A stretch of DNA of 64,000 nt from Pseudobacter ginsenosidimutans (GTDB lineage Bacteria; Bacteroidota; Bacteroidia; Chitinophagales; Chitinophagaceae), in NCBI RefSeq assembly GCF_007970185.1, contig NZ_CP042431.1, positions 7,733,342 to 7,797,341 on the forward strand. The letters run 5' to 3'. Within the stretch, counting starts at the first letter, position 1. Every line of letters starts with the position of its first letter. The notes under the pieces are model-generated. The model had not been told where the DNA came from. It saw only the letters and a program-made list of their open reading frames with translations, and made no database searches. The position numbers were made by a program, and so were the translations under genes. Below, one piece after another: positions 1 to 64,000 of the stretch.

Positions 1-290
1 TCTCCATCCAGGTTGTATTTCCGCTGCATATCGCCGGCAGCAATATCCTGTAATATGAAATCGTTGCGCACTACCAGTCCCCTGTTCCAGGCCCAGTTAC
101 CGATCACGTTCAATCGAGTGCTGAGCAGCTGGTAACTGAAATTCACCGCAGAGCTGAGTGTACCGATCTTTGGATCGAAATCAACCTGCTCTGGCGTGAT
201 CCTTCCCACAGGATCTTCATACAAATATTTCTTACAACCGATACTGCCGGTGAGTAACAAAGAAGCAGCGATAATATGAATAGGTTTCAT
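1..290 (-). CDS. SusD/RagB-family lipoprotein, N-terminal part (cut by window edge)
   Basis: About 96 residues are visible, reading MKPIHIIAASLLLTGSIGCK at the start. This is a lipoprotein signal peptide with lipobox GSIGC, followed by KYLYEDPVGRITPEQV. A Cys-Lys-Lys-Tyr-Leu start with an early 'P.g.it' segment is typical of SusD-type surface glycan- or peptide-binding lipoproteins. The gene begins 22 bases after the stop of the SusC-type receptor on the same strand, the invariant susC-susD order. The protein would sit on the outer membrane as the lid of that transporter. Most of the protein lies outside the window, so the substrate cannot be judged. Confidence 0.85.
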   Translation of the reverse strand, partial: MKPIHIIAASLLLTGSIGCKKYLYEDPVGRITPEQVDFDPKIGTLSSAVNFSYQLLSTRLNVIGNWAWNRGLVVRNDFILQDIAAGDMQRKYNLDG

Positions 291-311
291 GATGTTCGAT
301 TTTAGCACTGA

Positions 312-3300
312 TTAGAAATTGATGTTTACACCAAAGAGAATGGCCCTTGAAAGCGGATAGGTTCCCATGTCCAGCATATCTGTGGATTCAGGATCGAGGC
401 CGGTGTAATCGGTGATGGTAAATACATTCTGAGCAGAAACATACACTCTCAGGTTCTGGATCCCGGGCGCCATTCTTTTCAAAACATTTTTGAATGAATA
501 GCCCAGTTCGATGTTCTTGAGACGCAGGTAGGAGGCATCTTCCACGAAAATGCTGCTGACCCTGCTGCTGCCATTGTCCTTTGTGGTAGCAATAGGAATG
601 GAATTGCTGGTTCCCTCTCCATGCCATGAACCCAGTGTGCGGGTACTATGGTTGAATGGACGTGTATCGTAATCAGTGATCTTCTTAAGGTCATTGTATT
701 TATCTACATCCTGAACGCCCTGGAAGAGAATGTTCAGATCGAAGCCTTTGTAGCTACCGGTAAGGGTCAGGCCATAAGTATATTTCGGATTCGGATTGCC
801 GATGAAAGTTCGGTCGGAGCTATTGATCACGCCATCATTGTTCCTGTCCTCAAATTTGATATAACCCGGAAGCGGTTTGATATTACCAGGTGTATTGGGA
901 AGATGTTTATCGATCTCCGCCTGGTTCTGATAGATACCGATCATATTGTAACCGTAGAAAGCACCAAGAGGCTGGCCGACGGTAGTTCTGTAAACATCAC
1001 CCGCAATGATCGGCATGTTGGCATGCAGATGGTCTACATTGTTTTTGATGGTGGCAAAGTTGGCATTGATGCCGTATTTGAATTCGCCGGTAGTGTTCCT
1101 GTAACCGAGCGCAATTTCAAAACCTTTATTGCTTACATCGCCTGCATTCACACTGGTAGCTTCCAATGTACCATAGATCTCCGGCAGGGAAAGCGGCAGC
1201 AGGATATCGGAAGTTTTCTTCACGAAATAGTCTATACTCAATGTCAGCTTGTTCCTCAGTAAAGCGAGGTCTGCACCGATATTGGTTTGCGTGGTGGTTT
1301 CCCATTTAAGATCGGGATTACCCATCCTGATCAGCCTGTACCGGCCTTCCTGTAATGTGAACAAGGTCTTATACACATAGTAAGGAAGTTCCTGATTACC
1401 CAATGATCCAACGCTGGCGCGTAAGCGCAGATCATCCAGCCAGCTGATATCACGCATGAAATTCTCTTCGCTGATGCGCCAACCAACCGACATGGAAGGG
1501 AAATATCCCCATCTTTTGTTTTCACCAAAATTGGAGGAAGCATCTGCCCTGAAATTGGCCGTCAGCATATATTTGGAGTCGTAGGTATACGTGGCCGTTC
1601 CGAAGAAAGAGAAGAGGCCGAGATCACTTCCGGAACCGCCGTTCCAAACATCAGTTTGTGCATTTCCGTAATCCAGGTACTGGAAATTAGGCGTTTCATA
1701 ATCGAACCTGTTCCTGGAACCACCGGTATTGGCCGTTTTCCAGGTGATATACTCAGTACCAGCAAGTGCACTGATCTGGTGCTTGTTGATCCGTTTTGAA
1801 TAATTGAGAGTATTGGTCCAGGTGAAATTCATTTCCTCCCCCCTGTCGTCAGTCAGGGCATTAGGGCGATTCTTCCTACCCATACCCGGGAAGTTTGCAT
1901 TGTTCTCATCATCGCCAAAATTCGGATAGAAGGCTTTGTTATGGGTATAGTTAATGTCAACACCCAGGTTGGTGCGGAACTTCAATTCTTTTTCACGGAG
2001 GAAAGCGTACTCTCCATAAATATTTCCGAAGGTCTTGAACCGGGTCCTTACATCATTGGTAAAATAAGCGAGGGCAACAGGGTTGCTGGTCCACTCATAC
2101 TTATTGGCCTGAAAATCTGTTGGGCTTTTGTAGAAGGGAAGATCAGTGAATGGATCTTCTTTAGACCAGGTTGGATCGGAAGGATCTTTGTAAACCGGGA
2201 TCACTGGCGGACGCAGCATTGCATGGCGGATGATGCCCGGAGCATCTCCTTTTGAAGAGAGCTTATCCTGGGTGGAATGCATCAGTTGCAGGTTGGTGCC
2301 TACCGCCAGCCTGTCGGTAACATTCACATTGAGATTGGAGCGTACGCTGATCCTTTTGTACTGATCACGATCATACACTACAATACCATCCTGTTTGTAA
2401 TAAGCGCCACTTAGAAGGTACTGTACTTTATCTGTACCTCCGCTCAATGTCAACTGAAGATTCTGGGATTTCCCGGTTTCGAAAGTTTCTTTCAGCCAGT
2501 CAGTGTTAGCGAGGTCCGTCCTGTTCTTATCAGCAGTATAGGGATTGTTTCCGCCTGCATTATCAGGATTATTGTTCCAGGTTTCTTCCAGCTTATCCAT
2601 GTACTGCTGTGTATTCAGCATTTTGGGAAGATTGGCAGCCTGCTGTATGCCGGTGAAATAATTAACATCCACCACTGTTTTTCCTTTTCTTCCGCTCTTG
2701 GTGGTGATGAGCACCACGCCGGCAGATCCGCGCGAACCATACATGGCCGCTGCAGACGCATCTTTCAGCACTGTCATGCTCTGAATGTCGGCCGGATTGA
2801 GGAAAGTGATATCACGGGAAGGAACGCCATCCACTACAAAAAGCGGGTTATTGTTACCGATAGTTCCTTCTCCGCGGATGCGGATACTGATCTCATCACC
2901 AGGAGCGCCCGTACTCTGGGTCACCTGCACACCGGCTACTTGTCCCTGCAGCACCTGTGCTACATCGGGTACACGTCTGGCTTCAGCATCGGCCATATTC
3001 ACAGTGGCCACGGCGCCGGTTACTGTTTTCCTGCGTTGTGTATTATAGCCAACAACAATCACTTCTCCCAGGCCATCTTCAGATGATTGCAGGGAAATGA
3101 GCAATACAGTTTGTCCGTTGATGGCCATTTCCTGTTTTTTGTAACCAACATAAGTGATCTCCAATATTCCATTGGATGGGGCGGTAATAGAAAAACTCCC
3201 CAGAGAATCTGTGCTGGTGGAAGCTGTTCCACCTTTTACGCTCACCGTGGCGCCCTCCAGGGGAACACCAGCGGCGGATTGCACTTTTCCGGAAATTCTG

Positions 3301-3425
3301 GTAGGAGTCTGAGCCATGCCTGTAAGAACACAGGCCATGAGAAAGAGAAGTGTAAAAAGCGATTTCATTCCTTTATTAATAAGGTGAAACCGGGAACTGC
3401 CTGTTCGCATTAGATTTTTTTTCAT
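312..3425 (-). CDS. SusC/RagA-family TonB-dependent outer-membrane receptor
   Basis: An outer-membrane importer of about 1037 residues, the usual SusC size. After the signal peptide (hydrophobic stretch ending LTGMAQ) comes a carboxypeptidase-D-regulatory-like domain (ISGKVQSAAGVPLEGATVSV). Next is a plug domain beginning VIVVGYNTQRRK, with the hallmark LFVVDGVPSRD, TVLKDASAAAMYGSRG and GVVLITTKSG, and then the beta-barrel ending in the aromatic FGVNINF. I chose the MKKNLMRTG start at 3425; MKSLFTLL at 3368, preceded by AAAGGA, is an equally possible start. It lies between an HTCS regulator (upstream, same strand) and susD, so HTCS-controlled import of a glycan or similar oligomer is the natural reading (inference). 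The substrate is unknown. Confidence 0.93.
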   Translation of the reverse strand: MKKNLMRTGSSRFHLINKGMKSLFTLLFLMACVLTGMAQTPTRISGKVQSAAGVPLEGATVSVKGGTASTSTDSLGSFSITAPSNGILEITYVGYKKQEMAINGQTVLLISLQSSEDGLGEVIVVGYNTQRRKTVTGAVATVNMADAEARRVPDVAQVLQGQVAGVQVTQSTGAPGDEISIRIRGEGTIGNNNPLFVVDGVPSRDITFLNPADIQSMTVLKDASAAAMYGSRGSAGVVLITTKSGRKGKTVVDVNYFTGIQQAANLPKMLNTQQYMDKLEETWNNNPDNAGGNNPYTADKNRTDLANTDWLKETFETGKSQNLQLTLSGGTDKVQYLLSGAYYKQDGIVVYDRDQYKRISVRSNLNVNVTDRLAVGTNLQLMHSTQDKLSSKGDAPGIIRHAMLRPPVIPVYKDPSDPTWSKEDPFTDLPFYKSPTDFQANKYEWTSNPVALAYFTNDVRTRFKTFGNIYGEYAFLREKELKFRTNLGVDINYTHNKAFYPNFGDDENNANFPGMGRKNRPNALTDDRGEEMNFTWTNTLNYSKRINKHQISALAGTEYITWKTANTGGSRNRFDYETPNFQYLDYGNAQTDVWNGGSGSDLGLFSFFGTATYTYDSKYMLTANFRADASSNFGENKRWGYFPSMSVGWRISEENFMRDISWLDDLRLRASVGSLGNQELPYYVYKTLFTLQEGRYRLIRMGNPDLKWETTTQTNIGADLALLRNKLTLSIDYFVKKTSDILLPLSLPEIYGTLEATSVNAGDVSNKGFEIALGYRNTTGEFKYGINANFATIKNNVDHLHANMPIIAGDVYRTTVGQPLGAFYGYNMIGIYQNQAEIDKHLPNTPGNIKPLPGYIKFEDRNNDGVINSSDRTFIGNPNPKYTYGLTLTGSYKGFDLNILFQGVQDVDKYNDLKKITDYDTRPFNHSTRTLGSWHGEGTSNSIPIATTKDNGSSRVSSIFVEDASYLRLKNIELGYSFKNVLKRMAPGIQNLRVYVSAQNVFTITDYTGLDPESTDMLDMGTYPLSRAILFGVNINF

Positions 3426-3505
3426 ATAGCAGTGGGTTACTGTTTGCAAAAACAAATCGTTAGCATTTGTGATGCTAAAAGTAGTTCAGCCATCCCGCAA
3501 ACCTG

Positions 3506-3537
3506 TGTACTATAGTCTCAAATCCCTGTACTATAGT
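3506..3537. promoter_or_regulatory. Tandem direct repeat before susC, probable HTCS binding site
   Basis: The 11-mer TGTACTATAGT occurs twice, at 3506-3516 and 3527-3537, so the copies are 21 bp apart (two helical turns). The pair lies about 80 bp upstream of the chosen susC start and just after the HTCS gene. AraC-type DNA-binding domains, which HTCS proteins carry at their C-terminus, commonly bind direct repeats with this period. The assignment to the adjacent HTCS is inference. Confidence 0.6.
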
Positions 3538-3573
3538 AACAATTCACAGGCGATAATGCAGTACCAGCCTGCA

Positions 3574-6500
3574 TTATGGTTGTGCAGACTGCTGAAGCCT
3601 GTATTCATTGGGCGCACATTGGTAACGCTTCCTGAACTCCCTGTAGAAATAGGATTGATTGTTGAAACCGGTCCGGTAAAAGATTTCGGACACGGTAAGT
3701 TGGGTGGAAACCAGCATATGGGCAGCATGTTTCAGCCGGATATGTTTGATGAACTCCGCCGGCGTCATATTGGTCATGGTCTTCAATTTCCGGTAGAGCT
3801 GCATTTTACTCATGGCAAGTTCTTTTTCCAGCACGGAGGCATTGAGCTCTACATCGTCCAGGTGATTCTCGATGATGCCCACCAGCGAACTGATGAATTC
3901 CTTATCGGCATCCGGCAGATCGGATTTGCTCAGATCGATCTGGCTATTGCTGTTGAAAATCTCGTTGAGTTTCTCGCGGTACTCCAGGAGTTTCCGGATG
4001 CGCACCTGCAGGTATTTTACATGAAAAGGTTTTGCAATGTATTCATCGGCCCCGGACTCATATCCTTCAATACTATGATCGATGCTGCCGCGGGCAGACA
4101 ACATCACGAAAGGGATCTGGCAGGTGGCAGGCGCATTCTTCACCCGGTTGCAGAGCTCCAGCCCGTCCATATCAGGCATCATCACATCACTGATGATACA
4201 ATCGGGAGTCACCTGCTGCATCAGGTCAAGCGCTTCACGGCCATTGCCGGCTTCATAGATAACATACTGGTCTTTTAAGATATCATTCAGGAGGTAGCGG
4301 ATGCCGGGCTCATCTTCCACTACTAATATGGAGTATCTTTTTTCATCTTTGATCTCTTCGATGATCGCGCGCTTGTTGATCTCTTCGGTATTCACCTGGT
4401 TGATGTCTTCATTCCATTTGGTAACGGAACGATAGAGATAGGATGGCTTTTCGGAAGTACTGCGCTCCTGGTCGCCTGCAGGCTCCGTCATCAGCAATGG
4501 CAACTGCACATGGAAGATGATACGGTCTCCATCCAGGCGGGCATCGATGCTGCCATTCAGCATGGTCACCAGTTGTTTGGTGAAGGCCAGCCCGATGCCG
4601 GTGCCGAATTTTTCCACGCGCGATCCACCGGGCGCCACATAGAACTGGTTGAAGAGCTTATCCAGCTGGTCAGCTTCGATCACACAGCCGGTATTGGACA
4701 CTTCGATATTCAGCAGGTCTGTATGGGTTTCCCGCGATGCGCGTACCAGGATGGTAGTACCGCGTGCCGAATGTTTGAATGCATTGGAGAGAAGATTGAA
4801 GATGATCTTCTCGAGTTTGTCTTTATCAACCCATGCCGTGATCCCATCTTCAATCTCGCGAACATACTGTTTGCCCTCCTGTTCACTGAGCGGAAGAAAA
4901 GGATCGGTGAGATACATGAGCAGTTCCCGGAGGTCCAGGAAGCTGAACTGGTTATTGCTGAAACCGGCTTCCGCCTTGCGGAAATCCAGCAACTGTTGCA
5001 CCAGGTAGGTGAGCCGCGAAGCCTGTTGGTGGATCAGCGGTGTATAATGTGGATTGTTTTCCTGTTGTATCCTTTCGGCCGATCCCATGATGAGTGTGAG
5101 CGGGGTCTGCAATTCATGTGCGATATTGGTGAAGAAACCAAGTTGCTGCTGGTGCAGTTCTTCTTCCTTCACACGCATCAGGTGCTCCACTGCCAGCTGG
5201 TTGCGGATCTCCTGCCGGTTCCTTCGATAGCGGTAGATCATGTATCCGATGAACGAAAGCAAAATGGCATAGGCCAGCAAGGCAGGCCAGCGCAGCCAGA
5301 AATATTGCTGAACGGTGAGCTGGAACAATAAGGTCTCTGTAGTCCAGGTCCCTTCCCCGTTCGACCATTTTATTTTCAATGTATAATCGCCAGGCAGGAT
5401 ATTGCTGTACACGATCTTGCCATTAGTGCCGGAAGTATGCCAGGCTTTATCGTATCCTTCCAGGAACCAGGCGTATTCGCATTTTTCGGCGTTGAGAAAA
5501 CTGAGCGCCTTCACATTGAACTCAAAAAAACCATCCTTCCTTTCCAGCGTATAGGCCGTTGCGTTAGTCTCGCCGGGTTTCAGCACGCGGAAAGCGCCTG
5601 CTGCAATATTATCGCCGCCCATGATCCTGCCGGAAAGCAGGAGCTCCGGCAACCAATCCGTATTGCGGATGCGCGAAGGCAGGAAATAATTGAACCCATA
5701 AATGCCGCCCATGAAAATATAGCCGGCAGGATCTTTCCAGATGGCGCCATCACTGAATTCATTGCTCTGTAATCCATCCATCTGCTGATAATAGGAAACA
5801 GAAGAAGTGGCAGCATCTACCCGCGCAAGGCCCTTGTTGGTGCTCACCCAGATCTGTCCGCCTGCATCTTCACCGATGGCATGGATGGTATTATTCGGCA
5901 ATCCGTTCGCAGTGGTGAATTTATGGAAAACAGGATTCTCGTTTTTCACGTCTGAAGCATTCATCCAGTTGAGTCCATAGCTGGTGCCCACCCAGATGCG
6001 ATCCTTACTATCATAGTACACGGCAATCACATCGTTATTGGATAAGCTTCCATCATAGGTGAATGCTTTGAAGGTTTTGAACTTACCGGTATGTTTATCC
6101 AGTACACTCAGTCCACCATACCTGCAGGCGATCCAGATATACTGATCATTGCCGGCGGCTAGTGAATAGATGATATCGTTCGCCGGACCTGCATTGCTGT
6201 TGGTGAAAATGAATTTCTCCAGGAAGCTCAGTTGCAGCCTGCCTTCAGGGCTTTGCTGAATTTTACAATGCACGATGCCATAGCTGCTGGTGCCCAGCCA
6301 GAGTGAACTGTCTTTGTCCGGAAGGATCGCATATACGGACCCGAATTCAGGGTAACGGTCGTGTCCTTCGATCTCCTGCCAGTGATAGAATTTTTTCCTG
6401 ACGGGGTCATATACGCCGATGCCTTTTCCGTCTGTTCCGATATACACCAGGTGATCAGGGCCGCGCCTGATCGCAAACACGGCATTGTTATCGAGCTGGG

Positions 6501-7698
6501 CCGGGGCACTGAAATAAGTTCTTTGTTCATTGGCGCCATTCGATAACCAGAAATTATCGAAAGAGATGATACCACTTCCCTTTGTGCCCACCCAGAGATC
6601 ACCATTCACTTCGGAGAATGCACGCACGGGCCTGTTGCTGGCCATGCGCTCATTGGAAGTGGCGATGTTTCCAAAGGGTTTTGTTTGCGGAAAGATCTTC
6701 ATGATACCATTGCCATCGGTACCTGCCCATAGGATCTCTTCTGTGCCGGGCTTCCAGGCTGTTACCCGCAACTGCTGCAAGCGGCTGACCTGGTCCGTCA
6801 GGAAATCTGAAGGACGGAAACCTTGATCATAAACACCCACACCCCTGGAGGTCCAGGCAACGAGATAGTGTTGCTGATAAAATGTGATGGCCGCAATACC
6901 TGCCGGCAGATCGGCAACAGGACTGGCTTTGCCGTTGTTAGTATCGAGCTCGCGCAGCAGGTTCAGCGTATTGGTGAAGAAGAAACGATTGCCGCTGATG
7001 AAAAAGTTATTGATTGCCGTTATATCCTGTATCGTCTGCTGGTGCACGAAAGCACTTTCTTTTTTTATGTACACTTCCAGCGACCCTGTATTATTAAGGA
7101 TACAAAGACGGTTATGAGGATCGAAAGCGATCTTCTGCACGCGCGATGGGTGACGCGGCACGGGACAAACGAAAAAACTGTCTGCTGCTGCATCGTATCG
7201 GGTAAGGCCGGATTTCTGCGTCAAACAATAAACATTACCCGCCGTATCCACAGCAAGTTCAAACTCCTGCTCGCTGATCCGGCTTCGGTGGTTCTGCCCG
7301 TAAAAATAATTGGTGAACCTGCCGGAATTCTTATCGTACCTGGACACACCTTCGATGGTACTGATCCAGATATTCTTCTCCCTGTCTTCCGCAATATGCT
7401 TTATCACATTGTTGCCAATGCTTCGCGGATCATTTTCCTTACTATAATTGAACACATGGAAGGCGCTGCCATCGTACATGTTCAAACCATCCCAGGTAGC
7501 GATCCAGAGCAGGTTATCGCTGTCTTTGAATACATCATTGATGGCGCTGTTGGAAAGACCGCTGCGATTGTCGAGATACTGCAGGAAGAATTGCCCGGGT
7601 GCCTGTGCTGAAACGGTCTGTACAAAACATAGCAGTCCTGTCAAGAACAATGCCTGGGCTTTGAATGAGGATCTTATGGCGCGCAATACATTCAGCAT
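3574..7698 (-). CDS. Hybrid two-component system (HTCS) sensor kinase / response regulator / AraC-type activator
   Basis: A single 1374-residue protein holding a complete signalling pathway. It has a signal peptide ending VSAQ and a periplasmic two-bladed-propeller sensor (about 35-660, many 'IW.GT..G' repeats such as LWVGTKGSG and IWVGTSYGLN). A Y_Y_Y domain follows (around 700-760), then one membrane helix (around 775-795) and a HisKA H-box (NIAHELQTPLTLI, His about 861). The ATPase has NLLSNAFKHS and GTGIGLAF. The receiver domain has SILVVEDEP and phospho-acceptor Asp about 1171 in ISDVMMPDMDG, and a C-terminal AraC HTH ends the protein. In Bacteroidota such proteins sense oligosaccharides in the periplasm and switch on the neighbouring polysaccharide-utilisation locus. 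Here susC and susD follow directly on the same strand. Confidence 0.95.
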   Translation of the reverse strand: MLNVLRAIRSSFKAQALFLTGLLCFVQTVSAQAPGQFFLQYLDNRSGLSNSAINDVFKDSDNLLWIATWDGLNMYDGSAFHVFNYSKENDPRSIGNNVIKHIAEDREKNIWISTIEGVSRYDKNSGRFTNYFYGQNHRSRISEQEFELAVDTAGNVYCLTQKSGLTRYDAAADSFFVCPVPRHPSRVQKIAFDPHNRLCILNNTGSLEVYIKKESAFVHQQTIQDITAINNFFISGNRFFFTNTLNLLRELDTNNGKASPVADLPAGIAAITFYQQHYLVAWTSRGVGVYDQGFRPSDFLTDQVSRLQQLRVTAWKPGTEEILWAGTDGNGIMKIFPQTKPFGNIATSNERMASNRPVRAFSEVNGDLWVGTKGSGIISFDNFWLSNGANEQRTYFSAPAQLDNNAVFAIRRGPDHLVYIGTDGKGIGVYDPVRKKFYHWQEIEGHDRYPEFGSVYAILPDKDSSLWLGTSSYGIVHCKIQQSPEGRLQLSFLEKFIFTNSNAGPANDIIYSLAAGNDQYIWIACRYGGLSVLDKHTGKFKTFKAFTYDGSLSNNDVIAVYYDSKDRIWVGTSYGLNWMNASDVKNENPVFHKFTTANGLPNNTIHAIGEDAGGQIWVSTNKGLARVDAATSSVSYYQQMDGLQSNEFSDGAIWKDPAGYIFMGGIYGFNYFLPSRIRNTDWLPELLLSGRIMGGDNIAAGAFRVLKPGETNATAYTLERKDGFFEFNVKALSFLNAEKCEYAWFLEGYDKAWHTSGTNGKIVYSNILPGDYTLKIKWSNGEGTWTTETLLFQLTVQQYFWLRWPALLAYAILLSFIGYMIYRYRRNRQEIRNQLAVEHLMRVKEEELHQQQLGFFTNIAHELQTPLTLIMGSAERIQQENNPHYTPLIHQQASRLTYLVQQLLDFRKAEAGFSNNQFSFLDLRELLMYLTDPFLPLSEQEGKQYVREIEDGITAWVDKDKLEKIIFNLLSNAFKHSARGTTILVRASRETHTDLLNIEVSNTGCVIEADQLDKLFNQFYVAPGGSRVEKFGTGIGLAFTKQLVTMLNGSIDARLDGDRIIFHVQLPLLMTEPAGDQERSTSEKPSYLYRSVTKWNEDINQVNTEEINKRAIIEEIKDEKRYSILVVEDEPGIRYLLNDILKDQYVIYEAGNGREALDLMQQVTPDCIISDVMMPDMDGLELCNRVKNAPATCQIPFVMLSARGSIDHSIEGYESGADEYIAKPFHVKYLQVRIRKLLEYREKLNEIFNSNSQIDLSKSDLPDADKEFISSLVGIIENHLDDVELNASVLEKELAMSKMQLYRKLKTMTNMTPAEFIKHIRLKHAAHMLVSTQLTVSEIFYRTGFNNQSYFYREFRKRYQCAPNEYRLQQSAQP

Positions 7699-7767
7699 AG
7701 CAGGGCTGGATGGGGTGAAGAATCCGGATTGCTACAGCGAATGTAATTTTTTTAACCCAAAGGCGCC

Positions 7768-9972
7768 TTATGCACCCAGGAATTTACCGGTAAGAGAATG
7801 CTCTGCATGCACAATATCCTTCGGTCTTCCTTCAAACACCACTTCACCTCCCCTTCTTCCTCCTTCCGGCCCCAAATCGATGATCCAGTCTGCATTCCGG
7901 ATCACATCCACATTGTGTTCGATCACAATCACCGTATTGCCGCCATCCACCAGGCTATCGATGATGCGGAGCAAATGCCCCACATCAGACATATGCAATC
8001 CGGTGGTTGGCTCATCCAGCACATACACACTGCCCTGCTTATGCAACTCACCAGCCAGTTTGATACGTTGACATTCACCACCCGACAGCGTACTCAAGGG
8101 CTGACCCAGGGTAAGATAATCAAGCCCCACATCATGAATGGCCTTTAGTCTTTTCTTCAATTCCTTTTTTTCAAAAAAATGGAGAGCCTGGTAAACGGTC
8201 ATTTCCAGCACATCGGTAATGGAGCTGCCGTTGAGTTTGTAGTTCAGTACTTCTGTACTGAAACGTTTGCCGCTACAGGTTTCGCAGGGAGAACGTATTG
8301 CTTCCATGAATGCGAGGTCTGTATAGATGAATCCAAGACCGCTGCAATCCGGACAGGCGCCTTTGGAATTGTAGCTGAACAAAGATGGACTTACATTATT
8401 CGCTTTGGCAAACAATCTCCTGATCTCATCCATGATCCCTGTGTAAGTTGCGGGGTTCGACCTGATATTGGTGCTCACGGCAGACTGATCAATGCTGATG
8501 GCTTCCGGCAACCTCTCCAGCAATTCACCATTGATGAGCGAGCTCTTACCCGAGCCCGCCACACCGGTGATCACAGTGAAAATGCCTGTTGGAATTTGTA
8601 CAGTTATATTCTTCAGATTATGACGATTGGCATTCTGCAGGGTAATATGCCCATTCGCTTCGCGATACTTCATTTTCAGTGGCAGGTTACGGTTCATGTA
8701 TTTGGCGGTGAGTGTACCGGATTGAAGCAACCCTTCAAAATTTCCTTCGTATACTATTTCACCGCCGCGTGTTCCTGCATGCGGGCCCACGTCTATGATA
8801 TGATCAGCAGTTCTGATCACTTCAGGATCATGCTCCACTACAATCAGGGTATTGCCTTTATCGCAGAGCTTGCGCAGCATTTCATTCAAACGGTGTACAT
8901 CGCGCGGATGCAGACCAATACTGGGCTCATCGAAAATGTAAATGGTTTCAGTAAGACTGCTTCCCAGATGACGCACCATCTTGATCCGCTGCGATTCTCC
9001 TCCGCTCAGCGAGGAAGTTTCGCGGTTGAGGCTGAGGTATTCCAATCCTATATCGATCATATGCTGTAACCTGTCTGCAATGGCAGGGACCAGCGTTGCA
9101 GCCGTGGGATCATCGATGGCCCGGATATTTTCAATAAGCTCACTGATCTCCATCGCTGCCAGCTCTGCAATGTTCCTTCCATTGATGCGGCAGTTCAATG
9201 CCGCCTGGTTCAAACGCGTACCATTACAGGCATCGCAGTGCGCATAGTTCATGTATTGTTCGAGGCTGGAGATGGTGGACTCTGCCAGGGAACTGGTATC
9301 TCTCTTTATGTACAATCGATTGAACTTCTCAATCACACCTTCAGGTTCCTTTCCGAATAATAGCAGCTCCCATTCTTTCTCTGTATAGTTTTCCAGTTTT
9401 TTATCCAGATCGAATAAACCCGATTGCGCCCAGGATTTCCAGTACCAGCTGTCCACCGCAAATGCAGGGAATGTAATGCCGCCTTCATTCAACGATAAAG
9501 ATCTGTTGAACAGTTTCTCCCTGTTGGCTTCCACTTTTCTTCCCAGTCCATTGCAGACCGGGCACATGCCTGCCGGATCGTTGAAGGAAAACGCATTTGA
9601 ATAACCTGCATGTGGCTTACCAACCCTTGAATACAGCAAGCGGATCAATGAATAGATATCGGTGATGGTGCCTACGGTAGAACGTGAATTCCCTCCCAGC
9701 CTTTGCTGATTGATGATGATAGCTGTTGAGATATTCTCGATGGCATCGGCTTCCGGTTTTTTTGCACGCGGAAGGAAATTCTGTACAAATGTGGTGAAGG
9801 TTTCATTCAACTGCCTTTGGGCTTCTGCGCCAATGGTCTCGAAGGCAATACTTGATTTGCCGGAGCCTGATACACCTGTAAGAACGGTAATACAATTTCG
9901 CGGGATGCGCAGGGAAACGTTTTTAAGATTGTTTTCCCTTGCACCCCGGATCTCGATGAACGGGTATTGCAT
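7768..9972 (-). CDS. UvrA-like ABC ATPase, short form (UvrA2/DrrC type)
   Basis: 734 residues with two ABC modules. Walker A motifs are GVSGSGKSS and GVAGSGKSS, signatures are LSGGESQRIKMVR and LSGGECQRIKLAG, and Walker B/D-loops are IFDEPSIGLHPRD and VLDEPTTGLHMSD. Zn-finger Cys pairs are present (CPVCNG, CDACNG, CPDCSG, CETCSG). True UvrA is about 940 residues. The shorter length and the absence of the UvrB-interaction segment place it with the UvrA2/DrrC-like proteins linked to tolerance of DNA-binding drugs rather than with housekeeping nucleotide-excision repair (family knowledge; subfamily is inference). It lies 11 bases after a small gene on the same strand, probably one transcript. 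Confidence 0.88.
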   Translation of the reverse strand: MQYPFIEIRGARENNLKNVSLRIPRNCITVLTGVSGSGKSSIAFETIGAEAQRQLNETFTTFVQNFLPRAKKPEADAIENISTAIIINQQRLGGNSRSTVGTITDIYSLIRLLYSRVGKPHAGYSNAFSFNDPAGMCPVCNGLGRKVEANREKLFNRSLSLNEGGITFPAFAVDSWYWKSWAQSGLFDLDKKLENYTEKEWELLLFGKEPEGVIEKFNRLYIKRDTSSLAESTISSLEQYMNYAHCDACNGTRLNQAALNCRINGRNIAELAAMEISELIENIRAIDDPTAATLVPAIADRLQHMIDIGLEYLSLNRETSSLSGGESQRIKMVRHLGSSLTETIYIFDEPSIGLHPRDVHRLNEMLRKLCDKGNTLIVVEHDPEVIRTADHIIDVGPHAGTRGGEIVYEGNFEGLLQSGTLTAKYMNRNLPLKMKYREANGHITLQNANRHNLKNITVQIPTGIFTVITGVAGSGKSSLINGELLERLPEAISIDQSAVSTNIRSNPATYTGIMDEIRRLFAKANNVSPSLFSYNSKGACPDCSGLGFIYTDLAFMEAIRSPCETCSGKRFSTEVLNYKLNGSSITDVLEMTVYQALHFFEKKELKKRLKAIHDVGLDYLTLGQPLSTLSGGECQRIKLAGELHKQGSVYVLDEPTTGLHMSDVGHLLRIIDSLVDGGNTVIVIEHNVDVIRNADWIIDLGPEGGRRGGEVVFEGRPKDIVHAEHSLTGKFLGA

Positions 9973-9983
9973 AAGTATATTTT

Positions 9984-10193
9984 TTATGAAAGGACGGAGC
10001 AGGCAAATTGCTGCTCATGGAAAATGGCAATCACTTTTTCTGATACATCCGCTGTTGATACAATGCGAAAGATCCTGTCGCAGTCATCCAGGTCGAAATT
10101 GAGAACGCAGTCGGGGAAAGCCGCGCGCAGCAACAGTTCCATCTTTCTTGCATCTGTATGATGCATCACGTTTGTTTTGAATACTTCCACCAT
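9984..10193 (-). CDS. Small conserved-looking protein upstream of the UvrA-like gene
   Basis: 69 residues starting MVEVFKTNVMHHTDARKMEL, with a later segment FDLDDCDRIFRIVS. The size and beta-alpha-beta look recall the small ferredoxin-like/HMA-fold proteins of Bacteroidota, but there is no CxxC metal motif, so no function is assigned. It is read as real because it starts cleanly, ends 11 bases before the UvrA-like gene on the same strand, and sits opposite no other gene. Its promoter region is shared with the divergent AraC gene and contains a direct repeat. Confidence 0.65.
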   Translation of the reverse strand: MVEVFKTNVMHHTDARKMELLLRAAFPDCVLNFDLDDCDRIFRIVSTADVSEKVIAIFHEQQFACSVLS

Positions 10194-10247
10194 GTTCAGG
10201 ATTTTTACAAATTTGCGCCCATCACAAAAAATCGAAGCTTCAACATC

Positions 10248-10278
10248 GGATTTTTGACCCGCAGAAAAGGATTTTTAA
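10248..10278. promoter_or_regulatory. GGATTTTT direct repeat in the AraC / UvrA-operon divergent intergenic region
   Basis: GGATTTTTGA at 10248-10257 is repeated as GGATTTTTAA at 10269-10278, exactly 21 bp apart. It stands 65 bp before the AraC gene start and about 55 bp before the divergent small gene. In-phase direct repeats are the usual target of AraC-family proteins. Autoregulation by the adjacent AraC protein, and possible control of the UvrA-like operon, is inference. Confidence 0.55.
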
Positions 10279-10342
10279 CGATTGCTTTGATACCGTCCGC
10301 GTATTTTGTGGTACCTTGTTCGCCCATTTCCCGATAACAGTT

Positions 10343-11278
10343 ATGAGCAACAGCAATCTGAACACATGGTTGTTTCCACCGAACAATCAGGAATGTTTCT
10401 TTGTGGATGAACACGGCCATTCCAGCCGTGTAATGTTGTATGAAGAAGCCCTTCCCGGATCCACCATCTTCTTTGCCCAGGCTGAACAGAAAGCGCCTGT
10501 ACGAATGAAAGAGTTGCAGGAGAAACCACAACTCAGCATCTACTTCTCACTGGAAGGCGACACCGGCGCAGAATCTGCCAATGATCTGTTTATGTTGAAA
10601 GGACAACAACACCTGATCGGCTACAAACCACATTTTGATGGTTACTATTTATTGAACAGCCCGGTGGTAAAGAATTTCGGCGTGATCATGGAAGAATCTT
10701 TTTTCGACCGGCTTTACATCGATGACCTGGATGTATTGAAAAGATTCTGGGAAAAAGTGCATGCAGGACAGGATGCGGAGATCATGCCATCGGGAATGCC
10801 GCTTACGCCAAGGCAATTGTCGTTGATCCATGAAATAGCGAATTGTCCGTTTACCGGTCAGATGCGGCAGGTATACCTGGAGTCCAAGATCATCGAGCTG
10901 TTTCTCTTCCAGGCATCGCAGGCAGAAAGCCTGAGGGGTAATAAGACAGAAGGATTTTCGAAACAGGATATCGACAAACTGCATGCCGCCAAAGCATTCA
11001 TCCGGCAACATATGTTTGAACCGCTGAGCATGCAACAGATCTCGCGGGTAAGCGGGTTGAATGAATTCAAATTGAAGAAAGGATTCAGGGAATTATTCGG
11101 CACCACCACTTTCGGTTACCTGAACGAATTGAAAATGACCTATGCCCGCCAACTGATCCTCAACAGTCAGTGCAGTATCCTGGAAGCCGCTTACAGTGTG
11201 GGTTATGGTGAACCCTATAGTTTCACCAGGGCCTTTCGCAAATATTTCGGTTACCTGCCCAGCGAACTGAAGAAATAA
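10343..11278 (+). CDS. AraC-family transcriptional regulator
   Basis: About 311 residues from the start MSNSNLNTWLFPP. An upstream in-frame Met at 10316 adds nine residues that do not look conserved. The N-terminal part (1-200) is an uncharacterised ligand-binding domain. The C-terminal 100 residues are a two-helix-turn-helix AraC domain: an AKAFIRQHMFEPLSMQQISR first helix pair, LKKGFRELFGTTTFGYL, then ILEAAYSVGYGEPYSFTRAF and RKYFGYLPSELKK. It is a cytoplasmic DNA-binding activator or repressor. The divergent small gene and UvrA-like gene, and the GGATTTTT repeats between them, suggest it governs that pair and itself. The effector is unknown. Confidence 0.9.
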   Translation: MSNSNLNTWLFPPNNQECFFVDEHGHSSRVMLYEEALPGSTIFFAQAEQKAPVRMKELQEKPQLSIYFSLEGDTGAESANDLFMLKGQQHLIGYKPHFDGYYLLNSPVVKNFGVIMEESFFDRLYIDDLDVLKRFWEKVHAGQDAEIMPSGMPLTPRQLSLIHEIANCPFTGQMRQVYLESKIIELFLFQASQAESLRGNKTEGFSKQDIDKLHAAKAFIRQHMFEPLSMQQISRVSGLNEFKLKKGFRELFGTTTFGYLNELKMTYARQLILNSQCSILEAAYSVGYGEPYSFTRAFRKYFGYLPSELKK

Positions 11279-11363
11279 TATTATCCATTCGTTAAATTCC
11301 TGCCGCTGTTCATTTAATTGAAGCAGGCTGTTATCTTTAGTTTCAATTATCAATCGAAACAAT

Positions 11364-13883
11364 ATGGATACCAGGAGGGAATTTCTGAAGAATGCCGGAC
11401 TGATTGCAGGCGGCACCGGCTTATTGCAATTCATGCCAGCTTCCATTGCCCGCGCACTCGCCATCGACCCCGCACCCGGCAGCACTTACCTCGATGCAGA
11501 ACATATCGTATTCCTGATGCAGGAGAATCGTTCCTTCGATCATGCATACGGTACACTGCAGGGTGTACGCGGATTCAATGATCCCCGCGCCATTCAATTG
11601 CCCAACCAAAACCTGGTTTGGTTGCAGACAGATAAAAATGGAAAAACATACTGTCCGTTTCACCTCGATATAAAAGATACCAAAGCCACCTGGATGAGCG
11701 CACTGCCACATTCCTGGTCAAACCAGGTGGATGTGCGCAATGATGGCATGTATGATAGATGGCTTCACGCCAAACCCAGTGGCAGAAGGGAATACAGGGA
11801 TATGCCCCTCACACTCGGCTATCATACACGCGAAGATCTTCCCTTCTATTACGCCATGGCAGATGCATTCACCGTCTGCGATCATAATTTCTGTTCATCG
11901 CTTACCGGCACTACCCCCAACCGCCTCTATTTCTGGAGCGGCACCATCCGGGAAAAAGCAGATCCCAATGTGATCGCAAGGGTTTGGAATGGCGATGCGG
12001 ATTATGGGAACGAAGTAAGCTGGAAAACATTTCCTGAGCGGCTGGAAGAAAACGATATCAGCTGGAGAGTTTACCAGAATGAGCTCAGCGTCTATGTTGG
12101 CCTCCAGGGAGAAGAAGAATCATGGCTCGCTAATTTCACAGATAACTCACTTGAATTTTTCACGCAGTACAATGTATGGTATCATCCACCTTATATCGAT
12201 AGCCTGCCAGAAGCCATCAAAAGAACAGCCGACAGTATTCAACAACTGGAGCAGAAGATCGCTGCCATGCCTGCTAACAGTGAAGATACCACGAAAACAA
12301 AAAGAACACTTGCCAGGCAGCAGCGGTACCTCCAACAATGCGAAGAACACAGGGGAAAATATATAAAAGCCGGATTCGACAAACTAACACCATTCGAAAA
12401 AAACATACACTTCAAGGCATTCACCACCAATAGCGGGGATCCCGACTATCACTCACTTTCCGATCTTACTTATCAGGACGGAGATACAACACGCACGATG
12501 AAAGCGCCCAAGGGCGACGTTCTGCACCAGTTCAGAAAAGATGTGGAAGATGGTAAGCTGCCAACCGTTTCCTGGTTAGTGGCGCCTGAAAATTTTTCCG
12601 ATCACCCCGGCGCCGCCTGGTTCGGTGTTTGGTATATCAGCGAAGTGCTGGACATACTCACCAAAAATCCTGAAGTGTGGAAGAAGACCATCTTTGTACT
12701 TACCTACGATGAGAACGATGGCTATTTCGATCACCTGCCACCGTTCGTAGCGCCGCATCCTGCCAAAAAAGATTCAGGCAAAGTTTCTGAGGGTATCGAT
12801 ACTGCTGTGGAATATGTTGCCAATAAAGAACAGCAATCCTCAGATGCTGATGATATGCGCGAAAGCCCTATCGGCCTTGGTTACAGGGTTCCGATGGTGA
12901 TTGCTTCACCCTGGAGCCGCGGCGGTTACGTGAATTCTGAAGTATTCGACCATACATCATCGTTACAATTCCTTGAACATTTCCTCAGTCATAAAACGAA
13001 AAAGGAGATCAGGGAAACCAATATCACCGAATGGAGAAGAGTGGTTTGCGGAAATCTTACCTCTGCCTTCAGACCCTGGAAAGGAGAAAAAATTGAATTG
13101 CCAAAATTCATTGAACGCGATCCCTTCATCGAAGGCATCCACAAGGCACAGTTCAAAAAACTTCCCGATAATTTCAAAGCGCTGACAGAAGAAGAGATCA
13201 ATGCTATCAATAGGGATCCCTTCAAAGCCGCATATATGGCAAGACAGGAGCCTGGTACCCGTTCTGCCTGCAGCCTGCCTTACTTTATGACCACCACTGC
13301 CATTTCGGATAAGGATAGCAATACGCTTCTCCTGATGCTGCACACCGCACACCTGGGATCACGCCCCTATGGCGGCACTCCTTTTACCGTGTATGCCTGG
13401 AACCTGAAGAACAGGGAAGTGAAATGCCGCTCCTATGCAGTGAAAGCAGGCGAGGCAATCAAAGATACCTGGAACCTGGATGAATTTGAAAACGGACAAT
13501 ACCATCTCCGTGTGTATGGCCCGAATGGTTTCTACCGCGAACACAAGGGCAGTGCAAAAGATCCTTCATTACAGATCGATATGGGTTATGAAAGATCGGG
13601 AAAAAAACATACACCCACCGGGAATATCAATCTGACATTCGAGAATTTCGCTACGGAAAAAATGGAATTGCTGATCACAGACAATGTTTACAGGTCAGCG
13701 CCACAAACCATCATCCTCAAACCCGGAAAGCATATCGTAACGATCGATACACAAAAGAATTTCCATTGGTACGATCTCTCCATAACAGTAATAAATGCAC
13801 CGGATTTTTCGCTTAGACTTGCTGGTCATGCCGAGTCGGAAAAGCCTACCAAAACCGATCCTTTCATGGGGCAGGTTGTATAA
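11364..13883 (+). CDS. Phosphocholine-specific phospholipase C (Tat-exported)
   Basis: 839 residues. A twin-arginine signal (MDTRREFLKNAGLIAGGTG) shows export in the folded state. The catalytic phosphoesterase domain starts IVFLMQENRSFDHAYGTLQG, with later Asp-rich metal motifs such as YDENDGYFDHLPPF, as in the bacterial non-haemolytic PLC/acid phosphatase family. The last ~200 residues form the two DUF756 modules typical of phosphocholine-specific enzymes. The reaction would split phosphatidylcholine or sphingomyelin to diacylglycerol/ceramide and phosphocholine. It stands alone on its strand and ends at a hairpin shared with the converging PhyH gene. Length matches the family; substrate preference is from family knowledge. 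Confidence 0.92.
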   Translation: MDTRREFLKNAGLIAGGTGLLQFMPASIARALAIDPAPGSTYLDAEHIVFLMQENRSFDHAYGTLQGVRGFNDPRAIQLPNQNLVWLQTDKNGKTYCPFHLDIKDTKATWMSALPHSWSNQVDVRNDGMYDRWLHAKPSGRREYRDMPLTLGYHTREDLPFYYAMADAFTVCDHNFCSSLTGTTPNRLYFWSGTIREKADPNVIARVWNGDADYGNEVSWKTFPERLEENDISWRVYQNELSVYVGLQGEEESWLANFTDNSLEFFTQYNVWYHPPYIDSLPEAIKRTADSIQQLEQKIAAMPANSEDTTKTKRTLARQQRYLQQCEEHRGKYIKAGFDKLTPFEKNIHFKAFTTNSGDPDYHSLSDLTYQDGDTTRTMKAPKGDVLHQFRKDVEDGKLPTVSWLVAPENFSDHPGAAWFGVWYISEVLDILTKNPEVWKKTIFVLTYDENDGYFDHLPPFVAPHPAKKDSGKVSEGIDTAVEYVANKEQQSSDADDMRESPIGLGYRVPMVIASPWSRGGYVNSEVFDHTSSLQFLEHFLSHKTKKEIRETNITEWRRVVCGNLTSAFRPWKGEKIELPKFIERDPFIEGIHKAQFKKLPDNFKALTEEEINAINRDPFKAAYMARQEPGTRSACSLPYFMTTTAISDKDSNTLLLMLHTAHLGSRPYGGTPFTVYAWNLKNREVKCRSYAVKAGEAIKDTWNLDEFENGQYHLRVYGPNGFYREHKGSAKDPSLQIDMGYERSGKKHTPTGNINLTFENFATEKMELLITDNVYRSAPQTIILKPGKHIVTIDTQKNFHWYDLSITVINAPDFSLRLAGHAESEKPTKTDPFMGQVV

Positions 13884-13894
13884 AACTTACTTAG

Positions 13895-13919
13895 AGGGTG
13901 GTCAGCAACTGACCACCCT
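13895..13919. terminator. Hairpin between converging phospholipase and PhyH genes
   Basis: A perfect 11-bp stem, AGGGTGGTCAG / CTGACCACCCT, with a CAA loop, sits 12 bases after the phospholipase stop and 14 before the PhyH stop. There is no clear U-run on either side, so it may work as a transcript-end hairpin rather than a strong intrinsic terminator. Confidence 0.6.
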
Positions 13920-13932
13920 ACGATAATCGTCA

Positions 13933-14718
13933 TCATAATCCTTCCCTTATCGCCATCTCTACAGGCGAATATTCATATCCGTTATCTTCAGCTTCCAGCA
14001 CCAATCCCTTTCGCAACAACAAAGGCGGTTGCGCCATAAACCTCGGCACAGTGCCATGATGCGGCTGCGCGGCATGTACCAAAAACGGATGGCACAAATA
14101 CACCGTACCCGTCATCCCTGTAGCCAGGGCCTCTTTCCGCTGCGGCAGCTGCGGGATCTTAGCGGCCAGTTCCATAAAAGACAATCCAGCTTCTCCATAA
14201 GGTTGTAACACCCCAGCAACATCCTTATGAGAACCCACTCGGATACGTGTAGGCGCATCCTGCTCACCCACATCCGAAAAAAGAAATAACATCAGCAATC
14301 CTCTTCCCTTCGAAAACATATTGATCCGCCAGCTCAGAATATTATTGGGATCTCCCTCGCCAGCAAAGCTGGCATCCACATGCCATCCCGTATCATTTGG
14401 CATTTCACGGGAAGGAAACCGCAACACCATCGATCCCATATTCCTGCACGGAATCCAGTTGCCGGCGCCCAACAACTGATCGAATGCTTTCAACAACAAA
14501 GGGGTATTGGCCGCCTCTACAAAAGGCTCCAGCGTATAATAGCCCAGCCGCACCACAGGCTGTTTCCAACTTGTGGGATCATCGGGATCCATTCCTGTTT
14601 CCTTCCAGAGAATATCCCGCACATCAGTGGCAAGCGAAGCGGGAAATGCGTTATCGATACAAATGAAACCTTCTTTGATAAAATCATTTATCTGTTCAGG
14701 AGATAATTGCTGCTCCAT
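13933..14718 (-). CDS. Phytanoyl-CoA dioxygenase (PhyH) family protein
   Basis: 261 residues. The Fe(II)/2-oxoglutarate oxygenase facial triad is visible as WHVDASF (His-x-Asp) in the middle and a distal His in the HPFLVHAAQPHHGTVPRF region. The Arg in that segment is the likely 2-oxoglutarate anchor. The start MEQQLSPEQINDFIKEGFI is the usual PhyH N-terminus, where an 'F..GF' helix precedes the jelly roll. It has no signal peptide, so it should be cytoplasmic. It is monocistronic between a hairpin and a 170-bp upstream gap. Substrates in this family range widely (fatty acyl-CoA, amino acids, phosphonates), so none is assigned. Confidence 0.85.
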   Translation of the reverse strand: MEQQLSPEQINDFIKEGFICIDNAFPASLATDVRDILWKETGMDPDDPTSWKQPVVRLGYYTLEPFVEAANTPLLLKAFDQLLGAGNWIPCRNMGSMVLRFPSREMPNDTGWHVDASFAGEGDPNNILSWRINMFSKGRGLLMLFLFSDVGEQDAPTRIRVGSHKDVAGVLQPYGEAGLSFMELAAKIPQLPQRKEALATGMTGTVYLCHPFLVHAAQPHHGTVPRFMAQPPLLLRKGLVLEAEDNGYEYSPVEMAIREGL

Positions 14719-14891
14719 AAAAAAAGTATTTGGTAAGAAAATGAGAATACATGCGCTTGCAGATCAGGCGCTCAATCAGTGGAGTAAACGAAGATTATAA
14801 CATGGGAGTCATTCTCATTACACGAATATAAGCACAAAAGATGGAAATCCGGCTGGCAACGAAATTGCAATCATTCAGGAAAAAATAGACT

Positions 14892-15059
14892 ATGAAAAAA
14901 TATACATACCTCGCGGTACTGTTCTTACTGGCTATATCTTTTTCCTCCTGCGAAGTGATCGGTGGTATTTTCAAAGCCGGTGTATGGACAGGCATTATCG
15001 CCGTTGTACTGGTAGTTGCATTGATCATCTGGCTGATCAGCAGGGCCACCAAAAAATAA
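14892..15059 (+). CDS. Small lipoprotein with one membrane helix (55 aa)
   Basis: This short ORF reads MKKYTYLAVLFLLAISFSSC with a lipobox-like FSSC. It continues EVIGGIFKAGVWTGII and a second hydrophobic stretch VVLVVALIIWLI, ending RATKK. The pattern 'C(E)xxGGIFKAG' plus a C-terminal helix matches a family of tiny Bacteroidota envelope proteins often mis-named phosphatidate cytidylyltransferase; they are far too short for that enzyme. It is followed within 3 bases by a strong 15-bp terminator stem, which supports a real transcript. Function is unknown. Confidence 0.75.
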   Translation: MKKYTYLAVLFLLAISFSSCEVIGGIFKAGVWTGIIAVVLVVALIIWLISRATKK

Positions 15060-15061
15060 GA

Positions 15062-15098
15062 ACAAAAGAGGCTTTCACACCGGGAAAGCCTCTTTTGT
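15062..15098. terminator. Bidirectional intrinsic terminator
   Basis: A perfect 15-bp stem, ACAAAAGAGGCTTTC / GAAAGCCTCTTTTGT, with a 7-base loop and T-rich ends on both strands. It ends the small lipoprotein gene (+) and the DUF5009 end of the long catabolic operon (-). Confidence 0.88.
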
Positions 15099-15115
15099 GC
15101 AAACATTGCCGCAAA

Positions 15116-16204
15116 TCATATCTTGAAAAAGATCTTCTTCTTATACAACCACCAGCAAAGCCACCAGTATCCAAAGAGCGTTACCAGCGCTGTAAGCAAC
15201 TGCGCCCACTGTTCTGGTAATACCAAACCAAACAAAGGCATCGTAAATACGGCTACGGCCTTATTGATCCAGGTATAACCCATGATCTCGAAAAGTATAT
15301 AAATGAACAATGAATTCATGCCCACTACCACTGCAATCCAGGCGTACTTATTCCATCCCCCGATATCGGTGATACGATAACAAACAGCCGTCATCAGTAT
15401 CACCAGACCGCCCGATGCCAGTACAAAGGAAGAAGTACAGATCCTTTTGATGATGGGAGAAATACCGGTCAGGTCCAGCCCGAATCCGATAGCCGTAGCA
15501 AGCGCTCCCGCCAGCAGCAGCCATTTCATTTTTTCATTTTCCGTTTTATTGCTGATCAGCAGTTTGCCGGTGCAGCAACCCCAGATGGTATGCGCCGCTG
15601 TTGGAATGAAATTGATGGCTACCCACCCATCGGAATTGGTCTTTCCCATCAATACCAGGTCCATCCAGGTGCCAAAGTTCCGGTGTTCGGTGAAAGGCTG
15701 ATCATATCCGGGGATATTACTGTACCTGTAAGCAAGTTCAGTAATTATAAGCAGTATAACGGATACCAGTACCTGAAATTTAGCTGAACGCTGAATGATC
15801 AGGTAGGCGATCAGTGTGGTGACGGATAATTGCGCCAGCACATTCCAGAGTTCCCATACAGGTTTCTCCGACAGTACGGAATAGATGGCCAGGGCCCAGA
15901 ACAGCAGCCAGACACAACGTTTGAGGATATGCGGCCATTGCTGTTTCCAGCTTTGCCCTTTTTCTTTTTTCCTTGAAAATGCAATGTACATCGCCGCTCC
16001 GGCCATGAACATGAAGGCAGGCTGCACCAGATCCCAGAACCGGAGGCCGTGCCAGGGATGATGGAAAAACTGTTGGGTGATGGCATCCATTGCGGAGCCA
16101 TCGGTGATCGTATGTAAGCTGGTGTATACCGCGGCGCTTTCCGCGGCCAGCAATATCATGATGATGCCGCGCATCACATCCAGGCTAAGCAATCTTCCGT
16201 TCAA
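15116..16204 (-). CDS. DUF5009 / heparan-alpha-glucosaminide N-acetyltransferase-like membrane protein
   Basis: 362 residues, polytopic (about ten hydrophobic helices), starting MNGRLLSLDVMRGIIMILL. The 'R..SLD..RG..i..M' start is the signature of the membrane acyltransferases related to human HGSNAT and bacterial NagX. Also seen are HPWHGLRFWDLVQPAFMFMAG, with a conserved His, and the C-terminal NSLFIYILFE. HGSNAT moves acetyl from cytosolic acetyl-CoA to an amino sugar on the other membrane face. A similar role on an imported amino sugar is possible but unproven. It is the last gene of the LacI-controlled operon, 18 bases after the PKD lipoprotein gene. Confidence 0.8.
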   Translation of the reverse strand: MNGRLLSLDVMRGIIMILLAAESAAVYTSLHTITDGSAMDAITQQFFHHPWHGLRFWDLVQPAFMFMAGAAMYIAFSRKKEKGQSWKQQWPHILKRCVWLLFWALAIYSVLSEKPVWELWNVLAQLSVTTLIAYLIIQRSAKFQVLVSVILLIITELAYRYSNIPGYDQPFTEHRNFGTWMDLVLMGKTNSDGWVAINFIPTAAHTIWGCCTGKLLISNKTENEKMKWLLLAGALATAIGFGLDLTGISPIIKRICTSSFVLASGGLVILMTAVCYRITDIGGWNKYAWIAVVVGMNSLFIYILFEIMGYTWINKAVAVFTMPLFGLVLPEQWAQLLTALVTLFGYWWLCWWLYKKKIFFKI

Positions 16205-16222
16205 AGTATTCAGGGCTTTTGG

Positions 16223-17089
16223 TTATTCAGACATATCCAGGAAAAATGAAGGGGAACCGGTATCAGGCATTGTACCTACAGGTCCGCTCCAGTCGCTCTT
16301 GGTGAGCACCGCGCCGATCTTTACTCCTTTATTCATGAGTCCTTTGATCTTGGAACGGACAAGCCTTCCTTCCACTTTCAGCAGCCCGCCACTTTCCTGC
16401 ACAAATCCCACTTTGTAAAATTCAGTAATGGACTGTTGATCGAAAGTGAATGAGTTCTGTGCGCCCTTGTGATAAAATACATCGAACCAGTCGATCATCG
16501 GAATTCCTTCTATCAAAACATCATTTCCTGCTCCGGCAAATAGCCAGGTGATGAGACCGGTGCCGGAATTATTATCGGAATCAAGATAAAAGTCCCAGAT
16601 ATCACCGGCAGCGATAGTGGTGGCCATTTCAAAATAGAAATAGATATAGTTGCCATCGTAATCGTATTTACCTTTCCTGAATACACCTCCAGCGGGACCG
16701 GAGGTGATGGAATTCACAGCAACAGTATCCCAGTCGCTGAACGAATTATCATCCAGTTTCACCGCAGAGCTTTTTGAAATACGCAATACAGTGGATGCTT
16801 CATAAGTACCGCCATTCTGCATGGTCACATACAAAGTAGGAACATATTTGCCTTTGCCTGCGTAAGTATGAGTGGGATTCTCTTCTGTGGAGCTGGCGCC
16901 ATCGCCGAATTCCCACTTGAAACTTTTAACTCCTTCGGTTTTATTGGTGAACTCCACGGTGTAAGCATCTATGTTGATCTCGAACACCACATCAGGTGCA
17001 GGATCGCTGTCCTTGCTGCAGGCGCCCAGCCCTAACAGGAGCGTTGCTGCCAGCAGGAAATTTTTTATATCGAATTTAGCATTGTTCAT
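16223..17089 (-). CDS. PKD-domain surface lipoprotein
   Basis: 288 residues with signal peptide and lipobox (LLLGLGAC-SKDSDPAPD). A PKD domain follows (about 35-105) with the hallmark FKWEFGDGASSTEENPTHTY. The remaining ~180 residues form a beta-rich domain (DGNYIYFYFEMATT, FYLDSDNNSGTG) that resembles cell-surface carbohydrate-binding modules of PULs, though I cannot name it. It lies 45 bases after susD in the same transcript. Genes in this position usually encode SusE/F-like accessory binding proteins on the outer membrane, so binding of the locus substrate is the likely role (inference). Confidence 0.8.
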   Translation of the reverse strand: MNNAKFDIKNFLLAATLLLGLGACSKDSDPAPDVVFEINIDAYTVEFTNKTEGVKSFKWEFGDGASSTEENPTHTYAGKGKYVPTLYVTMQNGGTYEASTVLRISKSSAVKLDDNSFSDWDTVAVNSITSGPAGGVFRKGKYDYDGNYIYFYFEMATTIAAGDIWDFYLDSDNNSGTGLITWLFAGAGNDVLIEGIPMIDWFDVFYHKGAQNSFTFDQQSITEFYKVGFVQESGGLLKVEGRLVRSKIKGLMNKGVKIGAVLTKSDWSGPVGTMPDTGSPSFFLDMSE

Positions 17090-17134
17090 GACTGATGATT
17101 TGGGATGATTGAATGAATCGCATATCCGTCAACC

Positions 17135-18649
17135 TTAAGGGTTCTGTTCACAAAGTTTGTTGCTCTGGATCTCATCGATAGGAATATAGTAAATGATCCT
17201 GTTGCTGTTCCAGTTTGTGACCAGGTTATTGTAACCTGCCGGTTGTGTGGCCAGGTTGATATCGGTTTCTTTCAACCCGCGCAGGTGGTAGCCCCAGTAA
17301 GTGCGGTTGAGGTTCCGCTTGTTGCGGTACACATCATATACACGATGTCCCTCAAATGCCAGTTCGATCCTTCGTTCTTTTAACACTACATCCAATGCAG
17401 TTCTGCCGGCGGGCAGCGTTCTGTTGTAGAGCGAAGCCTGCAGGCCACGGTTCTTGCGGATCTCATCCACATCATCCAGCGCATCGTTGTTGAGGTTCTT
17501 TTTGGCCTTCGCTTCTGCGCGGTTCAGGTACACTTCAGACAATCTGAACATGATAGGCGAACTAAGGGTTGGGCTTCCACCCTGTCCGCTGAACTTGCTG
17601 ATATAGTAGGTCTCGATACCATTCTTCAGAGCAACACCTCCACTGCCATTGTCGAGTTTCACGATGTATTTCCAGCGTACATCTTCAGGATGTTCAGACA
17701 TGGTATCGCGCAGCGCTTTTGAAGCAAACTCTTCGCCCCAGCCGGAGTTGCCATCGGAAAAGATCATACTGGCGATCGATCCGAATTTCAATTTATCGTC
17801 CACCTGTGTATGTGCGATGCAGAAAATGGTTTCAGAACCACCCATTGCATTGGCGAACAGGGTTTGAAAAGTAGTGGCATTGGTGAGCGTGAATCGGGGA
17901 GAATTGATCACCATATCGGCATATTCGATGGTCTTATCTTCATCATCCATATACAGGTAAGCCCTGGAGAGCAGCGCCCATGCTGCTTCGCGGGAAGCGT
18001 ACTGTACGCCGCGCGATTGCCCCATCAGATCAGCCGCTTTCTTTGCATCATCTATGATACTCGCATATACTTCTGCAACAGTGGCTCTTGCTTTCTGAGC
18101 CGGGTCTCCAACCGAAGTACGGAGAATGATGCCCGGAGCGGAAGGATCATGTGAAAAAGGTTTTGCATACAATCGCACGAGGTTGAAATGGCAAAATGCA
18201 CGCAGAAAATAACATTCGCCGATCAATTGCTGTGTAGCGGCATCAGGACTGGCCATTTTCGATGCAGCTTCGATCACCGTATTGGAATTGTTGATGATCT
18301 TATAATTGATATACCAGAAATAGCGCGTATTGGTCTGCGTGGGTGTATGATCACCGGTAAAACTGAGCAGCAGCGGATCGGTGGTTACCTGTCCGCATAC
18401 GATATCATCGCTGGCAAAATCGGAGAGATGATAGAACTGGCGGAGGTACATCAGTCCATCATCCGGCACTCCATTGAATTCCACATTGTCCTTGAACAAT
18501 GAATAAGCTCCGTTCACGGCGTTCAGCACGCCATCGGGATTATCGGTGAGGTTTCCGGTAGTGATGGCATCCCCGGGCGTTACTTCTTTCAGGCAGCCCG
18601 TGAAAGCGATCAGGGAAACCGATACTATTATGTTGAGTAATGCTTTCAT
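17135..18649 (-). CDS. SusD/RagB-family nutrient-binding lipoprotein
   Basis: 504 residues. The lipoprotein signal is IIVSVSLIAFTGC-LKEVTPGD. TPR-like SusD features include ELAFEGHRVYDVYRNKRN near the C-terminus (the conserved 'ER..EfafEG.R..DliR' motif), RLSEVYLNRAEAKAK and YFLRAFCHFNLVRLYAKPF. It is 11 bases downstream of its SusC partner. It works at the cell surface, delivering substrate to the SusC barrel. It belongs to the LacI-operator-linked locus. Confidence 0.93.
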   Translation of the reverse strand: MKALLNIIVSVSLIAFTGCLKEVTPGDAITTGNLTDNPDGVLNAVNGAYSLFKDNVEFNGVPDDGLMYLRQFYHLSDFASDDIVCGQVTTDPLLLSFTGDHTPTQTNTRYFWYINYKIINNSNTVIEAASKMASPDAATQQLIGECYFLRAFCHFNLVRLYAKPFSHDPSAPGIILRTSVGDPAQKARATVAEVYASIIDDAKKAADLMGQSRGVQYASREAAWALLSRAYLYMDDEDKTIEYADMVINSPRFTLTNATTFQTLFANAMGGSETIFCIAHTQVDDKLKFGSIASMIFSDGNSGWGEEFASKALRDTMSEHPEDVRWKYIVKLDNGSGGVALKNGIETYYISKFSGQGGSPTLSSPIMFRLSEVYLNRAEAKAKKNLNNDALDDVDEIRKNRGLQASLYNRTLPAGRTALDVVLKERRIELAFEGHRVYDVYRNKRNLNRTYWGYHLRGLKETDINLATQPAGYNNLVTNWNSNRIIYYIPIDEIQSNKLCEQNP

Positions 18650-18660
18650 GTGATGATGAT

Positions 18661-21600
18661 TTAGAACCTGAAATTGATGTTGAACAGGAATTGCCTGTTA
18701 TTGGGATACTTGAAATCCGATACACCAGGCGTTGCAAAGGAAGCAGGCGTGATGGTGGTTTGCGGATCCTGACCCACAAAATCCGTGAACGTATGCAGGT
18801 TATCCGCACTCAGCGAAACGGTGATGCCTTCCATCTTCAGTTTGCGCACATAGCTGTCCGGTATACTATAGGAAAGCGTTACGTTGCGGATCTGAAGAAA
18901 ACTGCCATCCATCAGGAAGCGGCTGCTCGTTTCAGTAGAATTGGCCGAATTCTGCGGACTTGGGTTCGTGGCCTTATCGCCGGGCTTCGTCCAGACGCTG
19001 TATCCTGAAGGCAGCACTATCTGATTCAGGTAAGGTTCGGAACCATCATTCATCACAAAGCGAAGATTATTGCTGAACACTTTGTTGCCGTAGAGATAGT
19101 AAGCGTTCACACTAAGTGAAAGATTTTTGTAGCGGAAAGTATTGGTGATACCGCCCTGGAACTTCGGCAGCGCGGAGCCCACTTCCTGGAATGAAGCCAG
19201 CGCATAATCAGAAGTCAGTTCTTTTCCGGTAACATTGCCATCAGCGTCTTTGATCACGCGCTCCCATTGCGGTGCACCGGTCTGTTCATTCACACCCATC
19301 CATTTGGGCATGTAGAACTCATAGAGGTTACCGCCATTGCGATAGATCTGGGAGATGGCCCAGGAGCCGGTCTTGATGATCTCGGCAGGCAGTGCTCTCA
19401 GTTTATTGCTGTTGAAGTTGATATTGAAATCAGTATTCCATTCGAAGTTCCTCGTTTTGATATTGGTGCTGTTGATGCCGATCTCGATTCCCTTGTTCAC
19501 GATCTCGCCCACATTCTCCCATCGCTGCTCAAAGCCCACTGAAAGTGGCTGCGACACCTGCAGCAACAGATCTTTGGTAACGTTATGATAAGCGTCTACC
19601 GTGAGGTTCACCCTGTTGAAGAGACTGATATCCGCACCTACATTGATCTGGTGCTTGCTTTCCCAGGTGAGGTTCGGGCTGGGCAGTTGCAGCGGAACTG
19701 CGCCCACAGCTGAATTATACTGTGCACTCAGAGAATACAAACCGAGGTAACGGGCAGCACCGATATCCTGTGTGCCGGTAACGCCATAGCTTGCACGAAG
19801 TTTCAGGTAATTCACCACATTTTTGATGTTGAAGAAATCTTCATTGCTGGCGATCCATGCGGCAGACACGGAAGGGAAATTCGCGTATTGGTTGCCGGGA
19901 GGAAAATTGGAAGATCCATCCACCCTGAAAGATCCAGTCAGGAAATATTTACCGAGATAATTGTAGTTCACCTGTGAGAGGAACGACTGGATATAAGCTT
20001 CATTTGTGTACCCCTGAACAAGTTGGCTGTTACTCACTACATTCAATACTTTCAAACCGAGCGGCAATCCCTTGCCTGAGCCACCCAGCACTTCAAATTT
20101 GCTGCCTTCATAAGCCACGCCGGCCAGACCACTGATGCCGTGATCACCATATTTGAGATTGAACTTTAAGAGGTTGTTGCTGATGACGCCGTAATTCAGT
20201 GTGCTCAGCTCATCCAGGAAGCCATTGCCATGATAAGTACCGGCAGTGGAAGGTGAAAAGAAATTGGAGCTCTTGTTGTAACCCGCTGCCAGCCTGTTGG
20301 AGCTGGAGAAAGAGAGCCAGGGAGTGATATCCGCATTCAGTGCAAAATCATAGTTCACATCGAAACCTTTGTAAGGGTGATCTGAGTTGTTGATGGTATG
20401 CACGGGGTTGATCTTATCGCGGCTCCACCATTTGAAAGTGGAATTGCCATCTACGTAACGGGGCCTGCCAACGCTGTCGTATGGATTATCCCAGGGCAGG
20501 TTGAGGTATGCATAGTAGATATCCATATAATCGTAACTGTTGCCGGAGGATGCGCTGATATTGATATTGTTGGTAACGCTGATCCATTTGGCAAAGTTGT
20601 GGGTAACGTTGGCGCGCAGGTTAATGCGCTGGAATCCGGTATTCATGAAGGTTCCCTTTTCATTGTAGTAGGAAACACCGGTATAGTAATTCGATTTCTC
20701 TGTGCGGCCTGCAAAGCTCACATAATAGTTTTGCATGAAAGCATTGCTGAAGATCGTGTTCTGCCAGTTGTAGTCCTGGTCGCGGAGACTGAGTGGTCTT
20801 TCAGCATAGAATTTCAGCAGGTCGATCTTGTAGGAATTATCTGATTCACCGGGGATATAATCACGATAGAATTCTTTCTGATAATCGTACAGTTGGTTGC
20901 CATTCATCATTTCCATATTTCCGAAATCCGCTTTGCGGAAGCCGGTAGTGACTTTGGCTTCGAAGCGGTTCCTGCCGGCTTTGGCTTTCTTGGTGGTAAC
21001 GATGATAACGCCTGCATTGGCCTGTGAGCCATACATGGCGGTAGCGCCTGCGTCTTTGAGTACTGTAACGCTTTCCACATCATTGGGGTCATAGTTACCG
21101 CCGATAACCCCGTCCACCACAAAGAGCGGGCTCTGGGATGCATTTACGGAAGAGATGCCGCGGAGCCTGATCTCAGGCGCAGCACCGGGAACACCCGAAG
21201 CAGCCACTACCTGGAGACCTGCCACTTTACCCTGCAGCATATTGCCGATATTGTTGGTGGTTACATCTTTCAATTTTTCAGAGCTCACCACAGTAACGGC
21301 GCTGGTAAGCTCGCCTCTTTTTTTGTTGTTGTAACCTACAACGATCACTTCACCCAGCTCTGCATCATTCTTGCTGAGCCTGATAATTACTTCCCTGTTG
21401 TTGGGACTTACTTCCACTTCAATGGGAGCATAGCCGATAGAAGTAGCGAGCAGTGTGAATTTTTCGGCGGGCACCCGGAGCGTGAAATTGCCGTTGTCGT
21501 CGGACTGGGTGCTTGTTGTGCCGGAGCTTTTAACGGAAACAGTAACGCCGGCGAGGGGTTGTCTGCCGGCTGCATCGATTACCCTGCCTGTAATTGTGCG

Positions 21601-21669
21601 TTCCTGCGCTGATAACGCAGAACTGCATAACACAAGCAACATAACCAGTAGTGTTTTGCAAGTGGACAT
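18661..21669 (-). CDS. SusC/RagA-family TonB-dependent receptor of the LacI-linked locus
   Basis: About 1002 residues from MSTCKTLLVMLLVLCSSALSAQ. The frame stays open upstream to 21756, but the signal peptide fixes the start at 21669. The carboxypeptidase-regulatory-like domain (ITGRVIDAAGRQPLAGVTVSV) is followed by the plug: EVIVVGYNNKKRGELTSAVT, LFVVDGVIGG, TVLKDAGATAMYGSQANAGV. The C-terminus NNRQFLFNINFRF is a typical barrel end. The plug lists GSQANAGVIIVTTKK, where most SusC proteins have GSRGANGVILITTK. It imports the locus substrate with energy from TonB. It has its own copy of the locus operator 82 bp upstream, so it may be transcribed both from the operon promoter and on its own. 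Confidence 0.93.
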   Translation of the reverse strand: MSTCKTLLVMLLVLCSSALSAQERTITGRVIDAAGRQPLAGVTVSVKSSGTTSTQSDDNGNFTLRVPAEKFTLLATSIGYAPIEVEVSPNNREVIIRLSKNDAELGEVIVVGYNNKKRGELTSAVTVVSSEKLKDVTTNNIGNMLQGKVAGLQVVAASGVPGAAPEIRLRGISSVNASQSPLFVVDGVIGGNYDPNDVESVTVLKDAGATAMYGSQANAGVIIVTTKKAKAGRNRFEAKVTTGFRKADFGNMEMMNGNQLYDYQKEFYRDYIPGESDNSYKIDLLKFYAERPLSLRDQDYNWQNTIFSNAFMQNYYVSFAGRTEKSNYYTGVSYYNEKGTFMNTGFQRINLRANVTHNFAKWISVTNNINISASSGNSYDYMDIYYAYLNLPWDNPYDSVGRPRYVDGNSTFKWWSRDKINPVHTINNSDHPYKGFDVNYDFALNADITPWLSFSSSNRLAAGYNKSSNFFSPSTAGTYHGNGFLDELSTLNYGVISNNLLKFNLKYGDHGISGLAGVAYEGSKFEVLGGSGKGLPLGLKVLNVVSNSQLVQGYTNEAYIQSFLSQVNYNYLGKYFLTGSFRVDGSSNFPPGNQYANFPSVSAAWIASNEDFFNIKNVVNYLKLRASYGVTGTQDIGAARYLGLYSLSAQYNSAVGAVPLQLPSPNLTWESKHQINVGADISLFNRVNLTVDAYHNVTKDLLLQVSQPLSVGFEQRWENVGEIVNKGIEIGINSTNIKTRNFEWNTDFNINFNSNKLRALPAEIIKTGSWAISQIYRNGGNLYEFYMPKWMGVNEQTGAPQWERVIKDADGNVTGKELTSDYALASFQEVGSALPKFQGGITNTFRYKNLSLSVNAYYLYGNKVFSNNLRFVMNDGSEPYLNQIVLPSGYSVWTKPGDKATNPSPQNSANSTETSSRFLMDGSFLQIRNVTLSYSIPDSYVRKLKMEGITVSLSADNLHTFTDFVGQDPQTTITPASFATPGVSDFKYPNNRQFLFNINFRF

Positions 21670-21750
21670 AAGCAGTCTAATTTGAGATCGTGATGAAATC
21701 AGAAAACCATTGGCTAACTGTAATTTGGTGTTTATTTCGATAGAAAAATC

Positions 21751-21766
21751 ACACAAACGGTTGTGT
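21751..21766. promoter_or_regulatory. LacI-type operator before susC (fifth copy)
   Basis: ACACAAACGGTTGTGT differs by one base from the perfect palindrome found in the two other intergenic regions of the locus. It lies between the Gfo/Idh gene stop and the susC start, on the upstream side of susC. This single site would let the regulator control the transport genes separately from the enzyme genes. Confidence 0.75.
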
Positions 21767-21788
21767 TAATTTTGGGCTGGTCAGCGGC

Positions 21789-23144
21789 TTAAACGCCGAA
21801 ATCCCTGCTCAGGCCAAATACCGGCGTACGCTGCTTCCATTTACCCCGTGTGAAATCCGGGATCAGTACCGGCTTTGATCTTTGCGCGATCGACCGCTCC
21901 GACAACGGGCTCAGCACACTCCACATGGCGGCATCATAGATATCCATCAGGAGAGCTTTCTTATGTAACACACAATCAACAAACTCGCGGATGATGAAAT
22001 AGTCCATCCCTCCATGGCCGGAGGAATTGGCCACTGCATCATACCTGCTCCAGTAAGGATGATCAAATTCCCTGATATAGTTTTCAACGGGCTCGTATTC
22101 ATGCGGCTTCGGGCTTCGTTGTTGCAGATACACACCCTGCGCTTCGTCCGTCCAGATACCTTCCGTTCCCTGGATACGGAAGCCTAGTGAATAGGGCCTG
22201 GGACTGGAAGTATCGAAAGTCATCTTGATCACTTCACCATTGGCGCATTGGATCAGTGAAGTGACCACATCCCCGCATTTGAATTTCACTTTTGCATTCG
22301 GATGGCCGGCACCGCCCTTCTGCACAATATAATTATGCAGGCTTGCCGAAGGCGATGCCATTGCCACCATCTGTGTGAACTGATTTCCTCTTGTGATGTT
22401 CAGCATATTGGCAACCGGACCGATCCCGTGTGTGGGATAGAGATCGCCATTTCTATCAATATAATGTTGAGTACGCCAGCGTGCCTCATTGATTCCCTTA
22501 TCACCAAACTCCACTCCACCCCCGATCATGTTCATGCCATCATTGAAGAGCACTTCCCGGAGATCGTGCTGATAGCCGCATTCAGCATAGGTGATCTGTC
22601 CGAACAATCCCTGCCGCGCCATATTGAGCATCGCCATCACATCACGGCGATAACAGACATTCTCCAGCATCATATAGGGAGCTCCGGTCTTTTCCTGCAC
22701 ATTCACCAGTTCCCAGATCTCAGCTACAGTAAGTCCCGATAATACTTCGCAACCGGTGTACTTTCCTGCTTTCATACTGGACACAGACATGGGAAGATGC
22801 CATTCCCAGGGAGTGGAGATGATCACAGCTTCCACATCATCCCTTTCTACAATTTTTTCGAAATCCTTTTCACCTGTATAGTATTGCGGATCTTTCAATC
22901 CGTGATCTTTCATGATCTTTTTTACATTATCGATGGCCTTTGGATCGATGTCTGCAATGGCCACGATATTGCTATTGCCCTGCTTCACCGTTTCCAGCAG
23001 CAGTCCTGCACCACGCATGCCCACGCCAATAAAGGCAAGACCAGCTTTCTTATCAGTATGGAACACTGATTTACCCGTTTGAGGAAGCAGGGTAACACCT
23101 GCGCTGAGTGCGGCCATACGGGTGAGGAATTTTCTTCTTTGCAT
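21789..23144 (-). CDS. Exported Gfo/Idh/MocA-family protein, GH109-like
   Basis: 451 residues. The N-terminus MQRRKFLTRMAALSAGVTLL is a Tat signal. The NAD-binding Rossmann motif is AGLAFIGVGMRGAGLL. The segments MMLENVCYRRDVMAMLNMAR and PTHGIGPVANMLNITRG resemble the GH109 branch (NAD-dependent alpha-N-acetylgalactosaminidases) more than ordinary sugar dehydrogenases. GH109 enzymes use tightly bound NAD for an oxidation-elimination hydrolysis, which fits periplasmic export with a bound cofactor. It could instead be an exported oxidoreductase. It lies between the dipeptidase and susC genes in the LacI-linked operon, so it probably acts on imported oligomers in the periplasm. The GH109 assignment is by motif memory, not alignment. 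Confidence 0.78.
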   Translation of the reverse strand: MQRRKFLTRMAALSAGVTLLPQTGKSVFHTDKKAGLAFIGVGMRGAGLLLETVKQGNSNIVAIADIDPKAIDNVKKIMKDHGLKDPQYYTGEKDFEKIVERDDVEAVIISTPWEWHLPMSVSSMKAGKYTGCEVLSGLTVAEIWELVNVQEKTGAPYMMLENVCYRRDVMAMLNMARQGLFGQITYAECGYQHDLREVLFNDGMNMIGGGVEFGDKGINEARWRTQHYIDRNGDLYPTHGIGPVANMLNITRGNQFTQMVAMASPSASLHNYIVQKGGAGHPNAKVKFKCGDVVTSLIQCANGEVIKMTFDTSSPRPYSLGFRIQGTEGIWTDEAQGVYLQQRSPKPHEYEPVENYIREFDHPYWSRYDAVANSSGHGGMDYFIIREFVDCVLHKKALLMDIYDAAMWSVLSPLSERSIAQRSKPVLIPDFTRGKWKQRTPVFGLSRDFGV

Positions 23145-23175
23145 ACAGTTCAGTTTGGTGGTGATTCAATGATGA

Positions 23176-24258
23176 TCAGGACCAGGCTTTGCGCAGGAAG
23201 CGAAGCCAGTTCCTGTAAAAGATATTTTCGATGTCTTCCTGGTTGTAGCCGCGCTGACGCAACATTGGCGCGAGTCCCTGAAGATCTGCGATCGAATCCA
23301 TCTCGTATGGCGCCTGTTCTTTTCCGAACATGCCGTCCAGGTCGCTGCCGATGGCAATGTGCAGGCTGTTGCCGGCGAGCTGACAGATATGATCGTAATG
23401 ATCAATGAGCTTGTGCAGGTTTACATTTTCTTGTTTGGGATCGGAAATGCCGCGCTGCCAGTTATTGGTGAGCATCCAGGTATCCAGTACACCGCCGATC
23501 ACGGCATCACGCTCTATCAGTGCTTTGATCTGATCGTCCGACAATTGCCGTTGGTGCTGCACCAGTTTGCGGGTGTTATGATGACTGGCCCATACAGGCC
23601 CTTTGAAGATCTGCAGCGCCTGATCAAAACCCTCATCCGTGAGATGGGTAACGTCCAGGATCATGCGCAGGTTATCCATTTCCCTTACCAGTTCTTTTCC
23701 CATTGCAGTGAGCGGGCCTTCCATACCAGTTCCCGGCGCATATCGGCCGGGACCGTAATGTGCAGGCCCCAATGCACGAAGGCCGTAAGCATAAGCTCTT
23801 TCGAGATAGCTCAGGTTGATGAGAGAGTCCGCCCCTTCAAGACTGAGGATATACCCGATCTTCTTTGATGAATCAGGTATTTGTTCATCTTCCCAGTATG
23901 ACAGATGTGCTTCCAGTGCATTCAGGTTGCGGATCTGTATCATCTCATCAGCGGCTTCCATGGCTTTGTACCAGGCAAGCTGTCCCTGGGTTTGAGCCCA
24001 TGCCTGTTCGGGTGAGTGCCATCCGGGCAGCGTACTGTTTCGATCTACATACCGGGCGATCTGCGTGGCTACTACCAACCCCACCCTTCCCTTGCGCAGT
24101 TCAGGTAGGGATACCATTCCTTTAGCGCGATCGAGTTTGTCTGTTTGGCCTTCTTCGCGCTTGCGCAATTCCTTAACCGGCTCACGCAGGTTACGGTTCC
24201 ATTCAAGGGCATTCATGGCAAGGTCGAGATGCGCGTCAATGATCAAAGGTGATTGCAT
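23176..24258 (-). CDS. M19-family (membrane/renal-type) dipeptidase
   Basis: 360 residues without a signal peptide. Metal ligands of the amidohydrolase-fold M19 family are visible: IIDAHLDLAMN (His-x-Asp), EGADSL (bridging Glu), DVTHLTDEG, ASHHNTRKL and AIGSDLDGMF. Known members split dipeptides, often with a D-residue at the C-side, and some act on beta-lactams or other amides. Its start codon lies one base after the stop of the preceding dehydrogenase gene, showing tight coupling. Within a sugar-type locus it suggests the substrate carries an amino-acid or amide bond (inference). Confidence 0.9.
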   Translation of the reverse strand: MQSPLIIDAHLDLAMNALEWNRNLREPVKELRKREEGQTDKLDRAKGMVSLPELRKGRVGLVVATQIARYVDRNSTLPGWHSPEQAWAQTQGQLAWYKAMEAADEMIQIRNLNALEAHLSYWEDEQIPDSSKKIGYILSLEGADSLINLSYLERAYAYGLRALGPAHYGPGRYAPGTGMEGPLTAMGKELVREMDNLRMILDVTHLTDEGFDQALQIFKGPVWASHHNTRKLVQHQRQLSDDQIKALIERDAVIGGVLDTWMLTNNWQRGISDPKQENVNLHKLIDHYDHICQLAGNSLHIAIGSDLDGMFGKEQAPYEMDSIADLQGLAPMLRQRGYNQEDIENIFYRNWLRFLRKAWS

Positions 24259-24259
24259 A

Positions 24260-25261
24260 TCAGATGGAAGCTTGTTGTTTTACGGCCAATTGTTTTTTTA
24301 CGATGTCAGCAGGATAACGAAGGGCCAGTTCACGAATCTCATAACTGAAACGGATGAACGTTTCTTCCCAGAGCTTTGCCTCTTCGGGTGTGTATTCATA
24401 AAATCCTTTGGCATTGGCCACTCCACGGCCTCCTTCTTTCACTACTTTATCTATGAGTTCAGGTACTTCCTGGTTATTACTGAGAGTGGGAAAGAGATCT
24501 TTCATAACGGTATGATAAGCAGGCACACCTGTCAGATCCATCCAGCGGAAGATGCCCACTAACGTCATCCAGTAGCCGGCATTGTTGCGGCAGGCGCGGT
24601 CCACATCTTCGATGGTGGCATAACCGTTCTCCACCAGGTGGAAGCCTTCCCGATACATCGCATACATGAGACGGTTAGTGATGAAGCCACGGATATCTTT
24701 CCTAACCAGTGTGGGCTCCTTGCCCCATTGTTGCGATATTTCGTAGAGCTGTTCTCCCTTGCTCACATCGCTTTGCTCCCCGCAGATCACTTCGAGGAAA
24801 CGGGTAGTATGCGAGGGTTCAGCCCAATGCAGCCCAAAGAAGCGTTCAGGGTATAGCGTATGCTGTTGCAGGATGCTGATGGGAATAGCGGAGGTATTAC
24901 TGCACAGTAAAGCTTCCGGAGCAATCACTGATTCTATTTTTTTATACACCGATTCTTTGATGGGTAAATTCTCTATCGTGCATTCGATCACCAGTCCGCA
25001 ATCAGACAACAATCCATAATCTTCCGTAATGGTAAGCTGCTCAAAAAAATGACCCGGCGGAAATGGCGTCAGCTTCTCTTCCCTCGATGTCTGCAAATGT
25101 TCATGTATCCTGTTGGACGCATGTTTGAGATCATCTTTCAAAGGCGCTAAGGCAACAACAGAATGACCGGCCATCAGTAGGCAGGTGGTGATGCTGCAAC
25201 CCATCAAACCCAATCCCACAACGCCAACCAACATTTTCTGCGAATCAAGCATTTGTTCCAT
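24260..25261 (-). CDS. 3-hydroxyacyl-CoA dehydrogenase-family NAD-dependent dehydrogenase
   Basis: About 333 residues from MEQMLDSQKMLVGVVG. Reading further upstream would run into the RidA gene and adds no conserved sequence. The Rossmann motif is VGVVGLGLMGCSITTCLLMAG. ECTIENLPIKESVYKKIE and LCSNTSAIPIS match the 3HCDH N-domain, and FGLHWAEPSH and FITNRLMYAMYREGFHLVENG match the C-domain. Family members oxidise 3-hydroxyacyl-CoAs or, in the L-gulonate dehydrogenase branch, free 3-hydroxy sugar acids. The sugar-acid setting here makes the second option attractive (inference). It lies 26 bases after ridA. Confidence 0.87.
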   Translation of the reverse strand: MEQMLDSQKMLVGVVGLGLMGCSITTCLLMAGHSVVALAPLKDDLKHASNRIHEHLQTSREEKLTPFPPGHFFEQLTITEDYGLLSDCGLVIECTIENLPIKESVYKKIESVIAPEALLCSNTSAIPISILQQHTLYPERFFGLHWAEPSHTTRFLEVICGEQSDVSKGEQLYEISQQWGKEPTLVRKDIRGFITNRLMYAMYREGFHLVENGYATIEDVDRACRNNAGYWMTLVGIFRWMDLTGVPAYHTVMKDLFPTLSNNQEVPELIDKVVKEGGRGVANAKGFYEYTPEEAKLWEETFIRFSYEIRELALRYPADIVKKQLAVKQQASI

Positions 25262-25287
25262 AAGTCGACTGTTTAAATGGTTAGTGT

Positions 25288-25677
25288 TTATCGGGGTTTC
25301 CGCGCAATGGCATCGATCTCTACCTTGATATTGTAGCCAAGCCCGGATTGTACTGTAGTGCGTGCAGGTTTCACGCCGCTGAACCATTTGGAATATTCCT
25401 GGTTGAAGCCAGCGAATAAATTGATATCAGACAAATGCACATTGCATTTCACGATATCATTCATGGTGCATCCCGCTGCACGGAGAATACTTTCGATATT
25501 GTGCATGGTGAGCTTTGTTTCTTCTTCGATGCTTCCCAGCTTGAATTCACTGGTGGTGAAATCGATAGGCCCCTGCCCGCTTACATAAACCCAGCCATCG
25601 ATTTCCACAGCTGCCGAATAAGCGCCGGTTGTAAAGCCTTTCCCGGCATTCTCCGGGTGAATGATCTCCTGTTTCAT
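25288..25677 (-). CDS. RidA (YjgF/YER057c/UK114) family protein
   Basis: 129 residues, the full family length. GAYSAAVEIDGWVYVSGQGPID is the classic RidA segment, and the C-terminal Arg of the active site is in KPARTTVQSGLGYNIKVEIDAIA. Housekeeping RidA hydrolyses reactive enamine/imine intermediates to keto acids plus ammonia. Paralogues inside catabolic operons usually do the same on a pathway intermediate. Its place next to a dipeptidase and sugar-acid enzymes suggests the pathway passes through an amino or imino acid (inference). Confidence 0.92.
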   Translation of the reverse strand: MKQEIIHPENAGKGFTTGAYSAAVEIDGWVYVSGQGPIDFTTSEFKLGSIEEETKLTMHNIESILRAAGCTMNDIVKCNVHLSDINLFAGFNQEYSKWFSGVKPARTTVQSGLGYNIKVEIDAIARKPR

Positions 25678-25717
25678 AGTAGTGATTTTCTGTTTTCTAT
25701 TTATTTTTTTGCGATGT

Positions 25718-26581
25718 TCATTCTGCCATCACATTCTCAGTATATCCCAGTTGTTCGATCTCTGTTCTCACAATATCTCCGGGTATCAGCCAGTTCTTTT
25801 CCGGCAATCCCATGATCACGCCTTCGGGCGTACCGGTGAGAATGAGATCTCCCGGACTGAGCGTCATATAGCGGCTCAGCTCTTCGATGATAACGGCCAC
25901 GGAAAAGATCATATCGCGGGTATTGGAATGCTGACGGATGATGCCATTGCGATAACATTTCAGTTCCAGTTGCTGCGGATCGGGGATCTCATCGGCAGTA
26001 ACCAGGTATTGCCCAAGCGGCAGGAACTTATCAGGTGTTTTTCCGATCAGCCACTGCGATGTTTTGAATTGCAGATCGCGGCAACTCAGGTCATTGGCTA
26101 CACAATACCCGAAAACATACTGCAATGCGTTTTCTCTTTTTACATTTTTACATTCCGTACCTATCACCACGCCCAGCTCCACTTCATAATCGAACTGCAC
26201 ACCTGCATTGCCCAGCGGAACTGCTTCACCGAAATCAGTCAGTGTATTGTTGAATTTGGAAAACACAACCGGGGATTCGGGAATGGGCATATTGCTTTCG
26301 ATGGCATGTTTCCTGTAATTAAGACCAATGCAAATGATCTTTCCCGGATTTGGCACACAGCTCGCAACCTGCAACGAAGAAAGGGGTAACAGGAATTCAG
26401 GAAACTCCTTCGCCTTAACCATCAACTCACGGAGTGCAGGCAGGGCCTCATTCCTGAGCGGACTGCCATTGAATGCCGCTTGCCCGTTCCGTTGCCGGTA
26501 TGCGTCCGCGTCTATAACCCCGGACTCAGTGATGATGCCCGGATGTAACTGTCCTTGTTTTTTGAAGTATGCTATTTTCAT
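25718..26581 (-). CDS. Fumarylacetoacetate hydrolase (FAH) family protein
   Basis: 287 residues. The FAH catalytic fold is seen from IICIGLNYRKHAIESNMPIPE through VQFDYEVELGVVIGTECK (metal-binding Glu pair) to the typical GDLILTGTPEGVIMG. This branch (N-terminal KIAYFKKQGQLHPG) includes the 2,4-diketo-3-deoxy-L-fuconate/rhamnonate hydrolases, which split a diketo sugar acid into pyruvate plus a small hydroxy acid, as well as enzymes mis-annotated as ureidoglycolate lyase. An SDR gene directly upstream (16-base gap) is the expected partner, making the diketo acid. The exact substrate is not readable from sequence. Confidence 0.9.
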   Translation of the reverse strand: MKIAYFKKQGQLHPGIITESGVIDADAYRQRNGQAAFNGSPLRNEALPALRELMVKAKEFPEFLLPLSSLQVASCVPNPGKIICIGLNYRKHAIESNMPIPESPVVFSKFNNTLTDFGEAVPLGNAGVQFDYEVELGVVIGTECKNVKRENALQYVFGYCVANDLSCRDLQFKTSQWLIGKTPDKFLPLGQYLVTADEIPDPQQLELKCYRNGIIRQHSNTRDMIFSVAVIIEELSRYMTLSPGDLILTGTPEGVIMGLPEKNWLIPGDIVRTEIEQLGYTENVMAE

Positions 26582-26596
26582 TTTGATATTATTAGA

Positions 26597-27337
26597 TCAG
26601 TAAGTGGCACGACCTCCGGACAGGTCGAAAGTGAATCCGGTGGTGAAACTGTTCTGCGGAGAAACGATATAAATGGCGATGCCTGCAGCTTCTTCGAGTG
26701 TGCCACAACGTTTCATCGGTATCTTGTCGGTCATATACTTCACCTGTTCCTCCGGCATCGCATCTACCAGCGCCGTGCGAATCACGGCAGGCGCCAGTGC
26801 ATTCACAGTGATACCCGTTTCTGCATATTCCTTTCCCTGCACTTTGGTCATGCCGATCACGGCTGCCTTGGATGCGGAATAAGCCAGCATGCCTGCATTA
26901 CCTTCCTTTCCTGCAATACTGGCCACATGCAGCACACGACCATAATTATTGCGCAGCATCCAGGGCAGAGCATATTTGGAAGTATGATAACTACCCATGA
27001 AATTCACCTCGAATACAGTTCGCAGGTTAGCGGATTCCACCAGGTGACTTTTGGTATTGGTGATACCGGTAATGCCGGCGCTGTTCACCAGTATATCGAT
27101 GCGGCCATACTGATTGCCGGTAGCATCCATCAGTAATTGAACAGCCTGCTCATCAGTGATATCGATGGCATGTCTGCTGGCATCCAGCTGATCGGTGGCC
27201 TGCAACAAAAGCTCCTGGTTCTTATCGATCAATACCAGTTTCACTTTATATTGCGCTAACTGCTGTGCTATTGCTAAACCCAGTCCGGATGCGGCTCCGG
27301 TGATCACCGCCACCTGGTTCTCAAAATTCAGGTCCAT
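26597..27337 (-). CDS. Short-chain dehydrogenase/reductase (SDR), first gene of the catabolic operon
   Basis: About 246 residues from MDLNFENQVAVITGAASGLG. An upstream in-frame Met at 27382 would place the start nearly inside the operator region and adds an unconserved tail. The cofactor motif is TGAASGLG. The catalytic set is NSAGITG, the Ser around ASIAGKEGN and YSASKAAVIGMTK (Tyr-x-x-x-Lys). The C-terminus GFTFDLSGGRATY is of the 'G....vdGG' type. With the FAH-type hydrolase behind it, it may act as a 2-keto-3-deoxy-sugar-acid dehydrogenase (compare LRA5/LRA6 of the non-phosphorylated rhamnose/fucose route). That role is inference. Two operators stand directly upstream. Confidence 0.9.
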   Translation of the reverse strand: MDLNFENQVAVITGAASGLGLAIAQQLAQYKVKLVLIDKNQELLLQATDQLDASRHAIDITDEQAVQLLMDATGNQYGRIDILVNSAGITGITNTKSHLVESANLRTVFEVNFMGSYHTSKYALPWMLRNNYGRVLHVASIAGKEGNAGMLAYSASKAAVIGMTKVQGKEYAETGITVNALAPAVIRTALVDAMPEEQVKYMTDKIPMKRCGTLEEAAGIAIYIVSPQNSFTTGFTFDLSGGRATY

Positions 27338-27390
27338 AGAAGATAATTGTGTTGATGCAAAATACAGGTCTCCCCGATCCAAAATTTTTG

Positions 27391-27428
27391 CAACCGGTTG
27401 TCTGAAATTATTTTACACAACCGGTTGT
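27391..27428. promoter_or_regulatory. Pair of LacI-type operators between SDR operon and LacI gene
   Basis: CAACCGGTTG at 27391-27400 and ACAACCGGTTGT at 27417-27428 have centres 27 bp apart. They lie 54 bp before the SDR start and 85 bp before the LacI start, so binding could repress both the enzyme operon and the regulator gene. A central CG/CCGG palindrome is typical of LacI-family operators. Confidence 0.85.
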
Positions 27429-27512
27429 TTTGATGAAAGGCAAGGTGGGCAAGGCTGTTACCTCATCACTGCAGCCTTATTTTCAGTATATTTAGAGGGA
27501 GAAGCTGCAAAT

Positions 27513-28544
27513 ATGGAATCCAGGAAAACAACAATAGTAGACATTGCCAAACAACTGAATATCTCCAAGTCCACCGTGTCCCGGGCGCTCAGCAATCATG
27601 CCAGCATCGGGCTAAGGACAAAGATGCGGGTGCAGCAACTGGCGGCTGAACTCAACTATGAGCCCGACCTCACCGCCATCAATTTCAAACAACGAAAGAA
27701 ATTCCTGCTGGGTGTTGTATTGCCATCCATCTCTCATGAGTTCTTCTCTTCCATCGTCAGCGGCATCGAAGATGTTGCGTATAACAAGAATTATACTTTG
27801 TTGCTCGGACAATCACGCGATGATGAAGGCCGTGAAAAAAGAATTGTGGAAACGATGAAAGACCACCGTGTAGATGGTATGCTGATCTCCATCTCCAAGA
27901 ACACCACCAATTATGATCACTTTGAAATGTTGCGGAAGAACAAGATCCCTGTTGTGTTCTTCGACAGGATCCCCAACATGAACAATATCCATTACATCGC
28001 CAGTCAGCTGGAATCTGGCATGAGAGAAGCAGTGAACTTCCTGGTAAGAAAAGGACATAAGCATATCGCCCTCATCAATGGTCCAACCAATCTGCCTGCC
28101 AGCAAAGAGCGTTTACAGGGTTTCGAAAATGCGTTGAAGAAGAACCGCATCAAACCCAACCCCGATTATGTTGTATATTCTGATCTCACACAGGAAGGGA
28201 ATATTGCTGCCACGCATTCCCTGCTATCCCTGAAACGAAGGCCTGACGCCATTATCGCATTCAATGATTATGTAGCAATGGATGCCATCCAGCAGGCGAA
28301 AAAAGCAAAAGTGAAAATCAATAAAGATATCTGCTTCATCAGTTTTGCCAATGAAGCTATCTGTAATTATATGGACCATCCGCCGATGGCCAGCATCGAA
28401 CAGTTCCCTTATCAGCAGGGAGAAAAAGCCACGGAGATCTTATTGAACCTGCTGGAAAGTCCTGCGGCCGAAGCCGATGAACAGGAACCTACTTACCACA
28501 ATATCCTGCTGCCTTCACAGCTGGTGGTTCGTATCAGTAAATAA
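27513..28544 (+). CDS. LacI-family transcriptional regulator of the catabolic locus
   Basis: 343 residues from MESRKTTIVDIAKQLNISKS, preceded by AGAGGGA. The frame is open for 106 more codons upstream, but that part runs through the operators and the divergent SDR start and is not protein-like. The N-terminal LacI headpiece (IVDIAKQLNISKSTVSRALS) is followed by a hinge helix and a periplasmic-binding-protein-like effector domain (LGVVLPSISHEFFSSIVSGIED, VVFFDRIP, ALINGPTNLPASKERLQGF). It should bind the five palindromes of the locus. The effector is presumably a monomeric breakdown product. Confidence 0.93.
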   Translation: MESRKTTIVDIAKQLNISKSTVSRALSNHASIGLRTKMRVQQLAAELNYEPDLTAINFKQRKKFLLGVVLPSISHEFFSSIVSGIEDVAYNKNYTLLLGQSRDDEGREKRIVETMKDHRVDGMLISISKNTTNYDHFEMLRKNKIPVVFFDRIPNMNNIHYIASQLESGMREAVNFLVRKGHKHIALINGPTNLPASKERLQGFENALKKNRIKPNPDYVVYSDLTQEGNIAATHSLLSLKRRPDAIIAFNDYVAMDAIQQAKKAKVKINKDICFISFANEAICNYMDHPPMASIEQFPYQQGEKATEILLNLLESPAAEADEQEPTYHNILLPSQLVVRISK

Positions 28545-28578
28545 CTAACATACAAACCGTTGATATTCCAACGGTGCT

Positions 28579-28621
28579 ACACAACCGGTTGTGTGAAAAA
28601 AAATCACACAACCGGTTGTGT
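28579..28621. promoter_or_regulatory. Pair of perfect LacI-type operators before the beta-helix gene
   Basis: ACACAACCGGTTGTGT occurs at 28579-28594 and again at 28606-28621, centres 27 bp apart, the same spacing as the pair at 27391-27428. They precede the beta-helix gene by 100 bp. Just downstream, TTTG (28624-28627) and TATTTTGG (28646-28653), 18 bp apart, resemble the Bacteroidota -33/-7 promoter, so the second operator abuts the -33 element. The promoter match is loose. Confidence 0.88.
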
Positions 28622-28720
28622 TTTTTGTGAATTGATGTTATTGGCTATTTTGGTATCAGCAGCACTTCTCCTACCCATCAGGTCACTTCACATTCGTTCA
28701 TCAAACAAAAAATCTATGTT

Positions 28721-31156
28721 ATGAAATTTACGATTTCTGTGATCCTTTGTTTCCTGCTGGCAGGCAGCGTCACGCAGGCAGCTCCAAGAGAGTACTATGT
28801 TGATATCAATGCGCCCACCATGGGTGATGGTTCCATCGGCAGCCCCTGGAACGATCTCACCGCCGCCATTTACTGGTGGGGCAATGTAGACAGTACCGAT
28901 GTAATTGTACATCTCCGCGCAGGCACTTACACACTCGCTGCGGGAACTCCCATCTATATCGGTGCAGACCGCAGCGGTAACAGCGGACATTATTTCATCC
29001 TGAAAGCTTACAATAATGAACAAGTGATCATCGACGGTTCATTGCAAACAGCAGCTTTCTCCAGCCTGGTTAGTATCGTGAATGCGAAGTATGTCAGGCT
29101 TCAGGGACTTACCTTCGCCAATCTCAATGGCATCACGGGATTTGGCGTTTTCATGAGCGGTAAATGCCAGCACGTTGAATTACAGGATTGCACTTTTTCC
29201 AACATGAGCTGGAACACCGATCACTCTGAAGCCAAATATCCAACCGGCGCAGATTATATGGTGCCTGTTCGTATTCATGGAGACAGCTCCACTGCGCTCT
29301 CCGATATTGCGATCAACAATACCACCTTCAATACTATCGCACCGGGTGTTGGCGATCTGGTGCTGGTTTCAGGAAATACAAGCAATATCACACAGACCAA
29401 CAACTCGCTGGTGAATATTATCCGTCAACAACCAAGAACAGAATTCTATGTGAGCAATGCCGGAAGCGATGCTACAGGCAACGGCTCCAAAGCCAATCCC
29501 TGGAAAACACTCAGCTTTGCGCTTAATGTTGCAGGTTATGATTTCTCTACCATTCCCGCTACTCTGCTGGATTCCAACCTGACTATCTATCTCCGTGAAG
29601 GAACTTATTACCCCGTTACCAATGGTTACTGGATCGGCGACAATCGTGGCGCCAATGGCAAATGGCTTACCATCAAAAATTATGGAACAGAAACTGTGGT
29701 AATCGATGGCAGCCAGCTCACCGCCAAATATGCATTCATCTTCGCTATCTCCGGCGCCAAATACATCCGCATAGACGGATTGAATATCGGGAACCTCGAA
29801 AATGATTCCACGCTCAGTTCCGGTGGCCTGAAAGATGTTCGCTATGGTATCATCGTAACCGGCGCAGCAGGTTATATAGATATCCGCAATAATGATATCT
29901 ACAATATGTACTGGAGCAGGGATACCAATAAGATCAAGAATCCCGGTCCCACGGATGTACTCAGCGCTATCAGCGTTCTGGGCACCACCAACATACCCAT
30001 CACGCATCTCAATATCGAGAACAATACGGTGCATGATATTGTGCCTGGCTATGCAGAAGCCATCGCCATTAACGGCAACGTGGATACTTTCAGCGTGATC
30101 GGCAATGAAGTGTATGATATCGCCAATATCGGTATCGTATCTGCCGGCAATTACAAGTGGGTACTGGCTAACAATCCCGGGTTACTGCCGGTCAATAACC
30201 AGTCGAGGAATGGCCTGATAAAAGACAATGAAGTTTACAGGTGTTTATCACCGATAGCAATATCAGCAGGGATCTATCTCGATGGCTCTAAGAATATCAC
30301 TGTAGAAGGAAATGAAAGCTATCTCAATGGTGTAGGTATCTCTGTGGGTAATGAACAGGACAGTAGCGTTGGTACGGGGCATCTCGTGAAAGAGAATACT
30401 TTGTATCATAATCTTGGTTCAGGTATTTATATCGGTAGCAATAATTTTTCTTCAAAGGTTACCAACAGTGTGATCAAATGGAATAGTATCCAGAACAACT
30501 ACCATATTGATTCTACCTTGTATCGCCGTACACAGGGAAGGTATGGTATTCTCAATCCTGCTAACCGCTGGGCGGAGATCGTTGTGAACCGCGCCGAGAA
30601 TATCACCTTTGAAGAAAATGAGATCACATCATTATCCGATATTATGTCCGCCTTTGTATTCGGACAAACCGGCCTGGTATTCCGGTATAATGAATACTTC
30701 ACTGCATCCAATGATCCCTGTAATGTTTATTTTGTGAGAGATACCACCAATGATGGCGTTCCCGATGTGTTCTACAATACTTTCCATATGTATGCGAAGA
30801 AGATGAATATCGATAAAACATCTACGCTGGGCGGAGTTGCCTACAATTCATCCGGCTGCGGAACAGCGTTGCTGGCGGCGCCTCCGAAAGAAGCAACATT
30901 GGAAGTAAGCAGTTTCCCCAACCCTGTGACCGATAAACTGGGCATTCGCATCGTGCAATCCAAAGCCGGTACGGTACAGGCAAGCTTGTTTGATCTGAGT
31001 GGCAGACTGGTGATGACGCAAACAAAACAATTGCCTGCTGGCGTTCAATTCCTGGGATGGAATAATCTCAAACAACAACAGCTGATTCCAGGTGTGTACC
31101 TTTTGCATGTGAAGTCGAATGATAAGAAAGAAGTATTGAAAGTATTGGTGAGATAA
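28721..31156 (+). CDS. Secreted right-handed parallel beta-helix protein with T9SS sorting domain
   Basis: 811 residues with a Sec signal peptide (MKFTISVILCFLLAGSVTQA). Two copies of a lyase-like unit follow. One begins REYYVDINAPTMGDGSIGSPW and the other EFYVSNAGSDATGNGSKANPW; each has 'HLRAGTYTL'/'YLREGTYYP' and the repeating 'I...N.I.n' rungs of a polysaccharide-lyase-type beta-helix. The last ~75 residues (VSSFPNPVTDKLGIRIVQ ... PGVYLLHVKS) are a type A type IX secretion C-terminal domain, so the protein is released to or anchored on the surface. It probably binds or cleaves the polymer fed to the locus. The catalytic residues are not identifiable by eye. It sits directly behind two LacI operators. 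Confidence 0.87.
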   Translation: MKFTISVILCFLLAGSVTQAAPREYYVDINAPTMGDGSIGSPWNDLTAAIYWWGNVDSTDVIVHLRAGTYTLAAGTPIYIGADRSGNSGHYFILKAYNNEQVIIDGSLQTAAFSSLVSIVNAKYVRLQGLTFANLNGITGFGVFMSGKCQHVELQDCTFSNMSWNTDHSEAKYPTGADYMVPVRIHGDSSTALSDIAINNTTFNTIAPGVGDLVLVSGNTSNITQTNNSLVNIIRQQPRTEFYVSNAGSDATGNGSKANPWKTLSFALNVAGYDFSTIPATLLDSNLTIYLREGTYYPVTNGYWIGDNRGANGKWLTIKNYGTETVVIDGSQLTAKYAFIFAISGAKYIRIDGLNIGNLENDSTLSSGGLKDVRYGIIVTGAAGYIDIRNNDIYNMYWSRDTNKIKNPGPTDVLSAISVLGTTNIPITHLNIENNTVHDIVPGYAEAIAINGNVDTFSVIGNEVYDIANIGIVSAGNYKWVLANNPGLLPVNNQSRNGLIKDNEVYRCLSPIAISAGIYLDGSKNITVEGNESYLNGVGISVGNEQDSSVGTGHLVKENTLYHNLGSGIYIGSNNFSSKVTNSVIKWNSIQNNYHIDSTLYRRTQGRYGILNPANRWAEIVVNRAENITFEENEITSLSDIMSAFVFGQTGLVFRYNEYFTASNDPCNVYFVRDTTNDGVPDVFYNTFHMYAKKMNIDKTSTLGGVAYNSSGCGTALLAAPPKEATLEVSSFPNPVTDKLGIRIVQSKAGTVQASLFDLSGRLVMTQTKQLPAGVQFLGWNNLKQQQLIPGVYLLHVKSNDKKEVLKVLVR

Positions 31157-31184
31157 AGGCAGGTTACAATTATTCGGAGGCTGG

Positions 31185-31290
31185 CAGTTGCTCGCCTCCC
31201 GGCGAGTGACTTTTGTTTAGTCGCCTCCGGCGACGCGGTGTTCGCCGGAGGCGAACAATTATAAGTCACTCGCCGGGAGGCGAGCAACTG
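31185..31290. repeat. REP-like element made of four nested palindromes
   Basis: Two perfect 28-bp inverted arms (31185-31212 and 31263-31290) enclose 50 bp. Each arm holds its own palindrome (CTCGCCTCCCGGCGAG on the left, its complement on the right). The inner part holds two more units, GTCGCCTCCGGCGAC (31220-31234) and TTCGCCGGAGGCGAA (31241-31255). All four share the GCCTCC/GGAGGC core, so the 106 bp can fold as one long hairpin or as four small ones. It lies between converging genes. It looks like a REP/BIME-type mobile repeat. No transposase is nearby. Confidence 0.8.
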
Positions 31291-31311
31291 GGCACACTCC
31301 GATCAATATCT

Positions 31312-32622
31312 TCAGCTATTCCTCACGCTGCGCATGGATCGTTTCCCGAACCTTTCATAACATGCTTTTTCCAGCATTTCCCTGTGATCGGGATGTGCAA
31401 GTCCGATCAGCAATTGCGCTCTCTGCTGCATATTCTTTCCAAACAGATCGGCAATCCCATATTCCGTTACCACCCAATGTACATGACCACGGGTAGTTAC
31501 TACTCCGGCGCCCTCTTTCAAAAAAGGAGTGATGCGCGATATACCTTTACGTGTAGTGGATGGCATGGCTATGATAGGCATGCCGTTCTCGGACATACTT
31601 GCGCCCTGCATGAAATCCATTTGTCCGCCAATGCCGGAAAATTGATAGGTACCGATACTGTCTGCGCAGATCTGCCCGGTGAGATCGATCTCGATGGCGC
31701 TGTTCACGGCCGCCACAGCAGGATTCTGGCGGATCACACTGGGATCGTTCACATATCCGATATCCATTACTACGATAGAAGGATTATCATCCACAAAATC
31801 ATACAGTCTCCTGGTGCCGGTGAGAAAAGAAGTGACGGAACGGCCGGGATTCAGTTTCTTTTTGCTATTGTCTATTATTCCTTTTTCTATCAGTGGAACA
31901 ACCCCATCGGAGAACATTTCAGTATGCAGTCCAAGATTCTTATGACCACGAAGATTCTTCAGCACCTGGTCAGGAATGCTGCCGATACCCAGTTGCAGTG
32001 TAGCTCCGTCCGGGATCAGCGAAGCCACATGCTCACCAATCTTTGCACCTGCTTCGTCTGATTTGGTGGAGTAGTTCACTTCTGGCAATTCCTGAGCCTG
32101 ATCCACCAGTACATCGATCTTATTCACATGTACGATACCGTTGCCATGCGTACGCGGCATCAGCGGGTTTACCTGCGCAATCACATAGCCAGCGGTATCC
32201 ACTGCTGACCTGGCAATATCCACCGATGTTCCCAAAGTACAGAAGCCATGCTTATCGGGTGGCGATACCTGGATCAGCGCTACATCGATGGGCAGGATCT
32301 TCTTCCTGAACAACTGCGGGATCTGTCCCAGAAACACGGGCACATAATCGCCTCTCCCTTCATTCACCACTTCGCGCATATTCGCAGACACAAAGAGGGA
32401 GTTCATGAAAAAACTGCTCCGGTATTCTTCCCGCATCAGGTTGAGCTCACCAAGTGTAGTGATGCTCACCAGTTCCACATCTTCCAGCGAAGCATGCCTG
32501 TTCAGCAAAGCTCTCACCAGGTGCAATGGCGTTGCCGCACTACCGTGTACAAATACACGATTTCCTGATTTGATCACCTGAACAGCTTCTGCTGCAGTTC
32601 TGTATTTATGTTGATACATCAT
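31312..32622 (-). CDS. Acetyl-CoA hydrolase / 4-hydroxybutyrate-type CoA-transferase
   Basis: 436 residues, typical of this family. The N-domain is AVQVIKSGNRVFVHGSAATP; the catalytic Glu segment is VNSAIEIDLTGQICADSIG. CoA-binding loops include GIGGQMDFMQGAS, and the C-terminal HWVVTEYGIADLFGKN is a conserved signature. It moves CoA between acetyl-CoA and short organic acids (acetate, succinate, butyrate, 4-hydroxybutyrate), in the cytoplasm. The neighbouring hemN is on the same strand 47 bases upstream, so the two may share a transcript. That would fit use under low oxygen. Start could be Met1 or Met2. Confidence 0.9.
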   Translation of the reverse strand: MMYQHKYRTAAEAVQVIKSGNRVFVHGSAATPLHLVRALLNRHASLEDVELVSITTLGELNLMREEYRSSFFMNSLFVSANMREVVNEGRGDYVPVFLGQIPQLFRKKILPIDVALIQVSPPDKHGFCTLGTSVDIARSAVDTAGYVIAQVNPLMPRTHGNGIVHVNKIDVLVDQAQELPEVNYSTKSDEAGAKIGEHVASLIPDGATLQLGIGSIPDQVLKNLRGHKNLGLHTEMFSDGVVPLIEKGIIDNSKKKLNPGRSVTSFLTGTRRLYDFVDDNPSIVVMDIGYVNDPSVIRQNPAVAAVNSAIEIDLTGQICADSIGTYQFSGIGGQMDFMQGASMSENGMPIIAMPSTTRKGISRITPFLKEGAGVVTTRGHVHWVVTEYGIADLFGKNMQQRAQLLIGLAHPDHREMLEKACYERFGKRSMRSVRNS

Positions 32623-32669
32623 AATAAACCGTTTACTATAAATTTACCGAAACTCAAACAGAGTTCAGC

Positions 32670-34036
32670 TTAAATTGCTTTACTAAAAACATTGCTGCCG
32701 CTTTGGGAAGCGTGAAGCCTGGCATCGAGCGCTGCACAAATATTCCTGACAAATGATTTACCGGCATCCGTGACGGTGATCTTTTCCTGATCCAATACTA
32801 CCAGTCCATCTTCCACCAGCGGTTGAAGGCGCTCCTTCACATTAGGGAGCCAGGTGGGATCTGAGCAGGGATGGTTCAGCAATACTTCGTGCCGGCACAT
32901 CAGGTCAAGGATATATCGACGGATCACCAGGTCATCATCCGTCAGCAGGTGACCATTAACGATAGGTAGCTTGCCTTCCTGCACCATTGCTTCATACGCT
33001 TCTATTGTTTTCTCGTTCTGTGCGAATGCGCCCCAGCCATCACTGATAGCCGATGCGCCCAGCCCGATAATGAGTTTGGAGTTGGTGGTGGTATAGCCCA
33101 TAAAATTCCGGTTAAGTGTTTTCTGTTCAGCAGCTACCAGCAGCGGATCGCCGGGGAGCGCAAAATGGTCCATACCAATAGCAATATAACCTGCTGCCAC
33201 CAGCATCTCCTTACCCAGCTGGTACATGGCCAGTTTCTCTGCGGCTGCGGGCAGGTCAGCATCTGTATACCTGCGTTGCACTTTGCTTTTCCAGGGAACA
33301 TGCGCGTAAGAATAATAAGCGATCCGGTCTGGCATCAGTTGCAAAATCTTTCCCATCGTGTTTGCTACCGATTGTGTTGTCTGATGGGGAAGGCCATATA
33401 CCAGGTCTACATTCACACTGGAATATCCCAGTTTCCGAGCCTTATCGATCACCTCTTTAGTTCTTTCAAAACTTTGTATACGATTGATAGCTTGCTGCAC
33501 TACGGGATCGAAGTCCTGCACACCAACGCTGATGCGGTTGAAACCTGCACCTGACAAGGCTTGCAAATGTTGTTCCGTGGTATTCCCCGGATGAGCTTCA
33601 AAGCTGAATGCATGATCAGTGGCAATGATGGCAGAACTGGTTACCTGGTGGATCAGTTGCCAGAGATTGGATGGACTAAAAAAAGTGGGCGTTCCCCCCC
33701 CAGATGTATTTCCCGGATTACAGGTTTGTCTGGAAACATTTTTATATAAAGTTCCCACTCCTTCAATAAGGTTTGGATATAGGGTTCTTCCACGCCGTGG
33801 TTCTTTGTAATGCGTTTATTGCAGGCGCAAAAAGTGCAAAGACTCTCACAGAAAGGAAGATGCATGTAGAGACTGATCTCGCTTTGCTCTTTTCTGAAAG
33901 TTTCAGCAACCTGCTTTGTCCAGGATGATCCATGCAGAGTGGAATGATCCCAGTAGGGAACTGTTGGATAGCTGGTGTATCGTGGCGCAGGCACGTCGTA
34001 TTTCTGAAGAAGGGAAGGGAAATCTGGACTGATCAT
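32670..34036 (-). pseudogene. hemN: Oxygen-independent coproporphyrinogen III oxidase (HemN), frameshifted in a G8 run
   Basis: The reading frame from 34036 (MISPDFPSLLQKYDVPAPRY) carries the radical-SAM cysteines CESLCTFCAC (C63, C67, C70). It then breaks at the C8 run 33694-33701 (G8 on the coding strand), just inside the SAM-binding glycine motif: the frame reads HLGGERP where the family has HLGGGTPTF. The rest (GGGTPTFFSPSNLWQLIHQV ... ) continues in another frame to 32670. One extra G would restore a 455-residue HemN of normal length. HemN makes protoporphyrinogen IX without oxygen. Its Fnr-type box and neighbours fit anaerobic haem supply for nos and cytochromes. Sequence error, phase variation and true mutation are all possible. 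Confidence 0.88.
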
Positions 34037-34096
34037 AACAGCACAAAATTATCTGGCGGGCCTTACGGAGAATATGATCAGGGAAAGCGGAAGATA

Positions 34097-34108
34097 TGAT
34101 TTTGATCA
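34097..34108. promoter_or_regulatory. Fnr/Dnr-type box before hemN
   Basis: TGATTTTGATCA matches TGAT-N4-ATCA, the core of Fnr-family sites, and lies 61 bp upstream of the hemN start. Three similar boxes occur near the Crp/Fnr gene, the membrane-protein/ric pair and the nos operon. Confidence 0.65.
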
Positions 34109-34112
34109 GCTC

Positions 34113-34141
34113 AAAAAAAACGACCCGGAAAGAATTCCGGG
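34113..34141 (-). terminator. Intrinsic terminator of the TonB-receptor gene
   Basis: Read on the minus strand, the stem CCCGGAA / TTCCGGG with a 4-base loop is followed by eight T residues (34113-34120). It lies 29 bases after the receptor stop. Confidence 0.88.
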
Positions 34142-34169
34142 CCGGTAGATATGCACTGTATAAAAGTTT

Positions 34170-36599
34170 TTAGAATTTCACTGTAACGTTCGCGATCACT
34201 GCCCTGGGCATTTGCGCAGCAAGAACACCCTGACCCGCAAAATATAGTTCGTCTGTAATATTGTCCAGTTTTACACCGAGCCTGAAACCTTTTGTTTCAT
34301 AGAAAACCGTTGCATTCAGGAGTGTGTAGGAAGGCAGTGTGAACACGCCGGTAATAGCAGAATTGGATGTCATGAAATCTCCGATATAGTTACCACCAAA
34401 ACCTGCTCCCAATCCTCTGAGCTTTCCGGTAGGAATTCCGTAACTGATCCAGAGATTGGCAAGATCAGCAGGGCCAGCGCCGGCAGGCCTTCTTCCGAGT
34501 ACGTTCTTGTCCTGAACTTTCACAAATTTGCTGTCGTTATGAGAATAACCTGCCACCAGGTTGAGGCCGCTGACAGGATTGGCGATCAGTTCAATTTCAT
34601 ACCCTTTGCTGTATTGAGTTCCATCCTGTACCTTGATATTATAGGTGGTGCCATTCAGGGTAACCTGGTCATCACGAACCAATTTGTCCACTTTTATATC
34701 ATAGTAGCTGGCAGTCAGGTTCAGTCTTCCATTGAAGAGGTCCACTTTCACACCTGCTTCCCATTGGTTGGCCTGCTGGGGTTTCAGCACGCCGGAAACT
34801 TCAGGGGCGGGAGAAGAAAACGGCGCCGTATAAGCGAAACCATTCATATAGTTACCGAATACTGATACACGGTCTTTGATCAGCTGGTATACCAATCCTA
34901 ATTTAGGAGAGAAGGCAGTTTGACCATAACGGGAATTCGCTACCAGGGTGTCGGTTGCAAAATCGTAAGTTCCTCTTCCTTCAAAGCGGTCTACACGAAG
35001 GCTCAGCATGGCCGAGAGATTATCCGTAATGTTCAGCACATTGGAAGCGTAGGCGCTGTAAATATTCGCGCTGTTGGTATTTCGAACGCCCTTGGCAGTA
35101 CTGGCCGCGATCTTTGTATCTACTGCGATCCTGTTGATCTTCGCATAATTGGGATCGTTAGGATTCAGTGCATCCACAAAATCAAAGACGATATAAGGTG
35201 AGTTATCATTCTTGAGTTTCTGATTTACATAATCCAGACCAACAAGCAGCCTGTTGCGGAGTTTACCGATCTTGAAATCGCCCACAAAATTCTGCTGCAC
35301 GTTGAATGTAGCGTTCATGGTATTCTGGTAAGAGATATTCCTTTCAAGGGTATCATCGGTTGCTTTGCGCACGAACTGGTATTGATAATATCCTTTGGAC
35401 TCACGGGTATTGTTGGAAACGATGGTCTGTGAAGTCCATTCCTCCGACAACTTATATTGGAACTGCGCTCTCAGATTGGCGGTAGGGTTCTTCATCGTGA
35501 TGTCGTTATTGGTATAGGAGCGCTTGAAGTTGAAACCGAGCTCTTCGGGTTTGTGTGCCTGGAATGGACGGCTCCTGTTGAGGAAGATAGCAGAAGGTGT
35601 AGTGAATTCAGAAGAATAGATTTCAGCATTCAGGTTGATAGTGAGCTTTTCGCTGGCGTGGTATTCCAGTGCCGGCGCCACGAAGAAAGATTTCCTGAAT
35701 CCTGCATCCTGCCAGGAACCCTGATTTTGATAGGCCATGTTCACGCGGCCAAGAAGGGTTTTATCTTTATTGATGGGGCCATACACATCAGCTGTAAGCC
35801 TGTTGAGGTTGAAACTGCCGGTTGTGTATGCCACTTCTCCACCGAAATTCTTTTGTGGTTTGCGGGTGATCAGGTTGAACACTCCTCCGAAGGAAGTGAC
35901 TGCACCACCGTACAAAGTGCCGGAAGGTCCGCGTAACATTTCAACTTTCTCTACATTCACCGGATCGATCTCGCCATTGGTCTGGGTGGGCATTCCATCC
36001 ACCATGCTCACTTCTGTTCTGAAACCACGAAGGCTGTAATAGGTAGCGCCATCTGTATTGATCCCACGGTTGGCGCTTACCTTGTATACGCCGGTAGCGT
36101 TCTTCACCAGGTTACTGAAATCAGTAGTGATCTGTTCCTTGATCAGCTCTTTGGAAACACTGCTGTACACCTGTGGATTTTCAAGATTTGCCAAAGGCAT
36201 CTTGGCCACTGTGGAGCTTTTCTTTACCAGGAATTTATTGGTGCCCGCCGTAACAATCACCGTCTGCAACTGGCTATTGCTGTATTGCAGGGTGAATACG
36301 GGTTTGGAGATCTTATCGTTTTCCACTTTTACATTTTGCTCCAGGGTCTCATACCCTACCAGAGACACTACCAGGGTGTATTCACCGGCTTTCAGCCTGG
36401 CAAAAACGAAGTTTCCATCATTATCGGTTGCAGTACCCAGTTTGGTGTTTTTGATCACAACGCTTACGTTGGAAGCAGGAAAATTGTCTGATGATATTAC
36501 TGATCCCTGGATGCTGCCTGGTTTATCCTGGGCAAAACCGGGGATGAAGCTGAAGATGCAGATAGTTGCTATAAGCAGCCGGAGAGTCTGGCTATACAT
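34170..36599 (-). CDS. TonB-dependent receptor, siderophore (FhuA)-type
   Basis: About 809 residues from MYSQTLRLLIATICIFSFIPGFAQ. An upstream Met at 36632 is less likely. A carboxypeptidase-regulatory-like domain (SIQGSVISSDNFPASNVSVV) is followed by a plug with LRGFRTEVSMVDGMPTQTNG and VEKVEMLRGPSGTLYGG. These are features of the siderophore branch rather than SusC, and no susD follows. The barrel ends RAVIANVTVKF. It would import ferric siderophore or a similar metal complex across the outer membrane. It is monocistronic with its own terminator. It sits inside the nitrogen-oxide block, whose enzymes need iron, but no iron box could be recognised, so coregulation is unproven. Confidence 0.88.
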   Translation of the reverse strand: MYSQTLRLLIATICIFSFIPGFAQDKPGSIQGSVISSDNFPASNVSVVIKNTKLGTATDNDGNFVFARLKAGEYTLVVSLVGYETLEQNVKVENDKISKPVFTLQYSNSQLQTVIVTAGTNKFLVKKSSTVAKMPLANLENPQVYSSVSKELIKEQITTDFSNLVKNATGVYKVSANRGINTDGATYYSLRGFRTEVSMVDGMPTQTNGEIDPVNVEKVEMLRGPSGTLYGGAVTSFGGVFNLITRKPQKNFGGEVAYTTGSFNLNRLTADVYGPINKDKTLLGRVNMAYQNQGSWQDAGFRKSFFVAPALEYHASEKLTINLNAEIYSSEFTTPSAIFLNRSRPFQAHKPEELGFNFKRSYTNNDITMKNPTANLRAQFQYKLSEEWTSQTIVSNNTRESKGYYQYQFVRKATDDTLERNISYQNTMNATFNVQQNFVGDFKIGKLRNRLLVGLDYVNQKLKNDNSPYIVFDFVDALNPNDPNYAKINRIAVDTKIAASTAKGVRNTNSANIYSAYASNVLNITDNLSAMLSLRVDRFEGRGTYDFATDTLVANSRYGQTAFSPKLGLVYQLIKDRVSVFGNYMNGFAYTAPFSSPAPEVSGVLKPQQANQWEAGVKVDLFNGRLNLTASYYDIKVDKLVRDDQVTLNGTTYNIKVQDGTQYSKGYEIELIANPVSGLNLVAGYSHNDSKFVKVQDKNVLGRRPAGAGPADLANLWISYGIPTGKLRGLGAGFGGNYIGDFMTSNSAITGVFTLPSYTLLNATVFYETKGFRLGVKLDNITDELYFAGQGVLAAQMPRAVIANVTVKF

Positions 36600-36718
36600 A
36601 TTCTCGGAAAATTTGCGCAAAAGTAGAAGCATTGGAAATCTGGTGGTTACGAGATCGGGAAATTGGAATGCCGCTTTGGAAGTAATTTGTCAATACCCTG
36701 ATCAATATTGCAACACAA

Positions 36719-36741
36719 AGCCTCCGGCTAACCCGGAGGCT
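36719..36741 (-). terminator. Terminator after ric
   Basis: Stem AGCCTCCGG / CCGGAGGCT with a 5-base loop. On the minus strand it is followed by TTTGTGTT. It lies 36 bases after the ric stop and ends the membrane-protein/ric transcript. Confidence 0.8.
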
Positions 36742-36776
36742 GGAACGTAACACAACAAAAAAGAATGGACAAATCC

Positions 36777-37556
36777 TCACAGAGCATTCACCAGCTTCAA
36801 GGCGCCGGGGAAGAGGATATTATTTTCAAGATGGATATGTACATGCAGGTCTGCTTCAAAAGCAGCGAGTGTCTGGTAAAACACTTTCCAGGTAATACAG
36901 GCATACTCCGGAGCTGTAAAATCATTGGTAAGTTCCCGGATCTTTTGCAATAAGGCCCCTGCCTGCTCATGTTCCATTATCATTCTGCTGACGGGATGCT
37001 CAAGCCCCATTCCCATCCTGGGTACAGAGCCATTACTCAGCTTTGCCTTACTCAATTGATTGATCATCGGGAAAAGTACATTTTCCTCTTTTTGTAAATG
37101 TGCACCCAGTTCCAGTGCAATTTCTGTAATGAGCGATTTGATCTCCACCAACTCAGGGTTCTTGCCGGCATGTTTGGATTCTACCCTGGTAGCATAAGCA
37201 GTAAGTTCGGGCAGTTTTTCCCTTGTATAATTGTGGTGTACATTCACAATATACTCCGCCAGGAAATCGAGTGGCCATTGATGATAGGGCAGGTTGGCTG
37301 TATGCAGCAGTTGCCCCGACTGGCTGAGATCATGCATTACTTTGTTATAATCGAGCTGCTTTTCATAGCAAACCTGTCTGAGTGTTTTCTTTCCGCCGCA
37401 ACAAAAATCGATGCCATACTTTGTGAACACTGCTGCTTTGCTGATGTCTTTCGCTACCATCTCTCCTACAGTTTCACCGGGTGTACAGCTGCTAACAGAA
37501 CATTGCTCACCTTGTTGAAGCGGCTGGTTCCCGCTGTTTGTTTGAAGATATTCCAT
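36777..37556 (-). CDS. ric: Iron-sulfur cluster repair di-iron protein (Ric/ScdA/YtfE)
   Basis: 259 residues. The ScdA_N domain (TVGEMVAKDISKAAVFTKYG followed by IDFCCGGKKTL) precedes a hemerythrin-like di-iron domain with His/Glu ligands in NVHHNYTREKLPELT, LGAHLQKEENVLFP, MIMEHEQAG and HVHIHLENNILFP. Ric proteins repair Fe-S clusters damaged by nitric oxide or peroxide in the cytoplasm. The start overlaps the 3' end of the membrane-protein gene by 50 bases in another frame; no later Met before residue 33 is suitable. Cotranscription with that gene and an Fnr-type box upstream fits a nitrosative-stress role. Confidence 0.93.
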   Translation of the reverse strand: MEYLQTNSGNQPLQQGEQCSVSSCTPGETVGEMVAKDISKAAVFTKYGIDFCCGGKKTLRQVCYEKQLDYNKVMHDLSQSGQLLHTANLPYHQWPLDFLAEYIVNVHHNYTREKLPELTAYATRVESKHAGKNPELVEIKSLITEIALELGAHLQKEENVLFPMINQLSKAKLSNGSVPRMGMGLEHPVSRMIMEHEQAGALLQKIRELTNDFTAPEYACITWKVFYQTLAAFEADLHVHIHLENNILFPGALKLVNAL

Positions 37557-38781
37557 ATTTGAAAAAATTATTGTTCAGTTGAGAAATATACAATAGCGAA
37601 ATGCCGCACAACATCAACAATGCAGCAAACAGCAGGAACCAGACAGCCATTGAAAAATGAGTGCCGCCAATAGATGCCAGCGCCTGTACAAACAAAAAGA
37701 ATTCGTTCAGCACCACGCCTGTAACAAAACAGCCAATACCTATAACAGGTCTGGATGAAATGCTGCTGATATATTGCTGCAGCAACAGGAAACCTAAAAG
37801 GAATAGTGTAATAAAGCCCAACAGTATCAGGTGCAGATAACCGATTACCACCGGCCTGTAGCCGAATGCGAGATAACTCAGATCAGGAAAAACTGACAAG
37901 CTCTGCATAATGGTCTTCATACAAAATGCCAGCAGTGCAAATCCCCAAAGCAATAAAGGAATGGGATCAAAAGAAAACAGTATTCTCTTTTTACATTTTA
38001 TTATTCCTGCCAACAAAACTGCTAGCGCTATCAGCTGAGCAATGGCTGCCAATACCGCCATCCAATACAGGACCGGAGGCAACTTCATCCAGAGCGCAGA
38101 TAGAAAAAATGCAGGCACACATGCAATACATTGTAACCAGAAAGCAATCCTGGCAGCCTTTGCTGAAAATGAAATACCTCGTCTGTGCAACAGGGCCAGG
38201 AACAATCCTATCACTGCAAACGCAAACCAGCCATTGTATTGAAAATGCAGGAAAAAATATACTGAACCGATATACCATTGCTGATGCAAATTCTCCGATG
38301 CCATTAACCAGGCCAGAAAAAATGGACCGGCCGCCGAGATCACATAAAAAACCAGTGCTGACCTGAACCAATTGATCACTGTTATCGGAAGATCAGCTGT
38401 AGAAAGATCCTTCCAGTTTATCCAGGCAAAATACCAACCGGCGAAAATGGAAGAAGTGGAAAAGAAGATGGAAACGATATTGTATCCTCCGAATGGAAAA
38501 CTCAACAACATACCAAAGGCAGACAATAACAGGAACCAGAATGCCTGCTGATAAACGCGTAATCTTTGTTCCGGTAATTGCATTACACCTGCAATAGCAA
38601 CGGAAAGCGCCAGCGAAACCCATCCGCTGAAAGCGAAATGGGAATGGGCATGCATGAGATTTTTGTAATCAAGTACGGGTATCTCCCAGATAATCTTACA
38701 CCTAAGCAATGTGCCTGCCAAAGCTACGATCAGCAGGTTCAGCAATGCTCTCCGGGTCCATGTGTTGAAAAAATTTTGCAT
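37507..38781 (-). CDS. Polytopic membrane protein of unknown function, coupled to ric
   Basis: 424 residues with about 12 hydrophobic helices. His-rich helix ends stand out: NLMHAHSHFAFSGW near residue 45, FFLHFQYNGWFAF in the middle and GYLHLILLGFITLF later. This recalls haem-binding polytopic proteins (NnrS, or subunit I of haem-copper oxidases/NO reductases), but I cannot align it with confidence. It overlaps ric by 50 bases and has a perfect ATGAT-N4-ATCAT box 52 bases upstream of its start. The gene encoding the Crp/Fnr protein lies directly upstream on the same strand. Context suggests a function in nitric-oxide handling. No charged soluble domain or signal peptide is seen. Confidence 0.8.
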   Translation of the reverse strand: MQNFFNTWTRRALLNLLIVALAGTLLRCKIIWEIPVLDYKNLMHAHSHFAFSGWVSLALSVAIAGVMQLPEQRLRVYQQAFWFLLLSAFGMLLSFPFGGYNIVSIFFSTSSIFAGWYFAWINWKDLSTADLPITVINWFRSALVFYVISAAGPFFLAWLMASENLHQQWYIGSVYFFLHFQYNGWFAFAVIGLFLALLHRRGISFSAKAARIAFWLQCIACVPAFFLSALWMKLPPVLYWMAVLAAIAQLIALAVLLAGIIKCKKRILFSFDPIPLLLWGFALLAFCMKTIMQSLSVFPDLSYLAFGYRPVVIGYLHLILLGFITLFLLGFLLLQQYISSISSRPVIGIGCFVTGVVLNEFFLFVQALASIGGTHFSMAVWFLLFAALLMLCGISLLYISQLNNNFFKYGISSNKQREPAASTR

Positions 38782-38832
38782 ACAGAAGGAATACTGTACT
38801 GCAAAGGAACGCCGGTAAGAATCGGCATTTTA

Positions 38833-38844
38833 TGATCGTGATCA
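38833..38844. promoter_or_regulatory. Fnr/Dnr-type box before the membrane protein - ric operon
   Basis: TGATCGTGATCA inside ATGAT-N4-ATCAT, 52 bp upstream of the membrane-protein start. It overlaps the stop codon of the Crp/Fnr gene. Confidence 0.75.
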
Positions 38845-39444
38845 TTTTGAACAATATACTTTTCCTTTTTCTATCAGCAACTGTCCGGTTGAATGCAAAT
38901 GACGCATCGCACGGATCACGGTTTCCACTCGCAGTCCGGTCATGTCTGCAATCTGCTGACGGGTGAGGTTAACACGACTGCAATCCGGACATGTATGTTT
39001 ATTATTCTCTTTGAAATAATGAAGCAATGCTATAATAGTATGTTCAGGAGAACGGATAGCCATTTCTTTGATCAGCAAAAATTTTAAACGCAGCCTGCGT
39101 GATAACAATTTCGAAAACGAAAAATGCACTTCAGGATTCTCTTTCAGCAATTGAAGAAAATGACTTTTATGTAGTCTTATCAGTGTTGAATCCTCATCGG
39201 CAATAGCAGTGGCAGCATAGGGTTCATCATCCATCATCGGCAACTCACCAAAGGATTCACCTTCCTCCGCCATCAATTGAATGAATTCCCTTCCTTCATC
39301 ATTCACATTCACCCATCTTACCCTTCCACTCACCACCTGGTAATAAAAACTGGCTTGCATGCCTTCCATGAATATGATCTCATTGCGCTGCACTTCTTTG
39401 AAGCTCGCGCCCATATTGAGCAGCAGGTTTGTGTTAATCATCAT
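38842..39444 (-). CDS. Crp/Fnr-family transcriptional regulator
   Basis: About 200 residues from MMINTNLLLNMGASFKEVQR. The longer frame to 39513 runs over its own putative operator and is less likely. It has an N-terminal cyclic-nucleotide-binding-like beta-roll (IIFMEGMQASFYYQVVSGRV, EGESFGELPMMDDEP) and a C-terminal winged helix (VNLTRQQIADMTGLRVETVIRAMRHL, the recognition helix). It lacks the N-terminal Cys cluster of oxygen-sensing Fnr, so it is more like Dnr/NnrR, which sense NO through haem (inference). It does have CPDC just before the HTH. Boxes in front of four neighbouring genes mark it as the local nitrogen-oxide/anaerobic regulator. Confidence 0.9.
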   Translation of the reverse strand: MMINTNLLLNMGASFKEVQRNEIIFMEGMQASFYYQVVSGRVRWVNVNDEGREFIQLMAEEGESFGELPMMDDEPYAATAIADEDSTLIRLHKSHFLQLLKENPEVHFSFSKLLSRRLRLKFLLIKEMAIRSPEHTIIALLHYFKENNKHTCPDCSRVNLTRQQIADMTGLRVETVIRAMRHLHSTGQLLIEKGKVYCSK

Positions 39445-39514
39445 GTTATCCGATTGTGTTCCAAAGCTAATCAGCCGTTTGAGCAGGGCGACTGATTTTG
39501 AACGGCAAAACACA

Positions 39515-39526
39515 TGATTTTGGTCA
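39515..39526. promoter_or_regulatory. Fnr/Dnr-type box before the Crp/Fnr gene
   Basis: TGATTTTGGTCA, one mismatch from TGAT-N4-ATCA and flanked by A and T as in the perfect sites. It lies 71 bp upstream of the regulator start, so autoregulation is possible. Confidence 0.5.
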
Positions 39527-39668
39527 TATGCGGATCAGGGATGATAAAGACTTTAAACCTGCAACCCTTATGGGAATTGCATTTCAGATCATTCAACCCA
39601 TACCCTGTCAACTGATCAGCGTCATTCTTTTTACAACACCTGATAACATCGGTCAATCCCGCTTCCTA

Positions 39669-39686
39669 TTATGATCCTGATCATAA
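39669..39686. promoter_or_regulatory. Fnr/Dnr-type box before the nos operon
   Basis: TTATGATCCTGATCATAA, an 18-base palindrome interrupted only by the central CT, containing TGAT-N4-ATCA. It is 59 bp before the cytochrome c start, a usual distance for a class II or class I activator site. It is the best-conserved of the four boxes. Confidence 0.82.
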
Positions 39687-39744
39687 AGCTCCGTTTTTAT
39701 TCCCTGTACTCTTGCTGTGTATTTATCACTTAAATAACACGGAA

Positions 39745-40209
39745 ATGAAAAAGCTAACCATTGTTGCCGGTCTTGCTTTACTGATCTACGCCTGCGCTGA
39801 AAGTACCAGCAAAAACAGTGCGCCATCAGAAAGTCCGGCAAAAGAAACTGCTGCTCCCGCCTACGATACAGCCAAAGGTGCAGGCAGGTTCACCAAAGTA
39901 GACATACCCGCCAGCCTCGACGCAAAAATGGCCGAGGCCGGGAAAAAAGTGTACGATCTGAAATGCGCCGCCTGCCACAAACTCAGTGATGAAAAACTCG
40001 TAGGCCCCGGCTGGAAAGGCGTTACCGCACGCCACACCCCTGAATGGATCATGAACTTCAGCACCAACCCGGATGAAATGCTGCAGAAAGATCCCAAGGC
40101 ACAGGCCATGCTGGAAATCTGTCTTGTTAAGATGCCCAACCAGAATCTTACCGATGATGAAGCCAGACAGATCTATGAATTCATGAGAAAGAACGACGGA
40201 ATAAAATAA
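39745..40209 (+). CDS. Class I c-type cytochrome lipoprotein, first gene of the nos operon
   Basis: 154 residues from MKKLTIVAGLALLIYAC, a lipoprotein signal. The haem motif CAACH is at residues 74-78 with the likely axial Met at about 130 (VKMPNQNLTDDE). A linker of low complexity (STSKNSAPSESPAKETAAP) precedes the domain. Such small cytochromes lie next to clade II nosZ and are thought to hand electrons to it in the periplasm. It is 17 bases ahead of nosZ, so one transcript is likely. The start with Met 39745 is set by the signal peptide. Confidence 0.92.
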   Translation: MKKLTIVAGLALLIYACAESTSKNSAPSESPAKETAAPAYDTAKGAGRFTKVDIPASLDAKMAEAGKKVYDLKCAACHKLSDEKLVGPGWKGVTARHTPEWIMNFSTNPDEMLQKDPKAQAMLEICLVKMPNQNLTDDEARQIYEFMRKNDGIK

Positions 40210-40226
40210 CACACAATCAAAATCAT

Positions 40227-42215
40227 ATGAGATCAGATCATTTTACCAGCAGGTTACTCCAGGTGTCCATGGCCGCCGTTCTGCTGTATGCCTGCAAACC
40301 CAACAATGCCGGCAATGCCGTAAGCGGCAATGCTGCTGAAAAAACCTATGTAGCGCCAGGCAAATACGATGAATTTTACAATTTCGTTTCCGGTGGATTC
40401 AGCGGACAACTTTCCGTATATGGATTACCGTCAGGCCGCCTGCTTCGCGTGATCCCGGTTTTCTCCGTAGATCCGGAAAAAGGATATGGCTACAGTGAAG
40501 AATCCAAACCCATGCTCAATACTTCCCATGGATTTGTTCCATGGGACGATCTTCACCATACAGAGCTTTCACAAACCAATGGTGAGATCGATGGGCGCTG
40601 GATCTTCGTGAACGGCAACAATACACCACGCGTTGCAAGGGTTGACCTCAAAACCTTCCGCACCGCAGAGATCATCGAACTGCCCAACAGCGCCGGTAAT
40701 CACTCCTCCCCCTTCATCACAGAGAACACTGAATATGTAGTAGCCGGCACCCGTTTCAGCGTTCCTGTTGGCGACAATACCGATGTGCCCATCAGCAGCT
40801 ACAAAGAGAATTTCAAAGGCACTATCAGCTTTATCAGTGTAGACAAAAACACTGGTGGACTATCGCTCGCCTTCCAGCTGGAAACACCCGGCGTTAACTT
40901 CGACCTCAGCCATGCAGGCAAAGGCCCCAGCCACGGATGGTTCTTCTTCAGCTGCTACAATTCAGAACAGGCCAATACGTTGCTGGAAGTGAACGCTTCT
41001 CAGCGCGACAAAGATTTCATCCTTGCCGTGAACTGGAAAAAAGCAGAAGAATATTTGAAAGCAGGAAAAGGAACAAAGAAGGCAGTCCGTTACGCACATA
41101 ATACCTACGACGAAACATCCCATACTTCAAAATCAGAGATCCTCAATGAAGTGATCTCCCTCGATCCCAAAGTACTGAAAGATATCTGCTACCTCATCCC
41201 CTGCCCTAAATCACCACATGGTTGCGACGTTGATCCTTCCGGTGAATACATCGTTGGCAGCGGCAAACTGGCAGCTCTTATTCCTGTTTTCTCCTTTACC
41301 AAACTGCAACAGGCAATCGCCAACAAAACTTTCGAAGGTGAATATGATGGTATCCCTGTTGTGAAATATGAATCTGCTCTCTACGGAGAAGTAGAAAAAC
41401 CAGGTCTCGGACCATTACATACCGAGTTCGATGGAAAAGGGAATGCTTACACTTCCTTTTTCGTGAGCTCTGAAATAGTAAAATGGAATATCAAAGACCT
41501 CAAAGTGCTGGACCGTGCCCCTACTTACTACTCCATCGGTCACCTTTGCATTCCTGGAGGCGATACAAAAAAACCGAATGCAAAATATGTGATCGCTTAC
41601 AACAAGATCACCAAGGACCGTTACCTGCCCACAGGTCCTGAACTGGCGCAAAGTGCCCAACTCTTTGATATCAGCGGCGATAAAATGCAGCTGATCCTCG
41701 ATTTCCCTACCATCGGCGAGCCACACTATGCACAGGCAGTTTCAGCAGACCTCGTTGCAAAGAATTCCACCAAATTCTTCAAGCTGGATGAGAACACCAA
41801 TCCTTATGTGACCAAGGGTGAATCCAATGCCAAAGTAGTACGGGAGGGCAACAAAGTGCATGTGTACGCAACCTGCATCCGCTCTCACTTTGCACCGGAC
41901 AATATCGAAGGTGTAAAACTCGGAGACGAAGTGTATTTCCATATTACCAATTTGGAACAGGACTGGGACATTCCGCATGGCTTTGCCGTGAAAGGCGCCA
42001 ACAACGCGGAATTGCTGATCATGCCCGGAGAAACACAAACACTGAAATGGGTACCTGAAAAAACCGGCGTTGTTCCTTTCTATTGTACCGATTTCTGTAG
42101 TGCTCTTCACCAGGAAATGTCAGGATATATCCGTGTATCCCCTGCCGGCAGTAACATCCCGCTAACATTCAGCCTCGGAAAAACCAATACACCGGAAACC
42201 ACTAACAGCAAATAA
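40227..42215 (+). CDS. nosZ: Nitrous oxide reductase, clade II (Sec-type)
   Basis: 662 residues. The N-terminus (RLLQVSMAAVLLYAC-KPNN) is a Sec/lipoprotein signal, not the Tat signal of clade I. The beta-propeller holds CuZ His ligands (DDLHHTELSQ, PHGCDVDPSG, GPLHTEFDG, SIGHLCIP, GEPHYAQAV). The C-terminal cupredoxin holds the CuA set FYCTDFCSALHQEM (C620, C624, H628, M631) plus IPHGFAV. It reduces N2O to N2 in the periplasm, the last step of denitrification. No nirK/nirS or recognisable norB is in the window, so the cell may be an N2O consumer only, or these genes lie elsewhere. Confidence 0.97.
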   Translation: MRSDHFTSRLLQVSMAAVLLYACKPNNAGNAVSGNAAEKTYVAPGKYDEFYNFVSGGFSGQLSVYGLPSGRLLRVIPVFSVDPEKGYGYSEESKPMLNTSHGFVPWDDLHHTELSQTNGEIDGRWIFVNGNNTPRVARVDLKTFRTAEIIELPNSAGNHSSPFITENTEYVVAGTRFSVPVGDNTDVPISSYKENFKGTISFISVDKNTGGLSLAFQLETPGVNFDLSHAGKGPSHGWFFFSCYNSEQANTLLEVNASQRDKDFILAVNWKKAEEYLKAGKGTKKAVRYAHNTYDETSHTSKSEILNEVISLDPKVLKDICYLIPCPKSPHGCDVDPSGEYIVGSGKLAALIPVFSFTKLQQAIANKTFEGEYDGIPVVKYESALYGEVEKPGLGPLHTEFDGKGNAYTSFFVSSEIVKWNIKDLKVLDRAPTYYSIGHLCIPGGDTKKPNAKYVIAYNKITKDRYLPTGPELAQSAQLFDISGDKMQLILDFPTIGEPHYAQAVSADLVAKNSTKFFKLDENTNPYVTKGESNAKVVREGNKVHVYATCIRSHFAPDNIEGVKLGDEVYFHITNLEQDWDIPHGFAVKGANNAELLIMPGETQTLKWVPEKTGVVPFYCTDFCSALHQEMSGYIRVSPAGSNIPLTFSLGKTNTPETTNSK

Positions 42216-42248
42216 GACCGGTGCATACAAGAAAGAAAAACTTTTGAA

Positions 42249-43259
42249 ATGAAGAACAGGATGTCAGTAACCACAAAGTGCATAACAGCTCTTGCAGCGC
42301 TTTCACTGGTAGCAGTACTTTTCTTTCCCATGTGGAAAATAGAGTTATCTGCTCCGCAATACCCTGAAGGATTGGAACTAAGCATTTACCCGCATAAGTT
42401 GGGTGGTGATATCGAAATCGTAAATGGTCTCAATCACTATATCGGCATGCGCACACTACACACCAGGGACTTTGTGGAATTTATTGTACTGCCCTGGATA
42501 TTCGGCATCCTTTCGTTTTTCGGCCTGCTCACTATCATAATTAACCGAAGATGGTTCTTCCTGCTGTGGGCAGGCTTTTTCTTTCTTTTTGCCGTTGTAG
42601 CGATGATAGATTTTTACCGGTGGGAATATAATTATGGACATAACCTGGATCCCGCCGCACCCATCCAGGTGCCGGGTATGAGCTACCAGCCGCCATTGAT
42701 CGGATTCAAGCAGCTGCTCAATTTCGGTGCCTACTCCATTCCCGATACAGGCGGTTGGATCTTCATCGCAGCCGGACTGCTCATCGCCTTCAGTGTTTAC
42801 CACGAAATTCAAACAATGAGAAAACTGTCTAAAAAATCAGCACTTATTATCAGCTGCGCCGGATTGTTAACCTTAGGTTCCTGCTCCGCTGGCCCTCAAC
42901 CCATCAAACTCAACGTGGATGTTTGTGATCACTGCAAAATGACAATCACCGATCCTAAATTCGGCGGTGAACTGCTTACAAAAAAAGGAAAAATTTACAG
43001 GTTCGATGATGCAAAATGCCTTTCCGGATTTATCAATGCCGGAACTGTGAAGAAAGAGGATGTGAAAAACATTTACCTGCTCGATTATGTGAATCAGGGG
43101 CAATTACTGGATGCCTCCACCTGCATCCTGCTCAAAAGCAGCGAGCTGAAAAGTCCGATGGGTGGAGATCTTGCAGCCTTCGCCTCAAAAGATGCTGCTG
43201 AACAATTCCAAAAACAATTCAACGCCACTTTAACAAGCTGGAATGAAATTGAAAAATAA
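42249..43259 (+). CDS. nosL: Fusion of a 4-TM nos-cluster membrane protein with NosL
   Basis: 336 residues in one open frame. Residues 1-189 form a membrane protein with about four helices (MKNRMSVTTKCITALAALSL ... GGWIFIAAGLLIAFSVY), like the unnamed membrane protein that stands between nosZ and nosL in clade II clusters. At residue 190 (base 42816) a second, perfect lipoprotein start appears, MRKLSKKSALIISCAGLLTL followed by GSCSAGP. NosL follows with its Cu-binding CDHCKMTITD (C226, C229, M231). NosL delivers copper to NosZ. The two parts are normally separate genes. Here either a fused protein is made or NosL starts inside. The 3' end overlaps nosD by 17 bases. Confidence 0.88.
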   Translation: MKNRMSVTTKCITALAALSLVAVLFFPMWKIELSAPQYPEGLELSIYPHKLGGDIEIVNGLNHYIGMRTLHTRDFVEFIVLPWIFGILSFFGLLTIIINRRWFFLLWAGFFFLFAVVAMIDFYRWEYNYGHNLDPAAPIQVPGMSYQPPLIGFKQLLNFGAYSIPDTGGWIFIAAGLLIAFSVYHEIQTMRKLSKKSALIISCAGLLTLGSCSAGPQPIKLNVDVCDHCKMTITDPKFGGELLTKKGKIYRFDDAKCLSGFINAGTVKKEDVKNIYLLDYVNQGQLLDASTCILLKSSELKSPMGGDLAAFASKDAAEQFQKQFNATLTSWNEIEK

Positions 43260-44496
43260 ACAGTTGGTTTTGACGCTGGTACTGCTGCCGGTGCTGGCCT
43301 CGCTGCCAGCCCTGGCCGGTATCATACACGTGAATCCGGCTGGCCCTGTGAAAAAAATTCAACAGGCCATCGATCATGCAAAGCCCAATGATACTATACT
43401 CGTGGAAAAGGGAGTTTATAAAGAAGGGAATATTGAAGTGAACAAACCTTTGTATCTGAAAGGCATCAACTATCCCATTATCGATGGAGAAAAGAAATAC
43501 GAGATCATCACCATCAAATCAAATAATGTAATACTGGAAGGATTTTCCGTTCAGCATTCCGGTTCTTCCAGCTACAATGATATAGCCGCCATCCGCATCG
43601 CCAATGTCCGCAACGTTACTATCCGCAACAATAAACTGGACGATACGTTTTTCGGCATCTACAGCCATCATGCCGGCTCCTGCCTCATCACAGGCAACAG
43701 GGTCCGCTCTTATGCCAAAACCGAACTGGGCTCCGCCAATGGTATCCACTGCTGGAAAAGCGACAGTATGCAGATCACCAATAATGAGATCAGCGGTCAT
43801 CGCGATGGCATCTACTTCGAATTTGTAACTGCTTCTTCCATCCGGAGCAATTACAGTCATGATAACCTGCGGTACGGACTGCATTTCATGTTTTCCAACA
43901 ATGACCTGTACGAAAAGAATACTTTCGAAAGAAATGGGGCCGGCGTAGCTGTTATGTTCTCTAAATCTGTAACAATGCTGCACAACCGCTTTCTCTCCAA
44001 CTGGGGCGCCAGCTCCTATGGTATCCTTCTCAAAGAAATTTCCGACAGCCGCATAGAGAACAATCAATTTACCCGGAACACCACGGGCATCTACCTGGAA
44101 GGCACCACCAGGATCATGATCTCCAAAAATATATTCAGCGGCAATGGCTATGCCCTCCGGATCCAGGCCAGTTGCAGCGAGAATAATGTCCAGCAAAATA
44201 ATTTCACCGGTAATACTTTCGATGTGGCCACCAATGGCAGCCTGGTGCTGAACTCATTCAATAAGAACTACTGGGACAAATATGAAGGCTATGATCTCAA
44301 CCGCGATGGCATAGGAGATGTACCCTTTCGCCCGGTAAGTATGTATTCCATGGTAGTGGAAAGAAATCCTACCGCCATGATGCTGTTCAGAAGTTTCCTG
44401 GTAAATCTTTTCGATAAAACAGAAAAAGTATTGCCAGGACTCACGCCTGAAGGCCTGAAAGACGATCAACCACTGATGAAATCACTGAAGTTTTAA
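43243..44496 (+). CDS. nosD: NosD, periplasmic maturation protein
   Basis: 417 residues with a Sec signal (LVLTLVLLPVLASLPALA). A right-handed beta-helix of NosD/CASH type follows (IIHVNPAGPVKKIQQAIDHA, ILVEKGVYKEG, then many 'I.nN.i' rungs such as ILEGFSVQHS and IENNQFTRNTTGIYLEG). The C-terminal NKNYWDKYEGYDLNRDGIGD is a NosD hallmark. It works with NosF and NosY in building the CuZ sulfide-copper centre. It overlaps the NosL-fusion gene and is followed after 8 bases by nosF. Confidence 0.95.
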   Translation: MKLKNKQLVLTLVLLPVLASLPALAGIIHVNPAGPVKKIQQAIDHAKPNDTILVEKGVYKEGNIEVNKPLYLKGINYPIIDGEKKYEIITIKSNNVILEGFSVQHSGSSSYNDIAAIRIANVRNVTIRNNKLDDTFFGIYSHHAGSCLITGNRVRSYAKTELGSANGIHCWKSDSMQITNNEISGHRDGIYFEFVTASSIRSNYSHDNLRYGLHFMFSNNDLYEKNTFERNGAGVAVMFSKSVTMLHNRFLSNWGASSYGILLKEISDSRIENNQFTRNTTGIYLEGTTRIMISKNIFSGNGYALRIQASCSENNVQQNNFTGNTFDVATNGSLVLNSFNKNYWDKYEGYDLNRDGIGDVPFRPVSMYSMVVERNPTAMMLFRSFLVNLFDKTEKVLPGLTPEGLKDDQPLMKSLKF

Positions 44497-44504
44497 TAGA
44501 CGAT

Positions 44505-45212
44505 ATGATCATCGCAACCAATGTTACCAAAAGATTCGGCAAATTGACGGCACTGGACAATGTGAGCGTCAATTGCAATAAAGGACAATGCATTTCCCTC
44601 ACCGGACCTAATGGTTCCGGTAAAACAACGCTGATCAAGTGTTTGCTTGGAATGGTGGTGCCGGATAGCGGCTTCATCACTTTCAATCAGCAGAATATCC
44701 TGCACCACTGGCAATACAGATCACGGATCGGTTACATGCCCCAGATAGGCAGGTACCCGGAGAACATGACCATTGCACAAGTGCTGGACATGATGAAGGA
44801 TATCCGGAAAAACAATAAATCAGTACTGGACGAAGAACTGATCCAAACATTCGATCTCCAGCATATCGCTAACAAGAAAATGCGCACCCTCTCCGGCGGT
44901 ACCCGCCAGAAAGTAAGTGCAGCACTCGCTTTCCTCTTCAATCCCGATGTACTGATACTGGACGAACCAACAGCAGGCCTCGATCCCCTCTCAACTGAAT
45001 TGCTGAAAGACAAGATCAGGAAAGAAAAACAAAAAGGGAAACTCATACTCATCACCTCTCATATTCTCAGTGACCTGGACGACCTGGTAACTGAAGTGAT
45101 CTACATGCAGGATGGACAGCTCCGTTTCCACAAATCACTGGAACAGTTGAAACAAGACACCGGGCAATCACAATTATCACGCGCTATTGCGCAGGTGATG
45201 AAAACAAACTGA
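44505..45212 (+). CDS. nosF: NosF, ABC transporter ATPase
   Basis: 235 residues. Walker A is GPNGSGKTTLIK, the Q-loop is near GYMPQIGRYPENM, the signature is LSGGTRQKVSAAL and Walker B is VLILDEPTAGLDPLS, with switch His in ITSHILSDLDD. It is the cytoplasmic energiser of the NosFY(D) complex that supplies a sulfur species or helps copper loading of NosZ. Five bases separate it from nosY. Confidence 0.95.
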   Translation: MIIATNVTKRFGKLTALDNVSVNCNKGQCISLTGPNGSGKTTLIKCLLGMVVPDSGFITFNQQNILHHWQYRSRIGYMPQIGRYPENMTIAQVLDMMKDIRKNNKSVLDEELIQTFDLQHIANKKMRTLSGGTRQKVSAALAFLFNPDVLILDEPTAGLDPLSTELLKDKIRKEKQKGKLILITSHILSDLDDLVTEVIYMQDGQLRFHKSLEQLKQDTGQSQLSRAIAQVMKTN

Positions 45213-45217
45213 AGCTT

Positions 45218-45985
45218 ATGAAGAAGATCATCAAATATGTAATACTGGACATCCTGAAGAACAAGATCATGATCGCATATATGATCTTCCTTCTGGCTAT
45301 TTCACTCAGTGTGTTCAACCTGGAAGACAATACAGCAAAAGGATTGCTCAGTCTTCTCAACCTGGTACTGATCCTGGTGCCACTGGTGAGTATCGTTTTT
45401 TCCACTATTTACGTGTACAATGCCACAGAATTTATCGAGCTGCTGGTATCGCAGCCATTGAAGCGAGTGAATATCTGGCTGAGTATTTTTACAGGATTGA
45501 GCGTTTCCTGCAGCCTCGCCTTTCTCATCGGCTGTGGGTTACCGGTACTCTTGTATTCGCCGGGCGAATCAGGAGGCATACTGATCCTGATGGGATTACT
45601 AATCACGAATATCTTCATCGCTATTGCCCTTTTTGCATCCGTGCTCACACGAGATAAAGCCAAAGGGATCGGACTGGCATTGCTGCTCTGGTTCTACTTT
45701 ACGCTGATTTTCGACGGGCTGATCCTCTTTCTGCTTTTCCAGTTTATGGATTACCCCATGGAAACAGCCATGATAATTTTCAGCAGCCTTAACCCGATAG
45801 ACCTGGCGCGGATACTCATTCTCCTGAAGATGGATATTTCTGCACTGATGGGCGCAACCAGTGCCGTGTTCAAGGATTTCTTCGGAACCGGATGGGGCAT
45901 GACGCTTTCTCTTTTGATCTTATTGATCTGGGTCTTTGCGCCCCTTTGGTGGTCTGTTAGGAAATTCAGGAATAAGGATCTGTAA
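45218..45985 (+). CDS. nosY: NosY, ABC transporter permease
   Basis: 255 residues with six predicted membrane helices, beginning MKKIIKYVILDILKNKIMIA. The segment FIELLVSQPLKRVNIWLSIF is typical of NosY/ABC-2 permeases. The C-terminus LIWVFAPLWWSVRKFRNKDL also fits. It forms the membrane channel of the NosDFY system. It is the last gene of the operon, with a hairpin six bases after its stop. Confidence 0.94.
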   Translation: MKKIIKYVILDILKNKIMIAYMIFLLAISLSVFNLEDNTAKGLLSLLNLVLILVPLVSIVFSTIYVYNATEFIELLVSQPLKRVNIWLSIFTGLSVSCSLAFLIGCGLPVLLYSPGESGGILILMGLLITNIFIAIALFASVLTRDKAKGIGLALLLWFYFTLIFDGLILFLLFQFMDYPMETAMIIFSSLNPIDLARILILLKMDISALMGATSAVFKDFFGTGWGMTLSLLILLIWVFAPLWWSVRKFRNKDL

Positions 45986-45990
45986 CAAAA

Positions 45991-46012
45991 AGCCCCTGCA
46001 GAAGCAGGGGCT
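45991..46012. terminator. Bidirectional terminator between nosY and the converging susD
   Basis: Stem AGCCCCTGC / GCAGGGGCT with AGAA loop. On the minus strand a T5 run follows, so it best serves the susD transcript. On the plus strand the tail is GTGTTG, weaker. Confidence 0.85.
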
Positions 46013-46057
46013 GTGTTGAGAATGCTCAATTAAAAGCCGGATAGATCCATGTACTGT

Positions 46058-47755
46058 TTATTGTTGATAACCCTCGTTCTGTTTGAATTCATCTTTATTG
46101 GTCACTGCATCCAGCTGGCTTTGCGGGATCGGACGTAGCGTGTGAAAGTTTTGAATATTACCTGCCGCCTGCGGGTTATGGGCTTTCACTCTTTCCACCA
46201 GTTTTCCAGTTCGCTTCAGATCGATCCAGCGCCATTGTTCACCGGCGAGCTCACGCGCACGCTCATCAAGAATAAAATCAATAGTCACATCTGCATCCGT
46301 GATCTCCATTTCGTCCTGCTTGCCGGGAAGCGCCGCCCTTCTTCTCACATCATTGATCAGATCAGCAGCTACACCATTCTCTCCCAGCCTGTGCTTGGCT
46401 TCTGCAGCAGTCAGGTAAATATCTGCGAGCCGAAAAATAAATGCATCACGCGCGCTTTGTTGTTCTGCAACAGAAGGCCGCGTAGGATCCAGGAATTTCT
46501 TCAACGATAGGAAATTGGAATTATTCCTGGGCGTGCCGTTGGCATTGTACATATTGTTTCGATCGAACACTTCGTATTTCCGGCCATCGCGCCATTCATT
46601 GGTAACAACAGCTTTGGTGATGAAATGCGCGGTATCGCCGGGATTGATCGTGAACGTTTGTTCCACCCCGGTAGTAAGGGTTCGCTTATAGCTGGTAGCG
46701 GCAGCTTTATTGCTGATCCAGAGATCCTGGAAGCTGGCCGCATAGCGGCTATCGATCGTTTCATCAAAAAGATCTGCCAGGAACAGCGATGGCATCCAGC
46801 GGCTGAACGGTCTTCCATAAGCGATCGTTCTCTCCATGCCTGGTCTCACATCATATTTCTGCAGGAACATCAGGTGTCCGTTATTCGCACCACGGGCATG
46901 ACCGTTGGGGTACACGATTGCGCCAGCAGGTCCGGTGAAATCATTCATCGTAAGGTTGGTGGTATAGTTCACAGCCCAGATCACTTCCTTTCCGGTCTGG
47001 TTATTCATATTGAAGATATCGGCATAATTAGGTTGTAACGTAAATGAATAACCGTTGATCACTTTGTCGGCATACTTATAACAGCTATCATATTGTCCCT
47101 GGATGAGGAACACTTTAGAAAGGAATGCTTCAGCCGCAGGCCTGGTGGCCCTTCCATTGTCTGATGTGGTGGGTGGCAAAGCCACGATGGCCGAACGCAG
47201 GTCTGTCAGGATCTGTTCATAGAATTTCTCTTCAGGCGTTCTGTTGGCGGTTGTAATGATACCTTGTGTTTCATCAAGGGTGAAATGCACACCGCCCCAG
47301 GTTTCTACAATGAAGAAATAATACCAGGCGCGGAGCATGCGCAACTCGCCTTCACGTATGGTTTGTGTGGCCGGTGGCAGTCCGGATTTATCCAGTCTTC
47401 CCAGCAAAGCATTGCAGAGATTCACGGCAGAATACATCCTGCTCCAGATCCCGGCCAGGATGGGATTGGCGGGGTTCATGCCGGAAGTGTATTGTGTGAG
47501 CTCAGTATTGGGATCGTCCACACCGCTGAGCCAGAGATCACTGCCGGCTTCCAGCAGGTGATAACCAGCCTCTTTTCCCCATAACCAACGGTTATAGGTA
47601 TACGCAGCACTCAAGCCAGCCTCAAAACCAGCGGGCGTATTGAATACCGCATCGGCAGTAACGCCACCGGGATTGTATTCAGTCAGTTGTTTCTTGCAGG
47701 ATGAAACGCCGGCCAACGCCATCAGCAGCAAGCATACATAAAAAGATGTTTTCAT
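46058..47755 (-). CDS. SusD/RagB-family lipoprotein of the ECF/FecR locus
   Basis: 565 residues. Lipoprotein signal [22 protein letters not shown]. SusD hallmarks: [40 protein letters not shown] and [26 protein letters not shown]. It starts 18 bases after the SusC gene. It captures the substrate at the cell surface for the SusC barrel. Confidence 0.93.
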
Positions 47756-47773
47756 TGTGCAGCAATTTGTTGA

Positions 47774-50700
47774 TTAAAGATTGATGCTTACACCCCATAC
47801 CACCAGTTTGGTCATCGGGTTGATGAGACTTCCTCCGCGTTCCACATCATAATCGTCCACTTTTGAGAAAGTGAAAAGGTTTCTGCCACTGGCATAGAGC
47901 CTGAGCCCCGAAACTCCAAACCTGGAAGTAAAGGTCTTGGGTAAAGTGTATCCTACTGTAATGGCCCTGATCTTGAGGAAGGAACCGTCTACATATTGCA
48001 GTGTGGAAGAATATAGCAATGCCGCAAAAGAGCTGGTGGTGCGGGGTCTGGGGAAATCATTGCTGGGATTCTCGAGCGTCCAGTAATTCACTACTGCGCC
48101 ATTTTCGCGACCCGGCAGGTGAACCCGACCATTATACGCATATTCGATGGTTTGCCCATAGCGCGCAAACAGGAATACGTTCATGTCCCATTGCTTGTAC
48201 CTGAAATCAAGGTTCAGGCTCGCATTCCATTTCGGGACAAGTTGACCGAGTACTTCACGGTCGCTGCTGGAAATGCCTTTACCATCTTTATCATGCACAC
48301 GGATATCGCCCGGCAATTGTTTGTTGGCGATCGCCTGCGTGGAATCTGCCAGTTGCCAGATACCTATCTTTCTGTAATCATAGGAAACCCGCACCGGATG
48401 GCCGATGAACCATTCATTGGCCACGTCATCCACACCATTAAGCAGGTCCGTGATCCTTTCCCGGTTAGTATAGAAGGTCAGACCGGCATTGAAGCTCATG
48501 TCTGTTTTTTTGATCACGGCCACATTCACACCGATATCCAGACCGGTATTGACGGTTGCACCGATATTCTGGAATGTGCGGCTCACCCCGGAAGTTGGTG
48601 GCAACAGGCGATCGATCAACAGATCGGTTGTTCTTGTACGATAGAAATCAATGGTAGCCGTTACACGATTGTTCCAGAGGGCGATGTCAACACCTGCGTT
48701 GAAGGCCCTGGTCTTCTCCCACCTGAGTGCAGCATTGCCGATGGTATCACTAAAGGTGTAACCGGGAAAAGGCGTTTCACCAAAAGCATTGGGAATGCGG
48801 GTAAGGGAAGACTGTGTACGGTAAGGGCTGATGGCATCGCTTCCCGTTATGCCGTAGCTTATTCGCAGTTTGAGGTCGCTGACCGTATTGGAGGTCTTGA
48901 GAAAATCTTCATCGCTGATGCGCCAGGCCAGGGCAGCAGCAGGGAAAACGCTCCATTTATTTCCTTCGCCGAGTTTGGAGCTTCCATCTGTACGGATGCT
49001 GAAGGATGCAAGGTATTTACCCGCAAAGGAATAGTTCAGTCGACCGGCAAAAGAGACGAGGTTCTCTTTGCTGTAAGAAGAACGGATGCTGATACCTTCA
49101 GTGGCATTGGCAAGACCATAATACAATTGCGAAGGGAAGATCTGTTTGTTACCCTGTGCTGTAGCGTCTTCGTAATTGTTTTGGAGGAAGGTGGTTACTC
49201 CAGTGAGTGTGAAATTATGTTCTTTGAGCTGCTTATTGTAGGTGATGATATTCTCCCAGTTGGTATTGCGGGCTTTGCCTGAAGTGTAGCTGCCGAGCGA
49301 ATTAGTGCCGCGTTGAAGCAATGAGTTCTTATCGAAAAATGCGCCATTGGCAAGGCTGGTGAACACCATGCCGAGATTGGTGCGCAGTGAGAGACCTTTG
49401 ATCGGATTGATCTCCACATAGGCCACACCGAAAGTACGTTGCGTTACAGAATTATTGTACGCAATGCCCGGTTCTTCATCTATCAGCGGATTCCAGCGGG
49501 CGGCTTCATTGTTGGGGCTCAGCACCACGGTACCGGCACTGTCGCGGGGCAGGGAGAATGGCGAGATCTTGCTGGCTTCATCCATTGGGCTGGTGCGCTG
49601 GTCCACATCATAATAAGTGAACTGCAATTGCATGCCTGCTTTCGCGAATTTGCCCAATTGCTGGTCAAGTCCAAGACGGGCCGTATATCTTTTCAATTCA
49701 TCTCCTTTGATGATACCATTCTCATTGTAATACCCCAGCGACAGGTATCCCTTCGTTTGTTCATTGCCGGCAGATACGCCCACATGATGTTCCTGCTGAT
49801 TGCCCTGTTTGAGGAAAAGATCTGTGTAATCCGTGTTTACTTTGTTATTGATATTGGCGAGCTCGATATTATTGAAAAGCAGGTTATCATTGGCATCGCT
49901 GGTCCAGTTACCATTGGGATTGATGCCTGCCAGTGTGATCTTCCTGTTGGCTTCCCTGCGCCATGCCACGTATTCATCGGTATTCATGAAACGAGGATAG
50001 CCCGCCACTTCGGAGATGCCGTAGTATGAGCTGGCGCTGATCTTTGGCTTTCCGGATGCGCCACGCTTGGTAGTGATGATCACTACACCGTTGGCGCCGC
50101 GTGAACCATAGATGGCAGTGGAACTGGCATCTTTCAATACTTCGAGGGATTGTATATCGTTGGAGCTGATATCCTGGATGGAATTGTATTGCACTCCATC
50201 CACTATGATCAGTGGCCCGTTATCTGCCCGAAGGGATCGGTTACCCCTTATAGTTATGGACACGCCCGAAGAGGCAGAGCCGCTGTTGCGTACGATATCT
50301 GCACCAGGGAGTTTTCCCTGCAAAGCTTCCAGGGCGTTCACAGCCGGTGTTTTGCGGATGTCTTCGCTTTTTACAGAAAGTACCGATCCGGTGAGGTCGC
50401 GTTTGCGGACCTGTCCGTAACCGATCACCACTATATTCTCCAGGCTTTTGGCTACGGAGATCAGGGTGATATTGATGGTAGCTCTGCTACCCACCGTCGC
50501 TTCCTGGGGCTCATATCCAACATAAGTGAAGCTGAGCACATGTGCATCTTCTGCATTGATGGAATATTCCCCTTTTTCATTTGTAGCGGTGCCACGATTA
50601 CTGCCTTTGATATTCACAGACACGCCACTGAGCGGTGCGCCGTTTTCGTCTGTCACTTTTCCTGTGATATCGCGTGCGGGAGGTTTGACCCTGTCTTCTT

Positions 50701-51043
50701 TTACTACGATCAGTTTATTTTCCATAAACTGGTAAGTGAGCAGGGTTCCAGCAAAAATATGGTCGAGGGCCTGCCGGATGCTGGCTTCTCTGAGCTCCAG
50801 CGATATCTTTTTTCGGATACTGTTGAGCTGATCATTGTACAGGAACCGGAAATTGCTCTGTTTTTCAATGGCCTGCAACACACTCGCGATCTCCGCCTTC
50901 CGGAAATGAAGGCTCAGTTTTTCCTGTCCGAGCCCTCCGGCTGATACATGTAAACCGGCAATCAGCAGAAGTAAGGTTAATTTCATTATAAGCAGCGCTT
51001 TGAACGGCAACGGCTTTTCAGCAACCGTTAGAAAACTTTTCAT
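47774..51043 (-). CDS. SusC-family TonB-dependent receptor with STN signalling domain
   Basis: 1089 residues. After the signal (LLLLIAGLHVSAGG) comes an STN domain (LHFRKAEIASVLQAIEKQSN ... FRFLYND), which contacts the FecR anti-sigma factor. Then come a carboxypeptidase-regulatory-like domain (ITGKVTDENGAPLSGVSVNI), plug (VVIGYGQVRKRDLTGSV, PLIIVDGVQYNS, EVLKDASSTAIYGSRGANGV) and barrel. The STN domain plus the upstream fecR and ECF sigma genes show a transenvelope signalling circuit: substrate binding releases sigma through FecR, which switches on this locus. The substrate is unknown. Confidence 0.95.
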   Translation of the reverse strand: MKSFLTVAEKPLPFKALLIMKLTLLLLIAGLHVSAGGLGQEKLSLHFRKAEIASVLQAIEKQSNFRFLYNDQLNSIRKKISLELREASIRQALDHIFAGTLLTYQFMENKLIVVKEDRVKPPARDITGKVTDENGAPLSGVSVNIKGSNRGTATNEKGEYSINAEDAHVLSFTYVGYEPQEATVGSRATINITLISVAKSLENIVVIGYGQVRKRDLTGSVLSVKSEDIRKTPAVNALEALQGKLPGADIVRNSGSASSGVSITIRGNRSLRADNGPLIIVDGVQYNSIQDISSNDIQSLEVLKDASSTAIYGSRGANGVVIITTKRGASGKPKISASSYYGISEVAGYPRFMNTDEYVAWRREANRKITLAGINPNGNWTSDANDNLLFNNIELANINNKVNTDYTDLFLKQGNQQEHHVGVSAGNEQTKGYLSLGYYNENGIIKGDELKRYTARLGLDQQLGKFAKAGMQLQFTYYDVDQRTSPMDEASKISPFSLPRDSAGTVVLSPNNEAARWNPLIDEEPGIAYNNSVTQRTFGVAYVEINPIKGLSLRTNLGMVFTSLANGAFFDKNSLLQRGTNSLGSYTSGKARNTNWENIITYNKQLKEHNFTLTGVTTFLQNNYEDATAQGNKQIFPSQLYYGLANATEGISIRSSYSKENLVSFAGRLNYSFAGKYLASFSIRTDGSSKLGEGNKWSVFPAAALAWRISDEDFLKTSNTVSDLKLRISYGITGSDAISPYRTQSSLTRIPNAFGETPFPGYTFSDTIGNAALRWEKTRAFNAGVDIALWNNRVTATIDFYRTRTTDLLIDRLLPPTSGVSRTFQNIGATVNTGLDIGVNVAVIKKTDMSFNAGLTFYTNRERITDLLNGVDDVANEWFIGHPVRVSYDYRKIGIWQLADSTQAIANKQLPGDIRVHDKDGKGISSSDREVLGQLVPKWNASLNLDFRYKQWDMNVFLFARYGQTIEYAYNGRVHLPGRENGAVVNYWTLENPSNDFPRPRTTSSFAALLYSSTLQYVDGSFLKIRAITVGYTLPKTFTSRFGVSGLRLYASGRNLFTFSKVDDYDVERGGSLINPMTKLVVWGVSINL

Positions 51044-51078
51044 ACATTAGTATTCTTATGGGTTAAATAATAATCGCT

Positions 51079-51096
51079 CCCCGCCCTTTAGCGGGG
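51079..51096 (-). other. GC-rich hairpin between fecR and susC
   Basis: CCCCGC / GCGGGG with a 6-base loop, in the 130-bp gap between fecR (stop 51174) and susC. There is no T-run after it on the minus strand (GAGCGATTATT follows). It may be a weak attenuator or an mRNA-stability hairpin separating low-level regulator expression from high-level receptor expression (inference). Confidence 0.45.
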
Positions 51097-51173
51097 ACGC
51101 CAACACAACTGTTTAACCTGTATTCAACGGGGAAAGGGTCCAGCTTTCTCCGTTTTTTATTGCCCCTGGTTAC

Positions 51174-52277
51174 TTAGGGCGAAGCTGGTGTACGTGATCT
51201 AATAAATAGTTCATTGCCTTTTATCGTAAATGAAAAGGGAACAGCCACCTGCAATGCACGGAATGCCTGTTCAACAGTTTCGTTTTCCAGCGAACCGTTG
51301 AAAGTGAGCGATTGCACGGCTTCGTCCTCAAAATGGATTTTGATATTGTACCAGCGCTCCAGTTTTTTAGCCAGCTCGGGGAATCCATCTCCGCGGAATT
51401 GCAGGCGGTTATAGATCCAGGCCGTTTCCGGAAGCTCATCATCACGTAATGTGGTATCCAGTTGCAGTACAGACTGCACGGGTAGCAGCAGAGCATTCTC
51501 TTTTTTCTGATTTACAATATTCCCTTTTATCTCTTTTTCCAATACCAGTTTCTGATGCGGCTTCAGCAGGATAGGTTTTGCATCGGGCTTGTCTTTCCTG
51601 GAGAGTTGCACCAGTCCGCGCAGCAATGTTGTTTCCACCGTGTGTTCATCGGCGTAAGACTTCACATTGAATGCTGTGCCAAGCACCTTGATATCGATAT
51701 TTCCTGCATGCACAATGAAAGGTTTGCCGGCCTGCGGCGCAATATCGAAGAAGGCTTCCCCATTGAGCACGATCTCCCGCTGCGGCCCATCGAATGCAGG
51801 ATCATAGCTGAGCGTGGAACCGGCATTGAGCCAAACGATCGAGCCGTCGGGCAGCAGGGTTCTGGTCCTGCTGCCCTTATGTGCTACGATCTCGTTGGTG
51901 GATTTAGGGTTGGGTTTATGATCAGGCTGGAGTATTGCCCAGAGGGATACGATAATGCCTGCAATAGCGGCTGTCATCATCCATTTCCTGAAACGGAATT
52001 TCTTCTGGTGGGGTGATACTGTTTCCATTTCTGTCGCCGGCTGTTCCAGCAATTCTTCCACAGCGGCCAGTTGCAATATCTTTTTGATCTTTTCATTCTG
52101 CACATCCATTGCATTTCCCGGCTCATCCGCTACCCATAATTGTTGAAGCAGATCGAACTGCTGCATCAGATTGGGGTCCTGCTGTAAAGCCTTCATCAGG
52201 CTGGCGCGCTCCTCCTCTGTGGCGTCTCCGCTGAGGTATCTCGATATCAAAAAGTAGATTGGCTCCGGTGTTTCCAT
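51174..52277 (-). CDS. FecR-family anti-sigma factor
   Basis: 367 residues. The cytoplasmic N-part (YLSGDATEEERASLMKALQQ) binds sigma. One membrane helix is near 95-115 (WMMTAAIAGIIVSLWAIL). The periplasmic FecR domain follows (GSRTRTLLPDGSIVWLNAGS, EIVLNGEAFFDIA, FNVKSYADEHTVETTLLRG), and the C-terminal DUF4974-type STN-like domain (WYNIKIHFEDEAVQSLTFNG) ends the protein. It relays receptor occupancy to the ECF sigma factor. The gene lies 131 bases after the sigma gene on the same strand. Confidence 0.95.
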   Translation of the reverse strand: METPEPIYFLISRYLSGDATEEERASLMKALQQDPNLMQQFDLLQQLWVADEPGNAMDVQNEKIKKILQLAAVEELLEQPATEMETVSPHQKKFRFRKWMMTAAIAGIIVSLWAILQPDHKPNPKSTNEIVAHKGSRTRTLLPDGSIVWLNAGSTLSYDPAFDGPQREIVLNGEAFFDIAPQAGKPFIVHAGNIDIKVLGTAFNVKSYADEHTVETTLLRGLVQLSRKDKPDAKPILLKPHQKLVLEKEIKGNIVNQKKENALLLPVQSVLQLDTTLRDDELPETAWIYNRLQFRGDGFPELAKKLERWYNIKIHFEDEAVQSLTFNGSLENETVEQAFRALQVAVPFSFTIKGNELFIRSRTPASP

Positions 52278-52408
52278 TCTGTTGGATTGCTATTCAGAAT
52301 AGGAGGACAGGAAAAAAAGAAAACGCCACTAAAGGAAAACAGGATTTTTTTTCGGAGTCCGGCAAAACCATCCATGGCGTCGCCGCCAATTGATCTGCAT
52401 CAAAGGGA

Positions 52409-52984
52409 TCATTCTGCCGGTTTTGTGCGGCCAGGCCGCTGGTTGTTCACCTGCAATGCCCCGCAGATCTTTTTGATGGCGATGGCCATCTGCGCATCAA
52501 CCGTATGAATGGAGATATTGAGCACTTCCGCTACTTCACGATGGCGAAGACCATCTTCCCTGACCAGTTTGAATATCATACGGCATCTCGGCGGCAGGAC
52601 ATTCACTACTTCCTGCATGCGCTGGAGCAGTTCAGACGTTACGAGCAGGTTATGCGGATCCGAATGTGAAAGGAGATCGATCTCTGCACCGAGATCATCG
52701 AAGGAGGCATGAATGAATTGACGGGCTTTATATGAAATGGCATTGAGCGCTGTATTTTTGACGGCTACATAGAGATACACGGCAAGATTGTCAATCTCCA
52801 TGACCTTCTGCCTTTGCGCCCACAGTTTCACAAAAACATCTTCCACCACTTCTTCGGAGAGTTCATTCGAACGGGTGATGAGCCGCGCAAAATGCAGCAG
52901 CCGCCTGGCGTACAGGCCATACAGGTTGCTGAGAGCCCTTTCGTTTCCCTGGCAGATCTGCTGCTGTATGGTGAACAAATCCAT
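52409..52984 (-). CDS. ECF sigma-70 family RNA polymerase sigma factor
   Basis: About 191 residues from MDLFTIQQQICQGNERALSN; an upstream Met at 53008 is possible. Region 2 is FARLITRSNELSEEVVEDVF followed by VKLWAQR; region 4 is LPPRCRMIFKLVREDGLRHR and EVAEVLNISIHTVDAQMAIA. It directs RNA polymerase to the downstream fecR-susC-susD operon once freed by FecR, as in the Fec-like systems of Bacteroidota. Confidence 0.94.
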   Translation of the reverse strand: MDLFTIQQQICQGNERALSNLYGLYARRLLHFARLITRSNELSEEVVEDVFVKLWAQRQKVMEIDNLAVYLYVAVKNTALNAISYKARQFIHASFDDLGAEIDLLSHSDPHNLLVTSELLQRMQEVVNVLPPRCRMIFKLVREDGLRHREVAEVLNISIHTVDAQMAIAIKKICGALQVNNQRPGRTKPAE

Positions 52985-53093
52985 GATGGCAAGTGGTATA
53001 AGGTTCAATCGTTACAACAAGAGTAAGGAGAAAAGAAGAGATGAGAAAGGGAATGAGAAAACATTTTTACGCAAACGTTCACGGAACCTCAAA

Positions 53094-53854
53094 CTAGTGC
53101 ACAGTTTCTGCGGACTTTTCCGGCTGGATCCAATACACGGGGTCCTGATTCAATAATTGTGAAATAGCCTGATACAAGCCGGGGTAGAATTCATGCAGCC
53201 TGGTTGGCTTCTCAAAAAAGAACTCCACACTTTCCGCCCAGCATTCGTGAATATTGGTGGTGCCCTGCAGGGAGTACAAAGCAGCCGGATGGTTAGGTTG
53301 CTCTATCACTTCCTGCTTCATAGCCCCGTTCACCATACCAAAATTGTATTTGAGGGCATGATCATGTGCATACCCCCGAACGCCAGTTCATATTCAAAAG
53401 CATGGGCCATTTCATGCAGTCCCACATTGTACCCGTCTGTTTCACTCACATATCCTTTCAATACATGGTCCCAGGCAACATAGATGCCCTGACGGTTTAC
53501 ATGGCCTGCCCAGGGAGTGGTACTTAACCCGTAGGTATAAGCGCCTTTGATAATGTAGATATCTTCAAAAAATCCATAATTGTATTCCGGTAATCCGAAG
53601 GTAAGTTGAACAGCGGCCGCACTCACCAGCACTTCGATCTCTTCATTGCTTTCCATTTCGAGAAAATGGAAATTCTTCGACCGCCGGAAATGATAAACCC
53701 TTGCAGCAAATTTTTGAGCGGAAATAGTATCCAATCTCTTATACCAGGGAAAATGGTTGTTGAGTATCTGTGAATAGAATTGTATTGCAGCATCACGTTT
53801 CCTTCGGAATGGCGCGAGAAGGCTGTCAATAAAGGGTATTGCGGTTAAGGGCAT
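53094..53854 (-). pseudogene. mtfA: MtfA-like M90 zinc peptidase, single frameshift
   Basis: The first frame (53854 to 53330) holds the zinc motif LHEMAHAFEYE (H147, E148, H151) and then runs off at the C5 run 53373-53377, ending MHMIMPSNTILVW. Another frame picks up at once as YAHDHALKYNFGMVNGAMK and carries the rest of the family signature (TTNIHECWAESVEFFFEKP and HEFYPGLYQAISQLLNQDP) to 53094. One extra G in the run restores about 253 residues, close to E. coli MtfA. MtfA is a cytosolic aminopeptidase linked to Mlc/glucose control in enterobacteria. Its role here is unknown. Sequence error is a serious alternative to a real pseudogene. Confidence 0.82.
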
Positions 53855-54013
53855 ACGAGGTAAAGATAAGGTAAATGGCCAGCTGTTGCAACAAGCAACC
53901 CAAAATGCAGGAACAGGCCTGTGCCACAGGATATTTCCAGTTCAGGTTCCCATTTTTCCATTTATACAGAAAAATATTTGATTGAAAATTTGGAGCAGAA
54001 AAAACTTCATCGT

Positions 54014-54044
54014 ACATTAGTCTACCTTTTTAGTAGACTAATGT
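54014..54044. promoter_or_regulatory. 12-bp inverted repeat in the gap before the PhyH-SDR pair
   Basis: ACATTAGTCTAC (54014-54025) and GTAGACTAATGT (54033-54044) are perfect complements around a 7-base T-rich loop, followed by CTTTTT. It may be a TetR/MarR-type operator for the PhyH gene 142 bp downstream or a terminator hairpin; no gene on the plus strand ends before it, which favours an operator. Nothing else is recognised in the 330-bp gap 53855-54186. Confidence 0.5.
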
Positions 54045-54186
54045 CTTTTTATACTCACATACCGGTAATTACAGGACTTTGCTGTCTCCAAAAGCTGTTC
54101 AGTCTGAATTCAGCCTCCTGGTGGTGTTGTAGCTGACCATATTCCCGCAAGACAGTCAATCAAATCAACACACCAATCTCAATTTT

Positions 54187-55068
54187 ATGCGTGCGTCAAC
54201 CAATAAGGTATTTTACCTGGGTGAAAATTTATCCCGGGAACAGCTTGATTTTTTCAATCAATATGGTTTCATACATTTCCGCAATTTCATCGATAAAGAA
54301 ACACTTCACAGAGTACTGCAGGAAGTAAATGATGTACAGGAATATCTTATCTCCAACAATATCGACAAGGTAAATGGCATCCCCCTCAAATTCGGGCAGG
54401 ACACGGATGGCAAACTATTGATACAACGGATCGCATTCGCGTCCCAATACAGCCGGTTCCTTAGTGGATTGCTGAAAGACCCGCGGTTCTCCACCATCAT
54501 CAAGCTCCTTTCCCCTTTCAAAGGAAGAATTGGAGAATTCGAGAAAGATGGACTGGTAGTGAATCATTATGTGAATACTGTCAACAGTGCCTACAACCGC
54601 CTCGGCTGGCATACAGACAGTCCACGGGATCTCTTTCTTGGCAGCAGGATATTGCCGATGTTGAATGTTGGGCTTCATCTGGACAACTGCCCCTTCGAGA
54701 ATGGCGGGCTAAGGGTACTACCGGGCACGCACACCCAAAATCTGTTCAGGTTATTATTCCGGAAAAAATATTTCATTGATAACCGTCCGGATAAGAACGA
54801 AGTTGGATTCGATATTCAGGCGGGCGATCTGACAGTTCATGATGGCCGGCTTTGGCATCGCGTACAGCAGTCAGCGTTTGAAGGAGAGGCCAGCCGGCGC
54901 AGGGTAATCTATATTCCAATTGTGACAGGGGCTTATCAACCCAAAGATGCCAACAGCGCAACTCCTTTCTATCACAAATTGGCGAAACTGAAAAAGAATC
55001 CCAACGGCAGGATCAACTGGTCGCTCTCCGAAGGCAAGACAGCAGTGGCTCAAAAGAAAATTGCCTGA
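54187..55068 (+). CDS. Phytanoyl-CoA dioxygenase (PhyH) family protein
   Basis: 293 residues. PhyH start pattern LSREQLDFFNQYGFIHFRNF, Fe ligands in LGWHTDSPRD (His-x-Asp) and a distal His in LTVHDGRLWHRVQQS, with Arg residues in SRRRVIYIPIV for 2-oxoglutarate. It has no signal peptide. An SDR gene follows after 18 bases on the same strand, so a hydroxylation followed by oxidation of the new alcohol is a reasonable two-step idea (inference). It differs clearly from the other PhyH gene at 13.9 kb. Confidence 0.87.
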   Translation: MRASTNKVFYLGENLSREQLDFFNQYGFIHFRNFIDKETLHRVLQEVNDVQEYLISNNIDKVNGIPLKFGQDTDGKLLIQRIAFASQYSRFLSGLLKDPRFSTIIKLLSPFKGRIGEFEKDGLVVNHYVNTVNSAYNRLGWHTDSPRDLFLGSRILPMLNVGLHLDNCPFENGGLRVLPGTHTQNLFRLLFRKKYFIDNRPDKNEVGFDIQAGDLTVHDGRLWHRVQQSAFEGEASRRRVIYIPIVTGAYQPKDANSATPFYHKLAKLKKNPNGRINWSLSEGKTAVAQKKIA

Positions 55069-55086
55069 TCATAAAAAAATTGACAA

Positions 55087-55929
55087 ATGAGTTATGCATT
55101 GATCACAGGTGCAGCAAAAGGTATCGGGAAATCGATCGCTACGGAATTGGCCAAAAGGAATTATTCATTATTGCTGACGGATTTTGATGAAGCAAATCTC
55201 ATCGCCACTTCAGAAAACCTGCACAGGAAGTTCGGACTGGATGTACGGTATTTTGTGCTGGACCTGACCACATCCGACGCTGCTGCACAATTACTGGCAT
55301 GGTCGCACCCCTTCCATCAGCAATTGAAAGTGGTGGTAAATAATGCCGGGTATGGATTGAATGGTGCATTTGAAACATTGGGCCTGGAAGAACAATTTGG
55401 CATTATTGATGTGAACATCAAAGCACAGTTGGCTATTACACATCACTTCCTGCCGGTACTGAAGCAGTTGAAGAAATCCTATTTGCTGAATGTTTGCAGC
55501 ACTACTGCTTACCAGCCTGTGCCCTACCTGGCAGTATATGCCGCGAGTAAAGCATTTGTTCTCTCGTTCAATAAAAGTTTGAAACATGAGCTCCGCAATA
55601 CCCGGGTTTCACTCAGCTACCTGAGTCCCGGTGCAACGGATACTGCATTTGTAGTGAGAGCCCGCATGAAGGCGCATACACTGAAAACCGCTACCCGCTT
55701 CAATATGACGGCAGATGAAGTAGGAGCAATTGCGGTGCGGGGATTGTTCAAAGGAAAAGAAGAGATCGTACCAGGTTTTCTGAACAAACTGAATTCAGTA
55801 TTGCCAAAATTCTTTCCGGTATCATTTGTGAGAAAGATCGCTGCTTCCATCTATGAAGAAAAACAAGAAAAAGAAACAGCTGCAACAACAACATCATCAT
55901 TGAAACAGGCCGGCCCGGAAATTCAATAA
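55087..55929 (+). CDS. Short-chain dehydrogenase/reductase (SDR)
   Basis: 280 residues. Cofactor motif ALITGAAKGIGKSIATELAK, NNAGYGLNG, catalytic Ser/Tyr/Lys in LLNVCSTTAYQPVPYLAVYA and YAASKAFVLSFNKSL. The C-terminal 60 residues (FLNKLNSVLPKFFPVSFVRK) are like the membrane-associated 'DltE-like' SDRs that act on lipids or ketones. It is paired with the PhyH gene directly upstream. A terminator follows 100 bases downstream. Confidence 0.9.
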   Translation: MSYALITGAAKGIGKSIATELAKRNYSLLLTDFDEANLIATSENLHRKFGLDVRYFVLDLTTSDAAAQLLAWSHPFHQQLKVVVNNAGYGLNGAFETLGLEEQFGIIDVNIKAQLAITHHFLPVLKQLKKSYLLNVCSTTAYQPVPYLAVYAASKAFVLSFNKSLKHELRNTRVSLSYLSPGATDTAFVVRARMKAHTLKTATRFNMTADEVGAIAVRGLFKGKEEIVPGFLNKLNSVLPKFFPVSFVRKIAASIYEEKQEKETAATTTSSLKQAGPEIQ

Positions 55930-56030
55930 TCAATATCCAGCCTTATGCTTTTTATTATTCTGTACGCACTTTTTAGAAGATATCGATCGGGAAGAAAGAT
56001 TGCTCTTTCCTCTCATTAAATTCAAAATAA

Positions 56031-56055
56031 AAATCCCCATCCGGGGATTTTTTAT
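56031..56055. terminator. Terminator after the PhyH-SDR pair
   Basis: AAATCCCC / GGGGATTT with a 4-base loop, continuing TTTTAT. It also has A-rich sequence on the other side, so it can serve the converging hydrolase gene at 56079 too. Confidence 0.85.
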
Positions 56056-56078
56056 GCGTTTTGCAACGGGGACAGATC

Positions 56079-56801
56079 CTAAAACTGTACAACCGGCGTT
56101 TTCATATCATGATAGAACATTACCTGCCAATGCTCCGCAATGGCGCTTCTCTCCCATTGCTGGCGCAATTCCTTTGCTTTTTTGCCATCATAATCTGTTT
56201 TGTAAGCAATGGGCATTTTCAGGTATGATTTCAATGGCAGGTTATCCGCACCATAGAAAGCTGTCTCGCTGTTATTGCGTATCCAGAAAGATTGATGGAA
56301 GGGAGAATGACCACCGGTTACTTCATATGAGATCTCATCGGTGACCTGGCCTTTATCATCATTCATCCAAACGATATTCGGCAGGAGATGAAGTTTTTCT
56401 AAAAGTGGAATATAGTAAGAAGGATTTTCCTTTTGTTGCAAAGCAAAATTCAGTTCACGTTGCTGGATATAGATCTTTGCCTCAGGAAAGTTGCAATGGA
56501 ATGAATGTTCATCCACATGCCCCAATCCATCGGCATGATCTTTATGAAGATGGGATAGTAAGATCTTTGTGATTTGCTCTGGCCGGATATTCTCTTTTTC
56601 CAGGCATTGATAGATCAAAGGTGTGTTATGATGGAAAAGTCTGATTCCGGTATCCAGTAAGGTATAATCATTTTCCGTGATCACCAGGAATGGCGTAACA
56701 GCCATTTTGGAATATTCCACTTTTTCGCCTTCTTTCAATAATGTAAACTCCTTGATCTTATTTACTGCGTAATTCCCTTCTTTTATCGGAATGATCTTCA
56801 T
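56079..56801 (-). CDS. Metallo-beta-lactamase-fold hydrolase
   Basis: 240 residues without a signal peptide. The MBL motif is ILLSHLHKDHADGLGH (HxHxDH), followed by the remaining ligand regions EVTGGHSPFHQSFWI and FYGADNLPL. The layout, with the start MKIIPIKEGNYAVNKIKEFT, resembles lactonase/AttM-like and related cytosolic MBL hydrolases. The substrate cannot be told from sequence. It is monocistronic and converges on the SDR gene. Confidence 0.88.
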   Translation of the reverse strand: MKIIPIKEGNYAVNKIKEFTLLKEGEKVEYSKMAVTPFLVITENDYTLLDTGIRLFHHNTPLIYQCLEKENIRPEQITKILLSHLHKDHADGLGHVDEHSFHCNFPEAKIYIQQRELNFALQQKENPSYYIPLLEKLHLLPNIVWMNDDKGQVTDEISYEVTGGHSPFHQSFWIRNNSETAFYGADNLPLKSYLKMPIAYKTDYDGKKAKELRQQWERSAIAEHWQVMFYHDMKTPVVQF

Positions 56802-56875
56802 ACAATATTTTTTGCGCAGGTGATACTAATGGACCGGCGCAGCAAAAATACCGCTATTAATGGTAATCAGTCCGA

Positions 56876-57142
56876 TCACATTCCGAATATACGCTGATGA
56901 TCATTCAAGCCCAGCACCAGCGCCTGCTGCAACTGTCTTACTTCCAGGTCACCGATCGATTCTTCCATCAGGAATCTGCCATCTTTCAGGGAAAGGATAT
57001 TATTACCGAAGAGTAATTTTTCCAGGTCGCCGTTCATGACGGTAATGCGATAAAGTCCATTGGTGCTTTTCTTCCAGATGTTGGCAATGGCCTTATAGAA
57101 CCGTTGTTTGTAGTGGAAACCGAAAACTAACATATCTGTCAT
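56876..57142 (-). CDS. Hypothetical protein, 88 aa
   Basis: From MTDMLVFGFHYKQRFYKAIA; the open frame continues upstream to 57283, but that stretch is a run of hydrophobic and unlikely residues. Soluble, with NGLYRITVMNGDLEKLLFGN and ESIGDLEVRQLQQALVLGLN. It resembles small conserved proteins of unknown function in Chitinophagaceae; I do not recognise a domain. It lies 74 bases upstream of the MBL gene on the same strand. Confidence 0.5.
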   Translation of the reverse strand: MTDMLVFGFHYKQRFYKAIANIWKKSTNGLYRITVMNGDLEKLLFGNNILSLKDGRFLMEESIGDLEVRQLQQALVLGLNDHQRIFGM

Positions 57143-57391
57143 CACACATTGGATTAATAAGTTGATACAATGGCAGATAGTTTGGAGAATTACATGAAAT
57201 CTGTAATTGAGCGGTAAAAATATCCTTTTTATTGGATTAATAATGATAACAGGAAAAAAGTAAATATTCATTAACATACTCATGAAAAAGCATGTATATT
57301 TCGATAAGCGATTCCTTAAACTGCAATCTCTGGTAACAGGCTATGAATTTCTGGAGGTATAACACATTAGAGAGATAAAAAAACAAGATCT

Positions 57392-57688
57392 ATGAGTTTC
57401 TTTTTTGCTTCAAAAAAATTCAAGGAGCCGCTAAATACTGCAGTGTATACTACTGTTCATGTAATGAAGGAAGATAGTCCGATCGTACTCGTAACTCACG
57501 AGTTGGATGGACACTGGCAATTCCTGGGGAGTGATCGAATTGTTTGTTGAAGACAATCCAGAAAAGTTCCTTTTGGAATGTTTGGGTATCTGTTTCAGAA
57601 GCGGATTACGTGAGAATGGAAGAATTGTGGGAAGATGAAAACAGGGTTTTGGAAAAACCTTATGAAGGTAAACTGGAAACGCAAGTAG
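57392..57688 (+). pseudogene. Small conserved-looking gene broken by several frameshifts
   Basis: A first frame encodes MSFFFASKKFKEPLNTAVYT and then THELDGHWQFLGSD and stops at 57550 (52 codons). Protein-like sequence then goes on in successive other frames: IELFVEDNPEKFLLECLG (about 57535-57590), VSVSEADYVRMEEL (about 57585-57625) and GKMKTGFWKNLMKVNWKRK to a stop at 57688. Joined, they give about 98 residues like small soluble proteins with a 'V.THELDGDWQFLG' core. Each shift is +1. It is either a decaying gene or a region of poor sequence. Confidence 0.5.
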
Positions 57689-57716
57689 AATTGTACAATA
57701 AAATAAGGATACAAAA

Positions 57717-57738
57717 AAACCCGCCTGACAGCGGGTTT
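57717..57738. terminator. Terminator after the DPP III-like gene
   Basis: AAACCCGC / GCGGGTTT with a 6-base loop. On the minus strand it is followed by a T-run, 22 bases after the peptidase stop. It may also end the broken gene on the plus strand. Confidence 0.88.
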
Positions 57739-57759
57739 CTTCATATAGGGAATGTTCGC

Positions 57760-59412
57760 TTATTTCAATCCAAGCACTTTCACGCCTTGTTCAAAAGTGA
57801 TGTCTACAGGAATTCCTTTTTGCTGAAGTTTGTTCAGGTCTGCCTGCAGATCAGGGCGCACCACTGCTTTTTCTTTCATCAATGTTTCCACTGCGGGTTT
57901 ATCGCCATTTCCCTGCAGGGTGAGGATCAGATTGCTGAGGCCATTCATCGCATCGCGGAACTTAGCCATGTCCACTTTGTAATGTCCATCCTGTGTTTTT
58001 ACAAAAGCACCTTTTTCTTCAAAATAATTGAAGGCAAGCATATTGGCTTTACCATGCGCCTCCCCTGCTCCGAAACGAACAGAGCGAAGGATACCTGCCA
58101 TGAAAGTAGTGTAATAATTTTCGATCGGACCAGGCAGTTCGCCCATCTCCACCAGTTTGGTAACCATGTACAGTCCGAGAATATCGGCCTTTGCTTCTTC
58201 CAGCCAGGAACCTTGTTCCTGCAATGCAGAACGTACAGTTCCTTTTCCGTCAACAGTATTCTTGATACCAAGTCCGTGTGCTACTTCATGGAACATTACA
58301 TTGGAGAAGAAGGCATCAAACTGTACCTGGCCGAGCTGTGATGGATCGATCAGGTCTTTTGCGATGGGCAACAGGATCTGGTCGAACTTGGCTTTCATGG
58401 CATTTTTGAGTTGTGAGCGGCGCGTGCCTTTTGTTTTCTGCAGTTCTTCGCTGTTAGGCAGATTCACCGCGATGGTCTTACCACCGGAGTTGCAATGACC
58501 GGCATAATAGATAACATCGTATGCGTTTAACTGTGAGGAGGTACCAGGTACTTCTTTTTTGTATTTTTCGTCCACTGGCAACCCTTTCTGCAAAGCAGGC
58601 AACATCGATACATATTTTTCCAGCTTTTTGCTCCACACTTTGTCCTTCACGAGAATATACGCTTCATAAGCATTCCGGGAATTGTACAACTGGTCTTCAT
58701 AATTCTCGATGGGCCCGATGATCACATCCAGTCCATTATCTTTCATATCCATCCATGCAATATCACTGGGCTTGAAATTATCGGTGATCAGCGCTTCGGA
58801 ACGCAGCTCCAGGTATTTTTTGAGACCGGGCTCTTCCGCCAGTGCAGCAGCCTGTTTCAGCAGTTCTGATGCGCGTTTCAAAGGCTCCTGGTAAAATTGA
58901 TGGTAGGGAATGGCGATGAGCTTTCCGGCACTGTCGCGGCGGATCACGGAATATTCTCCGTGTTTATCTTTTACATCTGATTTTTCCAGTTCTTCCTTGG
59001 TCATATCTGCCGGATAAAAGCCAGCGCCATGCGATTTTGCACCATAGCCGGCGATAAATGGCGTATCGCTATTGAGCTTATCCCAGGGACCATAATTGAT
59101 GCGTGCAAATTCACGACTGGCAGAATCTGTAATCGAATTCAGAAGACTGTCTTTATTACCATAGGATTGTTGCCAGTACAATTCATCCATGATATCCGCC
59201 GCTTCGATCAGCAAAGGGATCATTTGTTTTTCTTTTTCGGAAAGTGCGCTGAGATCAGCGGTGAGCTTAACCGGGGCATAACCCGCGAGGCGCTGTGCTG
59301 CGTACTGCTGGAGCGGATCTTTCACTGTTTTCTTTTCCTGTTCACCATTGTTGTTGCAAGCTGCTATCGGCAGCAGTGAACCGAACAAAATTGATTTCAG
59401 AATGGACTGCAT
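57760..59412 (-). CDS. Dipeptidyl-peptidase III-like (M49) lipoprotein with HEXXH motif
   Basis: About 550 residues from MQSILKSILFGSLLPIAAC (lipobox IAAC), a start better than the open Met at 59463. The zinc site is FHEVAHGLG (H375, E376, H379) with the second motif WLEEAKADILGLY. Most M49 peptidases have a six-residue HEXXGH; a five-residue HEXXH as here is known from the Caldithrix-type DPP III, which has similar length. It would remove dipeptides from peptide N-termini in the periplasm or at the surface. It is monocistronic. Confidence 0.87.
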   Translation of the reverse strand: MQSILKSILFGSLLPIAACNNNGEQEKKTVKDPLQQYAAQRLAGYAPVKLTADLSALSEKEKQMIPLLIEAADIMDELYWQQSYGNKDSLLNSITDSASREFARINYGPWDKLNSDTPFIAGYGAKSHGAGFYPADMTKEELEKSDVKDKHGEYSVIRRDSAGKLIAIPYHQFYQEPLKRASELLKQAAALAEEPGLKKYLELRSEALITDNFKPSDIAWMDMKDNGLDVIIGPIENYEDQLYNSRNAYEAYILVKDKVWSKKLEKYVSMLPALQKGLPVDEKYKKEVPGTSSQLNAYDVIYYAGHCNSGGKTIAVNLPNSEELQKTKGTRRSQLKNAMKAKFDQILLPIAKDLIDPSQLGQVQFDAFFSNVMFHEVAHGLGIKNTVDGKGTVRSALQEQGSWLEEAKADILGLYMVTKLVEMGELPGPIENYYTTFMAGILRSVRFGAGEAHGKANMLAFNYFEEKGAFVKTQDGHYKVDMAKFRDAMNGLSNLILTLQGNGDKPAVETLMKEKAVVRPDLQADLNKLQQKGIPVDITFEQGVKVLGLK

Positions 59413-59671
59413 ATCGTTGATGGTTTTTTCGGTGAGAAAGGGCAAATGTAAAGAATTCATCATTCTTTATTGTACCTGTGGAATATTACTTATCTTTAAA
59501 AGACTATTACGATTTATCCCGCAGTTTGTATCCTACCGTTCCCTCCCATTTCAATTAAGTCCTTCTATAATCCGGCACACATCATTTGGCTATTCCATAG
59601 CTAACCAATCGTCTTATGATCTTTTCTGTACCTGACAGGACATTTCCATTTTTTCACCATTAACCTTCAGT

Positions 59672-60532
59672 ATGAAAAAGATTACGATCGTATGCCTGCT
59701 GGCAACAGCCAGCTTTGTTGCAGCTTGTCACAAAATCGATCTGCCTCACAAAAAGCGTTGCCAGATCAGCAGCATTGAAGACATCTATCATCCAAGCCCC
59801 ATCACTACTACCGATCGCGTCACGCGTTATGCCTACAACAAACAAAGATTGCTGGATTCACTAACAGTACAGCCAATCACCGGGACCCAGCCACCACAAA
59901 ACGTCAGGATCACTTATAACAATCAGGGCAAACCGATTGGATTGACAGGTCCCGCGGGCACTTACAAACTCATCTACCAGAATGGACGAGTTTCGAAAGC
60001 AGAGCAATTGGGAACCGATGGCCTGTACCAGACGCTTTACACTTTTATATATGATACGCAGGGACGTATCACAGAACGTCAGGCAGCTACCAGTGCGCTG
60101 CGATTTGAATATGAGGGTACATCAAAAAATTTCAAGCGCAGATTGGATCTTCAGATCACTCGTCCGGGAGGTCCGCTGGAATTATTCATGGCCTATGAAT
60201 ACAATTACGACGATAAAGTAAATCCAATGCTCACATGGCCTAATATATCACTGCTACCTTTTTACTTTGATATCGTTGCGGGAACCGGCCGCCAGTTTGA
60301 ACCTATTCCAGACAACAACTGGACACGCCAGAACGTAACATCGAGTTTCAGGGGAGCACAACTTCAATTCAGGGAATATCTGTATACCTATCAATATGAT
60401 GATGTATACCCGGTCAAATATGAATTGCTGCTGTTAACCAGTAATCCATTTATTCCCAGAGTTGATACTACAAGAGGTACAACCCGTTTCTTCTACAACT
60501 GCGAAGGGAAGAATGGGCATTCAAAATATTGA
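59672..60532 (+). CDS. Lipoprotein with YD-repeat-like beta strands
   Basis: 286 residues. Signal MKKITIVCLLATASFVAAC-HKIDLPHKK. The body has 'Y.Y..Q.RL.' and 'Y.n.G.p..l' strands (TRYAYNKQRLLDSLTV, ITYNNQGKPIGLTG, YTFIYDTQGRITERQAA, YEYNYDDKVNPM). These resemble YD/RHS-type or DUF4595-type Bacteroidota surface lipoproteins. It has no catalytic motif. It stands alone and is followed by a strong hairpin. Function is unknown. Confidence 0.8.
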   Translation: MKKITIVCLLATASFVAACHKIDLPHKKRCQISSIEDIYHPSPITTTDRVTRYAYNKQRLLDSLTVQPITGTQPPQNVRITYNNQGKPIGLTGPAGTYKLIYQNGRVSKAEQLGTDGLYQTLYTFIYDTQGRITERQAATSALRFEYEGTSKNFKRRLDLQITRPGGPLELFMAYEYNYDDKVNPMLTWPNISLLPFYFDIVAGTGRQFEPIPDNNWTRQNVTSSFRGAQLQFREYLYTYQYDDVYPVKYELLLLTSNPFIPRVDTTRGTTRFFYNCEGKNGHSKY

Positions 60533-60560
60533 CGCATTTGCAATTGAATAACCCAAATAA

Positions 60561-60595
60561 AAACGCCTTCAAAATCTAATGACTTGAAGGCGTTT
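60561..60595. terminator. Bidirectional terminator between lipoprotein and tRNA-Asp
   Basis: Stem AAACGCCTTCAA / TTGAAGGCGTTT (12 bp) with an 11-base loop. It ends the lipoprotein transcript (+) and the tRNA (-), each with an A/T-rich tail. Confidence 0.88.
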
Positions 60596-60603
60596 GATTT
60601 CTG

Positions 60604-60677
60604 CGGACTGGACGGGACTCGAACCCGCGACCTCCGCCGTGACAGGGCGGCATTCTAACCAACTGAACTACCAATCC
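60604..60677 (-). tRNA. tRNA-Asp (anticodon GTC)
   Basis: Read on the minus strand the acceptor is GGATTGG / CCAGTCC (one T-G pair). The D-arm, anticodon stem CCGCC / GGCGG with loop CTGTCAC (anticodon GTC), and TPsiC arm with GGTTCGAGTCC are all present; discriminator G. Length is 74 nt. The genomic sequence continues CA, so a full CCA is not encoded. It is transcribed away from the gluQ-like gene 77 bases to the right. Confidence 0.95.
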
Positions 60678-60754
60678 ATTTGCGGAGCGCAAAGATAAGG
60701 GGATCGATTTCAATTTCCATTTTTTTTTGAGAAAAAAACTATCATTGCATTCTG

Positions 60755-61653
60755 ATGAATCTGACAAAGTCATTCCATAAAACCAGGATCGCTCCTACGC
60801 CCAGTGGTTTTCTCCACCTGGGCAATGCATTCTCATTCATTCTCACCACAGTCCTGGCCAGAAAAACTGGTGCGTCCATTTTGTTACGCATCGATGATAT
60901 GGACCAGGCACGCGCCCAGGATGAGTACATCCGGGACATTTTCGATCTGCTGGAATTCCTTGAACTGCCCTGGGACGAAGGCCCGCGAAACCTTAAAGAA
61001 TTCAGAAAAAATTCTCGCAGTACACCGGTTGTCCATCTACCAGGAAATGCTGGCAGCAACTTGTATCGCAGGGAAAGATCTTCGCCTGTAATTGCTCACG
61101 TTCACAACTGCAGCAGTCCGCGCCTGACGGCAACTATCCCGGCACCTGCATAGCTGCCGGTTATGCGCTGAACAGTCCTGATATGAACTGGCGATTGCAC
61201 ACAAACGGCAATGCCAGCTTCCCTCTCCATTGCCTGGAGACCAATACCATCACCGCCACCCTGCCACCCAACATGAACCATTTCGTTGTCAGGAAAAAGA
61301 TGGTATGCCCGCTTATCAGCTTGCATCAGTGGCAGACGATATTCATTTTGGGATAGACCTGATCGTGGAGGGCTCGATCTCCGTCCTTCGAGTATAGCTC
61401 AGCGTTATCTTTCCAATCAACTGCCCCCAAATATTTTCCAGGAAGCCATCTTCTTCCACCATGATCTTCTCAATGATGAAAAAGGAGAAAAACTTTCCAA
61501 ATCGGCTGGTTCCACTTCAATACAGTACCTCAGGAAAAATGGAAAAAGAAAGAAGATATTTACCGCCTACTGGCAAAACTGACCGGGCTGCCGGAAAAGG
61601 AAATCCACAACTGGCAAACCTTTGGTGAAGCATTCTTTGCTAATGAGGGCTGA
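60755..61653 (+). pseudogene. gluQ: Glutamyl-Q tRNA(Asp) synthetase-like gene (GluQ), several frameshifts
   Basis: The first frame begins MNLTKSFHKTRIAPTPSGFL and HLGNAFSFILTTVLARKTGA (the GluRS 'HIGH' region), with LLRIDDMDQARAQDEYI. After about 61004 the protein continues in other frames: ILAVHRLSIYQEML, QQLVSQGKIFACNCSRSQLQ, LASVADDIHFGIDL, LDLRPSSIAQRYLSNQLPP, EKGEKLSKSAGS (the 'KMSKS' region) and LAKLTGLPEKEIHNWQTFGE. I count at least five single-base shifts, both gains and losses. Intact, it would be about 300 residues, the size of GluQ, which attaches Glu to queuosine of tRNA-Asp; a tRNA-Asp gene lies beside it. The protein pieces are well conserved, so sequence error is plausible. Confidence 0.8.
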
Positions 61654-62969
61654 TCACACCTTCCAGCTCTTCCAGTGTTTTGCCCTTCGTTTCCCTGATC
61701 TTAAACCACACAAAGAAGAAACCGATCACGCAGATGCCAGCGTAAATATAAAATGTACTATCCTTGAGATTATTGAAAAGAATGGGAAAAGTGAACACCA
61801 GGATAAAATAAGCCAACCACAAACTGATCACTGCAATGGTGTGGCTGCTCCGCGTACTTTATTGGGGAATATCTCAGCGATCAATACCCAGGTAACAGGG
61901 GCTAACGTCATGGCGTAAGTGCCGATTGCCATCCAGCAGGAACCAGGACACATTGGCCGATCCTGCCGCCAGCAGGCTCACCACAATCCCATACACACTG
62001 CCAGGCCACCGGCGCCGATCAGCATCAGGGGTTTTCTGCCGAGCTTGTCTACCAGCAACATTGCCAGCAAGGTGAATACAAGATTGATAGCTCCGATAAA
62101 CACGGTCTGCAGCAACTGATCATCCTGCGATGCACCAATACTATCAAAGATCCGCGGGGCATAATTGAACACTACATTGATGCCGCACAACTGCTGGAAC
62201 ACAGCCAATCCGATACCCCACCAGAACGGCAGGCAAGATAGCACGCTGCAACAGCGCCCTGTAATTGAGCTTGTGATTCCTGTAAGCGATTGACTGATCT
62301 GCGCAACAGTATTCGCAGCAAAATCAGCTCCGCCGATCCTGGCCAGGATAGAACTAGCTTTCTGTGTATGGCCTGCCACTGATCAACCATCGCGGGCTCT
62401 CGGGCAACTGCAATGCGCCCAATAAGAACAATGCAGACGGAATGGCGCCCAGTCCGAACATCCAGCGCCAGGCATCTGCTCCCTGGTTGCGTAAGGTGTA
62501 ATTCACCAGGTTCGTGATCAGAATACCGATCACGATGGTGAGCTGGTTGATCGCCACCATCCGTCCACGTAATGCGCAGGGGAATTTCAGAAATATACCA
62601 TGGGCGATAACATCGAAGCCATACCTACACTCACACTGCTATCGCCCTGGAAAAAATGAAAAAATTCCTGTCGCCGGACAAAGCCATGGCAATGGAAGAA
62701 ACCATAAAAATGGACGCAGCGATCATCAATCCCTTCTTTCTTCCATATTTATCGGATACCGCTGCAGCAATCAAACAACCTGCAATGGCCCCTATCGCGA
62801 GGCTGCCGGTAGCAAAGCCTTCCCAGTATTCATTCAGCTCGAACTGTTTTTGAAGAAAGGGCAATGCGCCTGAAATAACGGCAAAATCAAAACCGAACAA
62901 ATAACCGCCCAGCGCGGAGATGAATGAAATGCCCAGTATATACCTGCTATTGAAAGATTGTTGTTGCAT
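61640..62969 (-). pseudogene. MFS sugar porter (sugar:H+ symporter family), several frameshifts
   Basis: It starts MQQQSFNSRYILGISFISAL with GGYLFGFDFAVISGALPFLQ and SDKYGRKKGLMIAAS, the sugar-porter hallmarks. It continues in shifted frames with LRGRMVAINQLTIVIGILIT, LGAIPSALFLLGALQLPESP, GIGLAVFQQLCGINVVFNYA, LLVDKLGRKPLMLIGAGG and the end FKIRETKGKTLEELEGVISPH. The expected PESPRWL, GRR/GRK and 'ETKGKTLEE' motifs are all there, spread over three frames, with at least six breaks. Intact it would be about 440 residues importing a monosaccharide across the inner membrane. galM on the same strand upstream fits a sugar-uptake pair. The 3' end overlaps the gluQ end by 14 bases. Confidence 0.82.
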
Positions 62970-62981
62970 GATGTCAGCTAT

Positions 62982-64000
62982 TTATTCTGCTATGATCCCA
63001 AATTCAAAAATCGTGGTGGTCCTGTACTGTTCCCCGGATGTAAAATGGTGGAAGGAAAATGTGGATGATGCACGCTGTCCGGGAACGACTGCGTTTCCAA
63101 AGCCACGCCGCCATGTTGCCGATAAGCTACTCCCTGTTGCCCAATGATACTTCCGTTCCAGAAATTGGCTGTGTACAATTGCATGCCGGGTTTGGTAGTA
63201 TACACCGTTACCGTACGTCCGCTTGATGCTTCACTCAGTACTGCCGCTTTCTCCAGATCATTTCCTTCTGATTTGTCCAGTACAAAATTATGATCGTAAC
63301 CCATGTCTGCAGGAAACTGGTCTACACCTTTACTCAGTTTCCCGGGTTTTCTGAAATCCAGGGCTGTACCAGTCACGGACAATATCTGACCAGTTGGTGT
63401 ATCATTTTCGCTTTTTTCAGTATATGCGGAAGCGTTCACTTCCAGCAAATGGTCCAGTATCGAAGGCTGTTCAAATCCGGTCAGATTGAAATAACTGTGG
63501 TTGGTGAGATTTACAGGAGTACTCTTGTCAGTAGTAGCGGAATAATGAATATGCAATCGTCCTGCATCATCCAATTGATATTCCACTGACACCGACATAT
63601 TTCCCGGATAACCTTCCTCCCCATCCGCACTGTTGTAAGAAAACACCACACTACACTGTTGTTCGTTTTCTTTAACCGATGTGACTGTCCAGAATTTATG
63701 ACTGAACCCCTGAACACCACCATGCAGGTGATTACTGCCATTGTTCACTGATACCTGGTACTCTTTTCCATTTATTGAAAAATGACCAGCAGCAATCCGG
63801 TTGGCGTATCGCCCTACCACCACACCATAGTAATCCGGGTTGTGCAAATAGTTCTTCAGGTCTGCATACCCCGCCACAATATTTTTCAATCCATCATTTT
63901 TTCCGGGAGTAAATGGCCGTGATCGCAGACCCAATATTAGTCAATTCCACTATGATATTCCTGTTCCGCAATCTTACCCTGAGTATTCTTTCATCACCAT
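62982..64000 (-). pseudogene. galM: Aldose 1-epimerase (GalM), frameshifted and cut by the window end
   Basis: The main frame covers YYGVVVGRYANRIAAGHFSI, NHLHGGVQGFSHKFW, VNLTNHSYFNLTGFE (catalytic His region), DMGYDHNFVLDKSE and GVALETQSFPDSVHHPHFPS (catalytic Glu). These are the known GalM motifs. At the N-side, NIIVELTNIGSAITAIYS lies in another frame, the shift being near 63900. At the C-side, at the C4 run 63032-63035, one more G would turn the odd ending into PGEQYRTTTIFEFGIIAE with a stop at 62982. The gene has no intact start inside the window. Mutarotation of galactose/glucose would assist the neighbouring sugar porter. Both shifts may be sequence errors. Confidence 0.82.

Follow-up and report, generated by a model that had tools for sequence, protein, structure and literature searches.

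Our in silico analysis covered a stretch of 64,000 nucleotides from Pseudobacter ginsenosidimutans (the window), in which the genes and candidate operators compiled in Table 1 form one unit. Every gene named in the original prediction corresponds to an intact open reading frame whose family is given by HMM matches. The susC and susD genes are adjacent and accompanied by a carbohydrate-active enzyme, as in SusCD-type polysaccharide utilization loci (PULs); the susC-susD pair, a lipoprotein, an exported glycosidase and a regulator are common to both, whereas a cytoplasmic oxidative and amide branch sets the window locus apart. The PKD-domain lipoprotein, which the earlier gene list did not contain, is kept next to SusCD in loci L041, L060, and L107. 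A counterpart of the DUF5009 protein is also present in L060 (57%); the window protein scores below the curated level of the NagX glucosamine N-acetyltransferase model (Table 1). The whole block is syntenic in the congener G004 and, up to a contig end that falls inside the PKD gene, in the congener G002, which argues against a chance assembly of this gene set.

Table 1. Genes and candidate operators of the locus, with their positions in the window
Feature	Position	Strand	HMM matches and remarks
NagX/HGSNAT-like membrane protein (DUF5009)	15116..16204	-	PF16401; NF046061 120 bits, cut-off 480
PKD-domain lipoprotein	16223..17089	-	PF18911
SusD-like lipoprotein	17135..18649	-	PF07980, PF14322
SusC-like TonB-dependent transporter	18661..21669	-	PF07715, PF13715; ORF opens at 21756, ATG at 21669
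Degenerate candidate operator ahead of susC (ATG at 21669)	21752..21765		CACAAACGGTTGTG
Exported GH109 (alpha-N-acetylgalactosaminidase family)	21789..23144	-	PF21252 6.4e-81, 270.6 bits
M19-family protein, proposed N-acyl amino-aldonate deacylase	23176..24258	-	PF01244 1.4e-55
3-Hydroxyacyl-CoA-dehydrogenase-fold (3HCDH) enzyme	24260..25261	-	PF02737/PF00725
RidA enamine/imine deaminase family	25288..25677	-	PF01042 6.5e-29; TIGR00004 106.3 bits, cut-off 106.25
FAH-family hydrolase, LRA6/HpcE-like	25718..26581	-	PF01557 1.2e-67; NF053535 217.2 bits, cut-off 500
SDR NAD(P)-dependent dehydrogenase, first gene of operon	26597..27337	-	PF13561 1.3e-49
Tandem candidate operators, LacI/SDR divergent intergenic region	27390..27428		27 bp apart
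LacI-family repressor	27513..28544	+	PF00356 + Peripla_BP; ORF opens at 27195, LacI homology from ATG 27513
Tandem LacI-type candidate operators ahead of T9SS gene	28581..28619		ACAACCGGTTGT, starts 27 bp apart
Secreted beta-helix protein with T9SS C-terminal tail	28721..31156	+	Por_Secre_tail 1.4e-8

Tandem copies of the candidate operator ACAACCGGTTGY, placed 27 bp apart, precede both the SDR operon and the gene for the T9SS beta-helix protein, and besides these two pairs there is one further ACAACCGGTTGY site in 7.8 Mb. The 27-bp pair is kept in nine of the ten LacI/SDR intergenic regions that we compared, L060 being the exception; in that of L070, the second site reads CAATCGATTG. Three other loci with LacI and SDR genes (L058, L080, L098) lie outside this comparison because their LacI gene is partial or does not adjoin; the operator pair is present on the contig of L080 (G065:C78), and a genome-wide pattern search found no operator site in the genome of L058. 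G004, G002, and G061 likewise have two such pairs, separated by about 1.1-1.2 kb. Conserved palindromic candidate operators are thus predicted at the regulated promoters. LacI control, a bare assertion in the original prediction, is supported by the tandem operators ahead of the SDR operon and the T9SS gene, and the candidate operators appear to delimit one coherent LacI regulon, as had been claimed. A lone operator ahead of a PEP-synthase-like gene occurs in two close congeners and is absent from G002 and six more upstream regions; given this restricted occurrence, we dropped it as firm regulon evidence. Among the single sites listed for relatives, seven others fall within long ORFs, and a reversed control pattern gave 0-4 matches per strand in 12 genomes; we therefore regard single operator sites as background.

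To place the cytoplasmic enzymes in context, we compared the best 80 of 375 3HCDH loci, among which L066 is titled Alphaproteobacteria and the remainder Bacteroidota or unclassified by title. Of the 73 among these 80 with enough flank, 30 have an SDR gene that ends no more than 1.5 kb upstream of the 3HCDH gene, 24 have an M19 gene that starts no more than 400 bp downstream, and 16 combine all three. The linkage of SDR, 3HCDH, and M19 remains in loci devoid of FAH, a gene found in two of the 80 loci, both from congeners. Diketo-acid cleavage is therefore a genus-level add-on at best; we rejected FAH, which the original prediction placed at the core of its pathway, as a defining feature of the locus. 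The expectation that the components are conserved together holds for SDR, 3HCDH, M19, Rid, LacI, SusCD, and the T9SS protein, and fails for FAH. The best NCBIfam model for the window FAH is that of 2,4-didehydro-3-deoxy-L-rhamnonate hydrolase, whose curated score is not reached (Table 1); the solved structures 1gtt (E 2.9e-57) and 8gsr (E 8.2e-51) match it, and a related FAH lies beside RidA, the PLP enzyme, and M19 in L207. The 3HCDH protein, with 4om8 as its nearest solved structure, has an intact Rossmann motif (GLGLMG) and retains His145 and Glu157, which we take to be the catalytic pair. Neither HMM nor PDB matches reveal the substrates of this enzyme and the SDR; the 3HCDH-fold enzyme probably acts on a non-CoA hydroxy acid.

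The GH109 protein possesses a twin-arginine-like N-terminus (judged by eye) and aligns with the solved GH109 enzyme 2ixa from residue 27 to 449 of 451 (E 2.6e-140). Residues E149, Y225, and H228 of 2ixa, presumably catalytic, are conserved, and the PF01408 Rossmann domain is recognized with 24.7 bits (cut-off 24). This family is that of the alpha-N-acetylgalactosaminidases 2ixa and 6t2b, and we found no feature that excludes the window protein from it; the corresponding activity is predicted. The T9SS protein is modeled as a parallel beta-helix (mean pLDDT 71.6). Its best Foldseek match is the DHS dehydratase 8wm1, followed by chains of BT_1002, GH136, and rhamnogalacturonan lyase, and the TM-scores are low throughout; these are generic helix matches (TM to query at most 0.34 among the 50 listed), and we abandoned a family assignment. 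GH109 and the NagX-like protein beside M19 and Rid support a substrate that carries a sugar plus an amide or amino group, as originally proposed.

By eye, the window M19 protein has no signal peptide. It matches PF01244 with 189 bits (cut-off 26), and residues H10, D12, E141, H205, H226, R237, and D306, which we take to be metal- and carboxylate-binding, are invariant in 81 aligned rows; it is presumably a metal-dependent barrel hydrolase. Nearly all solved relatives are named dipeptidases. We inspected 59 M19 loci, i.e., 20 of the 22 clade matches of a first search and 39 of the 45 of a second, setting aside the window itself, the short contig G034:C459, three already included, and G269, G330, and G319. 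Of the 59 loci, 48, spread over eight of nine families, have a same-strand Rid gene no more than 7.5 kb away (PF01042 matches number 2-6 per genome in six genomes checked); the 11 loci where Rid is not present include L034, which has GH109. GH109 occurs in three of the 59.

Five M19 loci of one genus (L195, L198, L200, L201, L203) carry, on one strand, genes for SusC, SusD, GntP, Rid, a KdgK-like PfkB kinase, a KDPG aldolase, a PLP enzyme of the D-serine-dehydratase type, M19, and GH20 (L195 proteins assigned by Pfam). M19 is the sole amide-hydrolase family in this run, the predicted end product of which should be 2-keto-3-deoxygluconate; the KdgK-like, KDPG-aldolase, and PLP proteins score below NCBIfam curated cut-offs. 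P. ginsenosidimutans itself has an M19 paralog in a GH20 locus (L031; GH20-Rid-KdgK-like-M19) and a GntP-PLP-enzyme pair (L132). The PLP enzyme is present in all 13 genomes examined; the own-genome PF01168+PF14031 protein (G000:C1:3482924) is encoded away from the window locus, and L073 and L191 have SDR, 3HCDH, and PLP enzyme alongside M19. The context of the clade fits an N-acyl amino-aldonate deacylase; of the original M19 dipeptidase, the family call stands and the dipeptidase label is probably wrong. We rejected a plain dipeptidase role across the whole clade in view of the neighboring KdgK-like kinase, KDPG aldolase, and GH20 genes. In a tree of the 81 rows (three duplicates taken out), M19 proteins with a 3HCDH gene mostly group separately from those linked to GntP/KdgK/PLP genes (support 82/97, under the starred level), and the two groups differ at four positions of the 81-row alignment; the window substrate may thus differ more than assumed. 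GntP occurs in 20, a 3HCDH gene in 11, and both in none of the 59 loci, an exclusivity that is only a hint since L073 has both and the rows are related. Part of the 3HCDH-linked group (L035, L039, L043) has a class-III aminotransferase and no recognized glycosidase; SusC-like genes lie about 10 kb or less away in L039 and L043.

The ong cluster of Pseudoalteromonas prydzensis serves oxidative chitin utilization via N-acetylglucosaminate and is described from Gammaproteobacteria and one Betaproteobacterium (PMC9537276). According to this description, it shares with the window locus a Rid-family protein (OngD, whose role in the pathway its authors call unknown), outer-membrane TonB import, repressor control, an exported HexNAc glycosidase (predicted in the window), and an amide hydrolase followed by deamination to a 2-keto-3-deoxy acid with no prior phosphorylation, as we propose for the window. 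The ong cluster as described has a D-aminoacylase-like OngB, GH20, and RpiR, whereas the window has M19, GH109, and LacI, adds SDR, 3HCDH, and FAH in a Bacteroidota host, and is devoid of the OngC, KdgK, and SSS transporter of ong (PMC9537276). OngB is reported to be a GlcNAc1A deacetylase related to D-aminoacylases (PMC12017989); the same substrate class and step are proposed for the window M19, although it matches Peptidase_M19 alone in Pfam. Pfam searches of the window locus proteins recognized no OngB-type D-aminoacylase-like deacetylase (PF01244 M19 alone), no PLP fold-type III deaminase (OngC), and no KDG kinase, a KdgK-like PfkB below curated cut-offs being located in the paralogous L031; nor does the window locus encode a 2-keto-3-deoxy-acid kinase or an inner-membrane sugar permease. 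An AA10 LPMO (PF03067) was found in none of 13 genomes, including that of P. ginsenosidimutans, vs. one of 14 control genomes, so these strains should not make C1-oxidized chitin themselves via AA10. The gene set of the five GntP-containing loci matches the ong route as described, with M19 at the place of OngB (PMC9537276), and the published chemistry agrees step for step with our proposal, except for OngB and the transporter. The original claim that no standard locus has this gene set was too strong, since the ong pathway as published follows the same logic (PMC9537276). Our literature searches found no Bacteroidota or M19 version of the pathway among the matches listed; for the Bacteroidota member Aquimarina muelleri, the relevant part of one publication reports an AA10 LPMO and gives no catabolic genes (PMC10535946).

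From the observed genes, synteny, operators, and linkage, we infer all of the reactions that follow. With about even confidence, we read the locus as a LacI-repressed PUL for an alpha-linked N-acetylhexosamine glycan, most likely of the GalNAc type, which would be catabolized by an ong-type, non-phosphorylative amino-sugar-acid route. In this little-known route, the sugar would be handled in the manner of a D-amino acid. The locus would then be a diverged variant of the ong-like M19 route, and we infer its M19 protein to be a non-homologous replacement of OngB. The T9SS beta-helix protein would attack or bind the glycan outside the cell, SusCD and the PKD lipoprotein would import it, and the exported GH109 would free HexNAc, which the NagX-like protein may acetylate or move at the inner membrane. 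The SDR and the 3HCDH-fold enzyme would convert HexNAc with NAD, in either order, to a 2-acylamino aldonate, from which the cytoplasmic M19 would remove the acyl group (the step of OngB). A PLP deaminase of the D-serine-dehydratase type, which must be encoded elsewhere since none is present in the window locus, would then, together with RidA, release ammonia and leave a 2-keto-3-deoxy acid, which FAH may in this genus split, perhaps after oxidation by the SDR, into pyruvate and a C3 acid. An acid-type route, as originally put forward, is supported.

A glycopeptide might instead be the substrate, with GH109 stripping alpha-GalNAc from mucin-like Ser/Thr glycopeptides, M19 genuinely being a dipeptidase, and RidA and the dehydrogenases processing the hydroxy-amino acids released. 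The solved M19 relatives, the alpha-GalNAcase activity of the GH109 reference 2ixa, and the published deamination of D-serine and D-threonine by OngC agree with this reading, but a dipeptide leaves the GH20, KdgK-like kinase, and KDPG aldolase neighbors of the other M19 group unexplained, and none of the window locus proteins matches an endopeptidase family in Pfam; we consider this reading unlikely. The pathway of the original prediction, in which SDR and FAH would run a diketo-type sugar-acid route like those for L-rhamnose and L-fucose while M19 and RidA have side functions, appears quite improbable to us. The SDR adjoins an FAH closest to LRA6- and HpcE-type proteins, an arrangement resembling LRA5/LRA6, which we take to be enzymes of the L-rhamnose diketo-hydrolase pathway, and the lone operator at the PEP-synthase-like gene of two close congeners would loosely fit a pyruvate product. 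However, the window locus lacks a rhamnose dehydrogenase, a lactonase, and any aldonate dehydratase, its FAH falls short of the curated cut-off, and the SDR-3HCDH-M19 set persists where FAH is missing.

Catabolism of a non-sugar N-acyl hydroxy-amino compound, with glycan genes recruited in some Chitinophagaceae only, would account for loci that combine a class-III aminotransferase with 3HCDH and M19 (L035, L039, L043, L177, L183, L192) and for the PF04734 ceramidase-like gene in L035, relatives of which occur in L039, L043, and L177. Yet the window, L060, L070, L107, and the GH109 loci reside in glycan-type contexts with LacI, and SusC-like genes are near even in L039 and L043; there is, in our view, little chance that this explanation is right.

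Bacteroidota are important degraders of chitin and glycans. If the M19 clade indeed deacylates amino-sugar acids, the oxidative amino-sugar route would reach this phylum, beyond the Gammaproteobacteria and the one Betaproteobacterium described so far (PMC9537276). We tentatively suggest, more as a possibility than as an expectation, that Bacteroidota own an independently assembled N-acetyl amino-aldonate pathway, in which the M19 clade would be a new family of carbohydrate de-N-acylases. One lineage would use GlcNAc1A, and the lineage of the window would convert free GalNAc intracellularly to the aldonate by NAD enzymes and end with C-C hydrolysis, with no phosphorylated sugar intermediate. 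M19 genes are currently read as dipeptidases, and many annotations would change if this clade deacylates amino-sugar acids. The proposal also offers a testable role for Rid proteins, and the LacI regulon with its defined operators may be usable for substrate screening.

All genes and families named in the original prediction were recovered in the locus by ORF calling and HMM searches, with intact open reading frames. LacI and the T9SS gene lie on the plus strand, and the minus-strand order is SDR-FAH-RidA-3HCDH-M19-GH109-SusC-SusD-PKD-NagX. The block resides in a nearly complete genome of 7.8 Mb; it is syntenic in G004, a congener according to the kinship labels, and in G002 up to a contig end within the PKD gene. 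The PF13336 gene beside it is kept in both congeners and could handle released acetate. A PhyH-type gene is also present in the congener locus L032, and a PhyH-like ORF was seen by eye in locus L043.

Features adjoining the locus in the window
Feature	Position	Strand	Remarks
PhyH-type dioxygenase	13933-14718	-	PF05721; downstream of locus, same strand
Short lipoprotein-like ORF, ~55 codons	14893-15060	+	between PhyH and NagX-like genes, opposite strand to them
Acetyl-CoA hydrolase/transferase	31312-32622	-	PF13336; adjoins T9SS gene

The 3HCDH alignment was scanned against a collection holding one genome per species (84,980 species), and the best 80 of 375 loci were kept; the protein of Pseudoflavitalea rhizosphaerae KACC 18655 is 94% identical to that of the window. 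Among these best 80 loci, an SDR gene ended within 1.5 kb upstream of the 3HCDH gene in 30/73, an M19 gene started within 400 bp downstream in 24/73, and both neighbors occurred together in 16 loci; a Rid gene lay within 5 kb on the same strand in 7/80, and many loci had none of the window-type neighbors. Joint conservation of the enzymes thus holds for SDR, 3HCDH and M19 and fails for FAH, which was found in two of the 80 loci, namely the congeners. Two Chitinophaga loci (L060 and L107) share the T9SS, LacI, SDR, RidA, 3HCDH, M19, SusC, SusD and PKD genes with the window, L060 having NagX in addition, and neither contains FAH or GH109. Loci from three MAGs and one Terrimonas strain (L084, L088, L093, L123) share LacI, SDR, 3HCDH, M19 and GH109 and are without RidA. 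In four loci (L035:8498-9445, L036, L039, L043), a second 3HCDH paralogue adjoins M19; judged by its residues, with the GLHW His missing (GLNW/GANW) and the Rossmann motif incomplete, it is probably not an ordinary dehydrogenase. A 782-aa protein with GH109 upstream (L034:5850-8195; no Pfam match at E <= 0.001) is possibly a glycosidase of a new type.

In the 175 bp that separate LacI from SDR, ACAACCGGTTGY occurs twice, with a spacing of 27 bp. Another pair, likewise spaced by 27 bp, is located ahead of the T9SS beta-helix gene, and susC is preceded by a copy with one mismatch. Allowing one mismatch, the window holds 10 strand-wise matches (every palindrome being scored twice, once per strand) versus 0.44 expected, a count reached by 0/100 shuffles. 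Genome-wide, the exact pattern occurs at five sites, four in the locus and one before a PEP-synthase-like gene; the reversed pattern was found 0 times in this genome and one to four times per strand in 6/11 others. Ten intergenic regions between LacI and SDR were compared: nine keep the 27-bp pair, one of them with an altered second site, and that of L060 lacks it. G061, the genome of L107, resembles the window in having two pairs about 1.1 kb apart, and the T9SS gene of L107 is situated past LacI. On sequence grounds, the predicted LacI control via these putative operators is well supported for the enzyme operon and the T9SS gene, and less well for susC. The lone operator-like site about 120-130 bp before the PEP-synthase-like gene is present in the host genome and one close congener (G000:C1:7651440, L155, L156) and missing from the other seven upstream sequences compared.

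The M19 clade was set off in the search for relatives by 58-100% identity over its length, other M19 proteins reaching at most 42% over part of it; in a phylum sample, 41/395 genomes matched at E <= 1e-60, with members as low as 43% identity. A Rid gene lies within 7.5 kb on the same strand in 48/59 M19 loci, a PLP enzyme of the PF01168 + PF14031 type is found in 34, GntP in 20, GH20 in 14 and a KdgK-like PfkB in 10. The Rid linkage recurs in eight of the nine families assigned in the relatives search and phylum sample (f27 0/3, f29 1/4). Since the six genomes checked carry 2-6 PF01042 matches each, chance nearness would be of order 1%; the 59 loci are related (10 from family f24, 25 from f1), so no p-value is given.

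Five loci of one genus (g64: L195, L198, L200, L201, L203) have the order SusC, SusD, GntP, Rid, KdgK-like, KDPG aldolase, PLP enzyme, M19, GH20, with a DeoR regulator between M19 and GH20 in L195. Pfam confirmed PfkB, Aldolase, PLP, GntP, GH20 and DeoR in L195, whose kinase, aldolase and PLP enzyme scored below NCBIfam cut-offs. By gene family, these loci have the same step set as the ong pathway, for which PMC9537276 describes, from knock-outs and assays, deacetylation of N-acetylglucosaminate by OngB, deamination to KDG by the PLP enzyme OngC and phosphorylation by KdgK; there, the RidA-family OngD is essential, its role being left unexplained by the authors, and the cluster is reported from Gammaproteobacteria and one Betaproteobacterium. 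OngB is described as a new, D-aminoacylase-related de-N-acetylase family (PMC12017989). The g64 loci differ in having M19 where OngB stands and GntP where the transporter stands; neither "Bacteroid" nor "M19" occurs in the main text of either paper. As M19 is the sole amide-hydrolase family found in the g64 run, it may well be the deacylase replacing OngB. The second M19 paralogue of the host genome lies in L031 (G000:C1:1732500-1752400), a GH20 locus that also carries Rid and a KdgK-like PfkB and is a candidate for N-acetylglucosaminate use in this genome. In L207, from another family, FAH accompanies RidA, PLP enzyme and M19, a second such association; this FAH (10488-11654) scores 337 bits with the rhamnonate-hydrolase model (cut-off 500), nearer than that of the window.

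In a tree of 81 M19 proteins, most 3HCDH- or aminotransferase-linked members, including that of the window, stand apart from most GntP-, KdgK- or PLP-linked ones (support 82/97, unstarred branch; exceptions L073, L036 and L207). Comparison of these sets (33 rows against 32) shows four differing positions; three of them flank conserved residues (His205, His226, Arg237), either directly or at a distance of two residues. The host genome has one M19 from either set, in L031 and in the window, and a single PLP enzyme of the PF01168 + PF14031 type, adjoining GntP. Since the window GH109 is nearest 2ixa, the glycan may be an alpha-GalNAc one, and we infer the reactions of GH109, SDR, 3HCDH and FAH. 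We give ong-type catabolism of an alpha-HexNAc glycan an even chance, because the window locus contains no deaminase, kinase or inner-membrane permease, AA10 LPMO is absent from 13/13 genomes examined, and a class-III aminotransferase adjoins some related M19 genes; the replacement of OngB by M19 in g64 we rate as somewhat more probable. The window locus would represent g64-type chemistry shifted to a different N-acyl hexose acid.
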